In this document: in pieces, positions 1 to 64,000 of the stretch | Numbering within the stretch: position 1 is the first letter of the stretch | How the letters are laid out: each line of letters opens with the position of its first letter | Assembly: GCA_017506865.1 (NCBI GenBank) | Contig: JAFCMP010000334.1 | Location: forward strand, 744,001-808,000 | Reading direction: 5' to 3' | Length of the DNA: 64,000 bases | Source of the DNA: Tribonema minus | Taxonomy: Eukaryota > Sar > Xanthophyceae > Tribonematales > Tribonemataceae | Position numbers and translations under genes: made by a program | The notes under the pieces: model-generated | Databases searched by the model: none | What the model was told of the DNA's origin: nothing | What the model saw: the letters and a program-made list of their open reading frames with translations, nothing else

Positions 1-3000
1 GCGGTTGAGGAAGAGTAGAGGCTGGCAGTCAGTCCACACTGTGAACGACTCGTAGCGTAAGTAACCGCGGAAGAACTCCACGGCCTTGACGATGGCCATG
101 AGCTCCTTGACGGCGGCGCCGTAGTTGGCCTCCGCGGGGGATAGCACCTTGCTGAAGAAAGAGATGACGCGCTCGTAGGGCTGTAGGGCGCCGGCGCGAT
201 CGGGACCAGCTTCTGCATCCGGCGGGCACTGTGTGAGCACTGCGCCTACGGCGTAGGCGGACGCGTCGGTGTAGAGCTGGTATGCCATCTGAGGGTCAGC
301 GTATGTGAGGACGGGCTCCGATAGCAGGGCGGCGCGCAGCTGAGCCATGCAACGGTTGTGGCGCTCACACCACTGGCGGAATGGATCAGGTCCCGCCGTC
401 TTGCGTAAGAGGTGGTTGAGCGGTGCCACGAGCTCTCCGTGACGGGCAATGTGCTTGCTGTAGAACGCGACCATGCCGATGAAGCTGCGCAGCTCCTTGA
501 CGGTGCGCGGCAAGGGCACTGCAGAGATGATCTCCACATTGCGAGTGAGCGGCTTGACGCCTGAAGCAGAAACTTCAAACCCGACAAACTTGGTTGAAGT
601 TGTACCAAAAGAGCACTTGCTCACCTTCCACACCAGGCCGTAGTAGCGGGTGCGGAGTAGGATGGCATAAATGAGTGCGCGGTACTGCTGGTAGTTGGCG
701 GCGTGTGGGCTCATGTCGTCGACGTACTTGGTGGCGCCGGCGGGGCGCAGGTCGCCAAAGCACATGTCGGCGACGCGGTTGAAGGCGGTGGGAGCGACCT
801 TGCTGCCAAAGCCGAGGCGTGTAGGCTGAATGATGCCAAGCTGCGGTATCTCCAGCGCGTACAGGTGGCGGCACTCGGGGTCGATGACCAAGTTGTTGAA
901 CGCCCCAAGCGCGTCCATGCTGCCAAAGATGCGGCTGCCGCGGAAGTCGCCCATGAGCTGCGGTATGTGGACAACGGGGCCGTGATCGTCGGCGGTGTCC
1001 TTGTTGATGCGGCGGTAGTCGCCGCAGATGCGCCACTTGCTGGTGTGCGGCTTGGGGGTGACGAGGGGCTGGCTCAGCTGGTCAGTGCGCGCGCAGCGCT
1101 CGTGAAGGCCAGCTGCAAGCTGCTGCTCGCCCCAAGTGAGCAGTATGGCAAGGGCCACGGGGCTGAAGCGGCGTGTGGGTTCACGAAAGGGCTTGTAGGA
1201 AGCCTTCATGACCGGCCGGAAGTAGCCGAAGGAAGCAGAGACGTTGCCGACGTCCGTGTCTTCTTGTCCGAAGCAGTCCTCGAACTGTTGGAGCAGGGTG
1301 ACGAAGTCTTGGCGCTGCTCCGCCGTGAATGGGCTGTCGGTTGGGATGAGCGACGCGAAGTCCACCGGCGGCTTGCCGGTCATGTCGCGAGGCTCAGCAG
1401 GGGGGCCAAATAGGCGCGACGGCTCCAGTGGATCTGCGAGCAGGGGATGTACTGGCAGATCGGCGTCGCTGAGTAGGCTGGCCATGACGGGTGCGACGTC
1501 CTCGGTAGTGTCTGAGTCGTCGTCGTCAGGCGCGTCGGTGGCGGTGAGCTGGTCGCCGGTGACGCTGTTGGTCTCGTAGCTGTCGCTGCTGCTGCTGTTG
1601 GCGTGGGCGTCCGTAGTTGGTGAGCCGGGCGCCATCAGGAACATGCCGACGTGGTCGCCCACGGGTGAGCCAAGAGGGCTGTACACCGGTGATATGGGGC
1701 TGTAGACTGGCGGCGGAAGTGGTAGCCCCCGTGCCCGGGCCACTGCTGTGTTGCGAGCGGCAAAGACAGCAATGGCGGCGCGCTGAACCTCCCGGTGCGC
1801 GCGTGGGTCGGAAGTAGGGGGCCCTCCGGCAGCGTCTGCCAGTGCGTCATGGTGAAAGGGGCGTGCGGCAAGTTGCGCGGCCGCGTAAGCTGCGGAAGTG
1901 CGCCGAACGTCGGGGTCGGTGCGAGGATCCAAGGGGTGGCCGTGGCGCTGGTTGAGCGCTGCTGCTCCATTGGCGGGCGGCGCTATGTCCATGGCGACGG
2001 GCTGATTGCGCTGTGGTGACGGCAGTGGCCCGATGCGCTCCACTTGCCCGCGCGCTGGGTGCGGCGCGCGGTGGCCACGCTGAGCGGCAGGCTGTGGAGG
2101 GGGCGAGCGGTGCTGCGGGGAGTGGCGCGCTGGGCTGCGGCGGTGCTGCGGGGAGCGGCGCGCTGAGCTGCGGCGGTGGTCGTGCCGAAGAGCTCGCTGA
2201 TCGCGGCTGCGCTCGTGAGTGCTGCGGGGACGGTTGTGCTGACGAACTGGCTGATCACGGCTGCGCTCGCGAGCGCTGCTGCGGCGAGGGCTGTCGTGAG
2301 CTGGGGCGACGTAGGCCTGGCGCGCGTGGTCGGGCGGCGGCGGTGAGCCGTGGCGCGGTGTGCGGCCCGCGCCAGAGTCCTGAACTGCCTGAGCGTGGTG
2401 CGCGCGGCGGCGAGGTGGAGCGTCGCTGAAGTCCAGCATGTCGACGTCGTCGGCGCCGTGTTGAGCTGGGTCTGCGAAGTAGCGCGGGCTGCCGGCGGCG
2501 ATCACGTTGGCGCTGGCCATAGGACGGCGGGAGTCGGCAGGTGCGCGCGACGGGCGCCCAAGCCGAGGCGCGGGTAGAGGTATGCCCCCATAGTCCCCGG
2601 GCTCGTCGGCGCTGGCGTCACGTACTACTAGTAGTAGCTTGAAGGCTGCCACGAGGTACCCCGGGGGCAGAGCGAAGCGCTCACGCTGGCTGGACAACGC
2701 CCGGAGTTGAACTTGCACATAGCCAGCCTCGTCCATGTCGTGGGGCTCCTGCGCGTTGAGTAGCTGAAAACCACTTGCCAGTGGCGAGACGTGGTGCTCG
2801 CCGCCCAAGCATGGGTGCTGCAGCAGCACAAGGACGCGGCTGCGCTGGCGTGGGGGATCGTCGGCGCGCAGGGTGAGGTGGATGACGCCGCCGCGTAGAG
2901 AGCCCCGCCCAATCTTGACGGCGTGCATGAGCGTGAGTGCGCCAGTGCGGGCTACGTGGGGCTCCTCCGGCGTGTAGGAGGGCAGTATGGCGTCTGTGAC

Positions 3001-5076
3001 GCCGCCAGAGCCGTGCCGAACTGCCGAGAACGGCTGTTGGCCGCCGACGGCGTTGAGTTCGACATCGAACGGGCGCCACTCCATGCGGCGTCTGTGGAGG
3101 TGTAGGCTGCGGTTCTCGCCCACTCCGTAGATGGCGAACTCGCGGCGGGGGTCGTCGGGCGTGGCCAGTACGGGCCGTACGGTGTGCAAATAACCCGTGT
3201 ACGGGTTAATGCTCATACGGTTGCGCACGAAGAAGGAGTTGCCCAGTACCAGCGATGCGGGCAGGTCGTCCACCATGATGCAATGCGTTAGGTAGCTGAC
3301 CTGACGAAGTGGCTCCGCGGGTGCGTTGGCGGCGCGCGGCAGACCAAGGTGAGCATCGCGCCCCTCGAAAGTGATGGGGAGCATCAAATGGCGACGGTTG
3401 TCCATGACGTCGCTGCCGGCGTGGAAGATGGGCAGGTGCTGGCGCGTGATGTCCTCTGGCATGAGGAACACGCGCGGACGATCGGCGCCGGGGAGTAGGC
3501 TGAAGTAGCTCTCTGCCTCTCGCGTGCGGATGTACACGTTGCCGGCGCCGGTGTCCACGACGGCGGCTGAAAGGTCCAATGCGTCGGCTCCGCTGCCGAT
3601 GCTGACCTTCACGGTGGCCAAAGTTGCTCCGGCGTCGTAGCCGAACATCTTGTACCAGTCGTCGGTGCGCCAGTGCGATGGCATGCCGACAGGGATGACG
3701 CAAGGGTCTGTGAATGCTGTGGCGCGTAGGTATGCGGGGGCGCCCAGGTTGACAGAGCCGTGATGAGCTGGCCGCGGGCGCTGCTGTGCTGCGCCAGGCG
3801 TGCCAGAGTTGTTGGGGCCGCGGCTAGGGAGCTGGCGGCGTGCGTCTTGGGGTCGTTCTCCGCTGCTGGGGTTGAGCGTGGGTGGACGCGGCGGCGGCGC
3901 CTGCTGGCGCTGCTGGCTGCGGTCTCGAGAAGGCGTGAGTGCGGAGGCGGCACCTGCAGGGGGAGCAAAACGCAGCGCAGAGTTGCCACCTTGGGGGGTG
4001 GGAGCACTCTGCGGACGGGAATTGTCGCCGTGACGGTTGCCGCGGTAGGGACGGCGCCCGCTGCCGTTGCGGTTGCCGTTGCCCTGGTTGTTGTTGCCGT
4101 AGTTGAGCGATGTGTCGTCATCAACGTAGTCGGCGGAGGGAGAGCTGTTGAAGGGAGATGGCGACCCATGCTGAGGTGGCATGAAGTTGGTGCTGCTGGC
4201 GCCGTTGGTCGCGGTGGAATTCTCTTTGTTGCGCAAAACGATGGTGCGTTCAATGCGCTGAAGAGACGCCACCATCTCCTCCTCGTTGAAGCGAGAATGC
4301 GTCTGCAGGCGCATCTGCTGGCGCAGTCCCGGAAGTAGGCCCCCCTCGAGGATGGTGAGGAACAGGCACTCCTGAAGCTCAGGTAGAGGGGCGGCGGAGG
4401 CGCCGCTGCTGCCGTCAACGGAGACGGCGCGAGTGCGGCGAACCTGGCCGTATAGGGTAGACAGTTGCTGAAGCGTGCGGCGGCCGCGTAGAATGTAGGC
4501 CTTGCTGGTTTCCTTGGCCCCCTGCTTGAGGTCGACCACGGCGCGGCAGCTGTCCTCGAACGCTGCCGGGGGGGCGAAGTGCTCGAGCAGCACCTGGGCG
4601 ATGCCGGTGAAGGAAGTTGGCCAGGTGCCGGCCTGGCGGAGAGAGGTAGCAAGCGCATGTGCCTCGCCTCTCAAACTGAGGAAGGCATAGTGGCAGATGT
4701 CGTGGGGCGCGGTGACTTTCTGCGTCTCCATATAGGAGATGAAGCGCTCTACCCATTCCGTGACGTCTTGTTCCGTACGTACGCCTTGAAGTAGCTTGGC
4801 GCCATGGTAGTCGGGGAGGTTCTTGACGGCGTCTGGCTTGAGAGTCTTTTCTACTGCGCCACGACCTGTGAGGGGGATGCCGATGCTGCGCAACGAGGCA
4901 AGCAGCTTGGCATGGTCACGGGCGGCGCGCTCCTCGGGGGTGCGATGGCGCCGCGGGCGCAGGTCGATGCCTGCGGCGGCGGCGGCGGCGGCGACTTCAG
5001 CGGCGGTGGCGGCCGCGGTCGGGTCCAGTGTAGAGGGCGCGCCCGCGAAGGAGGGTGCGGCGTCTGCTGGAGGTCC

Positions 5077-5107
<31 letters not shown>

Positions 5108-5430
5108 ATGGCGGCGGCGGCGCGGCCGGAAGCTGCTGCGGCTGGCGGCGGCGGCGGGCCAGGAAAAGGAGGAAGATTAGGCGGAAAGCCAGGGCCAAGG
5201 AGGCGTGGTGGCACCGCGTGGCGCGGCGACGGAGCGGCAGGCGGGCCTGACGTGTCTTCTTCATCGCTGCTGCTGTCTTCGTTGTTGGGGTCGCGGTAGA
5301 CGAGGGTTGGGTCGTCGAACGGGTTCGACGGGCCCCCGGCTGCAGCTCGAGCGGCCGCTCGAGACGCGGCGACTTCGGCAGGTGTAGCCCCAGCTCCACC
5401 TCCGAACATGCGTCCGAATGCATTAAACAT
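1..5430 (-). CDS. Fused gag-pol polyprotein (partial, C terminus off window)
   Basis: One frame is open from ATG 5428-5430 to base 1 (1,810 codons, no stop). Residues about 1-450 are gag-like: an Ala/Pro-rich N terminus, then a helical stretch. A basic Asn/Gly/Arg-rich tract follows where a nucleocapsid would sit, and I see no CCHC zinc knuckle. The aspartic protease motif is VVDTGAG, with Asp626. RT begins after a linker, with SKWRICGDYRRIN (Lys1465) and the catalytic YVDD (Tyr1569, codons at 715-726). RNase H shows YTDAS (Asp1722), and the frame reaches VWTDCQPLLFLN at the edge. Gag and pol are in the same frame, so no frameshift is needed here. I chose ATG 5430 because it is the first in-frame Met after the leader and opens a gag-like sequence. 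The six-frame fragments overlapping this region on other frames are shadows. Confidence 0.95.
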
Positions 5431-5937
5431 GCTGCCAGGCTAGGTATCAGCAGACTAGGAAAGTGCTGCTGTGGCTGGTTGCGGACTGAATTGCTACTGC
5501 GACGCGAGGCAAAGTAGCTTTAGAGCTCTACTTGCTGAGAATGCAGCGCACTTAAGAATGCAGCCACAAGCAAGGAGTCAGCTTCAGGCTTACGTTCCTG
5601 TTGCTGCAGATGATGTACTTTCTTCCCCCCCTTGATGATACCTAGGGATGGAAAGTAGTGCCGAGATGGGGAAGCCGTCGCTTCCGGGTTGCCGAAACTG
5701 GTTGATGCTGATGCTGTCCAGAAGGCTGTAGACTCGGTAGATGGCGAACGCGTTGAGGTCTTGCTCGCTTGGGAAGGTAGGAATGGACGAAGTTGCCAGA
5801 AGAATTGCTGCTGTGAGATGATGTCGGCCGACGTTCACAGTAGCTGCGCTTGTAGCTGGCGAGGGCGCGTTGCTGGTGAGTCGCTGCTGCTGTTGCTGCA
5901 GCGCCAGGTACCGCGCGCGAGGTCCGAAACCGGATGG
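5431..5937 (-). other. Retrotransposon 5' leader
   Basis: This is the untranslated stretch between the primer-binding site and the gag start. It contains an 82-codon minus-strand ORF (5590-5838) with no recognisable domain, which could be an upstream ORF or chance. No splice signals stand out. Confidence 0.6.
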
Positions 5938-5975
5938 ACTCGAGGTAGGGGGTTCGATTCCCTCAGACTCCTCCA
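5938..5975 (-). other. Primer-binding site complementary to a whole tRNA T-arm
   Basis: On the minus strand, TGG begins 3 nt after the LTR. The plus strand reads as the 3' end of a tRNA: a G-rich T-stem, the loop GTTCGATTC, an acceptor strand AGACTCC, then T and CCA (5973-5975). The tRNA-like complementarity spans at least 33 nt, more than the 8-18 nt usual for LTR elements. The discriminator base would be U, as in some tRNA-Cys, tRNA-Gly and organellar tRNAs, but the tRNA cannot be named here. The position right after an LTR ending in CA supports PBS over an independent tRNA gene, and no 5' tRNA half is visible upstream. Confidence 0.8.
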
Positions 5976-5978
5976 GAA

Positions 5979-6397
5979 TGTGGGGTAGGCTGTTTTAAGC
6001 CCCAAAACACAGAGTGTGTGATGGCCAGACCAGTTGTAGGTCAGCCCACACTCAGCTGTAGGTGAAAAACAGCAGGCCACTTGTTCACTCCAGGTTGGCA
6101 AGGCAGGGCAGGGTTGCAAAGTCTGACACTGTCGTGTTGCAGGTTAAGAGTGATTGCATTGCGAGGGAGCAGAGGAGAGCTGCTGCAAGCAGTTGGCAAC
6201 TTAGAGAGCCAGTGTGGGCACACCCAGGGCCAGAGTGGTGGGCCTGATTGGGAGGCAACTAACCAATCATAAGTGGCAGTTACACTACACCAAGGGTGCC
6301 AAAGTAGTGGGCCTCGTGGTGGGCAACTGGCCAACGGTAGATGGCAGTTACGGAAGTTGAAAGGTGAAGTTGTGGGGCGGATAAAGGGGCAGATTCC

Positions 6398-6401
<4 letters not shown>
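5979..6401 (-). repeat. 5' LTR of the gypsy element
   Basis: In element orientation the LTR starts TGTGGG (plus-strand CCCACA at 6396-6401) and ends CCCCACA (plus-strand TGTGGGG from 5979). That gives the TG...CA termini and a short inverted repeat typical of LTRs, with a length of 423 bp. Two imperfect copies of a unit of about 68 bp lie inside (6230-6297 and 6298-6364), each with a GTGGGCCT-like block followed by GGCAGTTAC. The promoter should be here, but I cannot assign a convincing TATA box. Confidence 0.82.

Positions 6402-6436
<35 letters not shown>
6402..6436. repeat. (AT)n microsatellite, probable insertion target
   Basis: About 15 AT dinucleotides followed by GTATAT directly abut the outer edge of the LTR. 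A 5-bp target duplication inside such a tract would be invisible. Confidence 0.9.
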
Positions 6437-9164
6437 CGTCTAGTCGACGAAGTTGTACAAACGTCTGTCAAGCTCAAGAGCAGGATGTTGTTGGTCCCAA
6501 GTCCTACATGAGCATAGGTGCTGTCATGCCTGAGATGTTCAACTCTGCCAGACCTTTACCATACAATGCAGTGGGACTCTTGGAGCCTACATGCGCTCGT
6601 AATACAGTAGGGGATTTGAGGCGTTTATGGCCATGATGTGGGGAGTGCAGCAGTTGATGCCCGGGCTGCAGTGCTGTGATGTGCTGCTTGTGATGACGTC
6701 ACACCCTACAAAGCCTGCAGCGCCACTGTGCGCAGCCGACACAGCCATGCACATCATACAGCAGTGCAACTTCAGTGCAATTAAAGTAGATTGTGATCTG
6801 CCTGCATGCGTTATCTGGCCATTACAGGACGGTTTCATGCCCCGTGTTCTTGGTGATCGTGTCAATGCTATTGGATGTGTGGCGGCGCTGCCACATTTGC
6901 CTCAACTGCCATTCGATGGCGGTATTGCCAATCATCACTCTAGCAAACTGGCGAATGCACCAGCAGAGGTGATCCTGGTGTACTTTACTTTCTGCCGCCA
7001 TCTGGTACCCTCGTTCGAGTCTGCAAAATTAGTGCTCAATTCGCTTCTCTACATGGATGTTTGAATTAATATTATGTCGTCAAGCATCAAGAACACGTGG
7101 ATATCGCTTCGGGCTTGTGCTCACTCGGAACTTGCCGCCGCTGCTTGTTGGCAAGAAGCAAGGCGAGCAGCTGGTGCGGCTGGTAACTGAGCTGGTGGGA
7201 TGTTGGACGCCAACAGCGGGGCTGCATGAGATGGCGGAGGTGATGCATATGAGCGGTGGCGCATATTGATGCTGGACTGGTGCTGGAGCACATACACAGG
7301 TGCTCGCGTGATGCTGATCGGATCGATCGTGTGCTCCAATCATGGGCATGTGGGATGCCGGCAAAATCCATGGCGGCTCACCTGGTCGCAGCGGCAGGCT
7401 GAGCAGTCGCGGGTTATCGTTTGCGGTGCTGCGATTGTGTGTGTGTTTGGTTCGTGAAGAGCGCCAACACCCTCGCTTTCCCTGCTTCATGGGTCCCGGT
7501 TCTTCAAGTGCTTGACCTGTCTGCTCGGGGTACGGACCATAATTTTTTTTTTGCTGCGCAGAAATGTGGCTCAGATCACACATGTATGTGTTTTGACACA
7601 TGTGTGTGTTTTGAGTTGGCCACGTACGTCACTTTGCTTTTAAGGTGTACTGTGCTCGTTGGTCACTTGCAATTGCAAGGGATCTTGCGTGGCATTGATT
7701 GTTGGCATGCCTGAAAAGGTCACCCTTGGTATTTCGTGTCCCAAGTATCAACTTTGACCTGTGTCGCTCTCAATGCCAGACCAAGTATTGCCGTTTGTGG
7801 TCATATGGCTTGTCCTAATGAAAGGAAGCAACTGCAGTTCATACATTCAGGGAGAACATATGGCGCAATCCTTCAGCACCACTTTATTGCCGGGAGCCAT
7901 ATATGTTTCTGCTGAACGCCTGCATGCCCTCATATCTGTCACGCTTTCGGGAGCCATATATGTTTCTGCTGAACGCCTGCATGCCCTCATGTCTGTCCGC
8001 TTTGAAGATGGCGACACTCAGACTCACTGCGGCAGCAAGTCACAAGTCCTGCACAGTCCTCCAAAGTTGAAGTCAAAACTTTTTGTATGCACACAGGTCT
8101 GGAAAGCAGTAGACGAAGCACCAGGAGCCTGCGAGGTGCGAAAGACAGAGGCAGCAGCGGCCAAGGCGATAGCTGCTCCCTGCTCGTTGCGCTTGAGGCG
8201 TTGCTGTCACCATGGCACGCACGAGGTCAGTAATTGCCAGCAACCCGTCTCGCGTGCCTTTCATGCAGTGAACGGGGCTTTTGCCACCAGCCGTTTGGTG
8301 CCTGGCTCGCGCTTCCGTGTGACATGCACGAATATTATTATGTTTCGATGACACGGCAGATCACATCCGAGCACCGCATAGTGCTCTGATTGCATGGAAA
8401 ACATGGGCGCTCGTTTGTTGCACCTCTACAAGCAAGCCAGCAGCAGCAGACAGTGAGTTTATTTAAGCGCTGCTGGTGGCGAATCACATGCTGCATGTAC
8501 AACCTGCTGGCAGCCAGGTGTTTGAGTGATGTTCGGCTGCATGGCTGATAGGTGCGGCGGCCCAATGAGATGCGCGTCACGCACTTCATTTGCAGATGCC
8601 ATGCGAGAGACACAAACAGCTCAGCATCAATAATGCAGTGGCGGTTACATGCTTTCAAGGCTCGCAAATAATCTGCTGCCGCCATGACGGCCCATGTGCG
8701 GCCCAGACCATGGCATCAGAAAACATGCAGGGAATATCTGAGGGTATCAATCAGATGCATCTGTAAATCTGATACTGCGTCTTCTTGTGCAGGTAGCGCT
8801 ACGGCTGGATGCCACTGATCAATGCCAATTGCAGGCAGCATGCATTTCGCAGAGCCTTGCTGTGTCACCAGCTTTTTCTTGCAGCACACCCTGCTGCCGC
8901 CAGCCACCTCGCCTGTGCAGCTTCTGCAGCTCAGGAGTCCCCGAACATAAGCGCTTCTCGCGCCGGTGCATTGCTTGCGATGGCGCCAACATCGTGGACC
9001 CCGTGGCGTTTTCCTCAAGCGATGCATGAAAGAAGCGCACGCCGCAGCAGCGGCTGCGATGTCATGCTCATCCCAATTACACATGCACACGCGCAGGCTG
9101 ACCCCAAATACACACACTCGCAAACGCGCTGCGCGCCCGCAGGCGGAATACGGCGTGCACAGCC
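6437..9164. other. Gene-poor interval, no gene recognised
   Basis: The longest ORFs are 6627-7064 (plus, 145 codons) and 7080-7601 (minus, 173 codons). Neither has a family motif, splice-site context or compositional signal that would make me call it a gene. A recent 57-bp tandem duplication sits at 7891-8004. The last part (about 8700-9164) is the likely promoter and 5' UTR region of the HugZ-like gene. No TATA box is evident. Confidence 0.5.
7891..8004. repeat. 57-bp direct tandem duplication
   Basis: Two adjacent units, 7891-7947 and 7948-8004, each begin CGGGAGCCATATATG and differ at only two or three positions, so the duplication is recent. 57 is a multiple of 3, so both units read through in one frame, but I see no gene here. 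Confidence 0.9.
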
Positions 9165-12100
9165 ATGTGCGCGGCGGCAGCAGCGGCGGTCTCCGGAGTC
9201 CACGCCTTTGTGCTGCCGGCGGCGGGGGGGGCGGGGATGGGGGCGGTGAGCGCGCAGCGGGCAGCAACGGTGGCGCGGGCGCCGCATGTGAGCATGGTCG
9301 CGGCGGCGGCGCCGCAGACCAAGGTCAACGGCGCGGAGGATGACAAGGTGGGCGAAACTTCAAGCCTCACGTTGAAGTACGCTGACTCAACCGCGGGCGG
9401 CAGTGCAGATTTGTGAGGTGACTGTCCCGTTCGTCGGTGCTACCGTACTGCAGTCGTTCGCGTATGTGTGGTGCGGAACCATGGGGCAGCGCCACTGTCT
9501 GGGACCAGCAGTGCAGATGGCAAGGTGGGAAAATCACAAGCTGCATGCCATTATGACTGCGCCATCACCGCTGCGGCGCAACTGGGTGAGGGGACTGCGG
9601 GGTTCTGCTAAGGCAGTTACAGTGTGTTGGTGTAGTGCGGTGCCATCAGGCATCGCCACAGATTGCATTCAATGAATAGCGCAGAGGGTGATGGGGTCGG
9701 CAGAACACTGTGAAGTTCACTGCGGAGGCAGCTGTACAGGTGAACCGTGAGGTTAGGGGCAACATGGAAGGTGCAGAAGCAGTGCCGTTATACATGCAAA
9801 CAGTGAAGTTTGGGGCCAACTGGAAGGTGCGAGAGCACGAGTAAACAGTGTTGTGCTCTTCAGAGGACGGCTGTGACGTTGCATCAAATTGAACTATTCA
9901 CTGGACCACATTGCAGCAAGACTGCAAGCATGCACCTCGTGCACTGTCCCAGTTGTAATGGAGATGGACTTCTGCAGTAATGGCCAGAATACTGAACATG
10001 AACAAGCTTTTCACACCAGTGCAGCTGAGGTTTTCACCAGGCAGCAATGTTGGTGTGCAACTCATTCATGAGTCCTGTTGCCCAAAGCTCAACAGCACCG
10101 CTCAGATTCAGTACCTTGAGTTTGGGATTAGTCTAGCCCCAATCCCCAAACAGAAGAGAGTTTTGCAACTTGCACGAACGTTGGTTAAAAATTGAAAGCA
10201 CTGGTTAAAAATTGAAAGCACCGCTCGGATTTAATGCTTGCGTTTGATGTTGGCCCAGCCCTTACCTCAAGCAGAAGTGGCATGCGGATTGCGAGTGCTG
10301 CGCCACCATTGGCACTGCTGCTGCTGCTTCACTCAAAACCCCATCTCCTGTAAGCATAGAGGCATCAACAGCTCACAATATTAGGCTTGCGAATGAGGAC
10401 ATGATGGCGAACTCCCAACACCAGCAATGATGTATCACAAACCGAATTCGCAACACCAACTCCTTGTTTGCGATGCGTATTCTATCCGTCAAGCCTGTAC
10501 AAGAGTTGAGTTCAAGACCCTGTTCGTCGCGCAAACTTCAAACCCAGCCAACTGTCACTCACCCCAACTTACACCTAGATTCTTTGTAGAAATGAGAGGC
10601 ATCCGAGTACACTCATCTGGATGGTGGGTATGGCACTTGCTTTATCACATCTAGAGATCCACTTTGGCATTCCATCTCAAAGTCTTTTTGATGAACCGTT
10701 GAAGACCAGCAGATCTATGTGAACTTTGACGCCCATGGCTCAGAGACCAGCCCCGTCGAAGCTGCGCAGAAGCAGCGGACAGCCATATCGTCGAGGGGAA
10801 TCGTCGTCGGCCTTCTACAGGTCGTCACCGACACCACCATCGGCTCCGCGACTTTACATCTCAATTATGTTGGAATCTCAATTATGTTGATGTTGGAACT
10901 TCAACTTTATCGACAGAGGTCAGCGCCCCTGGAGCTCTGACGCTTTCCGTCAAGCAGACCGTCTTCATGGACCATAGGAAGATCTCAACTTTGAGCCATG
11001 GGCTCATGGGCTCTTTTGCATGAGGTGATGGTGGGGTCGGTGATGACCTGTAGGATGCCGACGACGATTCCCCTCCACAATATGGCTGTGCGCTGGTTCT
11101 CCGCGGCTTCAGCGGGGCTGATCTCTGAGCCATGGGCGTCAAAGTTCAGATCTGCTGGTCTTCAACGGTTCATTAAGCGGGCGTCGCGGGATGGTCATCG
11201 ATGACGCTGCTGATGCCCATGCAGCAGCGCCCAGCACACCGCAGCTTGCAAATGCTGGTGTTGATGTTGCATTACATGAAACTTACTTCTATAAGTAATC
11301 TCAATGGATGATTCTTTTAAAACTATATATTGAAAAGGTTATCCTTGAAAGAAAAATGTTGCCAAACCTGCCGTAGTGTGCCGCGATGCGGTGTGTGAGA
11401 GGGAGGGAGCAGCTGCGAGTCGCGCCGTTGCCGCGTCCGCAGCAGGCGGTCATCCTGAGCGCTGCGGAGCATCGTATCGCAGCAGTGCTCAGCACTGAGC
11501 CATCTGACTGACGGCCAGCGCGCCTGCGCTTGCCCGCGCAGCAATGCCCGTGGCATTGCTGATTCTGCAAGAGCGTTCACTCGAGCTCATGAAGGCACGC
11601 GCTGCGTCAGGCAGCAATGCACGCAGCAGCGCTCAGCACTGAGCCATCTGACTGACGGCCGGCGCGCCTGCGCTGGCCCGCGCAGGCATGCCCCCACGCA
11701 ACTGCTGTCGCGGCAGGAGTGCGCTCTCAAACCCATGAAGGCACGAGCTGCAATGCCCATGGTATTGCTGTTCTGGGAACAGAGTTCATTTAAAGTCATG
11801 TAATGAACGCGCTGCATCAGGTCGTACGCGCGCGTGTGGCACACGACGACGCAGCCGGCAGCAGCAGCAGCAGCTCGCGTCAGCAACGCGCCGCCGCGCT
11901 CCCGCCAGCTGGAGCCGACCCTTGACGCCGCACGCAGCGTATCGCACATCGACTTTGAGACTATGCGCGATTCTTGCGGTTTTATTTCGATCAATGAATT
12001 TTCAATCATTTTTCAATGGATCAAAGGTTTTTATCAACTACTGGTGTTCAGCCCCGGAAGTGTTTTCATATCAAGTCATCGGCGAAAAGCTAAGAATAAA

Positions 12101-15100
12101 TTGACGCGCCGCGCTCTCTCGCATGGTGACAACGCTCCGCAGGCCATCATCCTGAGCACCGTAGAGCGCGCGCGCACGGTGACGCACATTGCCAGCAGCG
12201 GCAGCCTGTGCACGTACAGCCTCACGGACGATCCGGAGCTGCAGGGCGCCCCCTTCGGCTCGCACGTCGACTACGTTCTCGACACGCAGGGGTGGCCGGT
12301 GAGCGCACAACGCTTCTTCAAGTATGGTATTTCTCGTGAGTTTTCCAAACGATGGCGTTTCACCATGCATGTATGTATGTATGCATGTCAAAATGTAGTA
12401 CATGAACACGTGTTCCACAGAGGACCCGGAGCTGCAGGGCGCGCCCTTTGGCTCGCATGCCGACTACGTTCTCGACGTGCAGCGGTGGCCGGTGAGTGAT
12501 AGGCACAATACTTGTTGAAGTGTGTTTTTTCTCATGAGTTCCGGAAAACGGCGCGTGCTACCGTGCATGCATGTCAGAATGTAGAATATGAACATGTGTT
12601 CAAAAGAGAACCCGGAGCTGCAGGGCACGCTCTTCGGCTCGCACGTCGACTGTGTGCTCGATGCGCAGGGGGGGCCGGTCAGCTTAGTCTTCGCCCAGAA
12701 TGCGGTGAATTCTGGTGTAAATCTGGTGTAACAATAACACGGCATGTTTTGACATGGAGCGGGCAAGTGATGAGCGTGATGTTATACCCCAACGTTCATT
12801 GCGCGGCTTGGCTACGCCAGCCATGAAGTGGGCACAAGCGGCGTTTCCAGATGTGCGCTGGCGTGAACCTTTAGTTAAGTTGAAATTCGCCATTTTGAAT
12901 GCAGCTACTGGGGGGAAATCTCCCGCGTGAAGTGTCGCCGCAGGCGCCTGAAAGCAGGCAAGACCTCAATCATGCGGCGCTGCTGTGGGACGACAAGCGA
13001 CATCACTCTGCGACGTCTCCGCAGCAAGCGTCGCTGATCGCTGATGCGCGTGCGCTGCTGCTGCGCGATGCCAACTGCGGCGTCCCCGCGGCGCGTGAAG
13101 GGGCTTGCCAGTGCCCTCCCCACGGTATGTATCTCACCAGCACCTGATGCATGCCCCTATTCCTTTTCCACCTGCCCGGTGTGCTGCGCCGTGGCCACTG
13201 CGCTACCAGACGCGTCCCGTGTCTTTGTGTGTGCCTCAAGTGGCTTGGAAACGCCTGCCGACAACCTGTCTGCCGTTCTGCCGCTGCCGTCGTCTCTCCC
13301 GCTCGCCGACTGCGATGCAGATCTTCTTGCTGGCGGAGGCGTCCCTGCACACAAAGAACATCAAGGCAAACAACAAGGTCAGCGCACGTCGCTGTGACAT
13401 CAATTTGCAGCGCGCGGTGTCGTTGCACTTTCAACGCGCGGCGTGGTATTCTGGGAATGTGGCTCTCCCTGTGCTCAAGCTGTGCACCGTGCCATGTTGA
13501 GCCTTCAACAATGCTGCTCTGTGCATGTGAGCGTCGCCATGCAAGTCAGGTTGGTGTTCAACGGCCTGCGGGGGGGTTTACTTGAGAGGGAGCAGAGGCG
13601 CAGCTGTGGGCTCCCTGGTGCATACACTCGGCTCTCCATTCAGCGCGCATGGGCACAGTCATACATGCTTGCAGAGCAACGTCCAGTGTGATGCGTTTAA
13701 GCGTGTGAGCAGACGCAGGTATGAACATGCACTCTCACGCAGAAGCCGTTGCCATCCATCAAGCTGCGTCACTCCTAACTAGCCCCCGTGCTCTGCTTGT
13801 GCATGCCACGCGCCGCCACACATCGCGCTGCCTCACAGTGAAGTTGCCTGTTGAAGTTTCAGGTACGTTGATGCGCTCCACTGCAAGCCCTCACCACGTC
13901 CAGTGCTTCACCATCCGGTGCGGCGCGGGCGCCATTCGCAAACCCTGCCCACGCGACCCCCCAATATCCCAACCTCAAAATTGCACTTTGTACGCGTCGC
14001 TGCTGCCAGGTGTCGCTGCTATGCCAGACGCCGCCCGCGGAGTCGAGCCAGCCCTGTTCCACGTGACTCTCCAAATCTCAACTTCAACTTGCACTTCGCA
14101 CACGTCGCCGCTGCCAGGTGTCGCTGCTATGCCAGACGCCGCCCGCGGAGTCAAGCCAGCCCGCCGCCGCGATGAGCCGCGTCACGCTGGTGGGCTACAT
14201 GGAGACTCTGGAGGACGAGGACGAGCTCATTCAGCTCAAGGTATGTATGCATGCAGTGCTGTTGGGGGTAGGTATATGGGGAAATGACGGTTGATGAGCC
14301 GTGTCACGCTGGTGGGCTACATGGAGGCACTGGAGGACGAGGACGAGCTCATTCAGCTCAAGGTATGTATGTATGCAGTGATGTTGCTTGGGTCGATGAG
14401 CTGTCTATGTATCACTGCTGTTGAGGGCACTTCAAGAAGTTGGCATTAGCAAATGTGAGGTTTGATGAGCAATGTCACGCCAGTGGGCTATATGGAGACG
14501 CTGGAGGACGAGCTCATTCAGCTCAAGGTATGTATGCATGCAGTGCTGCTGAGGGAAGGTATATCTAGAGATTTGAGATTTGATGAGCCGGGTCACACTG
14601 CTGACCGTATAGCTGCATGTTGAGGGCAGGTTATCAGGGGTACACTGCTGAGGGCTATATATTTGACTCGGAACCGATTGCCGCAGCGGCGGCGACCATG
14701 GTCATTGGTGAAAGGCTTTTGCGGCTGAACACACCTTGTCACCGAGAGATCTACGATCTTTTGATTCCTCTCCCATTGTATAGTACTGCTAACTTGATGC
14801 TGCAGGCGACCTTTTCGTTGACACACGCGTATGTGGCGCAGCTCGTTGATGCGCTGGATGTTTGTAATGAATAAAGCATGCATGTATTAAATGATGACTA
14901 ATAGTTTTGACTCGGTGCTGCAGGCGACCTTCCTGTTGGCGCATGCGTACGCGGCGCAGCTCATGGACGGGATGGATATTTGTAATGAGTAAAGTTTGCA
15001 TATTTAACAACGATGAATACATCTCTCGGCGCTGCAGGCAATTTCCCCGTCGACGCACGCGTACGCGGCCCAGCCAATTAACAGGATGGATGTTGGTAAT

Positions 15101-18100
15101 GAATAAAGCATACAGATACTTCACTTACTTGACTTATTCAACAATGTTGAATACTTCTGACTCGTGTGCTGCAGGCCACCTTCCCGCTGACGCACGCGTA
15201 CGCGGCGCAGCTCGTGGACAGCCCGCGCTTTGTCTTCTACAAGCTCCGGCCGGAGAAGGTGAGCGCGCGCATGCAGCAGCAGTGCTCATCTCCTGCTCAT
15301 CACGGCGCTTCATTTGCTGAGCGAGTGGGCTGCAGCGCACTGTTGAAGATTTTTGTCAGGGGCTCGAAGTCATCTTGAGCGTTTTGAAATGCAACTCAGC
15401 GCGATCTGGGGCAACGAGTACTCGGTGCAAGTCACGAGACTACACGACACCGCCAGCATCTGACCCCGGCTTGACTGAATGCACAGTTGGAGCTACCGGC
15501 ATGCGCATCAACTTGCTCCTCCTGCAATCCAGCGCATCTGTGCTATGCCGCGGTAGTCTCAAGTCCCGGGAGATCTCGCCATGCTCATGTGCTGTTGGTC
15601 GCTGACTCAGTGCGCGCCGCTTGTCGTTGAGCGCTGCCACCGCAGATCTACTACGTCGGCGGCTACGGCGTGCTGAGCAAGTGGCTCGACGTCCAGGAGT
15701 ACGAGCTGGCCAAGCCCGACATCCTGGCGGACAACGCGGCGCGCATCGCCGCAAAGGTACATACATACCTGTGTCTGTGTGTGTTTGTCATTGCGCACTG
15801 AGGCGCTTCTAGTGTTCACACGATGCATGTAGCTTCTGGCAGCAAGCAAGCTAGACGTCTACGCATCGCCGCGCAGGCACCTATGACCAACGCGGTTGAT
15901 CATCGCTGCCCATGTACTTTCAGAGCACCATGGACCATGATTGGATTCTCGTGAACTGCATTCGCGCAGGCGCTCGCGCGGCGCTTGCACACCGATGTGC
16001 ATGCTTGTGTGTGTGTGATCGTCAGTGCGCATTGAGACGCGTTTGAGTGTGCAAGAGACACTTATAGATTCTGGTAGCACCGTAGACATCTGCCATCTGG
16101 GCCCGTTCAAGCCCGAAGCGAGGATTCATGAATCAAAAGCATATGCTTTCATGTTGGACGCTCAGTGACGACGCTGGCGCACGCTGACCAACACGACGTG
16201 CACCGTACCTCATGTTGAAGTGCGGCATTTGGGGGCCCATCCCTTTTATGTGTGGGGCGTCACGCCTGACCTGCATCAGCATTTGCAAAAATGGTAACAT
16301 GCCATACAAATCTGCATGTGCCCGCCGCCCACGAAAGCAGTGCTCAGCCGGATTGGTGCGCGCTGGCTGAATGCCGTTCTCACCACCTCCCCATTTCCAA
16401 CTCGCAACTCCGGGCGCTTTGTTCATTGCGTGTCGACAGCGCATACTTGAAGTACTAAGTTTTTGAAGTACTAAGTTTGTGGGCAGCGCTCAACGCGTAC
16501 GATATCGACCAGCGTCTGACGTGTCCGCACGGTGATTTGCAATTCCAGCCCCAGTGTTAACATCACGTCGACGAATGTCCGCACACGCAGCGCATGTGCA
16601 CTTGAAGTTCTCTGTGTGCAGCGCTCCAACGCGCATGATATCGCCAAGCGCCTGACGCCGCCGCGTGCGTGAGCGCCCTTCCCCTTGTGTGGTGCGCATC
16701 GCAGATCAACAGGTCTGACATCGCGTCGCTGCGTGCGCGCCCCGCAGCGCATATATTTCAAGTACTAATCCGTTTGCAGCGCTCAATTCAATGCGTACCG
16801 CACCGAGGAGCATCGCGTCTGACGCGTCCGCACGCGCGCGCGCCCCTCCCCCCCTTTGCGTCACGCAGATCAACAAGGCCAAGCAGGGGGACCTGGCGCT
16901 CGTGTGCAAGCAGTTCCTCAACAAGCCGCGCGTCGACAACGTCGTGCTCACAACGGTCGACAGGCTCGGCCTTGACATCCGCGTCACTGACGGCGCGCTC
17001 ACGGACGAGTACAGGATTGGGTTCACACAGGTACAGTGACAGTACATAATAGTGCAGGACAGAGACAGTACAGAACAGAGAGGTAACGTCGTGCTCACTA
17101 CGGTCGACAGACTTGGCCTCAACATCCGCGTCACTGACGGCGCGCTCACGGATGAGTACAGGATCGGGTTCACGCAGGTACAGTGCAGTACAGTTACAGT
17201 GTAGTACAGTGACAGTACAGAACAGAGGTAGAGTACAGGTCGTGCTCACTACGGTCGACAGGCTTGGCCACGACATCCGCGTCACTGACGGCGCGCTGAC
17301 GAACGAGTACAGGATCGGGTTCACACAGGTACAGTGACCTCACATTGACAGTGTAGTACAGTGACAGTACAGAACAGAGGTAGAGTACAGGGCGTGCTCA
17401 CATGGTCGACAGGCTCGGCCTCGACGTCCGCATCACTGACGGCGCGCTCACGGACGAGTACAGGATTGGGTTCATGCAGGTACAGTACAGAACAGTGCAG
17501 AACAGTACACTACAAAACAGGGGTACAGTGCAGGTCGGGTAAATTGAATTTGCCTCACATGGATTTGACGTCAGCGTCACGGATGGCGCGCTGACGGCGC
17601 TGGCGAGCAGATAAAGTTCCCTGGAAGCCGCCGTCAAGATAGAACATGACAACTTCATGGAGGTTGCTAAGGAGAGGGGAGCAAACTTTCTGCTCACGAA
17701 GAAAAACGAGGCTCTCCAGCAGCAGCTGAGGGAGCGGCTGCGCAAGGAACCCAACGAGAAGCGTTTCGGCGACACCTGAGCAAGTTGAAGCCACTTACAT
17801 AGAAGCTTCTGTCACATGAGCTGCAATACAGTCGAGAAGACGACTAGTGGCAGGATGAACTTGTCCTGACAGTCCTTCAACTCCTTTATCTCGGCGCGAG
17901 CAAGTCTCGGCGCCGTCCTTCTGCAACTCCTGAAAGTCCTTCTTTGCCTCTGCGCGAGTCTCGACGCACTCCTTTTTCATTGTGTCGGTGAGCTCCTTCT
18001 TGGAGGCGTGGAGCGTGTCCTCCAGGCCCTTCTCAAAGTCGCCGAAACGCTGCTCGTTCGGTTCCCTGCGCCGCCGCTCCCTCAGCTGCTGCCGAAGAGC

Positions 18101-19533
18101 CTCGTTTTTTTTCGTGAGTAGAAAGTTTACTCCCCTCTCCTTGGCGACGTCCGTGTAGCTGTCAAAGGCTAATTTGACGATAGCCTCCAACGACGGCGCG
18201 CTAACGGACGAGTACAGGATCAGGTTCACGCAGGTACAGTGCAGTACAGCGACAGTACGGAAGAGAGGTAGAGTACGGGTAGACTTCGGAATAGGCCTCG
18301 TGCAGCCTTTTAAAAATTCCGCGCCACGGACGGCTGACGGGCGAGTACAGGATCGGGTTCACGCAGGTACGGCGTAGTACAATACTGATAAGATTACAAG
18401 ATCGGGGTGCCGCTGTCAAGTCTGCAGTTGCGACTTGACCTACGCCCCACGTTTGTGCATGCATCAGAAGGGCCAGGGGCAGGCTCTGAGCTCTGATGTA
18501 GATGTCTTGATGCGCTGCATTATCGTGGCTTGGCCCCCTCTGCACTAGCTACAGTCACCATAGCCCAAAGCCTTGAGCTTGTGGCGGTTGCTGATGGTCT
18601 GACATGGCCCAGCGCCTTCACTTCTGTGCTATTTGCTGACGCGCGTGGCTTCCTCTCTGCGCCTGCTGCGTGTGCGCGCGCCTGCAGACGGTGTCCAGCG
18701 TCGAGGACGCAAAAAGTGAGATCGTCAAGGTGTTCCAGGAGGCATGGGAGGTGAGCATTTGGCCGCTGCCTGAGTACTTGCGATTGCACATACTGGAGAG
18801 TTGCTGCATTTATGCGCTGATTTGACTGGTTTGTATGTTTTTGCGGCAGTCTTGTAGCATTCTGCACGGGTTCCTGCACTGAAAGTTTTGAAGTGAAGTC
18901 CACGGTGCCCTACACCACCCCCTGCATGGCGACCGAGACGCCTGCCGCTCAAGATGCGAGACTTTGTGCACACGTGACCATCAGTCCAGCATCCCCCCAC
19001 TCTCTGTGTGGCGCGCATTGGTGGTGCTGCAAACTTCAAGTACATGCTTGAAGTTTCATGCATTGTGCTGACACGGCCTTACTAATCATACTTCTGATTA
19101 GCATGCTTCACCTTGATCACCGCCGGTGTGCCAGCGTCAAACGCCCTGTATCACAAGAACACGTGCAAACCCCTCATCATCCCCAACAGCTCATCCTGGT
19201 CTAGCCCTGTCGGTGCATCGATCAATGCCTGGGCCCCAGGCAAGCCACACGGTGCTCGCTCCAGTATCAATGCGATGGCGATGGCCTGCAACCCCCTGCG
19301 CACCATCCCGCTGACTATGTATCAGTTATACTCTGTGGCTGAACGCCTCAAAGCTGCAATATCAACTTCAAGTGCACCCCGGCGTGTTACTCAGTGCAAT
19401 TGCCACCGCCGCCGCCGCCCATCCCCCCTCCCCCCCCCCCCCCCTCGCGCAGAAGGAGCAGGGGTTCGAGTGGGAAGACCAGGGCCCCCCCGTGCAGCGC
19501 TACGCGGAGGACATCCTGCGCAAGCGCGAGTAG
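9165..19533 (+). CDS. Plastid-type HugZ-like FMN split-barrel/DUF2470 protein
   Basis: Nine exons: 9165-9347, 12143-12298, 13321-13377, 14118-14240, 15175-15258, 15646-15756, 16869-17030, 18688-18750, 19453-19533 (339 aa). All eight introns are GT-AG and phase 0. Residues 1-61 are Ala/Val-rich with few acids, like a chloroplast transit peptide. Residues about 62-240 match the split-barrel half of the HugZ/pyridoxamine-phosphate-oxidase-like family: RARTVTHIASSGSLCTYS, then HVDYVLDTQGWP, then AEASLHTKNIKANNK, then RVTLVGYMETL, then IYYVGGYGVLSKWLDV. The rest resembles the C-terminal DUF2470-type domain (ALVCKQF, then TTVDRLGLDIRVTDGA). Plant relatives are plastid proteins linked to haem and tetrapyrrole metabolism, so that role is inferred. 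The link from exon 1 to exon 2 crosses 2.8 kb and a short exon could be missing. Introns carry many exon echoes, described separately. Confidence 0.87.
10691..11173. repeat. Foldback (inverted-repeat) element in intron 1
   Basis: Left arm about 10691-10841 and right arm about 11027-11173 are reverse complements at roughly 85-90% identity by eye. Both contain ATGAACCGTTGAAGACCAGC at their outer ends. A spacer of about 185 bp separates them. I see no transposase, so it could be a MITE-like or foldback element, or an inverted duplication. Flanking target duplications are not clear. Confidence 0.8.
11435..11752 (+). repeat. Echo of exon 2 acceptor plus a 146-bp tandem repeat
   Basis: At about 11435-11475 an acceptor-like CCGCAG is followed by GTCATCCTGAGC, resembling the start of exon 2 (CATCATCCTGAGC at 12145). 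Directly after it, a unit beginning about GCTCAGCACTGAGCCATCTG occurs twice (about 11481-11605 and 11626-11752). Confidence 0.65.
12415..12680 (+). repeat. Two downstream echoes of HugZ exon 2 3' end plus donor
   Basis: Exon-like segments 12421-12491 and 12608-12677 repeat the last 70 or so bases of exon 2 (the PELQG...VLD...P region), each followed by a GT donor (gtgagt, gtcagc). Donor positions 12298, 12491 and 12677 are 193 and 186 bp apart. The copies are 70-71 nt long, so including them would shift the frame. They are probably not used as normal exons. Confidence 0.88.
13965..14117 (+). repeat. Upstream echo of HugZ exon 4 acceptor (108-bp duplication)
   Basis: The intron end plus the first bases of exon 4 (CTGCCAG then GTGTCGCTGCTATGCCAGAC) occurs at 14010 and again at the functional site 14118, exactly 108 bp apart. 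The first copy diverges after the CAGCC and soon meets a stop. Confidence 0.9.
14290..14625 (+). repeat. Downstream echoes of HugZ exon 4 3' end plus donor
   Basis: After the functional donor at 14240, copies of the segment from GATGAGCCG to CAGCTCAAG|gtatgtatg end at about 14362 and 14527. A third fragment starts near 14580 and decays. The second copy has lost six bases of the GAGGACGAG repeat. Donor sequence and the following TATG(C/T)ATGCAGTG intron start are retained in the two better copies. Confidence 0.9.
14770..15110 (+). repeat. Three upstream echoes of HugZ exon 5 with terminal stops
   Basis: Acceptor-like CTGCAG ends at 14804, 14923, 15037 and, for the functional exon, 15174 (spacing 119, 114, 137). 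Each echo copies about 45 nt of exon 5 (T(H)AYAAQ coding) and then switches to a shared tail, GGATGTTTGTAATGAATAAAG or a close variant. That tail supplies an in-frame stop and TGTAA/AATAAA-like motifs. Functional exon 5 lacks the tail. Confidence 0.88.
15757..16868 (+). repeat. HugZ intron 6: echoes of exon 6 donor side and exon 7 acceptor side
   Basis: Segments near 15870 and 15965-16090 resemble the end of exon 6 and the start of the intron (CGCATCGCCGC, then GTGTGTGTG..CAGTGCGCA..GAGACGC). Near 16450-16560, 16610-16730 and 16755-16868 a unit recurs that starts TGAAGTACTAAG-like and passes through CAGCGCTCAA and CGTCTGACG. The middle unit includes GCAGATCAACAGG, matching the exon 7 acceptor GCAG|ATCAACAAGG at 16869. 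Confidence 0.7.
17618..18192. mobile_element. Inverted-repeat insert carrying coiled-coil coding sequence
   Basis: Arms at about 17618-17771 (plus) and 18037-18192 (minus) are similar reverse complements. Both encode a peptide around FLLTKKNEAL and QQLRER. The insert sits inside an exon 7 echo: GGCGCGCTGACGG-like sequence is found at both edges, which may be target duplication or just the split echo. No transposase is visible. Confidence 0.72.
17795..18229 (-). pseudogene. Coiled-coil ORF fragment inside HugZ intron 7
   Basis: A 144-codon minus-strand ORF rich in Glu, Lys and Arg with heptad-like spacing (KKNEALRQQLRERRRR, later KKELTDTMKKECVETRAEAK). The first 13 codons are antisense of the exon 7 echo, so the ORF start is chimeric. 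The parent gene is unknown and is presumed to be elsewhere. It is most likely a captured gene fragment and not a functional gene. Confidence 0.5.
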
Positions 19534-22500
19534 GCGCGGCAGCAGCGTCATGATGATCATCACCATCATAACCTCAACGTGCAGCGCGCAATGCGCAGCG
19601 CCGCGCGCTGCCGGCAGCAGCAGCAGCGCCTCTTGCATGCCCTCCCTTAGTAGCCCGATGGACACTACGACTAGTGCCGCCTGGTGCTGCTGCCGCAGAG
19701 TATTGTACGTGTTGGCGCCAGTCGTGGAGTTGCCTTGAAATTGTGCTGCCGCACTACGGGCTGACGTGGGTGCGGTCGTGGGTCACAGTCAGGCAGCCCC
19801 CCCCGTTTTGTGCGTGCCTGTTTTTGGCGTACGACGGCGATGCTTTTGACAATAATAGTTTACTGTTTCGCTGGTCTTTTTGAGTGTCACAATTGCAGGT
19901 GGTGGTTGTGACCGGTGCACTTGCCGTGCGTGTGCAGCCATCACGTGTTGGTCTGGTGCGCAAAACGCGGCGCCTGCATGCGAATTTTCGTTTCCTCAAG
20001 CACAGATGTGTTGCACCGTGTTTGCACGATGAAACAAATCTTGTCTTATCGAATAATTTTCGCAATGACTGAGTCAACGAGGGATATGACGTGTACCGGT
20101 TCTATGCATCACCTCTCCAACCTTTTGTCTCTCCAACACACTTTTCCATGCGCACCATTACCGGCGGTGTTTGACAGTGCAACACTACATGAGAGTCCCC
20201 TCAGCAACAACCTAAAGAGGTTTGGTCTGGAGGGCAGAGTTTGACAGATTAACACTCACAGAGTCCTCAGCAACAACACTGATGATGCTCTGATCTCGCA
20301 ACAGGGCCATGATTGCCATGGCATCAGCTCTGTGTCTGGCAGACCAGTGGCAGTGCCACCATGATTGCAAAGGAAGAGGTTAAACAGGGCTGATTGGTCA
20401 CTCAGGGTATGCAGCATTTCAAAGGCGCCTGTTGAAAGGGGTCAGACACTTCCACAAACTTGCTCATGTCAACGGTCAACGCTCTGTACATGCACTGGTA
20501 TGATATGGGTCAACAGCGCGCCAGACTGCTTCATGCCAGGTATAGAAGCTCATCCATGGTCATTTATCAGTTGAGAAAGTGTCCCTTGCAAAATCTGAAG
20601 AATAGCTCACCCTCATGGTGCAGACTTTGATCCACCGCTGCATCCGCAATGTTCATGATGATCGCAATTCGCAAAGGACCCCCCCCTTCCGTCCCACCCA
20701 ACACAGTTGTGCCTGCTCGTACGTTGCACATTCAGGACATAACTGGCAATTATAGAAGTATAGTATGCCATCGATGATATGAGCTATATATGATAGCATT
20801 GATCCAGGACCATTGAAGACATCTTGTATCAGTGTTGAAAGTCAAGTGTTGCTCAGCCACTGCAGTCACAAAGTGATACTCATACCATAGCATTGTGAGA
20901 ATGCATGGCATCGCACATAAATCATTCTGAATGTTTGTTAAACCGCAGCAGCGATCATGCAGCACCAATGTCAGAAAGCCTCAAGAGCCCCACAAGCCAT
21001 CACATGGCAGCAGCAAGACACCATGACGCGCGTGTTTTCAAACGCAGGTTCAAAGCAAATGCGCAGCACATTCCCCGGCAAGTGGCAGAATTTCAGAAAA
21101 AAAGGGTGGTGTTTAGAAACACCGGGTGTGGCACACATGAGACAAAGGCAAAGACGTGTCCTCGCTATCAAGAAGCAGATGCAGCACATGGCAGCAGCAA
21201 CAGCAGCGGCAGCAGCAGCAGCAGCCTCGTCCAGCGGTTGCATGCAGACACGACATCTATGCGCTGAATGTCAATGTGCACGCTGCACAACGACCTCCTG
21301 CAACAACATCTGACTACCGATAATTGGCCAAGAGTGCACCTTTCTGCTGAAACACCTTGCACACACAAGTGTACCTTTGTGGAGCACTGCACACTAGGTC
21401 TCTCTTGGACAGCGCAAGAGCCGGCAGGGCTCCGCGCCAAAGCCCCTGCACCACGTCAAGGTGGAGACCGTCGCAGGGGAAAAAGGCGTCCACACGAAGG
21501 ACACGCCGTGAACACATCGGTGGCCCAGCAGGGGGGATAGGCGCGTAGCTCCCAGCCCTGTACATGAAAGAAAAGGCACACAGCCCCCCGCAGGGCTGCC
21601 TGTAAAACGTGCCTCCCTTCGCGAACTGCTACCCGCCGTTCGCAGACCACCGCCAGTGCCGCAGCCGAACGAGTGGTAACAGGCTCAAGCGGCACAAGCC
21701 CCGCTGCGATGCAGAAGGAATGGGAAGCGCAACAGAGTACCGATCCTTCCCACCCTTTTGAGACTGCAGGGGCGCCGCCAGGTAGCAGCCGAGAGCAAGG
21801 CACGTAACGTCGCTCTCGGCCTCCGGCGATGTGTCCATGGCGTGTTCCCTGTGCAAACGCACCTAGCCCACCTCCGTTGTGATGTTGCCGCCCGGGCCAG
21901 GGCGCTACGCCGCGAGGCGCAGCGCGAAGGTATCCTCCAGGCAGCCGCAGACGCCCGAGTTGTGAATCAGCTGGCGGTCCCAGAGACACCCGCTCAGGGC
22001 GGCATGCCGCTGAGAACGCAAACACAGGAGGAAGCTAGTCAGCTGCCCACTGGTTTGCGCCACCGCCGCCTCCAAGCTGTCCTGCCGGGGCGCCTGAATA
22101 AGCAGTTCATCACTTGATGAACCACGCCCCAGCAAGACAGCAAGTCTCATCTGCTCGCAGAAAGCAGACCAGATCGTAAGACAGCGAGCAGCACAGGAAG
22201 AGCTGACCCTGTGCGCCGCACGCCTTCCAATTCACAACTCCCCATCTATCTCTCCGCCTCCTTCCTCCGAGTGTTCGGTGAGATCTGAGGCACTTGCTGC
22301 TCCTGCTGTGAGCGATGTGCTGAGCAGGCGGAGTTGCTACGACACCAGCGAGAGCGCCGAAGCCCAGCCGATAACGTAGTGTGGCCATCTATAGGCTAGG
22401 AAAGGTGTGTGTACTGTGAAGTTCGATCTGGTGGGTATGTAGGTTACACATTCTCCTTCGTGTAACGGCACTGAATCGTTACGTTGCATCACAACACCAG

Positions 22501-24404
22501 GGCGCACACTGGCAGAGTGCGGCGCAGGCAACAGCTGTCCGCGCTGACAACAAACCTGCAGAGCATGTCCAGCCGCAGTTCGCGGCCTCGTGGACGGCAG
22601 CTGCCAGTGGCGGCGCTCCTGCAGCGTCCACGGCAGGCGGCGGGCGCATCGTGCACTACTTCAGCTACTGTCAATGACTGCTGCAACCTGTTCGTATGCG
22701 CAAAGGGCTGCTTCTTGGCTCAGCTGGTCCGCTAAGTTGGCGGCGATCTTGCAGTCGAAGGTCAAGTACTAATGCTGTCATGCGCGAGACTTGAAGAGGA
22801 GCGCCGAACTTCAGGTGGTACCGCGCACGCTGGGCTGTAGCGCGCCGCAGTCCACCAGCGGGTCGAGCTACACAACGCATGTGGCGGCGCCCCTGGCGGA
22901 CTGCGCTGAGTATGCCGCCGCCGAGGCATGCAAACGCTGCAACCGTGTGTGGTGCCACCGGTCCGGGGGATCGGTTTCGGTACCCACCGCCTCACCCATC
23001 ATACCGGCACCTCCACCAGCAGCCCAGCAGCGTGTGTGGCACTGCCGCGGCGCACAGCAAGACCACAAGATGGTCAGTTTTGCGACCGCCTACAGTGACT
23101 GAACGGCAGCTATGGCGGCGCACGGGACAGCTGCCAGTGCGCCTCGGGCGGCACGCCGGCGCCGCACGCGGCACGTGCGCACGGCGCGCATGCTGCGCCG
23201 GCGCAGGGGGCATGCGCGATCATGGAGGGGTGGGGACTGCCCTGGCTTCTGCAGCAGCGACACATGGCGCTTCATCGGGGGGGGGGGTGGCCAGGTGAGG
23301 GTCACGGTGTTGGCGATGCGTTCAGCGGCATCTTTTCGCTGGACCGCCGTGACAGCGCGGACCATTCCGTGGCAGCGCCTGCACCAGTGCCCCTTCATGC
23401 GACGCATGCCAGCGGTGCGCAAGGCGCAGCAGCAGCAGCAGCAGCTGATGTGCGCGGCGCGGACGTTTTTCATGGCGGTGCCTGTGCCAGCGCCCCTTCC
23501 TGCGCTGCGCAGCGTGCACCGTGACGCCGCAACCTGCACCCCTGTGTGCACCATGTAACCAGAAAAAAGCACACTCGCCAACAGCAAGCAGAAGCCGGAC
23601 CGTGACAACACACAGAGCGCAGTGCGTGACGCTATGTTGCAGCACGCTCAGACCATGGCAGTGCGAGTTGTTCAACGCGCTGTTCGAGCAATTGTGCATC
23701 AGTGCTATGCAGGTGCGAGGTATCATGATGAGGCGGTCAGATGCTGAACAACGGACAGCACGCCTGCGTTGGCAACAAAGCATGCCTCATGGCCACAGTG
23801 GCCACAGTGTCCAGCATATGTCCATGTCATGCGTCCATTCCCTGGGCTAATGAGCACCAGCTGATCGGCCAGGGGGCGCAGATGTCAAAGCATTGAGTAC
23901 ATGGAAGTACATCATTATCGCACAGCACGCGCTTGCGGCGCATTGGTACGCACAAGGGGCTGCTTCATGCGCCTCCATTCGTTTTCTGCAGCACGACGCT
24001 ACTTTGCTAGACTAGACCACCAGTAGGCTAGTGTCATGACCAGATGGCCAGCGTGGGTGCAAACCCTATCTGCTCTGTTTACAGTAATACGCTCTGTTTA
24101 CAGTAATACGCGCACAAGTGCCTCAACCCACGTCCCAGCAGACGTGTTCAAGACAGGCAGGTGCTGTAAGCATACACGCCCATGAGCAGCGCCCCTGCGT
24201 GGTGGGGGCAGCGAGCAGCGCCTCCAGAGCGCAAGACTTTTCAATCTACAAACGCGCACGCAGGTTCAGGAATGTTTCACTCCCCGACGCCCCCGGCGTC
24301 CGCACCACTGGGGAGGCGAGCGCTGCCACCGCAGCATGCTTCGATGCTTTCGCCAGCGGCGGCCGCTCTGATGCAAGCGTGCACGCAGAGCTGCGGCGCG
24401 GGCG
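19534..24404. other. Intergenic interval, no gene recognised
   Basis: Lies between the convergent ends of the HugZ-like and S28 genes. ORF-rich GC sequence at 21300-22400 shows long open frames on both strands (for example minus 21456-22025, 189 codons) with no domain I can name. A CAG-type trinucleotide run lies near 21185-21235. A 19-bp tandem unit (GCTCTGTTTACAGTAATAC) lies at about 24073-24110. Many ATG-starting ORFs here are typical of GC-rich noncoding DNA. Confidence 0.5.
24079..24102 (-). promoter_or_regulatory. Candidate poly(A) signals of the S28 gene
   Basis: Two TGTAA motifs on the minus strand (plus-strand TTACA at 24079-24083 and 24098-24102) lie about 300 nt past the S28 stop codon. 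TGTAA is the usual chlorophyte poly(A) signal. They belong to a 19-bp tandem repeat, so this could be coincidence. Confidence 0.35.
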
Positions 24405-27400
24405 CTAAGCGGCCTCCGCAGCGGACGTTGGGGATTCTCCCTCCGGGGCCCACCCCATGACCCACTGCGTGACTTTGCGCAGCGTTTGCGCGCGCGCCCC
24501 CGTGACGGCCGCCGAGTCGGACGGCTGCGGCCACATGAGGTCAAGGTGGTGCGCAGCGTCCGGCAGCAGGATGGTCTGGCAGCGCTCAACAGGGGAGGGG
24601 GGATGGGGGGGAGGAGGGGGGCAAAGAGTGAGGGTGCGCGTTTCTAGGCTGTTGCAGGGTCAGCACTCAGCAGCAGGAGGAGCACGGGCTGTAAGTGGGG
24701 GGGGGCAAGGGTGGGGTGGGGGGGGCTGAGCTGCAGGGCGATTGCCAGGGCGCTGCGGGCTCACGAACGGCAGATGGCTTCGACGTTGACACGCAGCCCA
24801 AGCCTCAGTGCAAACTGTAGCAAGGCGCACCGATTCGCAGCGCGTGCGGTCTAAATCGTGAATGCCGTCCGCGTGAGCGCACCGCGCGCACGGCCGCAGC
24901 GAGGGGCCCAGAGGCAACGACGCTCCACAGCCGGCAAAGCCGCATGACTCATGGTATTGTTTTTGAGCCGTGCACTACGCGCAGCAATGAACCCCCTGTC
25001 ACGGCAGCACGCACCGTGACGCTGTCCTCGTTGATGCCAGGGTCCCCGGGGAGGACGCCCAGGGGCCCCCACGGGTCCATGTCGCCATTTGTGAAGACGA
25101 CGTTGGACAGTGACTTCAGCCGCTGCGGGGGGGCGGGGGGGGGGGGGGGGGGGGGGGGGGACAAGAGAGCTTGGTGAGGGCGTTGGTGGCAAGACATCAA
25201 ATGAAGGGCGACGCCGCTGCTTCTAGCCGCTGACCCTGTCACGACGCCAGAGCTGGTCAGGTTTACCCTAGCCCTACTCCTGACCTTGCTCCTGAATTCA
25301 ACTCTAGCTCCTTGACACGAGAGCTCGTGATGAGGGCGTGCCGAGTTGCTGGCGATGATACGCATATCAAGGGCGACGCCGCTGTTCCTCACGCCGCTGA
25401 CCCTGACGTTACGGCAGAACTGCATTGGTTGGCGTTACCCTCACCTGACTCCTGACCCTAATCATAAGTTGAATTCCAACTCTACCTCCCTCAGCCGAGA
25501 GGCACGCCGCATGTCACGTGTTGCCAATGCGCCAGCGACGCTTACGACGAGCACGCATGGACGCTTGCGTTGAAACCTGCTGCAGAGCAGTGCCGATACT
25601 CGTCCCGGAAGTTAACACTTGGGCCGGGCTGAAAGCTCACGCGCATTGTACGTACACGCCATCATGACATTGAGTGGTCTGAGTGCGGCGACCCCTGGCA
25701 GGGGTGGCGCCGCCACCGGCGCGAGCGCTGATGTAGAATTCAACTGTCTACTGCCGCGGTGCACAAGTGCTTGTGCACCGCAAAGACGTGACCGTGTTCT
25801 TTTCGTCTCTTGTATCCCCAAGAGGACCTTCAAGGATGATGTCAACGAACTGTGCCGCCGGACTTGATGACGGCACGGTCCCACCGCGGCGCCACGTCTT
25901 ACCGGTCGGCAGCCTTGAGACAAAACTTCAAAAGAAAACACCACAACATGAACACAACAACAACGTAGAGACGAAACTTCAAAGGCACCTTGCCGCCAAA
26001 CCCTATGGCGGCCCGGTCCCACCACATCGCCACGCAACGCCGGTCCGCAGCACCTGCGGCCATCACACTACAAAGCCAAACATCACGATGATATGACCTT
26101 GAACTTATGTTAGAGATATTGATGTATATTTCTATGATCTTCAAACGCACCTTGCCACCGACCTCGATGGCGGCCCAGTCCCACCACAACGCCGCGTAGT
26201 ATCGGTCGGCGGCAGCTGCTGCCATCAGACAACACTACAAAGCTAAACACAACAACGAAACTTAAATGAAACTTCAAACGCACCTTCCCGCCGAACTCAA
26301 TGGCGGCCCAGTCCCACCACGGCGCCACGCCGTTCTGATCCGCAGCCCCCGCGGCTATCAGATCACACGAAGGTCAACGCCAGACATCACCCCATCAACG
26401 TCACCAACTTCAAATGAATCTTCAAATGCACCTTGCCACCAAACTCGATGGCGGCCCAGTCCCACCACGGCGCCACGCCGTACTGGTCGGCGCACTTGGC
26501 GCGCTCGCGCTCGTCGTCCCACGGCGCGTCCCAGAACATGTCCGTCACGCCGTCCGTCGCACATGGCACCCACATCTCGGTGCACGCCTGCGGCGCGCAA
26601 GGCAAGGGAAGTGCATGCACGATTGGTGATGTGATGTGTTTCCGCGCAGAGTGCGCGCCCTGCTTGGAGGGGACAGGGTGCTTCGGCAGTGCTTCAAAAG
26701 GAATGGTTTTTCGGCGCTGTGTCCGCCGTGAACGGCACCCACATCTCCATGCACGCCTGCGCGGCGCAGGGGGGGCGGTGAGCGGCGAGTGAGGGGCGCT
26801 GCCGATGATATGAGGTGATACGTGCCACTCAGCACAGTGTGCTGCGTGCACGCTCTGAAAATGCAGTCACCTAGGAGTTGCTTGCGCTAACTGTCGCAGA
26901 CGGCACCCACACCTCGGTGTACGCCTGCGGCGCGGCAGGCCAGGGAAGTGCATGCACAATTGGATGATGTGATGTGTTTCCACGCAGAGTGCGCGCCCTG
27001 CTTGGAGGGGACAGGGTGCTTAGGCAGTGCTTCAAGAGCAGTTTCCGGCGCTGCGTCCGCCGTGAACGGCATCCACATCTCGGTGCACGCCTGCGGCGCA
27101 GCGGCGCAGGTGGCGGTGAGCGGCGAGTGAGGTGTACCCGCGTGCAGAGTGCGCGCCCTAGAGGCGGGGAGCAAAGTGCAGTCATCTATGTGTGTCGCTT
27201 GCGCCACCCGTCGCGAACGGCACCCACATCTCCGTGCACGCCTGCGGCGCAGGGGGGGCAGCAGGCGGTGAGTGAGGGGCACTGCCAGTGGTGGAAGGTG
27301 TACCCCGTGCAGAGTGTACGCTTCAAATGCAGTCACCTAGGAGTTGCTTGCGCTGTCTGTCACAAACGGTGTCCCCATCTGAGGGAAGGGTATGCGCTCT

Positions 27401-30400
27401 TGGTGATGTGAGTGTTCCCGTGCAGCGAGCGTGCCCTGCTTGGAGGCGGCATGATGCATGATGCATTCCCTTCTCTTTCTTTGCTTTGAGGTGCTGGAAA
27501 AGTTGTACTTCGAAGTACTTCTATCAGTCACATCTTGGCGCGCCTCTGCGGCCCCAAGGGCAACACGAGGGGCAGGCGCAGCGTGAGCGCTTTCAACAGC
27601 CTTGAATCCAGGGAGTTATGGTCGCCGCCATGGGAGCGGCCATCGTGTACAACTCACAGCTCACGTATTACCCCCCCCCCCCCCAGTTCACTCGCATGCA
27701 CAACTCCCGCCCCCCGCTCCCATTCCTCTCATGCAGCCTTGATCCCATGCAACTATTCAAAAGCACCATTTTCTGTGCGAGCGCGGGGGGAGGGGCAAGC
27801 GGCCAGAGGCAACGCTACACATCCTTGAAGCCCCTGCGGAGCGCTGACCTGATACCCCCATCCCGTCAGGTCGGCGTCGGTCTCGGGATTGGGCCCCGCG
27901 CCCGCGTCGAAGCACGGAACTGTCCCTGTGGCATTGTACAACACGCCCGCTGCGTGCGCGAGGCCTTCCAGTAGCTGTGCCTCCCAGTCTTGCACGTGCG
28001 CGCTATTCGAGGTTGTGTCATCACCACCAGCATCTGCGGAGGAGTGGGCGGGGGGAGGGCGGGGGGGGGTATCGGCACAGTCAAGGGGATCAGAAGGGGG
28101 AGGGGGGGGGGGGGGGGTTCTGTGATTGTGGCAGCAGGCAACGAACACCGATGGCGCAGGGGTGGTGCAAGCTCCGCAGGGCTCATTGCATTGGCGGGTG
28201 TTGACTGTCCACGCAAGTACGGCGTGAGACGAATGAAGCTGGACACTTAAAAGCATAAAGTGCCATGACAACTGTCAACAAGGACAATGCACCAGCGAAA
28301 ACCGCACCCGACGTCGCCGGCGGCGGTGGCAGGCAGCGGTGCGCACGCGCCACACGCACCGAGATACGCAACGTTACACAATAGACACCACTTAACAAGG
28401 ACAATGTGTAAGGGAAATGTATAAGGGAAAACCGCACCAGGCGTCGCTGCCGGCAGGATCGGGTCGCTGAGCGGAGCGCACGCGCACTGCATGGGCCACG
28501 CTGGCAGCACCCCGCCACCATTGGTCATGTACGCCGAGGGCCACGGGTAGTTGCCCATGGCGAGCGTGCCCCACGCGTCCTGCAGCCAGAGCGCGACGTC
28601 ATCGACGGCGGCGGCGCTGTCCGGCGCGGTGCAGAGGCGCAGGTGGCGCGCCAGCGCCGCGCGGCCGCCGTCGCTGCGAGGGGGCGGGGGGGAAAGGGGA
28701 AGATGGGTATCGGCGAGCGGGGGGTATGTAGTAGGGAAGGTAATTTAAGCGACGGAAGCGTAAGGTAGGTAGCGTCGTGCGGCCAGCGCGCGATGTCATC
28801 GACGGCGGCGGCGCTGTCCGGCGCAGCGCAGAGGCGCAGGTGACGCGCCAGCGGGGCGCGGCCGCCGTCGCTGCGAGACAAAGGAGGGGTTGGGGGTGGG
28901 GGTGGGGTGGGGCAGGGGGTAGGTAGTATCGTTGAGCGGAGTAAATGTGATAGGGCAGGCATGTGTGCGATGGAAACGCACGGCAGGTGCCGCGCCAGTG
29001 CCGCGCGGCCGCAGTCGCTGCGACGCCGGGGGGGGGGGGGGGGAGGGGGTAGGTAACGGTGAGCGGAGGTGATGTGATAGGGCAGGTATTTTTGTGCGAT
29101 GGAAGCGTACGGTAGGTGTCAGCGCTGCGTGGTCGTCATCGCTGCGCTCGGCCGGGGGCTGGGCACGGCGTCGGAGCCGGGTAGCGGTGAGCGAGAGGCA
29201 TGCAGGTGTTGATCAAATGGGAGCACACTGTCGGGAATACTGCAGGCAACAGCGCCGCGCGGTTGTCATCGATGCACAGGGCAGTGGTGCCAGCGTAAGG
29301 TTGGCATGTATCAGTGAGCAGTGGGTACGTACTGAGTAATGAAAGCATGCGGTAAGTATCACCGCCGCACGCCCGTTGGCGCTGCGCTCGGGGCGGGCGA
29401 TGGGGACGGCGCTGGGGGTAAGCGGCAGTGGGCGCAAGGTACAAAGGCATTGAACAGTGAAAGTGTGCCGTGGGCACCAGCGCTCAGCGGGGCTAGCGCC
29501 GCTGCGCCGGCGACAACACGAGCGCAGGGCACGGCGTCCTTCAACCGTGGGTATGCACAGTACAGAGGGTATGCGTCAGTCAAGCGGCGACAACATAGCG
29601 GGCAGGGCACCAACGAGCAATGACACACGTCGCTGCGCCGCGGCCTCACCTGCCGCCGAGGCGGAACAGCGGCGCCCACGCGCGCCGCACGTTGTCGGCG
29701 CACGCCCCGTAGCGCGCCGCCGTGTCGGTCACGCGCGCCGCGAACGCCAGCGCGCCGCGCGCATGCTGCCCGGTGAACGCGAGCACCGGCGCGCTGCCGG
29801 CGACGGCGCCGGCAACGACGTGAGGGTACCTGCGGGGAGTCGACGCGCAGAGCAAAGCGCGTCGACGGCGATTGAGGTGGCGCAGGCGGTGCGCGTGCTG
29901 TCGAAAGGCACGGAGCGGACCAGCGGGCGCTGCCGGCGCTGAATGCACCCCAAGATGCTGTTGATAATGCAAGTGAGACCGCCTCTGTGCTGCAGGCAAC
30001 ACAACCCCATCCGCAGCAACGCTCCGCGATGCACGCACTCACTTTGCGCGCAGCCACGTGGCGAGCATCCCGCCGTACGAGCCGCCGTACGCGACGACGG
30101 CCTGGCTTGCGCCCGCTCGCAGTGCCTCGATGAGCCGTGCGTAGTCCGACAGCGCCTGTGCGGCGCTGAGGTGCTCCCTGTGGGGGCGCTCTTTGTCGTC
30201 ATTGCCCGCGAACGGCTGCGACTGGCCTGCAATGGCGCAGCGCCAGGTGTGAAACGGCACGCACCGTGAGCGCGTGCGATCGCAGCGTGAGGCGTTGTGA
30301 TGACGGGGAGGCAGTGCTCAGGTGTAGTCGGACAGCGCCTGCGCGGCGCTGAGGTGCTCCCTGTGGGGGGGGGGGCGCTCTTTGGCATCATTGCCCACGA

Positions 30401-32941
30401 ACGGCTGCGACTGGCCTGCGGCGATGCGCCGCCGCGGGCGAGCACTGTAATGAATGCACTGTGAGCGTGCGCGATCGCGGCGGGCTGAGCAATGAGGCGC
30501 AGTGATGACGGGGGGAGGCAGCGCTCAGGCGATGGCGGCGGGCTGCCATGGCGTGCACCGGCAGCAGCGGCGGTGCCGCGCACGCGCGTTCGGTAACGCT
30601 GCGCAGCTCGTGGCATGACGCGGCGGCGCCTGGTCATTGCATGCTGAGCGCTGAGGTGCTACCTGCACGCATGCGTAAACGCGTCGGCGCCGGGCTAAAC
30701 TCCACTAATGTCATGCGGCACTCGCGTTGACGGGGTCCCGCTTGCCGTGAATGCTTGTCATTCACATCGAGGACTGTGTGAGGCCTCGTGGCGAAGCGGC
30801 GGGGATTCCACGATATGGCGCATGCCAGGTTCACGGGTGCGCAACTAACAGACTTCGCCCCCACCATCCACCAATCTACGCAATTCATCGATTGCACCAA
30901 CCGTTGCATCGGTTGCATTGGGGCGTCCCTCGCCCCCATCCTTCAGAGGTAAAGTGGAGGGGCTCCCTTGAATTGATTTATCCAGGTGCTCGCATGTATG
31001 GGCACGGGGCATCCGCACGATAGAAGTGATGCTCAGCGACAACGAGGATGGCGCCGAGCTGGCGCGCTGCAGTTTGTTTTCACATTGCCCCGGTTGCGAT
31101 CACGCCCGCCTCATTGCCGTAGTCTAGTATGATGCCCGCATACTCAAGAAGAAGCACTTTACAGAATAGAATGTGCTTCAGAGTACGTAAATATCAGGGC
31201 AACTACTAATCGCGTGCGGACATGGGGCGTACGCGCCATAGAAGCGATGCTCAGCAAAGACCAGCACCGCGCCGAGTTCACGCGCCGCAGTGTACATGGC
31301 GCCGGTCGCGTTTGCGCCTGCCTCGTTGCCGCAGTCAACTGCCCACTTAAAAGTAGATTCTACAATAAACATTGAGGTGCTCGCGTATAGGGACGCGAGG
31401 CGTACGCACCGTAGAAGCGATGCTCAGCAAAGACCAGCACCGCGCCGAGTTCACGCGCCGCAGTGTACATGGCGCCGGTCGCGTTGACGTACAGCGCCAC
31501 GTCCGCCTCATTGCCGCAGTAGAAGAGCATCGGGCCGCCGAGGGACCAGTGCTCGTCGCACCAGAAGTACCTGGAGTTGGAGTTGTGAAATTTGAAGTTG
31601 GTTCGCGGAGGGGGGGGGGGGGGAGCGTGGGGTCAGGGAGGTCGAGCGCTCATGATGAGGGTTTTCGGCGCGCGTTCGCACAACGGAGGTAACTGTTTCA
31701 TGCCGCGCACGGACGAGCGATTTGCGCTGCATGCGATTCTTCCAAGGACGAGAATGATACATCTGACCCTAGACCTAACCGTAACCCCAGGTAAGCGTGT
31801 GATCCGATAAGTATTGATGTACTGGTGTGGGCAGTGTAGGTAAAGCCAACACCAATGACAGGCGGTCTCATTGAGGCATGCACGGCAACAGCATGCAGTG
31901 TCAGAAGCCTGTGAGAGCAGTCCTACATACAGTGGAACACTGAATTACTAGATGTGCGCCTGGGCAAGATGGTGCGGTGTGTCAAATGTCTGTGTGCGCC
32001 ATTTCTGCGCGCGGCTCGAGGAGCTGCGCTACTGGCATGCCATCCCCGCAGCGATGCTGGCGGCACAGCGACATGATCTGGATGGCGTATGCAGTGACTC
32101 GCGCATGTCCGCAAGGAGCAAAAATAACAAAGCCTACCTACATGAGTCCGATCGACTCGGGCCGAGCCGTCTTTCGGATAGACACGGTCGAGTCACTCCA
32201 TACCATATCCATGTCACATACTTGTCGCAGACACATAACATGAACACCCATCCCTGCCCCACAGTTTCCCGGAAACAGGTGGCGTTCTGCTGCGGATGGC
32301 CCACGTGCGTTCGTCATTCAGGGGAGTTCATGTTTCAACATCAGTCAGGGTGGGCGTAATTACTGGTTATGGCGGTGCTGCTGGCCATCGCCATGTATCC
32401 GGGGGCCACGGCCAACTCCTCGTTGATACTGGGCCGTTTGCCGGTGGCACATATTCAATGTTCAAAGTAAAAATCATGTTGGGTGCCCTTCAAGGCGGCG
32501 TCGTCATGTAAAGTTGTTGAAGTTGGTCGAGTAGGAGAAAGGGTATAATCCGCCAGTTGTTGAGGTGATGCATGTGTTTCTGCCTCTGCACCGTGAACGA
32601 AGATTTGTGAATAATCTCCTCCCTCGAGTCTGCAGCCGACTTCGCTTCAACATCAAGTGAAGGCATGGCAAACTGCCAGGCGCGAAGATTACTAGAAGTG
32701 CATCGTACCTTTGATTCCAGGCTGTCACTCCTTCAGGCCCTGGTGCCCGGCTGAAATGGTCCAACGGCTGCTCGAACCACCTCTCCTGACAGCCAGCAGC
32801 CGCAAGGTGCGCATGATCACCCTGCTGCAGGGCATGAGGTACAGCAGGCGGCGGCAGTACAGGGCGTGCCTGCAATGCAGGCAGCGCTGCTGCTGCCACC
32901 AGCAGCGCTGCTCTGTATCTAGATGCCAGTGATGTTCGCAT
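24405..32941 (-). CDS. S28-family serine carboxypeptidase (Pro-X type), secreted
   Basis: Nine exons in transcription order: 32709-32941, 31410-31570, 30043-30226, 29650-29829, 28438-28673, 27849-28033, 26432-26587, 25015-25122, 24405-24584 (540 aa), with phases consistent throughout. The first 25 or so residues form a signal peptide (hydrophobic AALLVAAAALPALQA). S28 landmarks follow: RWFEQPLDHF, LFYCGNEADV, LVFAEHRFYG, then AYGGSYGGMLATWLRAK with nucleophile Ser181. Later come LPAWPMQC, CTEMWVPC, FTNGDMDPWG with Asp461 and DAAHHLDLM with the His493/494 pair, giving a complete Ser-Asp-His triad. Relatives (lysosomal Pro-X carboxypeptidase, DPP7) cleave after proline in acidic compartments, so a vacuolar or secreted role is inferred. 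The gene starts 141 bp from the divergent RING gene. Introns 2, 4, 5, 6 and 7 are loaded with exon echoes. Confidence 0.94.
25127..25160 (-). repeat. Poly-C 3' splice tract (poly-G on plus strand)
   Basis: Seven G, one C, then 26 G on the plus strand. In gene sense this is an almost pure C tract of 33 bases directly preceding GCAG at the S28 exon 8 acceptor, serving as the polypyrimidine tract. Confidence 0.85.
25168..25530. repeat. Tandem repeat of about 170 bp in S28 intron 7
   Basis: Two diverged units (about 25168-25335 and 25336-25530) share GATGAGGGCGT or GGTGAGGGCGT, AAGGGCGACGCCGCTG, CGCTGACCCTG and a CCTGACTCCTGACC-like block ending near a TTGAATTCCAACTCTA-type sequence. It lies just upstream (in gene sense) of the exon 8 acceptor and may be echo-derived intron sequence. 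Confidence 0.7.
25810..26431 (-). repeat. Four downstream echoes of S28 exon 7 donor side
   Basis: Copies of the exon 7 3' end (W-W-D-W-A-A-I-E coding; plus-strand block GATGGCGGCCCAGTCCCACC) lie at about 26303, 26170, 26008 and 25870, after the functional block at 26451. Spacing is 148, 133, 162 and 138 bp. The GGCAAGGTG-like donor is kept in the first three. The most distant copy is the most degraded. Confidence 0.92.
26588..27410 (-). repeat. Upstream echoes of S28 exon 7 acceptor side
   Basis: The plus-strand block ACGGCACCCACATCTC..TGCACGCCTGCGG (acceptor GCCGCAG plus the start of exon 7) recurs at 26751, 26920, 27086 and 27237 after the functional site at 26583. Spacing is 168, 169, 166 and 151 bp. 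A fifth, decayed copy is near 27360. A TGTTTCCGCGCAGAGTGCGCGCCC block recurs in the same register. Several copies keep the encoded CTEMW-like start. Confidence 0.92.
28262..28335 (-). repeat. Downstream echo of S28 exon 5 donor region
   Basis: The donor context GGTGCGGTTTTC and the following intron text CACATTGTCCTTGTT at the exon 5 junction (28438) recur about 110 bp downstream in gene sense, with a rearranged CTGCCGG-like block before them. Confidence 0.7.
28740..29520 (-). repeat. Five upstream echoes of S28 exon 5 acceptor side
   Basis: The exon 5 start (RHLRLC..APDSAAAVDD coding) with its CGCAGCGAC acceptor recurs almost intact at about 28783-28877. Progressively shorter copies follow near 28985-29026, 29103-29150, 29345-29392 and 29455-29500. 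Each is flanked by a G-rich run and a GTAGGTA-like block. Decay increases with distance from the functional exon. Confidence 0.85.
30310..30430 (-). repeat. Upstream echo of S28 exon 3 acceptor side
   Basis: About 110 bp of intron end plus exon 3 start (Q-S-Q-P-F and L-S-A-A-Q-A-L-S-D-Y coding) is repeated at 30320-30425 beside the functional exon at 30043-30226. The copy carries a 12-base C run inside it and then hits a stop, so it cannot replace the exon. Confidence 0.88.
30985..31345 (-). repeat. Two downstream echoes of S28 exon 2 donor side
   Basis: Copies at about 31204-31340 and 31005-31115 repeat the 3' half of exon 2. The nearer copy still encodes N-A-T-G-A-M-Y-T-A-A-R-E-L-G and F-A-E-H-R-F-Y-G. 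The farther one is heavily mutated. A CGTACGC donor context is retained in the nearer copy. Confidence 0.9.
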
Positions 32942-33082
32942 GCCGCCTCGAGGTCACACCGCACACAGAGTGAGTGTTTTTTCAACTGTTGCAACTTCAC
33001 ATTGAGAAACTCGCCCATCTCAGGAAACGGAGCACGGTGACTCTGACGCCACGCCCCGCCGGCGCACGCACGCGTGCTCAGT
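32942..33082. promoter_or_regulatory. Shared divergent promoter, S28 / RING
   Basis: Only 141 bp separate the S28 ATG (minus) and the RING ATG (plus). Any 5' UTRs and the promoter must lie here, or the 5' UTRs overlap. I see no TATA box. Confidence 0.55.
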
Positions 33083-35188
33083 ATGATAGTGGAAGCAACC
33101 CTGGTATTCTGCCTTGGCGCGGTAGGATGCTGGTCGCTGTACCGCTCGCAGCAGAAGAAGAAGGGCCCAATTTCCAAGCGGCTCAGGCTTATCAGGAAGG
33201 CAAGCGTGCTCTTCATGGCGGCACCAGCGTGCGCCAAGGAGAGCACCGGCACTGTTGAGCACGCGAAACAATCGCAGTATAGCCAATGTCAAGGTGCGCT
33301 GCAGCGAGGGGTTCATGCATCTCGTGTGACGACTGTGCTCTGCAGCAAGCACATTCGGAGATGGGCTGAGTTCGTGCATGTTTAACATTGCTGGTGCCTA
33401 CGAGTGCTGCGCCACCGCTGCGCAACATGCCCTTTTCCTGCGATGACAGAGAACAAGCGTTATGTAGTTGACACTGCATGTGCGGCTGTGCAAGCCGGGG
33501 GTGCACGCATGGGGGCTGACACGCACAGGACGCGTCGTCACTGCTGTCTCCGACTGCAGGAGTAAAGCTGTGCACATGCTACGACCTGTTCTCGTGGCGC
33601 CATCGCTTATTTCGCTACGCACTTCAGACGCACGCCAGACCACGCGCTTTGGCAATCTTGCAAACGGTTTCGATCGACTGGTGTACATGACGCGACAGTG
33701 CCGGCTCCACTTCCACCCCTGGCGTGTGAACTTCGAACTGGTCTGTAGTGCCCTGTCTTTTCAAGCCTACATGCAAAGCACCCCCGTCATTGACAGCAAA
33801 CCATGCTGCATCCTCACAGAGAAAAGCACATGGCACCGGCGCCGCCGCCGCGTCCACGCTGACGGGACCTGCGCGCATCGCGGTGGCTCGACGAAGTGCG
33901 GGCAGCAGCACCAGCGTCCCTGCCCGCCTATTGCACTCGACGCTGTGTGTGCAATATGCCTGGATGACCTGCACGAAGCGGGGGTGGTGGGGATGGCGCT
34001 GGTGTGCGGGCACGCATACCACGAGCACTGCATCATGCAGTGGCTGGAGCACAACAACTCGTGTCCGACGTGCAAGGTGAGCGCGCGTGGCTTCCGCAGG
34101 CGCATCGCACCGCCGGCGCCGCAGCGCCGTCCGATCAGCGAGAGAGGCGTTCAAACGTGGATGACGTGCAAGTATTCCCTCTGTCTCTCTCTTCAAAGCA
34201 GCGGCCGGTACAGTTGGCGGGGTTTAAGAATGCGCCACGTGCAGCCCATCATCTCTCGTCAGCCTCATCTGTTGGCTGTCTTGCACACTGAAAGAGCCAA
34301 GACCCATACTTCGAAGTTTAGGGGCACTTCTCGCCGTTGAACATGCCATTGGCTGCTGATGCTGACGAGGCACGCACAAGTGAATGTGTTTTGCAGTGGC
34401 ACGGATGGTGATTGTGCTTCTGAATCGATGAAGTGCGCGTGACTTCAACTTGCGGTTGCGTCACAGCCTTGCCAGCTGCTGCAGTAGTCTGCTTATGTGA
34501 TGTCCACTGCGCCAGAGCAGCTGCTGTGCTGCGCAGCGCTGTGCGAGAGGGGCGCACGGGCGCGATTCCTTTGACGCAGTCATCAGTGCTCCGCTGAAGT
34601 GCCAGCGGAAGGCCGCGCCTCTTGCGAAACAGTTCCACGCGCTCAGCTCACGCGCTGCAGCAGCCCGTCCGCCTCACAGCGCACGCCCACACGTCGCGCC
34701 CGCTCGTCCATCCATACAAGCGTCACCTGTGACCGCGTGCACGCGTTTCTCCTCGATGAATCCGCAGCAGCGCTCCGGCCCTGATTGTTGCGTCACGCTT
34801 TCTGCATGTTGGAAATCTCATCGCTTGAAATAAAGTAAGAAGTTTTTCCGTTGACAGTATCGCTCTGAAGACATATGAATACTTCGAAGTATATACATAG
34901 TGAACTACTCTCATTTAGAGTCGCTGAGCACTGCTGCTGCTGCCGCGACCACAGGTTGACGTGCTGCAGGCCGCGCGCGACGCTCACCGAAATGCGAGCG
35001 CCAAGAACGGACCGCGCAGGGCAGCGCAGCGCGTGCGCGCCGCAGCATCGCTCAACAGCATCAAGACGAGCGTGGCCGCTGCTGCCGCGGCGGCGGCGGC
35101 GGCGCGCTGGCCGCGGCGGCAGCGCAGCAGCAGCACCGCCAGCACCAGCAGCAGCAGCAGCGGCAGCGGCGGCGGCATTGGCGGCTGA
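33083..35188 (+). CDS. Membrane-anchored RING-H2 (ATL-like) E3 ligase candidate
   Basis: Exons 33083-33293, 33820-34076 and 34955-35188 give 233 aa, with phases 1 and 0 matching. The N terminus MIVEATLVFCLGAVGCW is a single hydrophobic segment followed by a basic QQKKK stretch, typical of a signal-anchor. Exon 2 carries a complete C3H2C3 RING-H2 at residues 114-155: CAIC, then VCGHAYHEHC, then CPTC. The C terminus is Ala-rich, then Ser/Gly-rich, with no further domain. This layout resembles the ATL family of membrane ubiquitin ligases; activity is inferred from the RING. The RING exon is secure. Exons 1 and 3 rest on splice phase and plausible sequence, so they are less certain. No exon echoes were seen here. 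Confidence 0.78.
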
Positions 35189-38100
35189 GGCGTAAGCGCC
35201 TGCGCAGACAGACGGCATCGTCCGCGCCTGCAGCTGTGCAGCGCCGTCCGTTTTGCGCGGCGCACTGCAAAGCTGCAGTGCGCAACAGAGCCCTCAGCCC
35301 GTATGTAGCTTGCGATGAGAACTTGATTATCCTCTTCGTCGGTGCGGCAAGTGCGGCGGGGTACCCCCCCCCCTGCGCAGCCCGCCCGCGCTTTAGCAGC
35401 GTAGCGTCCTTCGAGCCGTCTGCTCTGCCCACAGTCTCATTTTCCATTGACCGATAGAACGTGGCAAGCGCGCAATCAGCGTCCCCGCTGTCCCAGTACA
35501 TTATGTCACCCCGCCCCGGTGCCAGTTACAGGGGGGGGCGATACACCCTTTATCAGCCCCCCCTTGTCACGTGGCCCGTCGTACCCCCAAGTCATTTATG
35601 AGGCGCCATCCCCCGTCTTCACGAAGCCCGGTGCCTCGAGTCATTTATTGTCAGGCGCCAGTTACAAGGGGGGGCGAATAGGTTCTCTATTGCCCCCTCT
35701 CTCGTCACACGGCCCGATACCCACCCCATGAACGGCGCTGCCGCCGCCAGTGCGCCCCTGCGAGAGTCATTCACCTGGCGCCAGCTACGCGGGGGGGGCG
35801 ATAGATTCTCTATCTCTCCCCCTCGTCACAAGGCGACCCCGTGAGCAGCGCTACCGCCGTCTCCGCATGTCTCTCGCAGGCCTCGCAGATCAGGTCAGGC
35901 AGGCATGTGCTCCGCCTACCTCCCCCCCTTTCCCCCTGTGCCCACCCTTATGTGTCATGGCCTGAGCGCTGAGGGCTAGCCCCCCCGCAGCGCGTCGTGA
36001 CACGCTCCTCCCCTGAGTGCCACAGTGCGAGCGCACTGGTATCGGCCATACCTCACCCCCGTTACCCCGATGTACCACGCCCCTCCCCCCTCCCTTCTTT
36101 AAAGCGCCTCGGCGTGCGGCGCCGCTGACACCAGACTCTGGCTGTTTGAACCGCTCCAGGGTCTCCTTTGCAAAAGCGATGCTGCTGCAGCCTTTTACGG
36201 GATCGGTAGGCTCCAACGGGGGCTTGACACGCATGCTGTACACAGCAGCATAGAGATATGGCTGATGCCACCACTATACTGCAAGGGCAGGGCGGGCAGC
36301 AAATTTGGAAATTTCAGTATGTGTGCCTCACTGCCTTTGCTGCACTGTTTTCTGTCCGTTTCAGTGCAAGCTTGTGCTGAGGTTATGAGCGTGCACGTGT
36401 GGAAATGCGCCCTCCGGGATGTGTACTCTTTGATTGTCATGCGGCAAAGCAGCCCAGATGAATGATGTCAAGCTTGTTGAGGCAGCGACCCCATGCACCC
36501 TGTGACAAAGTGACTTGATGCTCATTGACACATCACTCTACATGACATTGCTAAATGGCATCTCCCCTCCTCCCACAGTGCACTACTGTACTCCTGGACT
36601 TGTATGCACAATGGCAACGCCAGTGTGTTCTGAGGGCTCACATCCTATGCAGCAACGTAGTCCGCACTGCACCCTTGAGAGCTTGGACACACATGCTGCA
36701 GGGTACGCCGCCGACACACATTGCATCGGGAAACACTTGCACACCCGCCAGCCTAGACATCTCTTTGTAAGCCATGCAAAGCGTATCTTCTGTGCAGATG
36801 ATAGAATGTCATGGCAGGCACCGTTCGACCTCAAACACCATCACAAGCGCGGCCGACTGCCGCCCGCGCTACAGGCCGATTTTGAGGCGTCACACAGACA
36901 TGCATCGTGCACAAGAGACACTGCAGATGAAGCACACAATATGATGGTCTACTACGTTTACATCACATTACGACTCCGCTCCTCTATGACTGCCACACAC
37001 CCCGCAGCTGTGCGGCGCGCGCGCGACGCGTTGCTGACGCTGCCGCTGCTGCCGACCGCAGAGCGCTGTCACTGCTTGAAGTGCCAAAAAGAACTGCACT
37101 GCCGCTGCCGCCGCCGCCGCCTCTCTCTACATACAACAACTGGAGACGCGAGTATTCTGCCCGCGTGATGGCGGCGCAGCTCTATGAATGCAGAAAAACA
37201 CCGACACGGGAAAATTGAAGTAGATAGCACTCGCCCGAGGCGGGGCTCGCAGCGTCGGGGCACCAAATGCAGTAAACCGGTGCCCCGTGCGCCTGCTGCC
37301 ACCGGCGCTGTGTAAGGCAAACCGCTGCCCGCGTCCCACGACACAAACCTGGGGGAAAACAAAACTGCACGCCATGCGGCAACGACATGCACCATCGCGC
37401 GTGTGCGTGCTTGGGGCGCCGTTTCCACCGTTATACAGCCCATACGCAGGCGCCGCCGTAGCCTCCATGACAGCCCTTTCGTACCGCCATTACGGCACCT
37501 GCGCTTGTGTGACGGCACGCCGTGATGCGTGCGCCTCTGCAGCCGCAGCCGCTGCTGCCGCCGCCGCCATTGCTGCCGCCGCCGCTGCTGCCGCCGCCGC
37601 TGCTGCCGCGCATCGCTGGGCGACCGCTGCCCACGCGCCAGCGCCGCCTGAGCTGCACTGCTGCAAAGAGGCGGTCCCGCTGCAGCGCATGGGGCGGCAG
37701 CGCGGCGCGTCGCGCGTCCGCCGCGGCAGCAGCGACGGCGGCGCCGCGCCGCGGCGCGACGGATGACAGCGCTCAGCGCTCGGCAATTGACGGCAGCAGG
37801 CGACGGACCGGCGTCAAGGTGCGCGGCGGCCGCAAGGGCGCTCGTTCCGCGCCAGCTGCGGCAGGTGCCGGCGGCGCGCAGCCTCTCTTGAAGAACGCGA
37901 CTCTGGTTGCGTACGCTGCTGAGCGTTGCTGTACGCAGCGTGATTGCTGACGCGCAGCGTGCGTGCCGATATGAGGTATTGCCGCATGCAGGGGACGCCG
38001 AGGGCGGAGGCCGCCGCTGCTGACGCGAATGTCGTGGCAAGACTGCGCTGTCTGCCGCTCGAGGCGCGCAGCATGCATCGCAGCTGTAACGGTGCAGCCG

Positions 38101-38432
38101 CCGCTGCCGCCGCCGAAAGTAACGTTGACGGTGGTGAGCGTGGTCTAGTGTCTCAGCTGGTGCTGCCCGTGATGTCGTTGTCGCCGCAGCTGCTGCTGTT
38201 GCCGCTGTCCTTGGCATTGTCATGGATGAGGCGCGGTGGGTGTGAACACTGGTCGAGTACAGTGTACATGATGGCAGTGACCGTCTTGCACAGTCGCTGC
38301 TGCCGCTGTCGCCCTGCCGCCGCGACTACCGCCGCCACTGCTGCAATCGCCGCGCTGTTTGCGAGGCGCCCGTGGACGCTCCCGCTGCACCTGCCGCCAG
38401 TGCGCAAGCGCTGCAACCGCCAACTAAACCGT
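35189..38432. other. Interval between convergent RING and kinase genes
   Basis: Holds the 3' flanks of both genes and the hairpin tandem repeats at 35512-35842. Long ORFs at 36515-37168 (plus) and 37069-38223 (minus) are Arg/Ala-rich or featureless and overlap each other. They look like GC-rich chance frames or 3' UTR. The last part is probably the kinase 3' UTR. No gene recognised. Confidence 0.5.
35512..35842. repeat. Three tandem hairpin-forming repeats
   Basis: Units at about 35512-35600, 35630-35730 and 35760-35842 share (G)GCGCCAG(T/C)TAC, then a G run with CGATA or CGAATA, a C-rich partner, then TCGTCAC and a GTCATTTAT or GTCATTCA flank. The G and C runs can pair. The order is conserved but the lengths differ. 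Confidence 0.75.
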
Positions 38433-41400
38433 TTACATAGTCGCGCAGCCCTCCCCCACCGCCCGCGGCGACTGCGGCGGCGAACCGCCCTCCACGCCGC
38501 CGCAGCCGCTGCCGCCGCCGCCGCCGCCGCCGCTGCTGCCGCCGCCGCTGCCGACGCTGTGCCGCCGCAGCCACGGGTGCGCGAGCGCCGCGTCGAGCGA
38601 CGCGCGGCGCGCGGGATCGCGCTGCAGCAGCGCCGCCACGAGGTCGCGCGCGTCGCGCGGCACGCCGTCCCACTCGGGCGCGTGGAACTCATACGCGCAC
38701 GCGCGGTTCGCGGCGGTGAGGCGCGCGTCGTCGTCGCCGTAGAACGGCTCGTAGCCGCACAGCGCCGTGTAGGCGACGGCGCCGATGGAGAAGGCGTCGA
38801 CGCCGCGCGCCGCGTAGCCCGCGCCCGGCGGCGCCTCCAGGATCTCTGGCGCGACGTAGCCTGCAGCGTGACAGTGCAGCCAGTTGACAATGTGAAGCTG
38901 CTACGTGCCACGGGAAGAGTCGGCAACTGCGAAGGGCATGTCCTGCACACGTGGAAGCAGCTGTGCTATCGACAAGCATGCATGGATGATGTGAGTTACC
39001 TGATGTTGGTATACCTAAGCACCTGCACTGACAGTCCTGGCCATAACTGCTCTCTGCCTTGACCCCAGGACAACGACAAACCTGTGCACTGCCGTGAAAT
39101 CTGTGGTGATCAAAGAGCCCATCATTTCAGCGCGGAGAAGGCACCATAGATGTGCACAGGTATACAGGGCACGCCAGCATTTGCACAGCTGACAATGGAG
39201 GCGTTTACGCTAAACACAGCCTTCCGCGTCTTGCTGTTGACAGCACTGCTGAAGGCTCGCGACTTTGCTTAAGACGCGTACAACATACATACATACATAC
39301 CTGGCGTTCCGCAGCGCCCGCGCAGCAGACCGTGCGCGCCGACGCGCCCCGCCATGCCAAAGTCCGCGAGGCGCGCGCTCCCCGGCGGCGCGCCGCGGCG
39401 CGGGAAGATGAGGCTTGCGAGCGAGCGCGACGACGCGCAGCGCAGGGTGCGGGAGGGGGGGAGAGCGGGTGTCAGCGGGGATGGGAAGGTACTGCGCCGC
39501 TGTTCGTGACAGCGGATTCACGCCTCGGCAGCAGCGGTATCAACAGCCCCAACGCGCTGAGGAGGCAGTGCACCACCTTGGAGCCCGAATTTACGCATTA
39601 GAGAAGCAACAGCTGCGGCAGCTACAGCGAGCGCAACATACCGACGCGAACAGAGAAGTACAGAGTGAGTCGGTCGCGCTCGCCAGCTCACTTTGAGAGC
39701 TTGATGTCGCGGTGGCAGAAGCCGTGGCGCCGCGCGAAGCGCGCGGCGCGCAGCGTCGCTGCCGTGAGCGCCGCCGCGTCCGCGTCGCGCAGCACGCCGC
39801 CGCCGCTGAGCCTGTCGAAGAGGTCGCCGCCGCTCATGAGCTCGAGCTCCAGGACGAGGTGCGCGTCCGTCTCGAAGGCGCCGCGCAGGCGCACGATGCC
39901 GCACGCGCCGTCGTCGTCGCTGCCGCCGCCGCCGCGACTGACGCTGTCGCCGCCGCCGCCGCTCCGCTGGCTACCGTCCCCGTTGCCGCCGCCGCCGCTG
40001 CCGATGGGGCGGCAGTGCGCGGTGAGCACCGCCTGCGCGAGCACCTCGCGCGCGAGCGCGTCGGCGCGCTCCTGCCCCGCCTCCGCGCGCTCGAAGAAGA
40101 GGCGCTTGTTGATGACCTTGAGGGCGCACAGCGCGTCGCCGTCAGCATCGTCCGCAGCGTCGCCGTCGCCGCCGGTGTCGCGCTTGGCGCCGGTCGGTGA
40201 TGCTGAGCGCTGCTGCTGCTGCTGGCCGAAGCGGCGGCGCCGCGCGCGCCGCACCATGGCATAGCGCCCGAAGCCCAGCTCCGCCGCCGGCTGCGGAGGT
40301 TAGGGGCGTGTTGGCGGCAGCAGGGTGTCATGGCAGGGCGCATACGCGTTGCTGCCCAACAACACCAGGCCTTGGCGGGCGGCGCTGCGGGTCACTTCTC
40401 ACCCCACAAACCCAGAGCGCTTGAAAGCATCATGGACTCTGCCGCCGACTGCTGTGAGTCAGCTCGGTTGTATTCGCAATACATACATGCCTACCCCCGC
40501 AGGGCGGAGCCAGGGGCAGTGCTCGCCGCCCTCCACCCAACTCAAAGCACCTGGAGTCGTTGCATACAATGAACGCTATCGCTGAGTGCTGCGAATCAGC
40601 GTGTTATGCATGCATCATATTTAGAACCATACATACCTCCGGGGCCTCCGCGGGCGACGCCCGCAGGGCACTCCTCGCCGTCCACTCATCTCAAAGCACC
40701 TCAATCGTTACAAATGATGAACACAATCGCTGAGTGCTGTGACAGCAGCCTGTCATGCGTGCATCATACATACGTACGTACCTCCGGGGCGTTCGCAGGC
40801 GGGGCCGCGTGGCGGTGCTCGCCGCTCTCCACCTAACTCAGAGCACCTGGAATTGTTTTATAATTATATTTAATATTTAAAGCAATGAACACTATCGCTG
40901 ATCGGATACGTCCTGCATCATACATGCATACATACCTCAGAGGCCTCCGCAGGCGGCGCCGCGGGGCACTCCTCGCGTTCCGCGCTCGGCGGCACCGGCA
41001 GGTACTCGTACAGGGTCTCCGGCTGCAGCCGCGATGCCTCACGCAGCACCTCCGCCCACCGCACCTGTAGCGCGAACAGCGGCGCGCACAGGCAGTAAGA
41101 GGCGCTGTGGTGAGAGGGCTTTACTTCTGTGTGCAACATCATGGCATGCGTCTGCTTACAAGGGTGTCTGTGATGCAGTGTTCAAAAGTACCGCTGCGTA
41201 TATGTATGCTCTTTTGTCCGATTCCTGCGCCTCCCCCACTGCAGCAGCTTAATCCATTCCGCCCCTGCTGCTCCAGACGCTAAAGCTATACGTTTGCTTG
41301 CACGGGGCGACACGACACGCGGCGCCCCGGCCTGCGACAGCAGAGACACAAGGCCTGCTGCAGTTCTGCATACCAGCATTGCGAGCCGCTGCTTCTTGCT

Positions 41401-43776
41401 GCCGCAGCGCGCCTGCCGGCGTGCAGTCGTGGTGCAAGCCATTGACGCAGCGCTCGTAGCTGATACGCACACAAGGACAAACAACAAGGGCGCACCGCTG
41501 CTGCTCGCGTCGGCGCCACCAGCGCGACCTCCACGCCGCGCGCCGCCGCGCCGCCAGGCACCTCCGCCGCCACCACGCGCACGCTGCGGCGCGCTTCCTG
41601 CACGCCTTCGCCGTCGCCGCCGTTGCTCACGCCGCCGCTACTCGCGCGGCTGCCGCTGCCTCCGCTGCGACCGCCGCCGCATTGATCACTGCCGCCGCCG
41701 CCGTCAGACCCGAAGCTGCTGCCACGGAGCCAGCCGCTGCCGCCACCGCTGCCACCACCGCCGTTGCCGCCGCTGCCACCGCTGCCGCCGCCGCTGCCGC
41801 TGCCGCCGCCATTGCCGCCTCCGCTGCCGGCGGTCGGCGGGGCGTGCGAGGCTGCGGGCTGCGCGACGGATGCCTTGCTCAAGTTCAAGAAGCCCAGCGG
41901 TGACGCTCCTGCGCGCGCCGCGCTGGCGTCCGCGTACTCCAGCAGGCAGTTCTGCCGCAGCAGCAGCCAGCGCTGCGCGCGCCCGCCGCCCCCGCCGCCG
42001 CCGCCGCTGCCGCGCACCACCGTCGCCGCGCCGAGCTCGTACGCGCCAAACCAGTCGATGGCGGCGCCGAGCGGAGGCAGCGCGCACGCCGCGTCCGTGC
42101 GCAGCACGCGCGGCAGCAGCTCCTGCGGGAACGCTGCCAGGACAGACGGAAGCACCCAATGCTGCAGATTGTTGCCCGTGCCCTGAGAGCCGTCCACGAG
42201 CGGCAGCGTCAGCGGGCGCGCCGGCTCCGCTGCCGCCGCCGCAGCCGCTGCCGTTTCTGCGTCGCCGGCGCCGCCAAAGGGCGCCGCAAAGAGCGCGCTG
42301 CTGAACGCAAAGTTGCGGTGCACGGAGAGCTCGTCGCCAAGGAACGGGCTGGACGCGTCGGCGCCGCCGCTGTCGCCGCAGCCGCCGCCTCCGCTGCGCC
42401 GCGCGTTGTGCGCCTCCGTGAAGCTCACGCGCAGCAGCTTGTGCAGGCGGTCCTCGCCGAGCACGCTCTCCGCGGACTCCAGCAGCACGCTGCTGCCGTC
42501 GCTGCCGCCAGACGCCGCTGCCGCCGCCCCTCCCCAGAAGCCAGACGGCAGCTCTGCCGCCGCACCGCTCCCGCCGCACGCGCTCCCGCCGCCGCCGCTG
42601 CCGCCGCCGGCGCTGCCGAGGCTCGCCCACAGCGCCGCGGAGCCCGGGGGCGCGCCGCCGCCGCCGCCACCGGATTCAGGTTCCAGGCCCAGCGCGGCGG
42701 CATCGATGTCGTCGTCGCCGCTGCCGCTGGCGCTGCCGATGGGCGGCCCGAAAGCGGGCGTCAGCTGGCCGTCCACGACGCGCGACTGCGCCTCCGTCGC
42801 GGTGCGCCCCGCGCGGAAGATCTCGCCGAAGACGCCGCCGCCGCGCACGGCGCGCCCCTCGCCGCCGCCGCCGACGCTGTGCGTGGCCAGGCCGCCGCCG
42901 GGCGCAATGGTGAGGCTCAGCGGCTGCCGCAGCGGCGACCGCCAGCCGCCGGCGCGGCCGCTGTTGCCGGCGGCGGCGGCGGCGCCCTTCTCGCGCAGCT
43001 GCTGCACGACGGCGGCGTCGCCGAGGCTGTTGAGGAAGGAGCGGTGGAACCGCTCCCATGATTTCTGGGGACGCGATGGCGGCGGCGGGGTGCCGGCCGC
43101 CGGTGCTATCGCCGCCGGTGGAGGCTGGTCATCTGTGGCGCCAGATGTGCTGGCTGCAGCGGCAGCAGCGGCCGCTGCGGCTTTGTGGTGCTCCACTGTC
43201 CATTCTCTCCACCTGATGATGTAAATTTACAGTGAACAATGTCACTTTGATAGAGACCTTGGCTTGCGAAGCGTGCTGCAAATTGATGCGAAGTCCAGCA
43301 CCACCAGCGTCAATTGGAGCGCAGAAGACCGAGCATCACCTCGAAAATTGAAGTGGCACGGGTTGCTCTTCCAAAGCTGCGTCGCTGCAGGGATCTGCTG
43401 CAACTAAGGCGCCGCTGTTGAGGTTCAAGTTGCAATGTGCGGAGCTGACACAACAAGAGCGAGAAGCTGACGCCAAAGCATGAACCGTCGCATAACGGTA
43501 CCTGGCATTGCTCTCCCGCCTTCGCGCCGTGAGTTCATCAACTTCGTCGCTAACTGAGGCATCGGTACTGTCCATTCGATGCTCGTGGAACCGTCGCCGT
43601 GCAGGCGGCCCGGGGCCAGCACGCCTGCCGATGACGCTCAAGGGTACACTGGTCTCTACCTGCAAGTTGTCTCCAAAGTGATTTGGGCAGAGCGTCTTAA
43701 AGGGTGCACCTAACAAAGCTTTTGTTGAAATGAAGAACTCAGTGAACTTCAAGTTGGTGATGATGTCTTTGACCAT
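38433..43776 (-). CDS. PH-domain serine/threonine protein kinase
   Basis: Exons in gene order: 43502-43776, 41496-43212, 40936-41064, 39692-40290, 39301-39413, 38433-38860 (1,086 aa), with matching phases. A long Ala/Gly/Ser-rich region is followed by a PH-like module at about 490-680 (QRWLLLRQNCLLEYAD; a Gly/Ser insert; then RWAEVLREASRL as the C-terminal helix, split by an intron). The kinase domain has GFGRYAMV (713-720), ALKVINK with Lys765, a low-complexity N-lobe insert, CHRDIKLSN (Asp902), DFGMA (924-926) and CGTPGYVAPEIL, ending at HPWLRR. All catalytic residues are present. The fold looks CAMK-like; the exact subfamily is not assignable. Met at 43575 is an alternative start 67 codons downstream. 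Intron 3 holds three exon 3 echoes. Confidence 0.9.
40470..40860 (-). repeat. Three downstream echoes of kinase exon 3
   Basis: The exon 3 3' end and donor (plus-strand CATACATACCTC|..GCCTCCGCAGGCGG..GGGCACTCCTCGC) recur with donor blocks near 40780, 40635 and 40493, after the functional one at 40934. Spacing is 154, 145 and 142 bp. Each copy also repeats flanking ATGAACACTATCGCTGA-like intron text. Confidence 0.9.
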
Positions 43777-44936
43777 GGTGCACCTGCTTGGGGATAAGAT
43801 CTGCTCGCGAAGTCAAATGCTTGACCAAGCCTCAAGGACGCTGGTGACATTGAAGCTGGCAGCGGCGCGAGCGTGTCGTTGACTATGCGGTGCGGCGGCG
43901 GGCGGCTGCGCGCATTCGCAACGTCGGACCTGGGGCCCGGGCGTTGGCGTGCATTCGCTAAACCACAGCCGCCGGTGCGCGCTTGGCGCTGCTGTCCTCT
44001 CGCACTCGTGCCAATTAGGGCGGCAATGACTCGCATACGCATGCGCATCGCCGCCTGCTGCCGCGAACTAAAGCATGCGCTGGAGCTTCTGCGCTTTTAG
44101 TTCAACTGCAGCCGTGGGGCTGGGCGTGTTTTGCCGGGTGACGCAGCCCTGCTGTTCCTAGCGAGCGGCGCGCACCGCGTTGCATGCCGGCCGGTGATTT
44201 GGCTGGGCGCACATGCCGCAAAGCGTGCACTGCTGAGCGCCCGCCCACTGAAAACGTGACACGTCTGGCAGCAGCCATCGCAACAGCTTGGTATCACAAT
44301 TATGCCTGGCAATGGCTGAGGTCCAACAAGCACTACCGTTCACGCGGCTGTGGCACATCCTGCGCGAGTTCAAATGCAGTAGAGCTGCAGCGCCATCCAC
44401 AGGGTTTGTTCGCCTACTTGCAAGTGGCGCGCTGTGTAGACATATGTAGGTGCCAGGCAGCTCGTCGATGCTGCAGTGGACGCGCTAAGCAGCAGCGACG
44501 CGCTAGACAAGGACGTCGAAGCACTAAATTGGTGGGCTCTGCAGCGCGCTGGGCAGCACCGCCCTTACTGAGGAAGAGCAACTAGCGCTACAACAAATAC
44601 AAAGTATCCATGCAGTACAGTTACCCATGGCAGACAGCTTTTGAGCTCAGCAGCGCAAAAGAGACTGAGCACCGAGTCACCAGCCTAGCCGCAACGAGCG
44701 CGCATTGGTCGCAAACGCGAAGCGAGGCACACAGCAAACACCAGCCAGGCATACTTGCGGCAGCGCAGCAGCAGGACGACGTACAAGTACATTGTGCGCT
44801 GTGATTACGTACTGTGTTGTGTGCAACCTCAACTGAGTGCAACACACTACGAGGGCGCCATGCCTAGCTGCTTCTGGGTACGGGAGCGCTATGCCGCTAT
44901 GCACATCAGGCGCTGCAGAACGCGGTGCTCCTGCCG
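43777..44936. other. Interval between kinase 5' end and ARL6 3' end
   Basis: No gene seen. It should contain the kinase promoter and the ARL6 3' UTR. Short overlapping ORFs only. Confidence 0.5.
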
Positions 44937-47164
44937 TCATTTCCGCCCTCGCAGCTTTTCTGCTAGCCATTCCAGTCCCCTGTCTATCCCCTCACCCGTG
45001 AGCGCATTGCTGGCCCTGGATCAGCAGCATGGGGGGGGGAGTAGACGAGCGAGGGTGAAGGGGGGGGAGGGGGGGTCAGTTAGCCATCACCCCTCAGTGC
45101 ATGATGAGTTTTGGAATGTTGTCGAGCGACCAAATTGAGTGGTGAGACAGAACAGATGTGCTGACGGGCAGCCTGAAGCTTTAAGAGCGCACGACATGCG
45201 TGCGAAAGTGCTCAAGTGATCAGAATGCAAGTGTTCTCTTTGTAACGAGAGCTTCAACGTCTTGTGAGCGTGTGCTCATTCACCCTAACTGATACTGCTG
45301 CACAGAATGCACTCCGTACCAGCCACGTCCACTTGCCAAAGAACCGTCAAGCAGTATGGCGCAACTCGCGACCACAACGCACTCGTGAAGAGCTTAGTCA
45401 GCAGTGTGTTCGGGGGGGAGGGGCACATTTTCACAGTACTCACTCAATTTGCCATGGCTTGTTGCTAATCCGCTGCAGGTCCAGCTGCTCCATGCAGTCC
45501 ACCGCTGATAACGCGCCCGGTAAATCCATCTGACAGCGTGACGCGTGGTGGTGGTGCAAGAAGTCTCAGTACTTTGTTGTGGACATGACAAAAATAATTC
45601 ATCATCATACAGCGAAGACCAGGGGTACTGCAGTGCCATCAAATCGGCATCATACTGAAGTAGTCAAACATACTCAGCATGTGGTGCTTAAGGGAGCGAG
45701 CATGAGCGAGGCCGAGGCGTCTAGTTGCAAACCGTGCCATCTGTCACTGCCTCGCTTCGCACTTATTGTGACCTGCCAGAGCGCCCGTCCAGACCATTCA
45801 TTGAGTCCCATCACACTGCCAGAAAAGCTCATGTTGTGCACAAGCAGCTGATGCCCAGTTGTTACAAAAGCCATGCCGATTTGCCAGCTCGGTGACTTCT
45901 CAGTTGCTGATGCTGTGGTATAGAGAGATTATTGACGTGCATTGAGCTCTACGTGTAAGCACCAGCACAGTGGTCTGGCGCCACAGCACAGCCAGGCTTG
46001 CCTTGCAGGCCTTACCTAGAATACTGCAGCTATGCATCGGGCCACAGCTGCTACACATTACTGCAATCGCGCATCACAGTGGCGCACATCACGGAAGCTG
46101 CGCATTGAAATGCAGCGGCAAGTGGCCATTCGATGTCCTTTTCTTTAACTCCGCTTGCCAATAGGACGCATGAAGCCCACTCATCTCCGAATGCACTTGA
46201 TGCAGCACCCTTTCTCGGCAGAGAGACTGTACCCGCGAACATCGCTGCTGAGCGGGACATACTTGGTCGATGGGACCTCTTCGACTTCTTCTTTAACGGC
46301 TTGCGCACACCTTGTTTGCAAATATGAGTATTGGCGTGCAGGAGTTGCTGACATCCGGGTGTGTCAGCAGCTCATCCAGCTCCTCCTTCGCCACGCACAT
46401 GCGCACTCTGCAGAAGTGCCGAAAACAGCGTGCAGGTTGTCTCATCTTAGCAAGTCGTCATTTGCAATGCAGTCAGTAGTATGTGGTATCGATCTGTGCG
46501 CTGCCTTGCCATGCCGTCACAACCGCGTGCAGCTCTGTGAGCGCGCGCATGCGCCTGATGCCGGCAATCACCTGTCTTGCATCTTGGTGCCGATGCGATT
46601 AAGCCGATGCCTCTTGAACCTACTACCATGCTTCAAAAAACAAAACCAAACTAGTAATCAAGGTACCATGTTCCTGCTTCTGATTGGTACTGCTTCCCCA
46701 TGCCATTGCTGTTCATGTCTATGGCTCGCTCGACACATCTTTCGATTCGCCAACTTGCCTCTCTGTACAGTCCAGCACAAAGATGATGGCCTGCACCTCC
46801 CTGTAGTAGTGGCCCCAGAGCTCTCGGTACCGCGATTGTCCTGACATGTCAAAGATGGTAAAGTTCAGGTTGTCCTTCGCGAATGATTCGACCTGAAATC
46901 CCACCGTTGGCGTCACCTCGAAAGTGCTGGCCTGTCGCGAGAAAAGAGAAGAGGTAAGTGTTGTGCCTGGTTATCTGGTGTTGACTGCGCTGCCATTTGA
47001 TCGCAATCTAATGCATGCAACACTGACTGCTGTCACGTCACCTTCTTAGGCTTGATGTTGTTGATGAGAGTCGTCTTGCCGCTGTTGTCCAGGCCAACCA
47101 CCACTATGCGAGCCTCATATTTGGAGAGCCCTAAGGCTGTGGCGAGCTTCTTAAACAGGCCCAT
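44937..47164 (-). CDS. ARL6: ARL6/BBS3 small GTPase
   Basis: Exons in gene order: 47042-47164, 46759-46931, 46311-46407, 45444-45529, 44937-45015, giving 185 aa, close to the 186 aa of human ARL6. G-boxes: GLDNSGKT (24-31), TPTVGF with Thr50, [12 protein letters not shown] (Asp69, Gly72), and NKMD split by intron 3 (residues 130-133). The family-typical [18 protein letters not shown] and [14 protein letters not shown] identify ARL6 over other ARLs. ARL6 recruits the BBSome coat to membranes for ciliary trafficking, so the organism is expected to make cilia. Gly2 and a short amphipathic N terminus fit membrane binding. Intron 2 uses a GC donor (AG|GCAAGT), supported by exact phase and homology. 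LC8 lies divergently 305 bp away. Confidence 0.96.
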
Positions 47165-47469
47165 ACCTGCCTTGACTGCCTCCTAAATGGGTCTCGTCAA
47201 CAATCACAAACCTCCAAAAAAACGCACACGCACACACGCGAACTTCTTTCGGTTTCGTCGGTTTCTCGAGGGGGGGGGGGAGGGGGACAGGCCCTGCAGC
47301 AGTTGCACTCTCGTACTCAGACGCAGCGTGTGCAAGAAGAGGCCTGGAGCGAGACGATCAGAATTGATCCAGCATCCTCACCGCAGCGCCGCCCGCACTT
47401 CCAGCTCGCAGCAAAACAGAGAGAAAGCGTAAACCTTCTTCTCGAACTGGACAAATACCAGCAGTAACC
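47165..47469. promoter_or_regulatory. Shared divergent promoter, ARL6 / LC8
   Basis: The 305 bp between two divergent ATGs includes a CGCACACGCACACACGCG stretch and a poly-G run near 47270. I see no clear TATA box, and no X-box could be confidently assigned by eye. Confidence 0.6.
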
Positions 47470-50292
<2,823 letters not shown>

Positions 50293-50492
50293 ACGGCACA
50301 GCGCGCGCGTCATGCGTGCGTCGCCAAGTAATCGATGGCATGAGGTTCTGGGGGCATGGGGGGGGCAGGGGGCCCATGTCACTGGGTGACACAGGGTGAC
50401 TGCTGTTGCGACCCGTTTGCGGCATTTGCTGTGCCCAGGGGAACCCTGGTCTGTTTTGGCTGGCGACGAGCGCGCCGCCTCTCGCCTTTTTG

Positions 50493-50501
50493 TGTAATAA
50501 A
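50493..50501 (+). promoter_or_regulatory. Candidate LC8 poly(A) signal
   Basis: TGTAATAAA lies about 200 nt after the LC8 stop and combines the chlorophyte-type TGTAA with AATAAA. Confidence 0.5.
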
Positions 50502-51809
50502 AATGGAGCGTTATGTGTGCTTGGTGTGCGATTGGGCTGCCCGTGTACCGTCCTTTGCTGTGCTGGGTGCCATTGGGGTACATGACTGCGCGATGCTGCA
50601 GAGAGAGGGAACTGCGGGTGCGCACGCGCGTTGCCCACTGAGCAGTGCGGCACAAGACAAGATGCACCCTCTGTGAGGCTGGGAAGTTGCTACATGTGAA
50701 GCATACAGGGACTAGCATTGGGGCGACGTGAACTCCCCTGTGAATGCAGTACTCCACATGCTCCACATGGCATACTTTTGAAGTATGTGTTTTTTTTCCT
50801 GCAAGTTTTGGCCCGCATAGCTGAGTCAACAGGGTGAGTGGCAAGGTGACTGACGCGAGTGCACCTGCAAAGGGTAACGCGCTGTATGGGAGTGACATGC
50901 AGCGCATTTGAGCACTTGGTCCTGCATCAATTCACGCATGATATCTCACGTCGCTCATCTGGGCTTCCTTTCGGCACCAGCGATAAGCTTCTGGCCACGG
51001 TGTGCAGAGCCAATAGGCGGTACAGAGCCACTGCCATTGTGTATATACACACAGGCAAAGCGACGCATGCACTGCGCAGGACAGGGCCTCATGTACTGCA
51101 TGTGTACTGCTGCTGACCTGCATGTAAAAGTCCCAAAGGCAGAGCATGCTGCTGCGCCGTGCGCAGGGGTGTGTGGTGGTCGCGACTCTCAGCCAGGCGT
51201 ACATATTGCAACTGCATGGGCTCATTGCCTCTCAAGCGGGAATGAGACACTGCAGGCTGCTTCCTCGGCCCTGCCGAAGGCTATCCCACACACCGCAACA
51301 ACACGCAGCATGCGGCAGACATGCCACCCTGCAAGACCAGCAGAAAACGCGTGAGCACAGTATCCAGCGCTTGAACACACCAGTGCACGCACTCAAAGAA
51401 GTCATGCGGCCACCGCTGCGGGGCCTGAACATAATGCGTCATTGTGTGTAGTGTATAAAATATGTGCTTGCCGAACGCGCGCCGCCGTGGCCGCGCGCTG
51501 TGTGTGTTCTGGCAAAGGCGATGAGTACGCGCGGCAACACGCACGCGTGCTGCCGCGCACCGGGCGGCGCCGCGTCACGCAGAAACAACTGCTGGCGGCG
51601 GCGTCGCGTGTGGGCGCTGTACAGAAGTGAGCGACGGCCGAAGCGCTTCGCGCAGCTGCAGCGCCCCTCCCCCCCCGCTGCCGAGCACTGTGCCCCCCCA
51701 GACAGACCGGTCCAAAGTAGAGGCACAGGCTGTAGCGGGGTCCAGCGACTGCGCAACGTGCGCATAGAGCCCGGTTGGGGCCTCTGGCATGCGTGCAGCA
51801 GATGCTGTG
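50502..51809. other. Intergenic interval
   Basis: Between the convergent LC8 and Gly-rich ORF. Overlapping short ORFs on both strands without recognisable domains. Extra 3' exons of the minus-strand Gly-rich gene could lie here but I cannot show them. Confidence 0.4.
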
Positions 51810-52934
51810 TCAATGGGGCGGCGGCGGCGGTGGCCGCGTCGGCGGCGGCGCATCGCCGCCGTGCCATGCGCTGCCGCCGCCGCCACCGCCGCTACCCCCA
51901 GCGCTGCCGCCACCGCTGCTGCCCCTGCCTGCAGCAGAATCCGCTACGTCCATACCGCTGCCTCCGTCTCCGCCGCCTCTGCTGCCGCTGCCAAAGTCAA
52001 CAGCGCCTCCGCCGCCGCTGCTGCCGCCGCCTCCGCCTGCGCCCCTTCTTGACTGCTGCGCGCCGACGTTGCACTCGGTGCAGCCGCTCCTGCCGCCGCC
52101 ACCGCCGCCGCCACTGCCGCCACCGCCACAGCTGTGGTGCTGCCACTGTGAGGACGAGGGGGGTCGCCGCTGCGACGGCGCGTGAGGCTCAAAGAGGAAG
52201 AACCCCGGGCGCGTGACGGGCCGTTCCTCGGCGCCGCGGCTCTGGAGCCGCAGGCTGCGCCGCGAGTACGGCCGCGTCGCCGTACGGTACTGCTCTATGA
52301 GCATGCGGCACGCCTCGACGGCCGAGGCCTCCACGCCGCCGGCGCGGGCGGTGCCGGCTCTGCTGCCGGCGTCGCCGCCGCTGCTGCTGTGGAACGGAGC
52401 CACGGGCGCGTTGTGCACGCCGTCGGTCCCGCCCGATTTTAAACCCACCCTTACGAAGAGGCTGTCGGCTGCAGCCGCGTCGCCGTCTGCGCCTCCTGCC
52501 TTTGCCCGGTCAAGTTCGTCGTTGTTGTCGTCGGTGCGGTGACCATGTCTGCCGCCACCAGGGGGCATGGGGGAGGCTACTGCCCGATCAGCCTCCCGAC
52601 TTCCTCGTCTGGACGAAGACGACGCTTGCCGCCGCTGCCTGTACGTCACCTGCATCGCTGCATAACTGCTATGACCGCCTGGCCCCCCACCACTGCCGGT
52701 GTGAAAGCCTATGTGGTGTCCGTATGGTTCCGAGTTATCTCGGGGCAGGATGGCCATCGCCAGGCGCGCTCCATCCCTTAAGTTGGACCGCCTATAGGAA
52801 TCCGCCGCCTCATCGTAGCAGCCTTGATGCTGACCAGGTTGATAGCCATGACAATGCAAACCACTTTGTGCGGCTCGCTTGTTGGTGCACTGGCCGGACT
52901 CGCCTGGCCTGCACCTTCGTGCTACTCGGCTCAT
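51810..52934 (-). CDS. Hypothetical Gly/Ser-rich protein, 374 aa
   Basis: A single ATG-to-stop frame. The N-terminal 100 residues are mixed (HGYQPGQHQGCYDEAADSY). The middle is less repetitive and looks most protein-like (SLFVRVGLKSG; VEACRMLIEQYRTATRPYSRRSLRL; RPGFFLFEPH). The C-terminal 130 residues are Gly/Ser runs ending in poly-Pro. No family recognised. It starts 255 bp from the divergent RPC6 gene, matching the paired layout of the region. GC-rich DNA can keep such frames open by chance, and it may also be one exon of a larger gene. Confidence 0.5.
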   Translation of the reverse strand: MSRVARRCRPGESGQCTNKRAAQSGLHCHGYQPGQHQGCYDEAADSYRRSNLRDGARLAMAILPRDNSEPYGHHIGFHTGSGGGPGGHSSYAAMQVTYRQRRQASSSSRRGSREADRAVASPMPPGGGRHGHRTDDNNDELDRAKAGGADGDAAAADSLFVRVGLKSGGTDGVHNAPVAPFHSSSGGDAGSRAGTARAGGVEASAVEACRMLIEQYRTATRPYSRRSLRLQSRGAEERPVTRPGFFLFEPHAPSQRRPPSSSQWQHHSCGGGGSGGGGGGGRSGCTECNVGAQQSRRGAGGGGGSSGGGGAVDFGSGSRGGGDGGSGMDVADSAAGRGSSGGGSAGGSGGGGGGSAWHGGDAPPPTRPPPPPPH

Positions 52935-53189
52935 GGAGCTGCTGCTGGCTCAGCTTGAGCTGAGCGACTGTTATTGTCGCAGCTGCATCAGCACCAAAAT
53001 TGACTACTGCTCCACCAGCCTTGCAACGAGTATCTCCCTGCCACCTCCTCCTTCCTTGAGCAAGCAGAATGCAAGCATGCAGTGATTCACTTCAAAAACC
53101 GTTTCGTATAGGTACGTCAACTTTAAAGCAGAAGTTGCCTTACGAGCAACAACAAGCTGCCATCAACAGGGCTCTGATCCCAGGGCATC
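52935..53189. promoter_or_regulatory. Upstream region of RPC6 and the Gly-rich ORF
   Basis: 255 bp between divergent starts. It contains the presumed RPC6 5' UTR. No defined promoter element was identified. Confidence 0.45.
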
Positions 53190-56100
53190 ATGTCTGCGGA
53201 AATGGAGAAGCGCTTCCTGCAGATGCTGCAGGCTTGCAGGGACAGGGAAAGATCAAAACAGGACGGAGGAGAGGGCAAACCTAACAATGGCGTATCCACC
53301 ACTGCGCTGCAGCAGGAGTTCGGGGACGATCTCAGCCCTCTGGAAAAGTTCATCAACGACATGTTGGTGCAGGTATGAATCATCTGAATTCAAGCCAAGA
53401 TCAAATTGCTCTGTTGGTGCTGCCTTGCAGCTGCTCACTGTCGACCCTACGAAAACCGGGCTTCAGCGTATGCTCCGGTGGAACGAGTTGGGCCCATACC
53501 AAGGTTCAGGACCCAAGTATCACTGCAACGCACTGCGTGCCTTGCAGTGGCAGCAGCTGTCGGAGCCGACACATGCACTTCTTTTCCTGGAGTTGACGCC
53601 TGTACTAGTGCCTGTGTGGATGGATACGTGTACTGTTGTCGGTGCACTCACTGCTGTAGGCGCCCCTTACAAGTGTGTGCGGCTCAATGGCTGGTGTCGA
53701 TGTTGCTGGCGCTCCTTCGGCGCTGTAGGCAACTGATACAGCATTTTTCTCTCGTCAGACCCCAGCTCTTGTCAACACATGCAGTTGATATTTCAGGTTG
53801 GAGGTCCTTGGACGCGTGCCGCGCAGACTTTCTCATAAAGCTCAAAGTCTGTGCGGGTCAGCATTATGATTGAAGGAGCTGTGCACGCTCGCATGTGGAC
53901 GCGACAAGACAAGGTGAATAGGATGTGGCTCAGGCGGCAGCAGGGGGGATACGGGGATGCAAATGCCATTACTTGGAGCCCGGCGTATGTCAGTGGGCTC
54001 TTGACCCGTTGCTAGGGTGGCAAAATTGCCTTCACCAGAGCGTGCGCATTGCGCCCGGTCTGTTCTTTCACAAACGTTCAGAGGTGCGGTTGCTTTGTGC
54101 CGCAGTTGCAGTCATGGCGAACGACAGCGGGCACGTAGACAGCTGGCTTATCTGTGCAACAAAGTGTTTGTCAGCACCCTCAATGCGCGATCTGCCCTGT
54201 TGCTGGTTACTGAAAGTTGCCACTGTATATGTCCTTCAGGGTCGGTTACATCAGGGTGCGTCATGGTGTTGTGAACGTCGATGCAGCTCGCCATCACGCT
54301 GACATCCAGAGCAGTGCGCCTGGAAGGACCTTTCATCTCAGCACACAGGCCTGCTGCCATGTGCGCGCTGCTTTGCACAATGTCATGCACAAGCTGCTTC
54401 ATGACGCTTCTACCCTCTCTGTCTCCTCATATATGCACTCTATATGCATATTTGTCTCTCCCACACATTCTCTCCCCCCCCCCTGCTGTATACGACATGT
54501 CTCTCTCACACATTTTCTCTATCACCCCCCCCCGCCCCCCCCCATTTCTCCCTCTCGGTACGATTATGCGGTCGCAGCGTCGCGTCCAGCTGGCCAGGGG
54601 CACCGACGGCGTGCTGTGGTACAAGCTCCTGGACGAGGAGACGTCCACCAAGCTGCAGGACCTGTCCAAGGAGCAGCAGACCGTCTACCAGGTGGGCCGC
54701 AACTTCAACCTTCCAATGTGACGCGCTCCCACAACTTCATCATGCACTTGTGACACACCAGGTGCGCCGCAACTTCAATTCTCCCGTGTGACGCGCCCAC
54801 ACAGCTTCATCATGCACTCGTGAGGCACCGGTACGACTTCAGCGCCTGCCCTGTACCTCCTGCACCAGTTTATGGTAATCACACGATGCATCTGCTCAGG
54901 TGCTGCCATCATGCCTTTAACTTCAATTCTCCAATGTGACGCGCGCACACAACTTCATCATGCACTCGTCAGGCACCAGGACGACTTCGAAAGGCACTTT
55001 CTCATACGTGCACAAAAGCAAGGCCCTTTTTGCGCCTTCCATGGTCACATGTGCGAATATCGAACAACACATGTTGAAGCGATTCAGGTGGGCGCCGCTG
55101 CAAAAGTGTCGCCACGCTGCGCGGTACCTTCTGCACCAGGTCATACCACTCACATAAGGTTTGTGATGCGTCTGCTCTGGCGCTGCTGCGCTCGTGCGCC
55201 CATACGGCATCCGCCGCGCAAGCCCCGATGTTGGAACGCATCAGGCACAGACGTGTGCCACCGATGAGTGCTGCTGCTGCGCCTTTCACAGATCGAACCT
55301 TAAACCCTCACTGTGTGCGCACGCGGTCCGTTGCCACCGTCGTGACCTGAGTGATGTTCACGGGAGCCGTCATCTGCGCACCGCGGGCACGCCGGCTTTG
55401 TCTCCGAGCCATGCTTGCGCACAAGGGGGTCGGTTCGCTGCGGCGGCAACAGTAACGTGCTCGCTTGATGGCTGCACGGACGACGACCGACGATAAGTTA
55501 TGGAACGCAAACACCCGCGAGCCACACGAGTGGAGTCGCTCGTGAGCCATGACTCGAACGCCACATGCGGCTCTGCCCCCCCCCCCCCCCCCCCCCCCCC
55601 CACCCCCCCCCTTGATGCGGCAGATTGTGGACGCTGGGGACCGCGGCAAGTTGGCTCTGGCGTGTTGACTACCTGCAAGTCTCAGGCACAGTCACTCACG
55701 AGTTGTCGCCACACTGCTGTGCTGCTCCCCGCGCCGTCGTTGCAGCAAATATCCAACGCCGGGGACCGTGGCATCTGGGTCCGCGACATCAAGAACAACT
55801 CGGGCATACAGCAACAGGTGCGCCCACCTCAACTGCTGCCAAGTTCAAATATACCAAATACATTTGCTGGTGCTGGTGGAATCAACTGTGCGGCCAGAAC
55901 ACAAGTGTCAAAAGCATCACGTAACCGCCATGGAACCTCGGCGTCTGATTGATCGGCCATTGGAGGAGTTGAAATTCCCGAGAACACGCGTTGTCAAACA
56001 TGTGGAGGCACAAGTGCTTCATCTCCAGTATGAAGCCAAGAGGGCATGCTTTTTTGTACCGTCAGCTGAGGTTTGGGGGGCTATACTGCCAATACCCTGG

Positions 56101-59100
56101 CAAGGTGCTATTTACCGTAGCTCGGAGGTCAGTGCCTGTGCCAGTATGCTCGCCGCTCCTGCACACACTGCATCACCTCCGCGCTGAGGATGCGGGAGGG
56201 GGGGCATGGCTGTTGTGGCCTGATCAAGTGTCGCTTCCTGGCCTGCTCCAGCACACCACCAGCACGCAAAGCGCGCCGGACACGCCTCAATGTTGACCAG
56301 TGATCTATGTAGAGCGCACGTTGCGTGCTGACGCAGTGCTGTGCACGCCTTCTGCATCAGGGTTTGCCGGGACGGCCAGGATTAGGTAAAGGTCAGGGCT
56401 AGATTTTGAAGTAGGGCTACCACTGAGGCCCTGCAAGCGGTGCGGGGGCTGCAACTGACACGCGCTACAACCACTCTTTTGGGGACATTTGCATTCCGCG
56501 AGCGCTGGAAGTGCACACCCAGTTGCTTGCTGACGCATGGCCCGCACGCGCACGCCGCCCCTCTGTGCGCGCAGACGATCACCAAGGCGCTCAAGGTTCT
56601 CGAGGGGCGCGGCCTCATCAAGTCCCTGCACGGCGTGCACAGCAAGACCAAGAAGCTGTACATACTGGCCGGCCTCTGTGAGTGCACGCTTTGTTCACAC
56701 TTTAGTGGATGTTTTTCTTTCATGTTGTGGAGGTATGCGTACCATGCCTCGAGCAGGTCCCTCCACGGCACGCACAGCAAGACCAAGAAGCTGTACATAC
56801 TGACTGGCCTCTCTGAGTAAGCGCTTTGTACCCCCTGGGTGTTGGTATTGTGTTGTTGGGGTATGCCTTCCGCGTATCCTTATCAAATCTCTCAGCGGCA
56901 TGCACAGCCAGACAAAGAAGCTGTACATTTTGGCTGGCCTCCGTGTGAGTCCACGCACTTGCGTACTCCCTGGGTATGTTGGTGTTGTGTCGTCACGGTC
57001 TGCCCTGCATCACCGCGCAGCGTGAGAACCGCTGCAGTGAGGTCGATGCACGCAGTTTGCACAGCGCTCAGGCAATGCGCGCACAGCAAGGCCAGTCGCC
57101 TTTGCAACCACACAGCGTTGTCAACTGGCCTCTGCACGCACCGCGCCAGTCGTTGTCGAGTGTACAATGCACACACGTTTGTGACTGCGCAATGCATGAA
57201 CGTCCATATAGCTGAGCGCTGCTGAGCCGCAGCCACGCGCGCGCGCGCGCAACGCCCTCCGACGAGCTCTCACACACATGCGTCTGGTACACGGATGAAG
57301 CAAGTGGACGCACGATTCACGGATTTCATGAATGCGCGGGAGACGAGCAATCATGTCGCCGAGCGCTACCGTGCTGCTGTTTCGCGCGTGCAGCGCCCTC
57401 CGACAAGCTCCCTGGCAGTGTCTGGTACATCGACAAAGCGCGGCTGGCTTCGTGAATTCATGATGGTTGGGCGGGCCTTTATGCATGATTCCGGGGATAT
57501 TCGCATTGCTGAGCGCTGCCGTGCTGCGCGCCGCAGCGCCCTCCAACGCGCTCATGGACAGCGGCTACTACACGGACAAAACGTGTTTGACTTCGTGATT
57601 TATCATTACGGGCGGTCTCTCATACACAATTTACAATTCATGAACGTCCTCATTGCTGAGCGCTGCTGTGCTGCGCGCCGCAGCGCCCTCCGACGAGCTC
57701 ACGGGCGGCGTCTGGTATACGGAGACACCGCGACCTTATTCTCGACGCGAAAGTACGATCTATTATCAATGTTCCGTACGCATTCATGAACGCTCACATT
57801 GCTGAGGGGTGCCATGCTGCTGCCGCCGCGCGCGCGCCGCAGCGCCGTCCGACGAGCTCACGGGCGGCGTCTGGTACACGGACAACGAGTTCGACCACGC
57901 GTTCATCGACTCGCTGCGCTCGTTCGTGACGACGGTCGTGCGCGAGAACCGCCTCCAGGGCACCACGCTGGAGGCCATCACGGCGCAGGTGCGCACGAGC
58001 GGCATCAGGTGAGCGCGCGCGTGCAGCATTGCTCATCAGGGTGCAGCAGCAGCAGCGCACGTACATGCGTAAATCGGTACTTTCCTGCTTTGACAGAGGG
58101 GTGCAGCAGCAGCGCACGCACATGCGTGAATGGTTTATGGTTACGCTTCTGCCTACACGAAAGCAGCGCACGCACATGCGTAAACTAGTACACTCCCGCC
58201 CTCACGAGTGGGGCATTGCTCGACACGGTGCAGCGGCAGCGCACGTACATGCGTGCAGTAGTGCATTTCTGCCTTCACGAGCTGCTGGCGACGGGTGCGC
58301 AGCGGCAACATACATGTGTAGCCCAAGATACTGCTGGAAGTACATGCGTAAACGTGTACGCGTCAGCTTCAGAGTTCATAAGTGCTGTTGTCATCATGGA
58401 AGTCATGCTGCGCATAACTGCTTAATGCTCTCCCTGCACCCTTGACTCAGGGCTGCGTCAGTCTATCGTGCTGACTGTACCAGGATGCAGGCAATGCGCC
58501 TCTCTGCTCTGCAACTCTCGGCAGCCAGCACTTGTGCATGCCAGCCCCCCCCCTCCCCCCTCCTACCTGCAAATCACCACAGCTTGGCATTGATCGCACG
58601 CAGCCGGTCGTGGCTATGTACAGTCGGTCAGCGCGCATCGCCGCAGAGGCGGCTTTGCATGCTGCCTGCACAGCGGCGCTGGCAGAATAGCTGATGCGGC
58701 ATTTTCCAAGAAGAAGATGATTATTACTTTTTTGTGTGTGTTGGTGCAAGCGAACGCGCAGCAATAGCGTGGCTTAGCTGTTTGTGTTGCATCACTTGAC
58801 GACTGGCCAACAGACTCTCTGGCACTATTTTGATAGACTATGGTAGTTTGCACTCTGGGCAGATAAAAACCATGAACAGTACAAGCCTGCCAGCACCAGT
58901 GCTGATACACAAGCCCCCCCCCCCCCCACACCCACGCCCCTCGTTCTTCCACTCTGCAGCACGGTGGAGCTGACAGCGGGGCAGATAGACACCATCGTGC
59001 GCTGCCTTGTGCACGATCGCATCATCGAAGAGGTAAGCAGTGGCGCCACGTTTCAGTATGGTAAACCGTCATGTGCCAAATTATGCCGGTCAGTCAAGAA

Positions 59101-61542
59101 TTACGAGCGTACCGGGCACCGATCCTTATTAGGCCTGGGTGTTTTTTGGGGCATTCCTATTTAGGCCTGGTGGTACTTTTTATGTGGTTACCCTACCATG
59201 GCATGCACATCATTTGGTACTGGTGAGGCACTCAAAGCACAGCATGCAAGCAGGTTACAAGTGCCATTGCACTTATCAGATGCACACCTTCAAATGCTCA
59301 TAGCACCCTCTGATGGATAAGAGCAGCACTTGTACATCTTGCATGCACAAAGCATGCATACAGCAAGGTTTTCTCGACCGCGGCGTGATCTGATGGACAA
59401 AAGCCACTGTCCTCCCAACAGATCTTTAGCTGATAAAATCACTCAGCCGGTCTCCCACACGCACTTCGCCTGGAAGCCAGCAAGTACCTCCACGTCTGAA
59501 TAGGAGGATGGAGCTGGAGGTGGTATTGCTAGTGCTGCTGTTGGGGCTCGCGGGGTGGAAAGAACACCCCCAAGATATTGAGCTGTCTTTGAATCTGTGA
59601 TGAACAAACATTATTTCGCGTATCGGTTTCGCGTCAATGCAACTTCAAGTGTGTTTCGCATCGTTTCAACAGCGAAACAAAAGCAGCACGCACAATGTAT
59701 TGCAGGTCTCGATGATGGTCATACTATATACTTCGAAGTATAGTATAGTGCCCACTTGAGGGTGTTTTGAGGGCCCTGTCCTAATTGCGCCGGGTGCTTT
59801 TTTTGCGTGATCCTTCTTCAGTGTCCCAGTGCTTTTTTTGACCATTCTAAATCTTTGACCGACCGGCCTAATTTGGGACATGACGGTATACAGTCAGCCC
59901 TCAATCCTCTTGTGACCAATGTCATTTTGTTTTGGTGCAGTGTGCGCCAGTCAGTTTCAGCGTGCCGTCTGAAGCAAGGGCGCCCACGCTTGCGAATCCA
60001 CACCCAGCGCACATGTACCCCCAAATTTCGGCCGTAGTACTGCGCGGCACACTGCGGCGGTCCTGGCAGCTTGACCGATCAGTGCAGGACGAAGTTGGAA
60101 AAGAAGTTTCACAGACGGCGGTGGACGCGGTATACTGCGCAGGATGACATGATGCATGCAATGTTAGGAAGGGGATAAAACCTCTTGAAACCCCTTCATT
60201 CCACCTGTTTCTATGCCCAATTACTTTGTAACACCAACTGTCGCCTCTTACTTGCAGCCTTGTCTTGCACATCTGTGCTGCGCCCATTTAGCCTCTGATG
60301 CATCGTATTGCGCGTCCTGATGATCATGCATGCGGTCCGTGGCACAAGTGCTACCAGGGATATGTATGCTGGATATCATCAAGCACTACTGTACAGACGT
60401 GCGCGACGCTCCGCTTGACAGCGGTCGACCAACTACACTTCTATGTCAGTGCCGTCATGTGCCATCATGTCACTGTGTCCACCAAGAATTTGGGCAACTG
60501 TACTGATGCATCGCCTTCACGTCCCCGTGTCCCTCTGCAGATTCGAGGCACTGGCAACGGCAGTGATGGCGTGCTATTCAGGGTAAGTAGGCACCCCATG
60601 AGATTTTGATGTTGTTGACGCTGCCTCGTTCTTTCTTGTGAGCATCACAGCGACGTCTGCTTAGCCACAAGCACGGCGACTTGACTGCAGCACGTGCCGT
60701 GCCCAGCAGCAGCGCGCTCTACGCATTTGGCTGAGGCGCACAGAGGCAGACTTCACATCACCACGAGTCTCAGTACCGCAACACCTGTTTTGATGTACAG
60801 CGTTTCACGGGTTTCTCGGAGCGCTGCTGCTAGCCAATCGGTGCACCAACCTTGCACATTGTCAATTGGCTCCCTCCGCAGTCGTAGTGTGAGCGCATTC
60901 TCTTGACGCTGCTCACCAAGAGGCGGCGCTTCCAGCGTTCGCTGCGCGCGCTGCGCCGTCGCCTGACCACCCGCTGACGACGGTACATTGCACTTCTGGT
61001 GTGTGCCGGCCCGCACCGCCATCATTACCAGCGCGTTTCGCGGCGGCGCGGTGTATTGGACCAGCACCGGCGCCCACTGCCGCAGCCATACCACACCGTC
61101 AGTGAGGAAAAGATGCACACAGCGCCCGTCGATCTGCTGCGCACCACAGCACAGCACCAAATGCCTATTCGGCAGTATGCGTCGCCAACCCCCCTGTCGC
61201 CGCCGCCGCTGCTGCTGCCGCTGCTGCTCATGGCTTGCTGACCTGGTGTGCAACACAACAGCAGCAAACGCGCGCTCAGCAGCACGCGTTACCAACCCCG
61301 CTGTCGCTGCCGCCGCCGCTGCTGCCGCCGCCGCCGCTCGCGCGCAGGCCTCCAAGGACGCCGACAGCATGCCCGATGCGTTCCTCACCGAGTTCCCGTG
61401 CGGCGTGTGCCCTGTCATCGACCACTGCGCGGAGGGCGCCGTCATTTCGCCGCAGACGTGCGTGTACCTCGCGCGCTGGCTCGAGATGCCGGGCACGGAC
61501 GACTACCAGAGGCCATGCCTCAAGGCGGAGGACCTGTTCTGA
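53190..61542 (+). CDS. RPC6: RNA polymerase III subunit RPC6 (POLR3F/RPC34)
   Basis: Exons 53190-53372, 54578-54691, 55746-55817, 56575-56677, 57843-58008, 58960-59032, 60541-60582, 61348-61542 give 315 aa (human: 316), with phases matching at every junction. Two winged-helix regions lie in the first two thirds: LARGTDGVLWYKLLDE, NAGDRGIWVRDIKNN, ALKVLEGRGLIKSL with TKKLYIL. These are followed by LTGGVWYTDNEFDHAFI. The C terminus keeps four cysteines, Cys269, 272, 278 and 289 (PCGVCPVIDHC then TC), with the C-x2-C-x5-C-x10-C spacing I recall for the 4Fe-4S site of this subunit. RPC6 acts with RPC3 and RPC7 in open-complex formation and TFIIIB contact for tRNA and 5S rRNA transcription. Introns 2, 4 and 5 are rich in exon echoes or repeats. 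Confidence 0.95.
54692..55000 (+). repeat. Tandem repeats after RPC6 exon 2
   Basis: The start of intron 2 (GTGGGCCGCAACTTCAACCT followed by CCAATGTGACGCGC and CAACTTCATCATGCACT) recurs from 54763 and from about 54918. The copies retain the block order CAACTTCAA, GTGACGCGC, TTCATCATGCACTCGT. These are intron-start duplications with no clear exon part. Confidence 0.85.
55576..55655 (+). repeat. Poly-C tract and upstream echo of RPC6 exon 3
   Basis: 26 C, one A, nine C (55576-55611), then TTGATGCGGCAG and an exon 3-like start at 55624 encoding I-V-D-A-G-D-R-G. After that it diverges. The functional exon 3 starts at 55746, 122 bp downstream. Confidence 0.8.
56740..57140 (+). repeat. Downstream echoes of RPC6 exon 4
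   Basis: Copies of the exon 4 3' end (S-L-H-G-x-H-S-K-T-K-K-L-Y-I-L coding) end near 56812 and 56937, each still followed by a TGAG or GTGAGT donor-like stretch. A decayed third (GCACAGCAAGGCCAG) lies near 57070-57130. The functional exon ends at 56677. Confidence 0.9.
57225..57842 (+). repeat. Four upstream echoes of RPC6 exon 5
   Basis: The unit GCTGAGCGCTGC...CGCAG|CGCCCTCCGACGAGCTC..GTCTGGTA(C/T)AC recurs with exon-like starts near 57252, 57393, 57536, 57683 and the functional 57843. Spacing is 141, 143, 147 and about 160 bp. The copy nearest the exon keeps S-D-E-L-T-G-G-V-W-Y-T. Farther copies are more mutated. Confidence 0.92.
58009..58370 (+). repeat. Short tandem repeats after RPC6 exon 5
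   Basis: A GCAGC(A/G)GCGCAC(G/A)(T/C)ACATGCGT block recurs at about 58049, 58107, 58163, 58229 and, degraded, 58300-58350, at intervals of roughly 55-70 bp. It may derive from the exon 5 end (GCGCAGGTGCGCACGAGCGG) but the match is weak. Confidence 0.7.
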
Positions 61543-63625
61543 GCGTTGCCACCGCGCCGCCCCCCCCTCCCCCCCCCCCTTCCCTGACTGGCTCGCGCAC
61601 CTCATGCGCGCAGTCCGCCAAGCAGAGGCCGCGTGCATCGGGGACCTGTTGCTGCGATGCGCGTTCAATGCGCACGAGGAGTGCCGCTGGCTCTTGCGCC
61701 CTTGCGCGTCCCGTGCGGCGCGAGCGTCGTCTGTACAGGCAGCTAACGGGACTGCGTGGTGGGTGCGTGCGTCCGTGCGCACAGCGGTCGCTAGCCACAG
61801 CTTTACTGCAGATGCGAATTACTGTTACTGTGCGCCCAGCAGTGGACAGGGCTGCACAGCAGCGGCGCGGCGGCACTGTAGCTGGTAGCAGACCTGCTAC
61901 AGGCCATCATAGTGCTTGTGCTTTGCAAGCGCAGGCAGATGCACGGCACCGCTGCGACGGTCGCCGCTGCAAGCTTTGCTGCCGCCGTCGCTGCTGCTGC
62001 TGCGTAACGGCACCTGCATCTGTGGCAGCCATGGCCGCCGGCTGCAAAGCAATGACGCCTGGCTGATCACTGCCTCATGGGCTGGCTGAATGTTGCGGCC
62101 ACCCAGTCTTCATTCGCCAGCCGTCTGCTGCGGTGAGCGTGCTCTGCACGCGTTGCCAGCCAGCAGCAACCATTGTTTCACGCATATAGCGTATGGGTTG
62201 AGCAGGGGAGGGGGGGGGGGGATGCAGCTGTTAAACAAGTTGGCAGCAGCTGCACTGCTGAGTGTGAGGACCCCAACTAAGGCAAATGCAGTGGCCAAAC
62301 AACAGCAAAATGTGACATGATGCATTTGCTGTTCTTCTTGTTGGCCCTTGTTTCAGATTGACACTTGATCAGCAGCACTTGGTGTTCTGGTGGGCTTCAT
62401 GTACTTGCTGGTGAATGCTTTGCACACATTGCGTGCAAGAAAATCAGTTCCTGTGATCAGATTGCTTCCAACATGGCTGAAGCTTAATATGCCTTCAAGC
62501 AGAGGCGCTGATGCAGCCTTTGCCTATCACTTTCAAGCCTATGATGTCACTTCAAGCAGGTGTGCAGGCTGCGCACAGCTATCTATGCGCACTCCATGGC
62601 TGTTCAACATGTCTGCATCTAGCTGTTTGTCATGTGCGTCAATTGTCGTGGACCATACGCGTGTGACGTCAACAACAGTGCATTCCCTGATCTAGTGCAC
62701 CAAACCTCTGCAGCCATTCAGGTTCAATACTGGCCACACGTTGACAAGACATGTTGGCAATTGCCAGATGCACAAGGAAAGCCGAAGCAAAGGTGCTTTA
62801 GGCAGTGTTGCTTTTACCACGCGGCGTACCTCATCGACAGCAGGTGTCAGCACGTTGAGGGTATCATGGCGTAGCAGTTTTGTTTTTACAGCAATGTGTT
62901 GCCCGCGAACCCACGCCAATATGTCAAGCAGAACATCCTGCAGGCACCATAATATGCAGGCTCTGGCGGGTTGTATTGGGCAGGAATCGTTGTAGTTGGG
63001 GCCGTGGTCCCCAATATGCAAAAGAGGTCATTCAGGACAACTTAAGTCGGGGGACACCTCATCTCTTCCGGTATGTCAGGCTGTGGCAGTCAATGCTGCA
63101 GATTGCAACACAATGACACGAACGTGAATGCCGTGACACACAACGTTTGTATTACACAAGGCAGGTATCTCATCACGCCGCTCTGGATGAGGCTGCCATA
63201 CATATGTCCTCCAGATCGTGCCACAGTGTCACAACTTTCTACAGATGCATGTGTACTCCCTCCAAGATCCTCCAAATTGTACCACACTGTCACATGTCTG
63301 TACATGCATGTCTACTCCCTCGAAGATCCTGCAGCTCGACGTCTAGAACTGAGCCCTGCCTGCACGCATTTGAGTGCACACAGTGTTGCAGTCCTCATGC
63401 CTTGCAGCCATTTGGCTCGGTCGTGTCATCTACGGGACCTCTCGACTCTGCCCGTGATAAGTTGCTCGGGGGCCATGGCAGCAATACGGCATACGATGCG
63501 GAAAATTGAAGCTGCAGCAAAGGCGGAAATGGCGACGCACTCAAGCTACTTCAAAGTATGCACTGCGCGAAGCCTTCAGCCTCAAGAGCTACAGGGCGTG
63601 TGTAGGTGTCTGCCTGCGTGCCACT
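61543..63625. other. Intergenic interval
   Basis: RPC6 3' flank and beyond. No gene recognised. Short ORFs such as 62390-62695 lack features. A 60-bp direct repeat lies at 63210-63329. Confidence 0.5.
63210..63329. repeat. 60-bp direct tandem repeat
   Basis: Units 63210-63270 and 63271-63329 share CCACA(G/C)TGTCACA, ATGCATGT(G/C)TACTCCCTC and AAGATCC, with about 80% identity by eye. Confidence 0.85.
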
Positions 63626-64000
63626 CTACGCTGTGAGGCCGTCGTTGGCCACCAGCCAGTGGGGGGGGAACTTGCTGAGCAGCCCCATCCTCTTGAAGGA
63701 GTCGTGGTGCAGCCAGCCCTGGGAACCATCCGCAAACTCAACCTCATACCCCTTGGCCCTCCCACCCCGGTAGTATACCTGCAGAACGTACTTGACCATG
63801 GCGCTGTGGTCCGTCAGAGCACGCGCAGCATCCGCGCTGATGCTGTCGCGACTGATTGCGTCCATGTCCAGGCGACACACAGGCTGGCGCTCGCGGGAGC
63901 TCCTGCGAACGGCGCGGGGCGCTTCAGCGGCAGCGGCGCCTCCCGCAGACTTGCGTCGGCCACGGTCAGCAGGGCGCTTGGGCGTGTTTGGCTCTTTGGC
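63626..64000 (-). CDS. C-terminal end of an unidentified, possibly retroelement, ORF
   Basis: 124 codons are open from the window edge to a stop at 63626. The visible part begins with a basic Pro/Ala/Arg-rich linker (RRSSRERQP), followed by a small compact module, VLQVYYRGGRAKGYEVEFAD then GSQGWLHHDSF. The module resembles the chromodomain-like or SH3-like tails of Ty3/gypsy integrases, and the linker resembles retroelement polyproteins. I see no LTR just downstream of the stop, so a host chromatin-type protein is also possible. The same strand as the left-edge element may be coincidence. Confidence 0.4.
   Translation of the reverse strand, partial: AKEPNTPKRPADRGRRKSAGGAAAAEAPRAVRRSSRERQPVCRLDMDAISRDSISADAARALTDHSAMVKYVLQVYYRGGRAKGYEVEFADGSQGWLHHDSFKRMGLLSKFPPHWLVANDGLTA

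What the first reader, a model, noticed from the sequence alone, without database searches (positions are those of the whole stretch)
9165..61542. Exon echoes: introns containing serial decaying copies of their flanking exon junctions
In four unrelated genes (HugZ-like, S28 peptidase, PH-kinase, RPC6), introns contain stepwise copies of the adjacent exon boundary. The geometry is strict. Copies of exon 3' end plus donor occur only downstream of that exon, and copies of acceptor plus exon 5' end only upstream. Copies nearest the real exon are usually best preserved. I found no echo out of place. Tandem duplication across a splice site is a known route to intron gain and exon duplication. Repeated use at many junctions in one 64-kb window suggests an active, junction-biased duplication process. 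ARL6, LC8 and RING lack obvious echoes.
Basis: partly seen in the sequence, partly recalled or inferred. Interest (0 to 1): 0.85.

Follow-up and report, generated by a model that had tools for sequence, protein, structure and literature searches.

The report
Introns stuttering copies of exon ends
In this alga, about three in ten of the exon ends tested in confirmed genes are followed or preceded, inside the neighbouring intron, by worn-out copies of themselves that look like the product of short local DNA duplications, so part of its introns seems to have grown from stuttered exon edges.

Summary
In homology-confirmed genes, 24 of 75 exon 3' ends have a copy in the downstream intron and 23 of 76 exon 5' ends in the upstream intron; wrong-side tests give 0 of 122, mid-exon tests 0 of 56. 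It recurs on other contigs of the same genome.

Consecutive copies lie 94-249 nt apart (median 143; counted up to 250). Most hold 24-95 nt of exon whatever the exon's length, and they evolve without constraint. Predicted spliced proteins match known families across echo-bearing junctions.

Best explanation: repeated tandem duplications straddling splice junctions. The exon-attached copy goes on splicing; the spare is intronic and decays. This makes the strict geometry automatic. Yet junction arrays exceed a uniform-duplication simulation (63 of 88; 24% expected), and intergenic DNA holds only 3 arrays. Bias towards genes is well supported, towards junctions probable; the latter weakens if introns evolve three times faster than copied exon letters.

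Its cause is unknown. Genes differ widely (32 of 71 against 1 of 32 junctions). New variant of internal gene duplication; not introners, not Rogers-type intron gain.

The parts
9165..19530 (+). HugZ-like (CREG beta-barrel + DUF2470) gene; exons 9165-9347, 12143-12298, 13321-13377, 14119-14240, 15174-15258, 15646-15756, 16868-17030, 18687-18750, 19453-19530
   Evidence: Pfam on the protein spliced from exons 2-9; exons read and by the gene finder (13321-13377 is missing from the final model)
12211..12676 (+). Donor echoes of exon 12143-12298: copies near 12420-12491 and 12608-12676, spacings 193 and 186
   Evidence: the gene finder called the first copy an exon
13949..14162 (+). Acceptor echo of exon 14119-14240, offset 108
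14171..14603 (+). Donor echoes of exon 14119-14240, spacings 122 and 165-171
14784..15227 (+). Acceptor echoes of exon 15174-15258, spacings 137, 114, 118
16921..17604 (+). Donor echoes of exon 16868-17030, spacings 147, 151, 151; further partial copies at 18192-18249 and 18318-18381
24406..31570 (-). Peptidase S28 gene (part); exons 24406-24584, 25015-25122, 26432-26587, 27849-27988, 28438-28673, 29650-29829, 30043-30226, 31410-31570
   Evidence: Pfam PF05577 E 4.8e-60, profile 18-432 of 434, on the protein spliced from these exons
25971..26503 (-). Donor echoes of S28 exon 26432-26587, spacings 148, 133, 162, 138 (the copy at 26284-26334 was called an exon by the finder)
26721..27276 (-). 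Acceptor echoes of S28 exon 26432-26587, spacings 169, 168, 166, 151
28566..29127 (-). Acceptor echoes of S28 exon 28438-28673, spacings 197 and 147
30126..30540 (-). Acceptor echo of S28 exon 30043-30226, offset 189
30996..31508 (-). Donor echoes of S28 exon 31410-31570, spacings 173 (99% identical) and 218
38486..41064 (-). Protein kinase gene (part); exons 38486-38860, 39301-39413, 39692-40290, 40936-41064
   Evidence: Pfam Pkinase on two of these exons
40494..40979 (-). Donor echoes of kinase exon 40936-41064, at 154, 299 and 574 nt
53190..61541 (+). RPC6 (RNA polymerase III Rpc34 subunit) gene; exons 53190-53372, 54568-54691, 55744-55817, 56575-56677, 57843-58008, 58960-59032, 60541-60583, 61348-61541
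   Evidence: Pfam PF05158 E 3.9e-61 on the protein spliced from exons read; the final gene model lacks three of them
54687..54988 (+). Short-unit repeat (70 bp, then 148) starting 5 nt inside exon 54568-54691; too little exon to pass the strict test
56606..56999 (+). Donor echoes of RPC6 exon 56575-56677, spacings 135 and 130
57190..57899 (+). Acceptor echoes of RPC6 exon 57843-58008, spacings 159, 147, 143, 141

Best explanation
Short tandem duplications of about 95-250 bp arise repeatedly inside genes with one breakpoint in an exon and one in the neighbouring intron. The copy still joined to the exon body keeps its splice site and is spliced as before, so the protein is intact. The other copy, an exon fragment plus splice site plus some intron, becomes intronic, is spliced out and decays without constraint; further rounds build arrays and lengthen the intron. 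Purifying selection removes duplications inside exons, which explains the strict geometry. On top of that the process is biased towards genes and probably towards exon edges, about equally on donor and acceptor sides. Shown on the samples: copies, geometry, spacing, neutral decay, family-like spliced proteins, excess over a uniform model. Inferred: that the copies are absent from mRNA, and that the excess is mutational and not due to unmeasured differences in decay. Its molecular cause (for example template switching or slippage during replication or repair of transcribed genes) is a guess.
For: Geometry: 47 of 151 right-side against 0 of 122 wrong-side. Metagene (first gene models): 40-mers with a downstream copy are 31% at exon 3' ends against 2-3% at 80-160 nt inside the exon; mirror image at acceptors, 26%. 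Offsets of exon and intron pairs peak at 100-200; of 23 intergenic pairs the median is 61 and 3 fall in 100-200. Noncoding-noncoding pairs at offset 90-230, free of the exon-conservation bias: 2.5-5.8% of windows within 300 nt of an exon, 2.9% at 300-500, 1.4% at 500-2000, 0.4-0.6% intergenic; the 40-90 class shows no such contrast with intergenic DNA (0.4-1.2% near exons, 0.45-1.0% intergenic). Simulation with matched detection: 63 of 88 arrays at junctions against 24% expected; genes only 63 of 85 against 38%; cytoplasmic dynein gene alone 29 of 36 against 38%. Neutral decay: differences at codon positions 0.118/0.097/0.181, 12 of 123 indels a multiple of 3; splice dinucleotides kept 50 of 64 and 40 of 53 against 51.2 and 40.8 expected. 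A spliced dynein stretch aligns to cytoplasmic dynein 1 chains across its four junctions. Spacings are more alike within arrays than between, p 0.0012, 32 arrays, as unit duplication predicts. Among 15 HMM-found dynein exons printed, 5 carry an echo scoring at least 9 above its reversed null (D11, D13, D15, D17, D18).
Against: Intron-side homology is weaker than a neutral simulation predicts: in the 0.95+ exon-identity band 5 of 11 copies reach z>3 against 95% simulated, and lower bands also fall short, so part of the copies may hold little intron, or introns evolve faster than assumed. If introns evolve 3 times faster than copied exon letters, the within-gene junction excess falls to P 0.008 and that of the dynein gene to 0.019. 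Homology between successive inter-copy intervals is clear (z>3) in only 12 of 57 pairs. The 55 partial first echoes hold at most 95 nt of exon, though simulation puts 34% above 95; a longer query found 111 nt once and a few weak matches reaching 141-152 nt. The plain model does not explain this shortage. Gene models are ab initio outside the confirmed genes, and the finder called several echoes exons. No RNA, no reads, no sister species. Several gene models show none.
Confidence: 0.68

Rival explanations
1. Unbiased tandem duplication everywhere in genes; exon edges only look special because exon letters are conserved, so exon-intron pairs stay recognisable about twice as long, and purifying selection sets the geometry.
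For: Explains the geometry fully. Intron-side decay is faster than modelled, and with intron letters evolving 3 times faster the within-gene excess shrinks to P 0.008, dynein gene P 0.019.
Against: At equal rates P is 1e-11 within genes and still 1e-5 at twofold. Noncoding-noncoding pairs, not subject to this bias, also fall off with distance from exons. Intergenic DNA has 3 arrays where about as many as in introns (22) are expected.
Confidence: 0.2
2. The copies are functional: alternative exon ends, cassette exons or decoy splice sites kept by selection.
For: Some copies have splice sites on both sides and an open frame, for example three 78-nt units in the dynein gene, and the gene finder calls several copies exons.
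Against: Indels ignore the frame (12 of 123 multiples of 3), first and second codon positions change freely, splice dinucleotides are lost at the neutral rate, and the protein without copies matches the family across the junctions.
Confidence: 0.05
3. Introners or other dispersed elements that carry splice signals.
For: Introners are reported from 5% of searched species (PMC9860276, start of abstract seen). A few dispersed pairs exist in the other blocks (11 direct pairs more than 1 kb apart in C522 and 11 in C113) and between blocks.
Against: Each described array repeats its own exon. In the window no pair lies more than 1340 bp apart. Between blocks only 2, 4 and 10 hits at E 1e-5 or better (at most the best six of each pair listed); I did not check each against the arrays.
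Confidence: 0.02
4. Assembly artefact.
For: No reads were available.
Against: Copies differ by up to about 30%, decay with indels and respect splice sites; artefacts should give near-identical copies anywhere (inference).
Confidence: 0.02

Closest known systems
Internal gene duplication (Gao and Lynch 2009, known to me from citations in PMC4974935; original not read)
   Same: Direct duplication within a gene that can include exon and intron parts
   Different: Here duplications of 95-250 bp straddle a single splice site, recur serially, leave non-coding copies, and touch about 30% of tested junctions in confirmed genes
[quoted passage not shown] potato RdRp case PMC4974935, Drosophila PMC2891723; passages read)
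   Same: Tandem duplication touching splice signals while the protein may stay intact
   Different: Copies lie within existing introns and add length; no new intron position shown
Tandem exon duplication with alternative exons (recalled)
   Same: Exon sequence repeated in the adjacent intron
   Different: Mostly only one exon edge is copied: 55 of 64 first echoes lack part of the exon, and the copies decay as noncoding DNA
Dual-specific splice sites in tandem-repeat genes such as polyubiquitin (PMC10809524; abstract and outline)
   Same: Tandem repeats with splice sites at unit edges
   Different: There the repeats code for protein; here they do not

Membership tests
Internal (intragenic) tandem duplication | Direct copies within one gene at short offset | tested here: met
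   46 of 48 window pairs direct, offsets 57-1340; within-array spacing similarity p 0.0012
Internal (intragenic) tandem duplication | Whole unit, intron part included, is homologous between copies | tested here: inconclusive
   40 of 114 copies reach z>3 on intron +7..+46, fewer than simulated; 12 of 57 interval pairs z>3
Rogers-type intron gain by tandem duplication | Donor window and acceptor window of the same intron are homologous | tested here: not met
   6 of 105 introns (null rate 0.05%); in a looser list of 11, 10 involve a predicted exon of 78 nt or less
Introner elements | Same intron sequence at many unrelated genes | tested here: not met
   samples of 264 kb only
Tandem exon duplication / alternative exons | Complete exon with both splice sites copied | tested here: not met
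   9 of 64 first echoes reach the far end of the exon, each in a predicted exon of 78 nt or less, several themselves echoes
Tandem exon duplication / alternative exons | Copies used in transcripts | not testable with these tools
   no RNA data

The most novel reading that the evidence does not exclude
A mutational process aimed at exon edges: something tied to splicing, transcription or exon chromatin makes DNA near splice junctions duplicate in 95-250 bp steps, on both sides of the exon and mostly with less than about 110 nt of exon, and this stutter is a major engine of intron growth (repeat arrays of offset 90-230 hold 39% of intron letters in the cytoplasmic dynein gene and 14-27% in the three sampled blocks).
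Probability: 0.35. Interest if true: 0.85.

Novelty: new variant of a known kind. Interest (0 to 1): 0.72.

Why it matters
How introns get longer is usually put down to transposons and random insertion. Here a sizeable share of intron sequence in some genes is visibly made of decayed exon edges and their neighbours, giving a record of how introns grew. If the junction bias is mutational, it would link splicing or exon chromatin to DNA instability, directly testable in an alga. The copies also form a natural neutral clock next to each exon and a trap for gene finders, which call some of them exons.

Tried and rejected
Chance and low complexity: a reversed-intron null gives 1 of 155 and 0 of 157. 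Coding constraint on copies: not supported. My early impression that splice sites in copies are conserved was refuted. My early idea that units are nucleosome- or Okazaki-sized was not upheld: spacings (117, counted only between 60 and 250 nt) have their mode at 110-120 and run from 94 to 249. A breakpoint at mid-exon was rejected: copied exon length does not scale with exon length. GC content as driver: echo rate is flat (0.22-0.27) across exon-end GC 0.55-0.75, 0 of 12 below 0.55 and 11 of 69 above 0.75. Identity over free-gap alignments of intervals is uninformative; only its z-scores are used. Breakpoint microhomology: of 8 rows with offset 94 or more in the ungapped scan, 3 have an aligned length above the offset, by 2, 4 and 6; too few to conclude. 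Species: not identified; 92 light-harvesting (PF00504) matches mark an alga; Amorphochlora amoebiformis was considered and excluded by its 27% GC (passages). Rfam found nothing in the window at gathering score. Literature: in the listed top papers of searches (7-15 listed of 7-3337 each) I saw no report of serial junction-straddling copies; the library is open-licence PMC only, and I read titles and abstract starts, plus passages or outline of four papers.

Weak points of method: seeds used the wrong strand for the minus-strand dynein loci; corrected. One search counts one echo each of D13/D21 and D15/D18 twice because those loci overlap; from then on D18 and D21 were dropped (D19 too), which also drops D18's own echo; one search left out D16 and D18-D22. 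In the 63/22/3 count (100 arrays in all), 7 exon-internal and 5 'other' arrays (4 of these in the dynein gene) were set aside. Some of the 22 intron-only arrays, such as 26721-27276, are themselves acceptor echoes, so the junction share is if anything undercounted. 'Intergenic' includes predicted introns of 3 kb or more. Searches stopped on script errors and were redone.

Full report
What was examined. The window is G000:C334:744001-808000 of a 158.2-Mb genome in 554 contigs. I had the 64-kb window, two 100-kb blocks from other contigs (C522, C113) and 17 short dynein loci. Genes were modelled with a small self-trained gene finder (corrected) and partly checked by Pfam: 20 exons from the blocks, of which 12 had a family at E 0.01 or better, and 9 window proteins, of which 7 did.

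The observation. Self-alignment of the window gives 48 pairs, 46 direct, the farthest 1340 bp apart. Across the samples, 40-mers from exon 3' ends have a copy downstream within 700 bp in about 31% of windows, falling to 2-3% at 80-160 nt inside the exon (deeper bins are small and vary); exon 5' ends mirror this upstream at about 26% (first gene models). With strict 50-mers the counts are 36 of 155 donors and 26 of 157 acceptors, against 0 of 257 wrong-side and 0 of 118 mid-exon tests. In genes confirmed by homology they are 24 of 75 and 23 of 76, against 0 of 122 and 0 of 56. Outer ends of terminal exons: 1 of 22 starts, 1 of 6 stops.

The genes are real and the copies lie outside the family-like protein. 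The S28 peptidase spliced from eight exons matches PF05577 over profile positions 18-432 of 434, and the RPC6 and HugZ-like proteins match Rpc34 and CREG/DUF2470. The C113 gene with most arrays is a dynein heavy chain by Pfam, and a 736-residue stretch spliced from five exons matches chains named cytoplasmic dynein 1 heavy chain best; its four junctions fall inside the two aligned stretches, 1-482 and 555-736. All four introns carry an array at one end at least.

What the copies are. The 55 that are partial hold 24-95 nt of exon, median 54, also in exons of 300-750 nt; the lower limit is set by detection, and a longer query gave 111 nt once and a few weak matches of 141-152 nt. Consecutive copies are 94-249 nt apart, median 143, counted between 60 and 250. 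They decay neutrally: changes at codon positions 1, 2, 3 are 0.118, 0.097, 0.181, as expected if the copy changes everywhere and the exon mainly at third positions; 12 of 123 indels keep the frame; splice dinucleotides survive at the rate of other letters.

Why the geometry is automatic. A tandem duplication across a donor leaves the upstream copy attached to the exon and the spare downstream; across an acceptor the reverse. Duplications inside exons or of whole exons change the protein. So strictness alone proves nothing about targeting.

Is there targeting? Exon-intron pairs stay recognisable longer than intron-intron pairs, so I used two controls. First, pairs with both copies noncoding, offset 90-230: 2.5-5.8% of windows within 300 nt of an exon, 2.9% at 300-500, 1.4% at 500-2000, 0.4-0.6% intergenic. 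The 40-90 class is 0.4-1.2% near exons, 0-0.3% in far introns and 0.45-1.0% intergenic, so it shows no such contrast between genes and intergenic DNA. Second, a simulation of uniform duplication with neutral decay and the same detection: junction share expected 24%, observed 63 of 88; within genes 38% against 63 of 85; dynein gene 38% against 29 of 36. With introns evolving 1.5, 2 and 3 times faster the within-gene P is 5e-8, 1e-5 and 0.008. Since intron-side homology is indeed weaker than simulated, I take the gene bias as well supported and the junction bias as probable.

Not explained. Why exonic parts mostly stay below about 110 nt (34% above 95 simulated); why no echo lies closer than about 95 nt (selection against a competing splice site is possible); why genes differ so much: 32 of 71 junctions in the dynein gene, 1 of 32 in a C522 model with ankyrin repeats and 0 of 16 in a C522 model that includes a reverse transcriptase exon; why intron parts fade so fast.

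Rivals. Introners: no shared families seen in the samples, though a few dispersed pairs exist. Rogers-type intron gain: 6 of 105 introns, and in a looser list 10 of 11 cases involve tiny predicted exons that look like echoes. Functional exons: against by neutrality, though three 78-nt exon-like units in the dynein gene deserve RNA data. The literature listings show tandem duplication discussed as a source of new introns (PMC4974935, PMC2891723; passages read) but I saw no serial junction echoes; subscription papers are not covered.

Verdict. A real, neutrally decaying, gene-associated and probably junction-biased tandem-duplication process that contributes a notable share of intron sequence: 14-27% of intron letters in the sampled blocks lie in repeat arrays of this offset class, 39% in the dynein gene.

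Noticed in passing
window 10688-10841 and 11027-11176; 17647-17773 and 18038-18164: Two long inverted repeats (88% identical arms of 127-154 bp) in introns of the HugZ-like gene; the second interrupts its echo array.
   Followed up: no
window 7578-7614, 10182-10221, 16447-16478, 24072-24111: Perfect or near-perfect (94-100%) two-copy tandem doublets of 16-20 bp, a different size class from the echoes.
   Followed up: no
L038:127-577 (C113 block 50127-50577): Three successive 78-nt exon-like units (26 codons, open, with AG and GT) copied from the end of dynein exon 49819-50033; possible cassette exons.
   Followed up: partly
window 106-1590, minus strand: Reverse transcriptase and RNase H exons of a retroelement at the window's left end.
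   Followed up: no
window 9165-9230: HugZ-like protein starts with a leader holding AFVLP, reminiscent of transit peptides of complex red plastids (motif recalled, not tested).
   Followed up: no
window and both 100-kb blocks: CCCTAA-type repeats and TTGAAGTTGAAGT-type words are strongly enriched; TTGAAGTA is commoner in introns (0.40/kb) than in exons (0.04) or intergenic DNA (0.16).
   Followed up: partly
C522 block, gene model at 233-21057: A 22-exon model with introns of similar length but an echo at only 1 of 32 junctions, against 32 of 71 in the dynein gene.
   Followed up: partly
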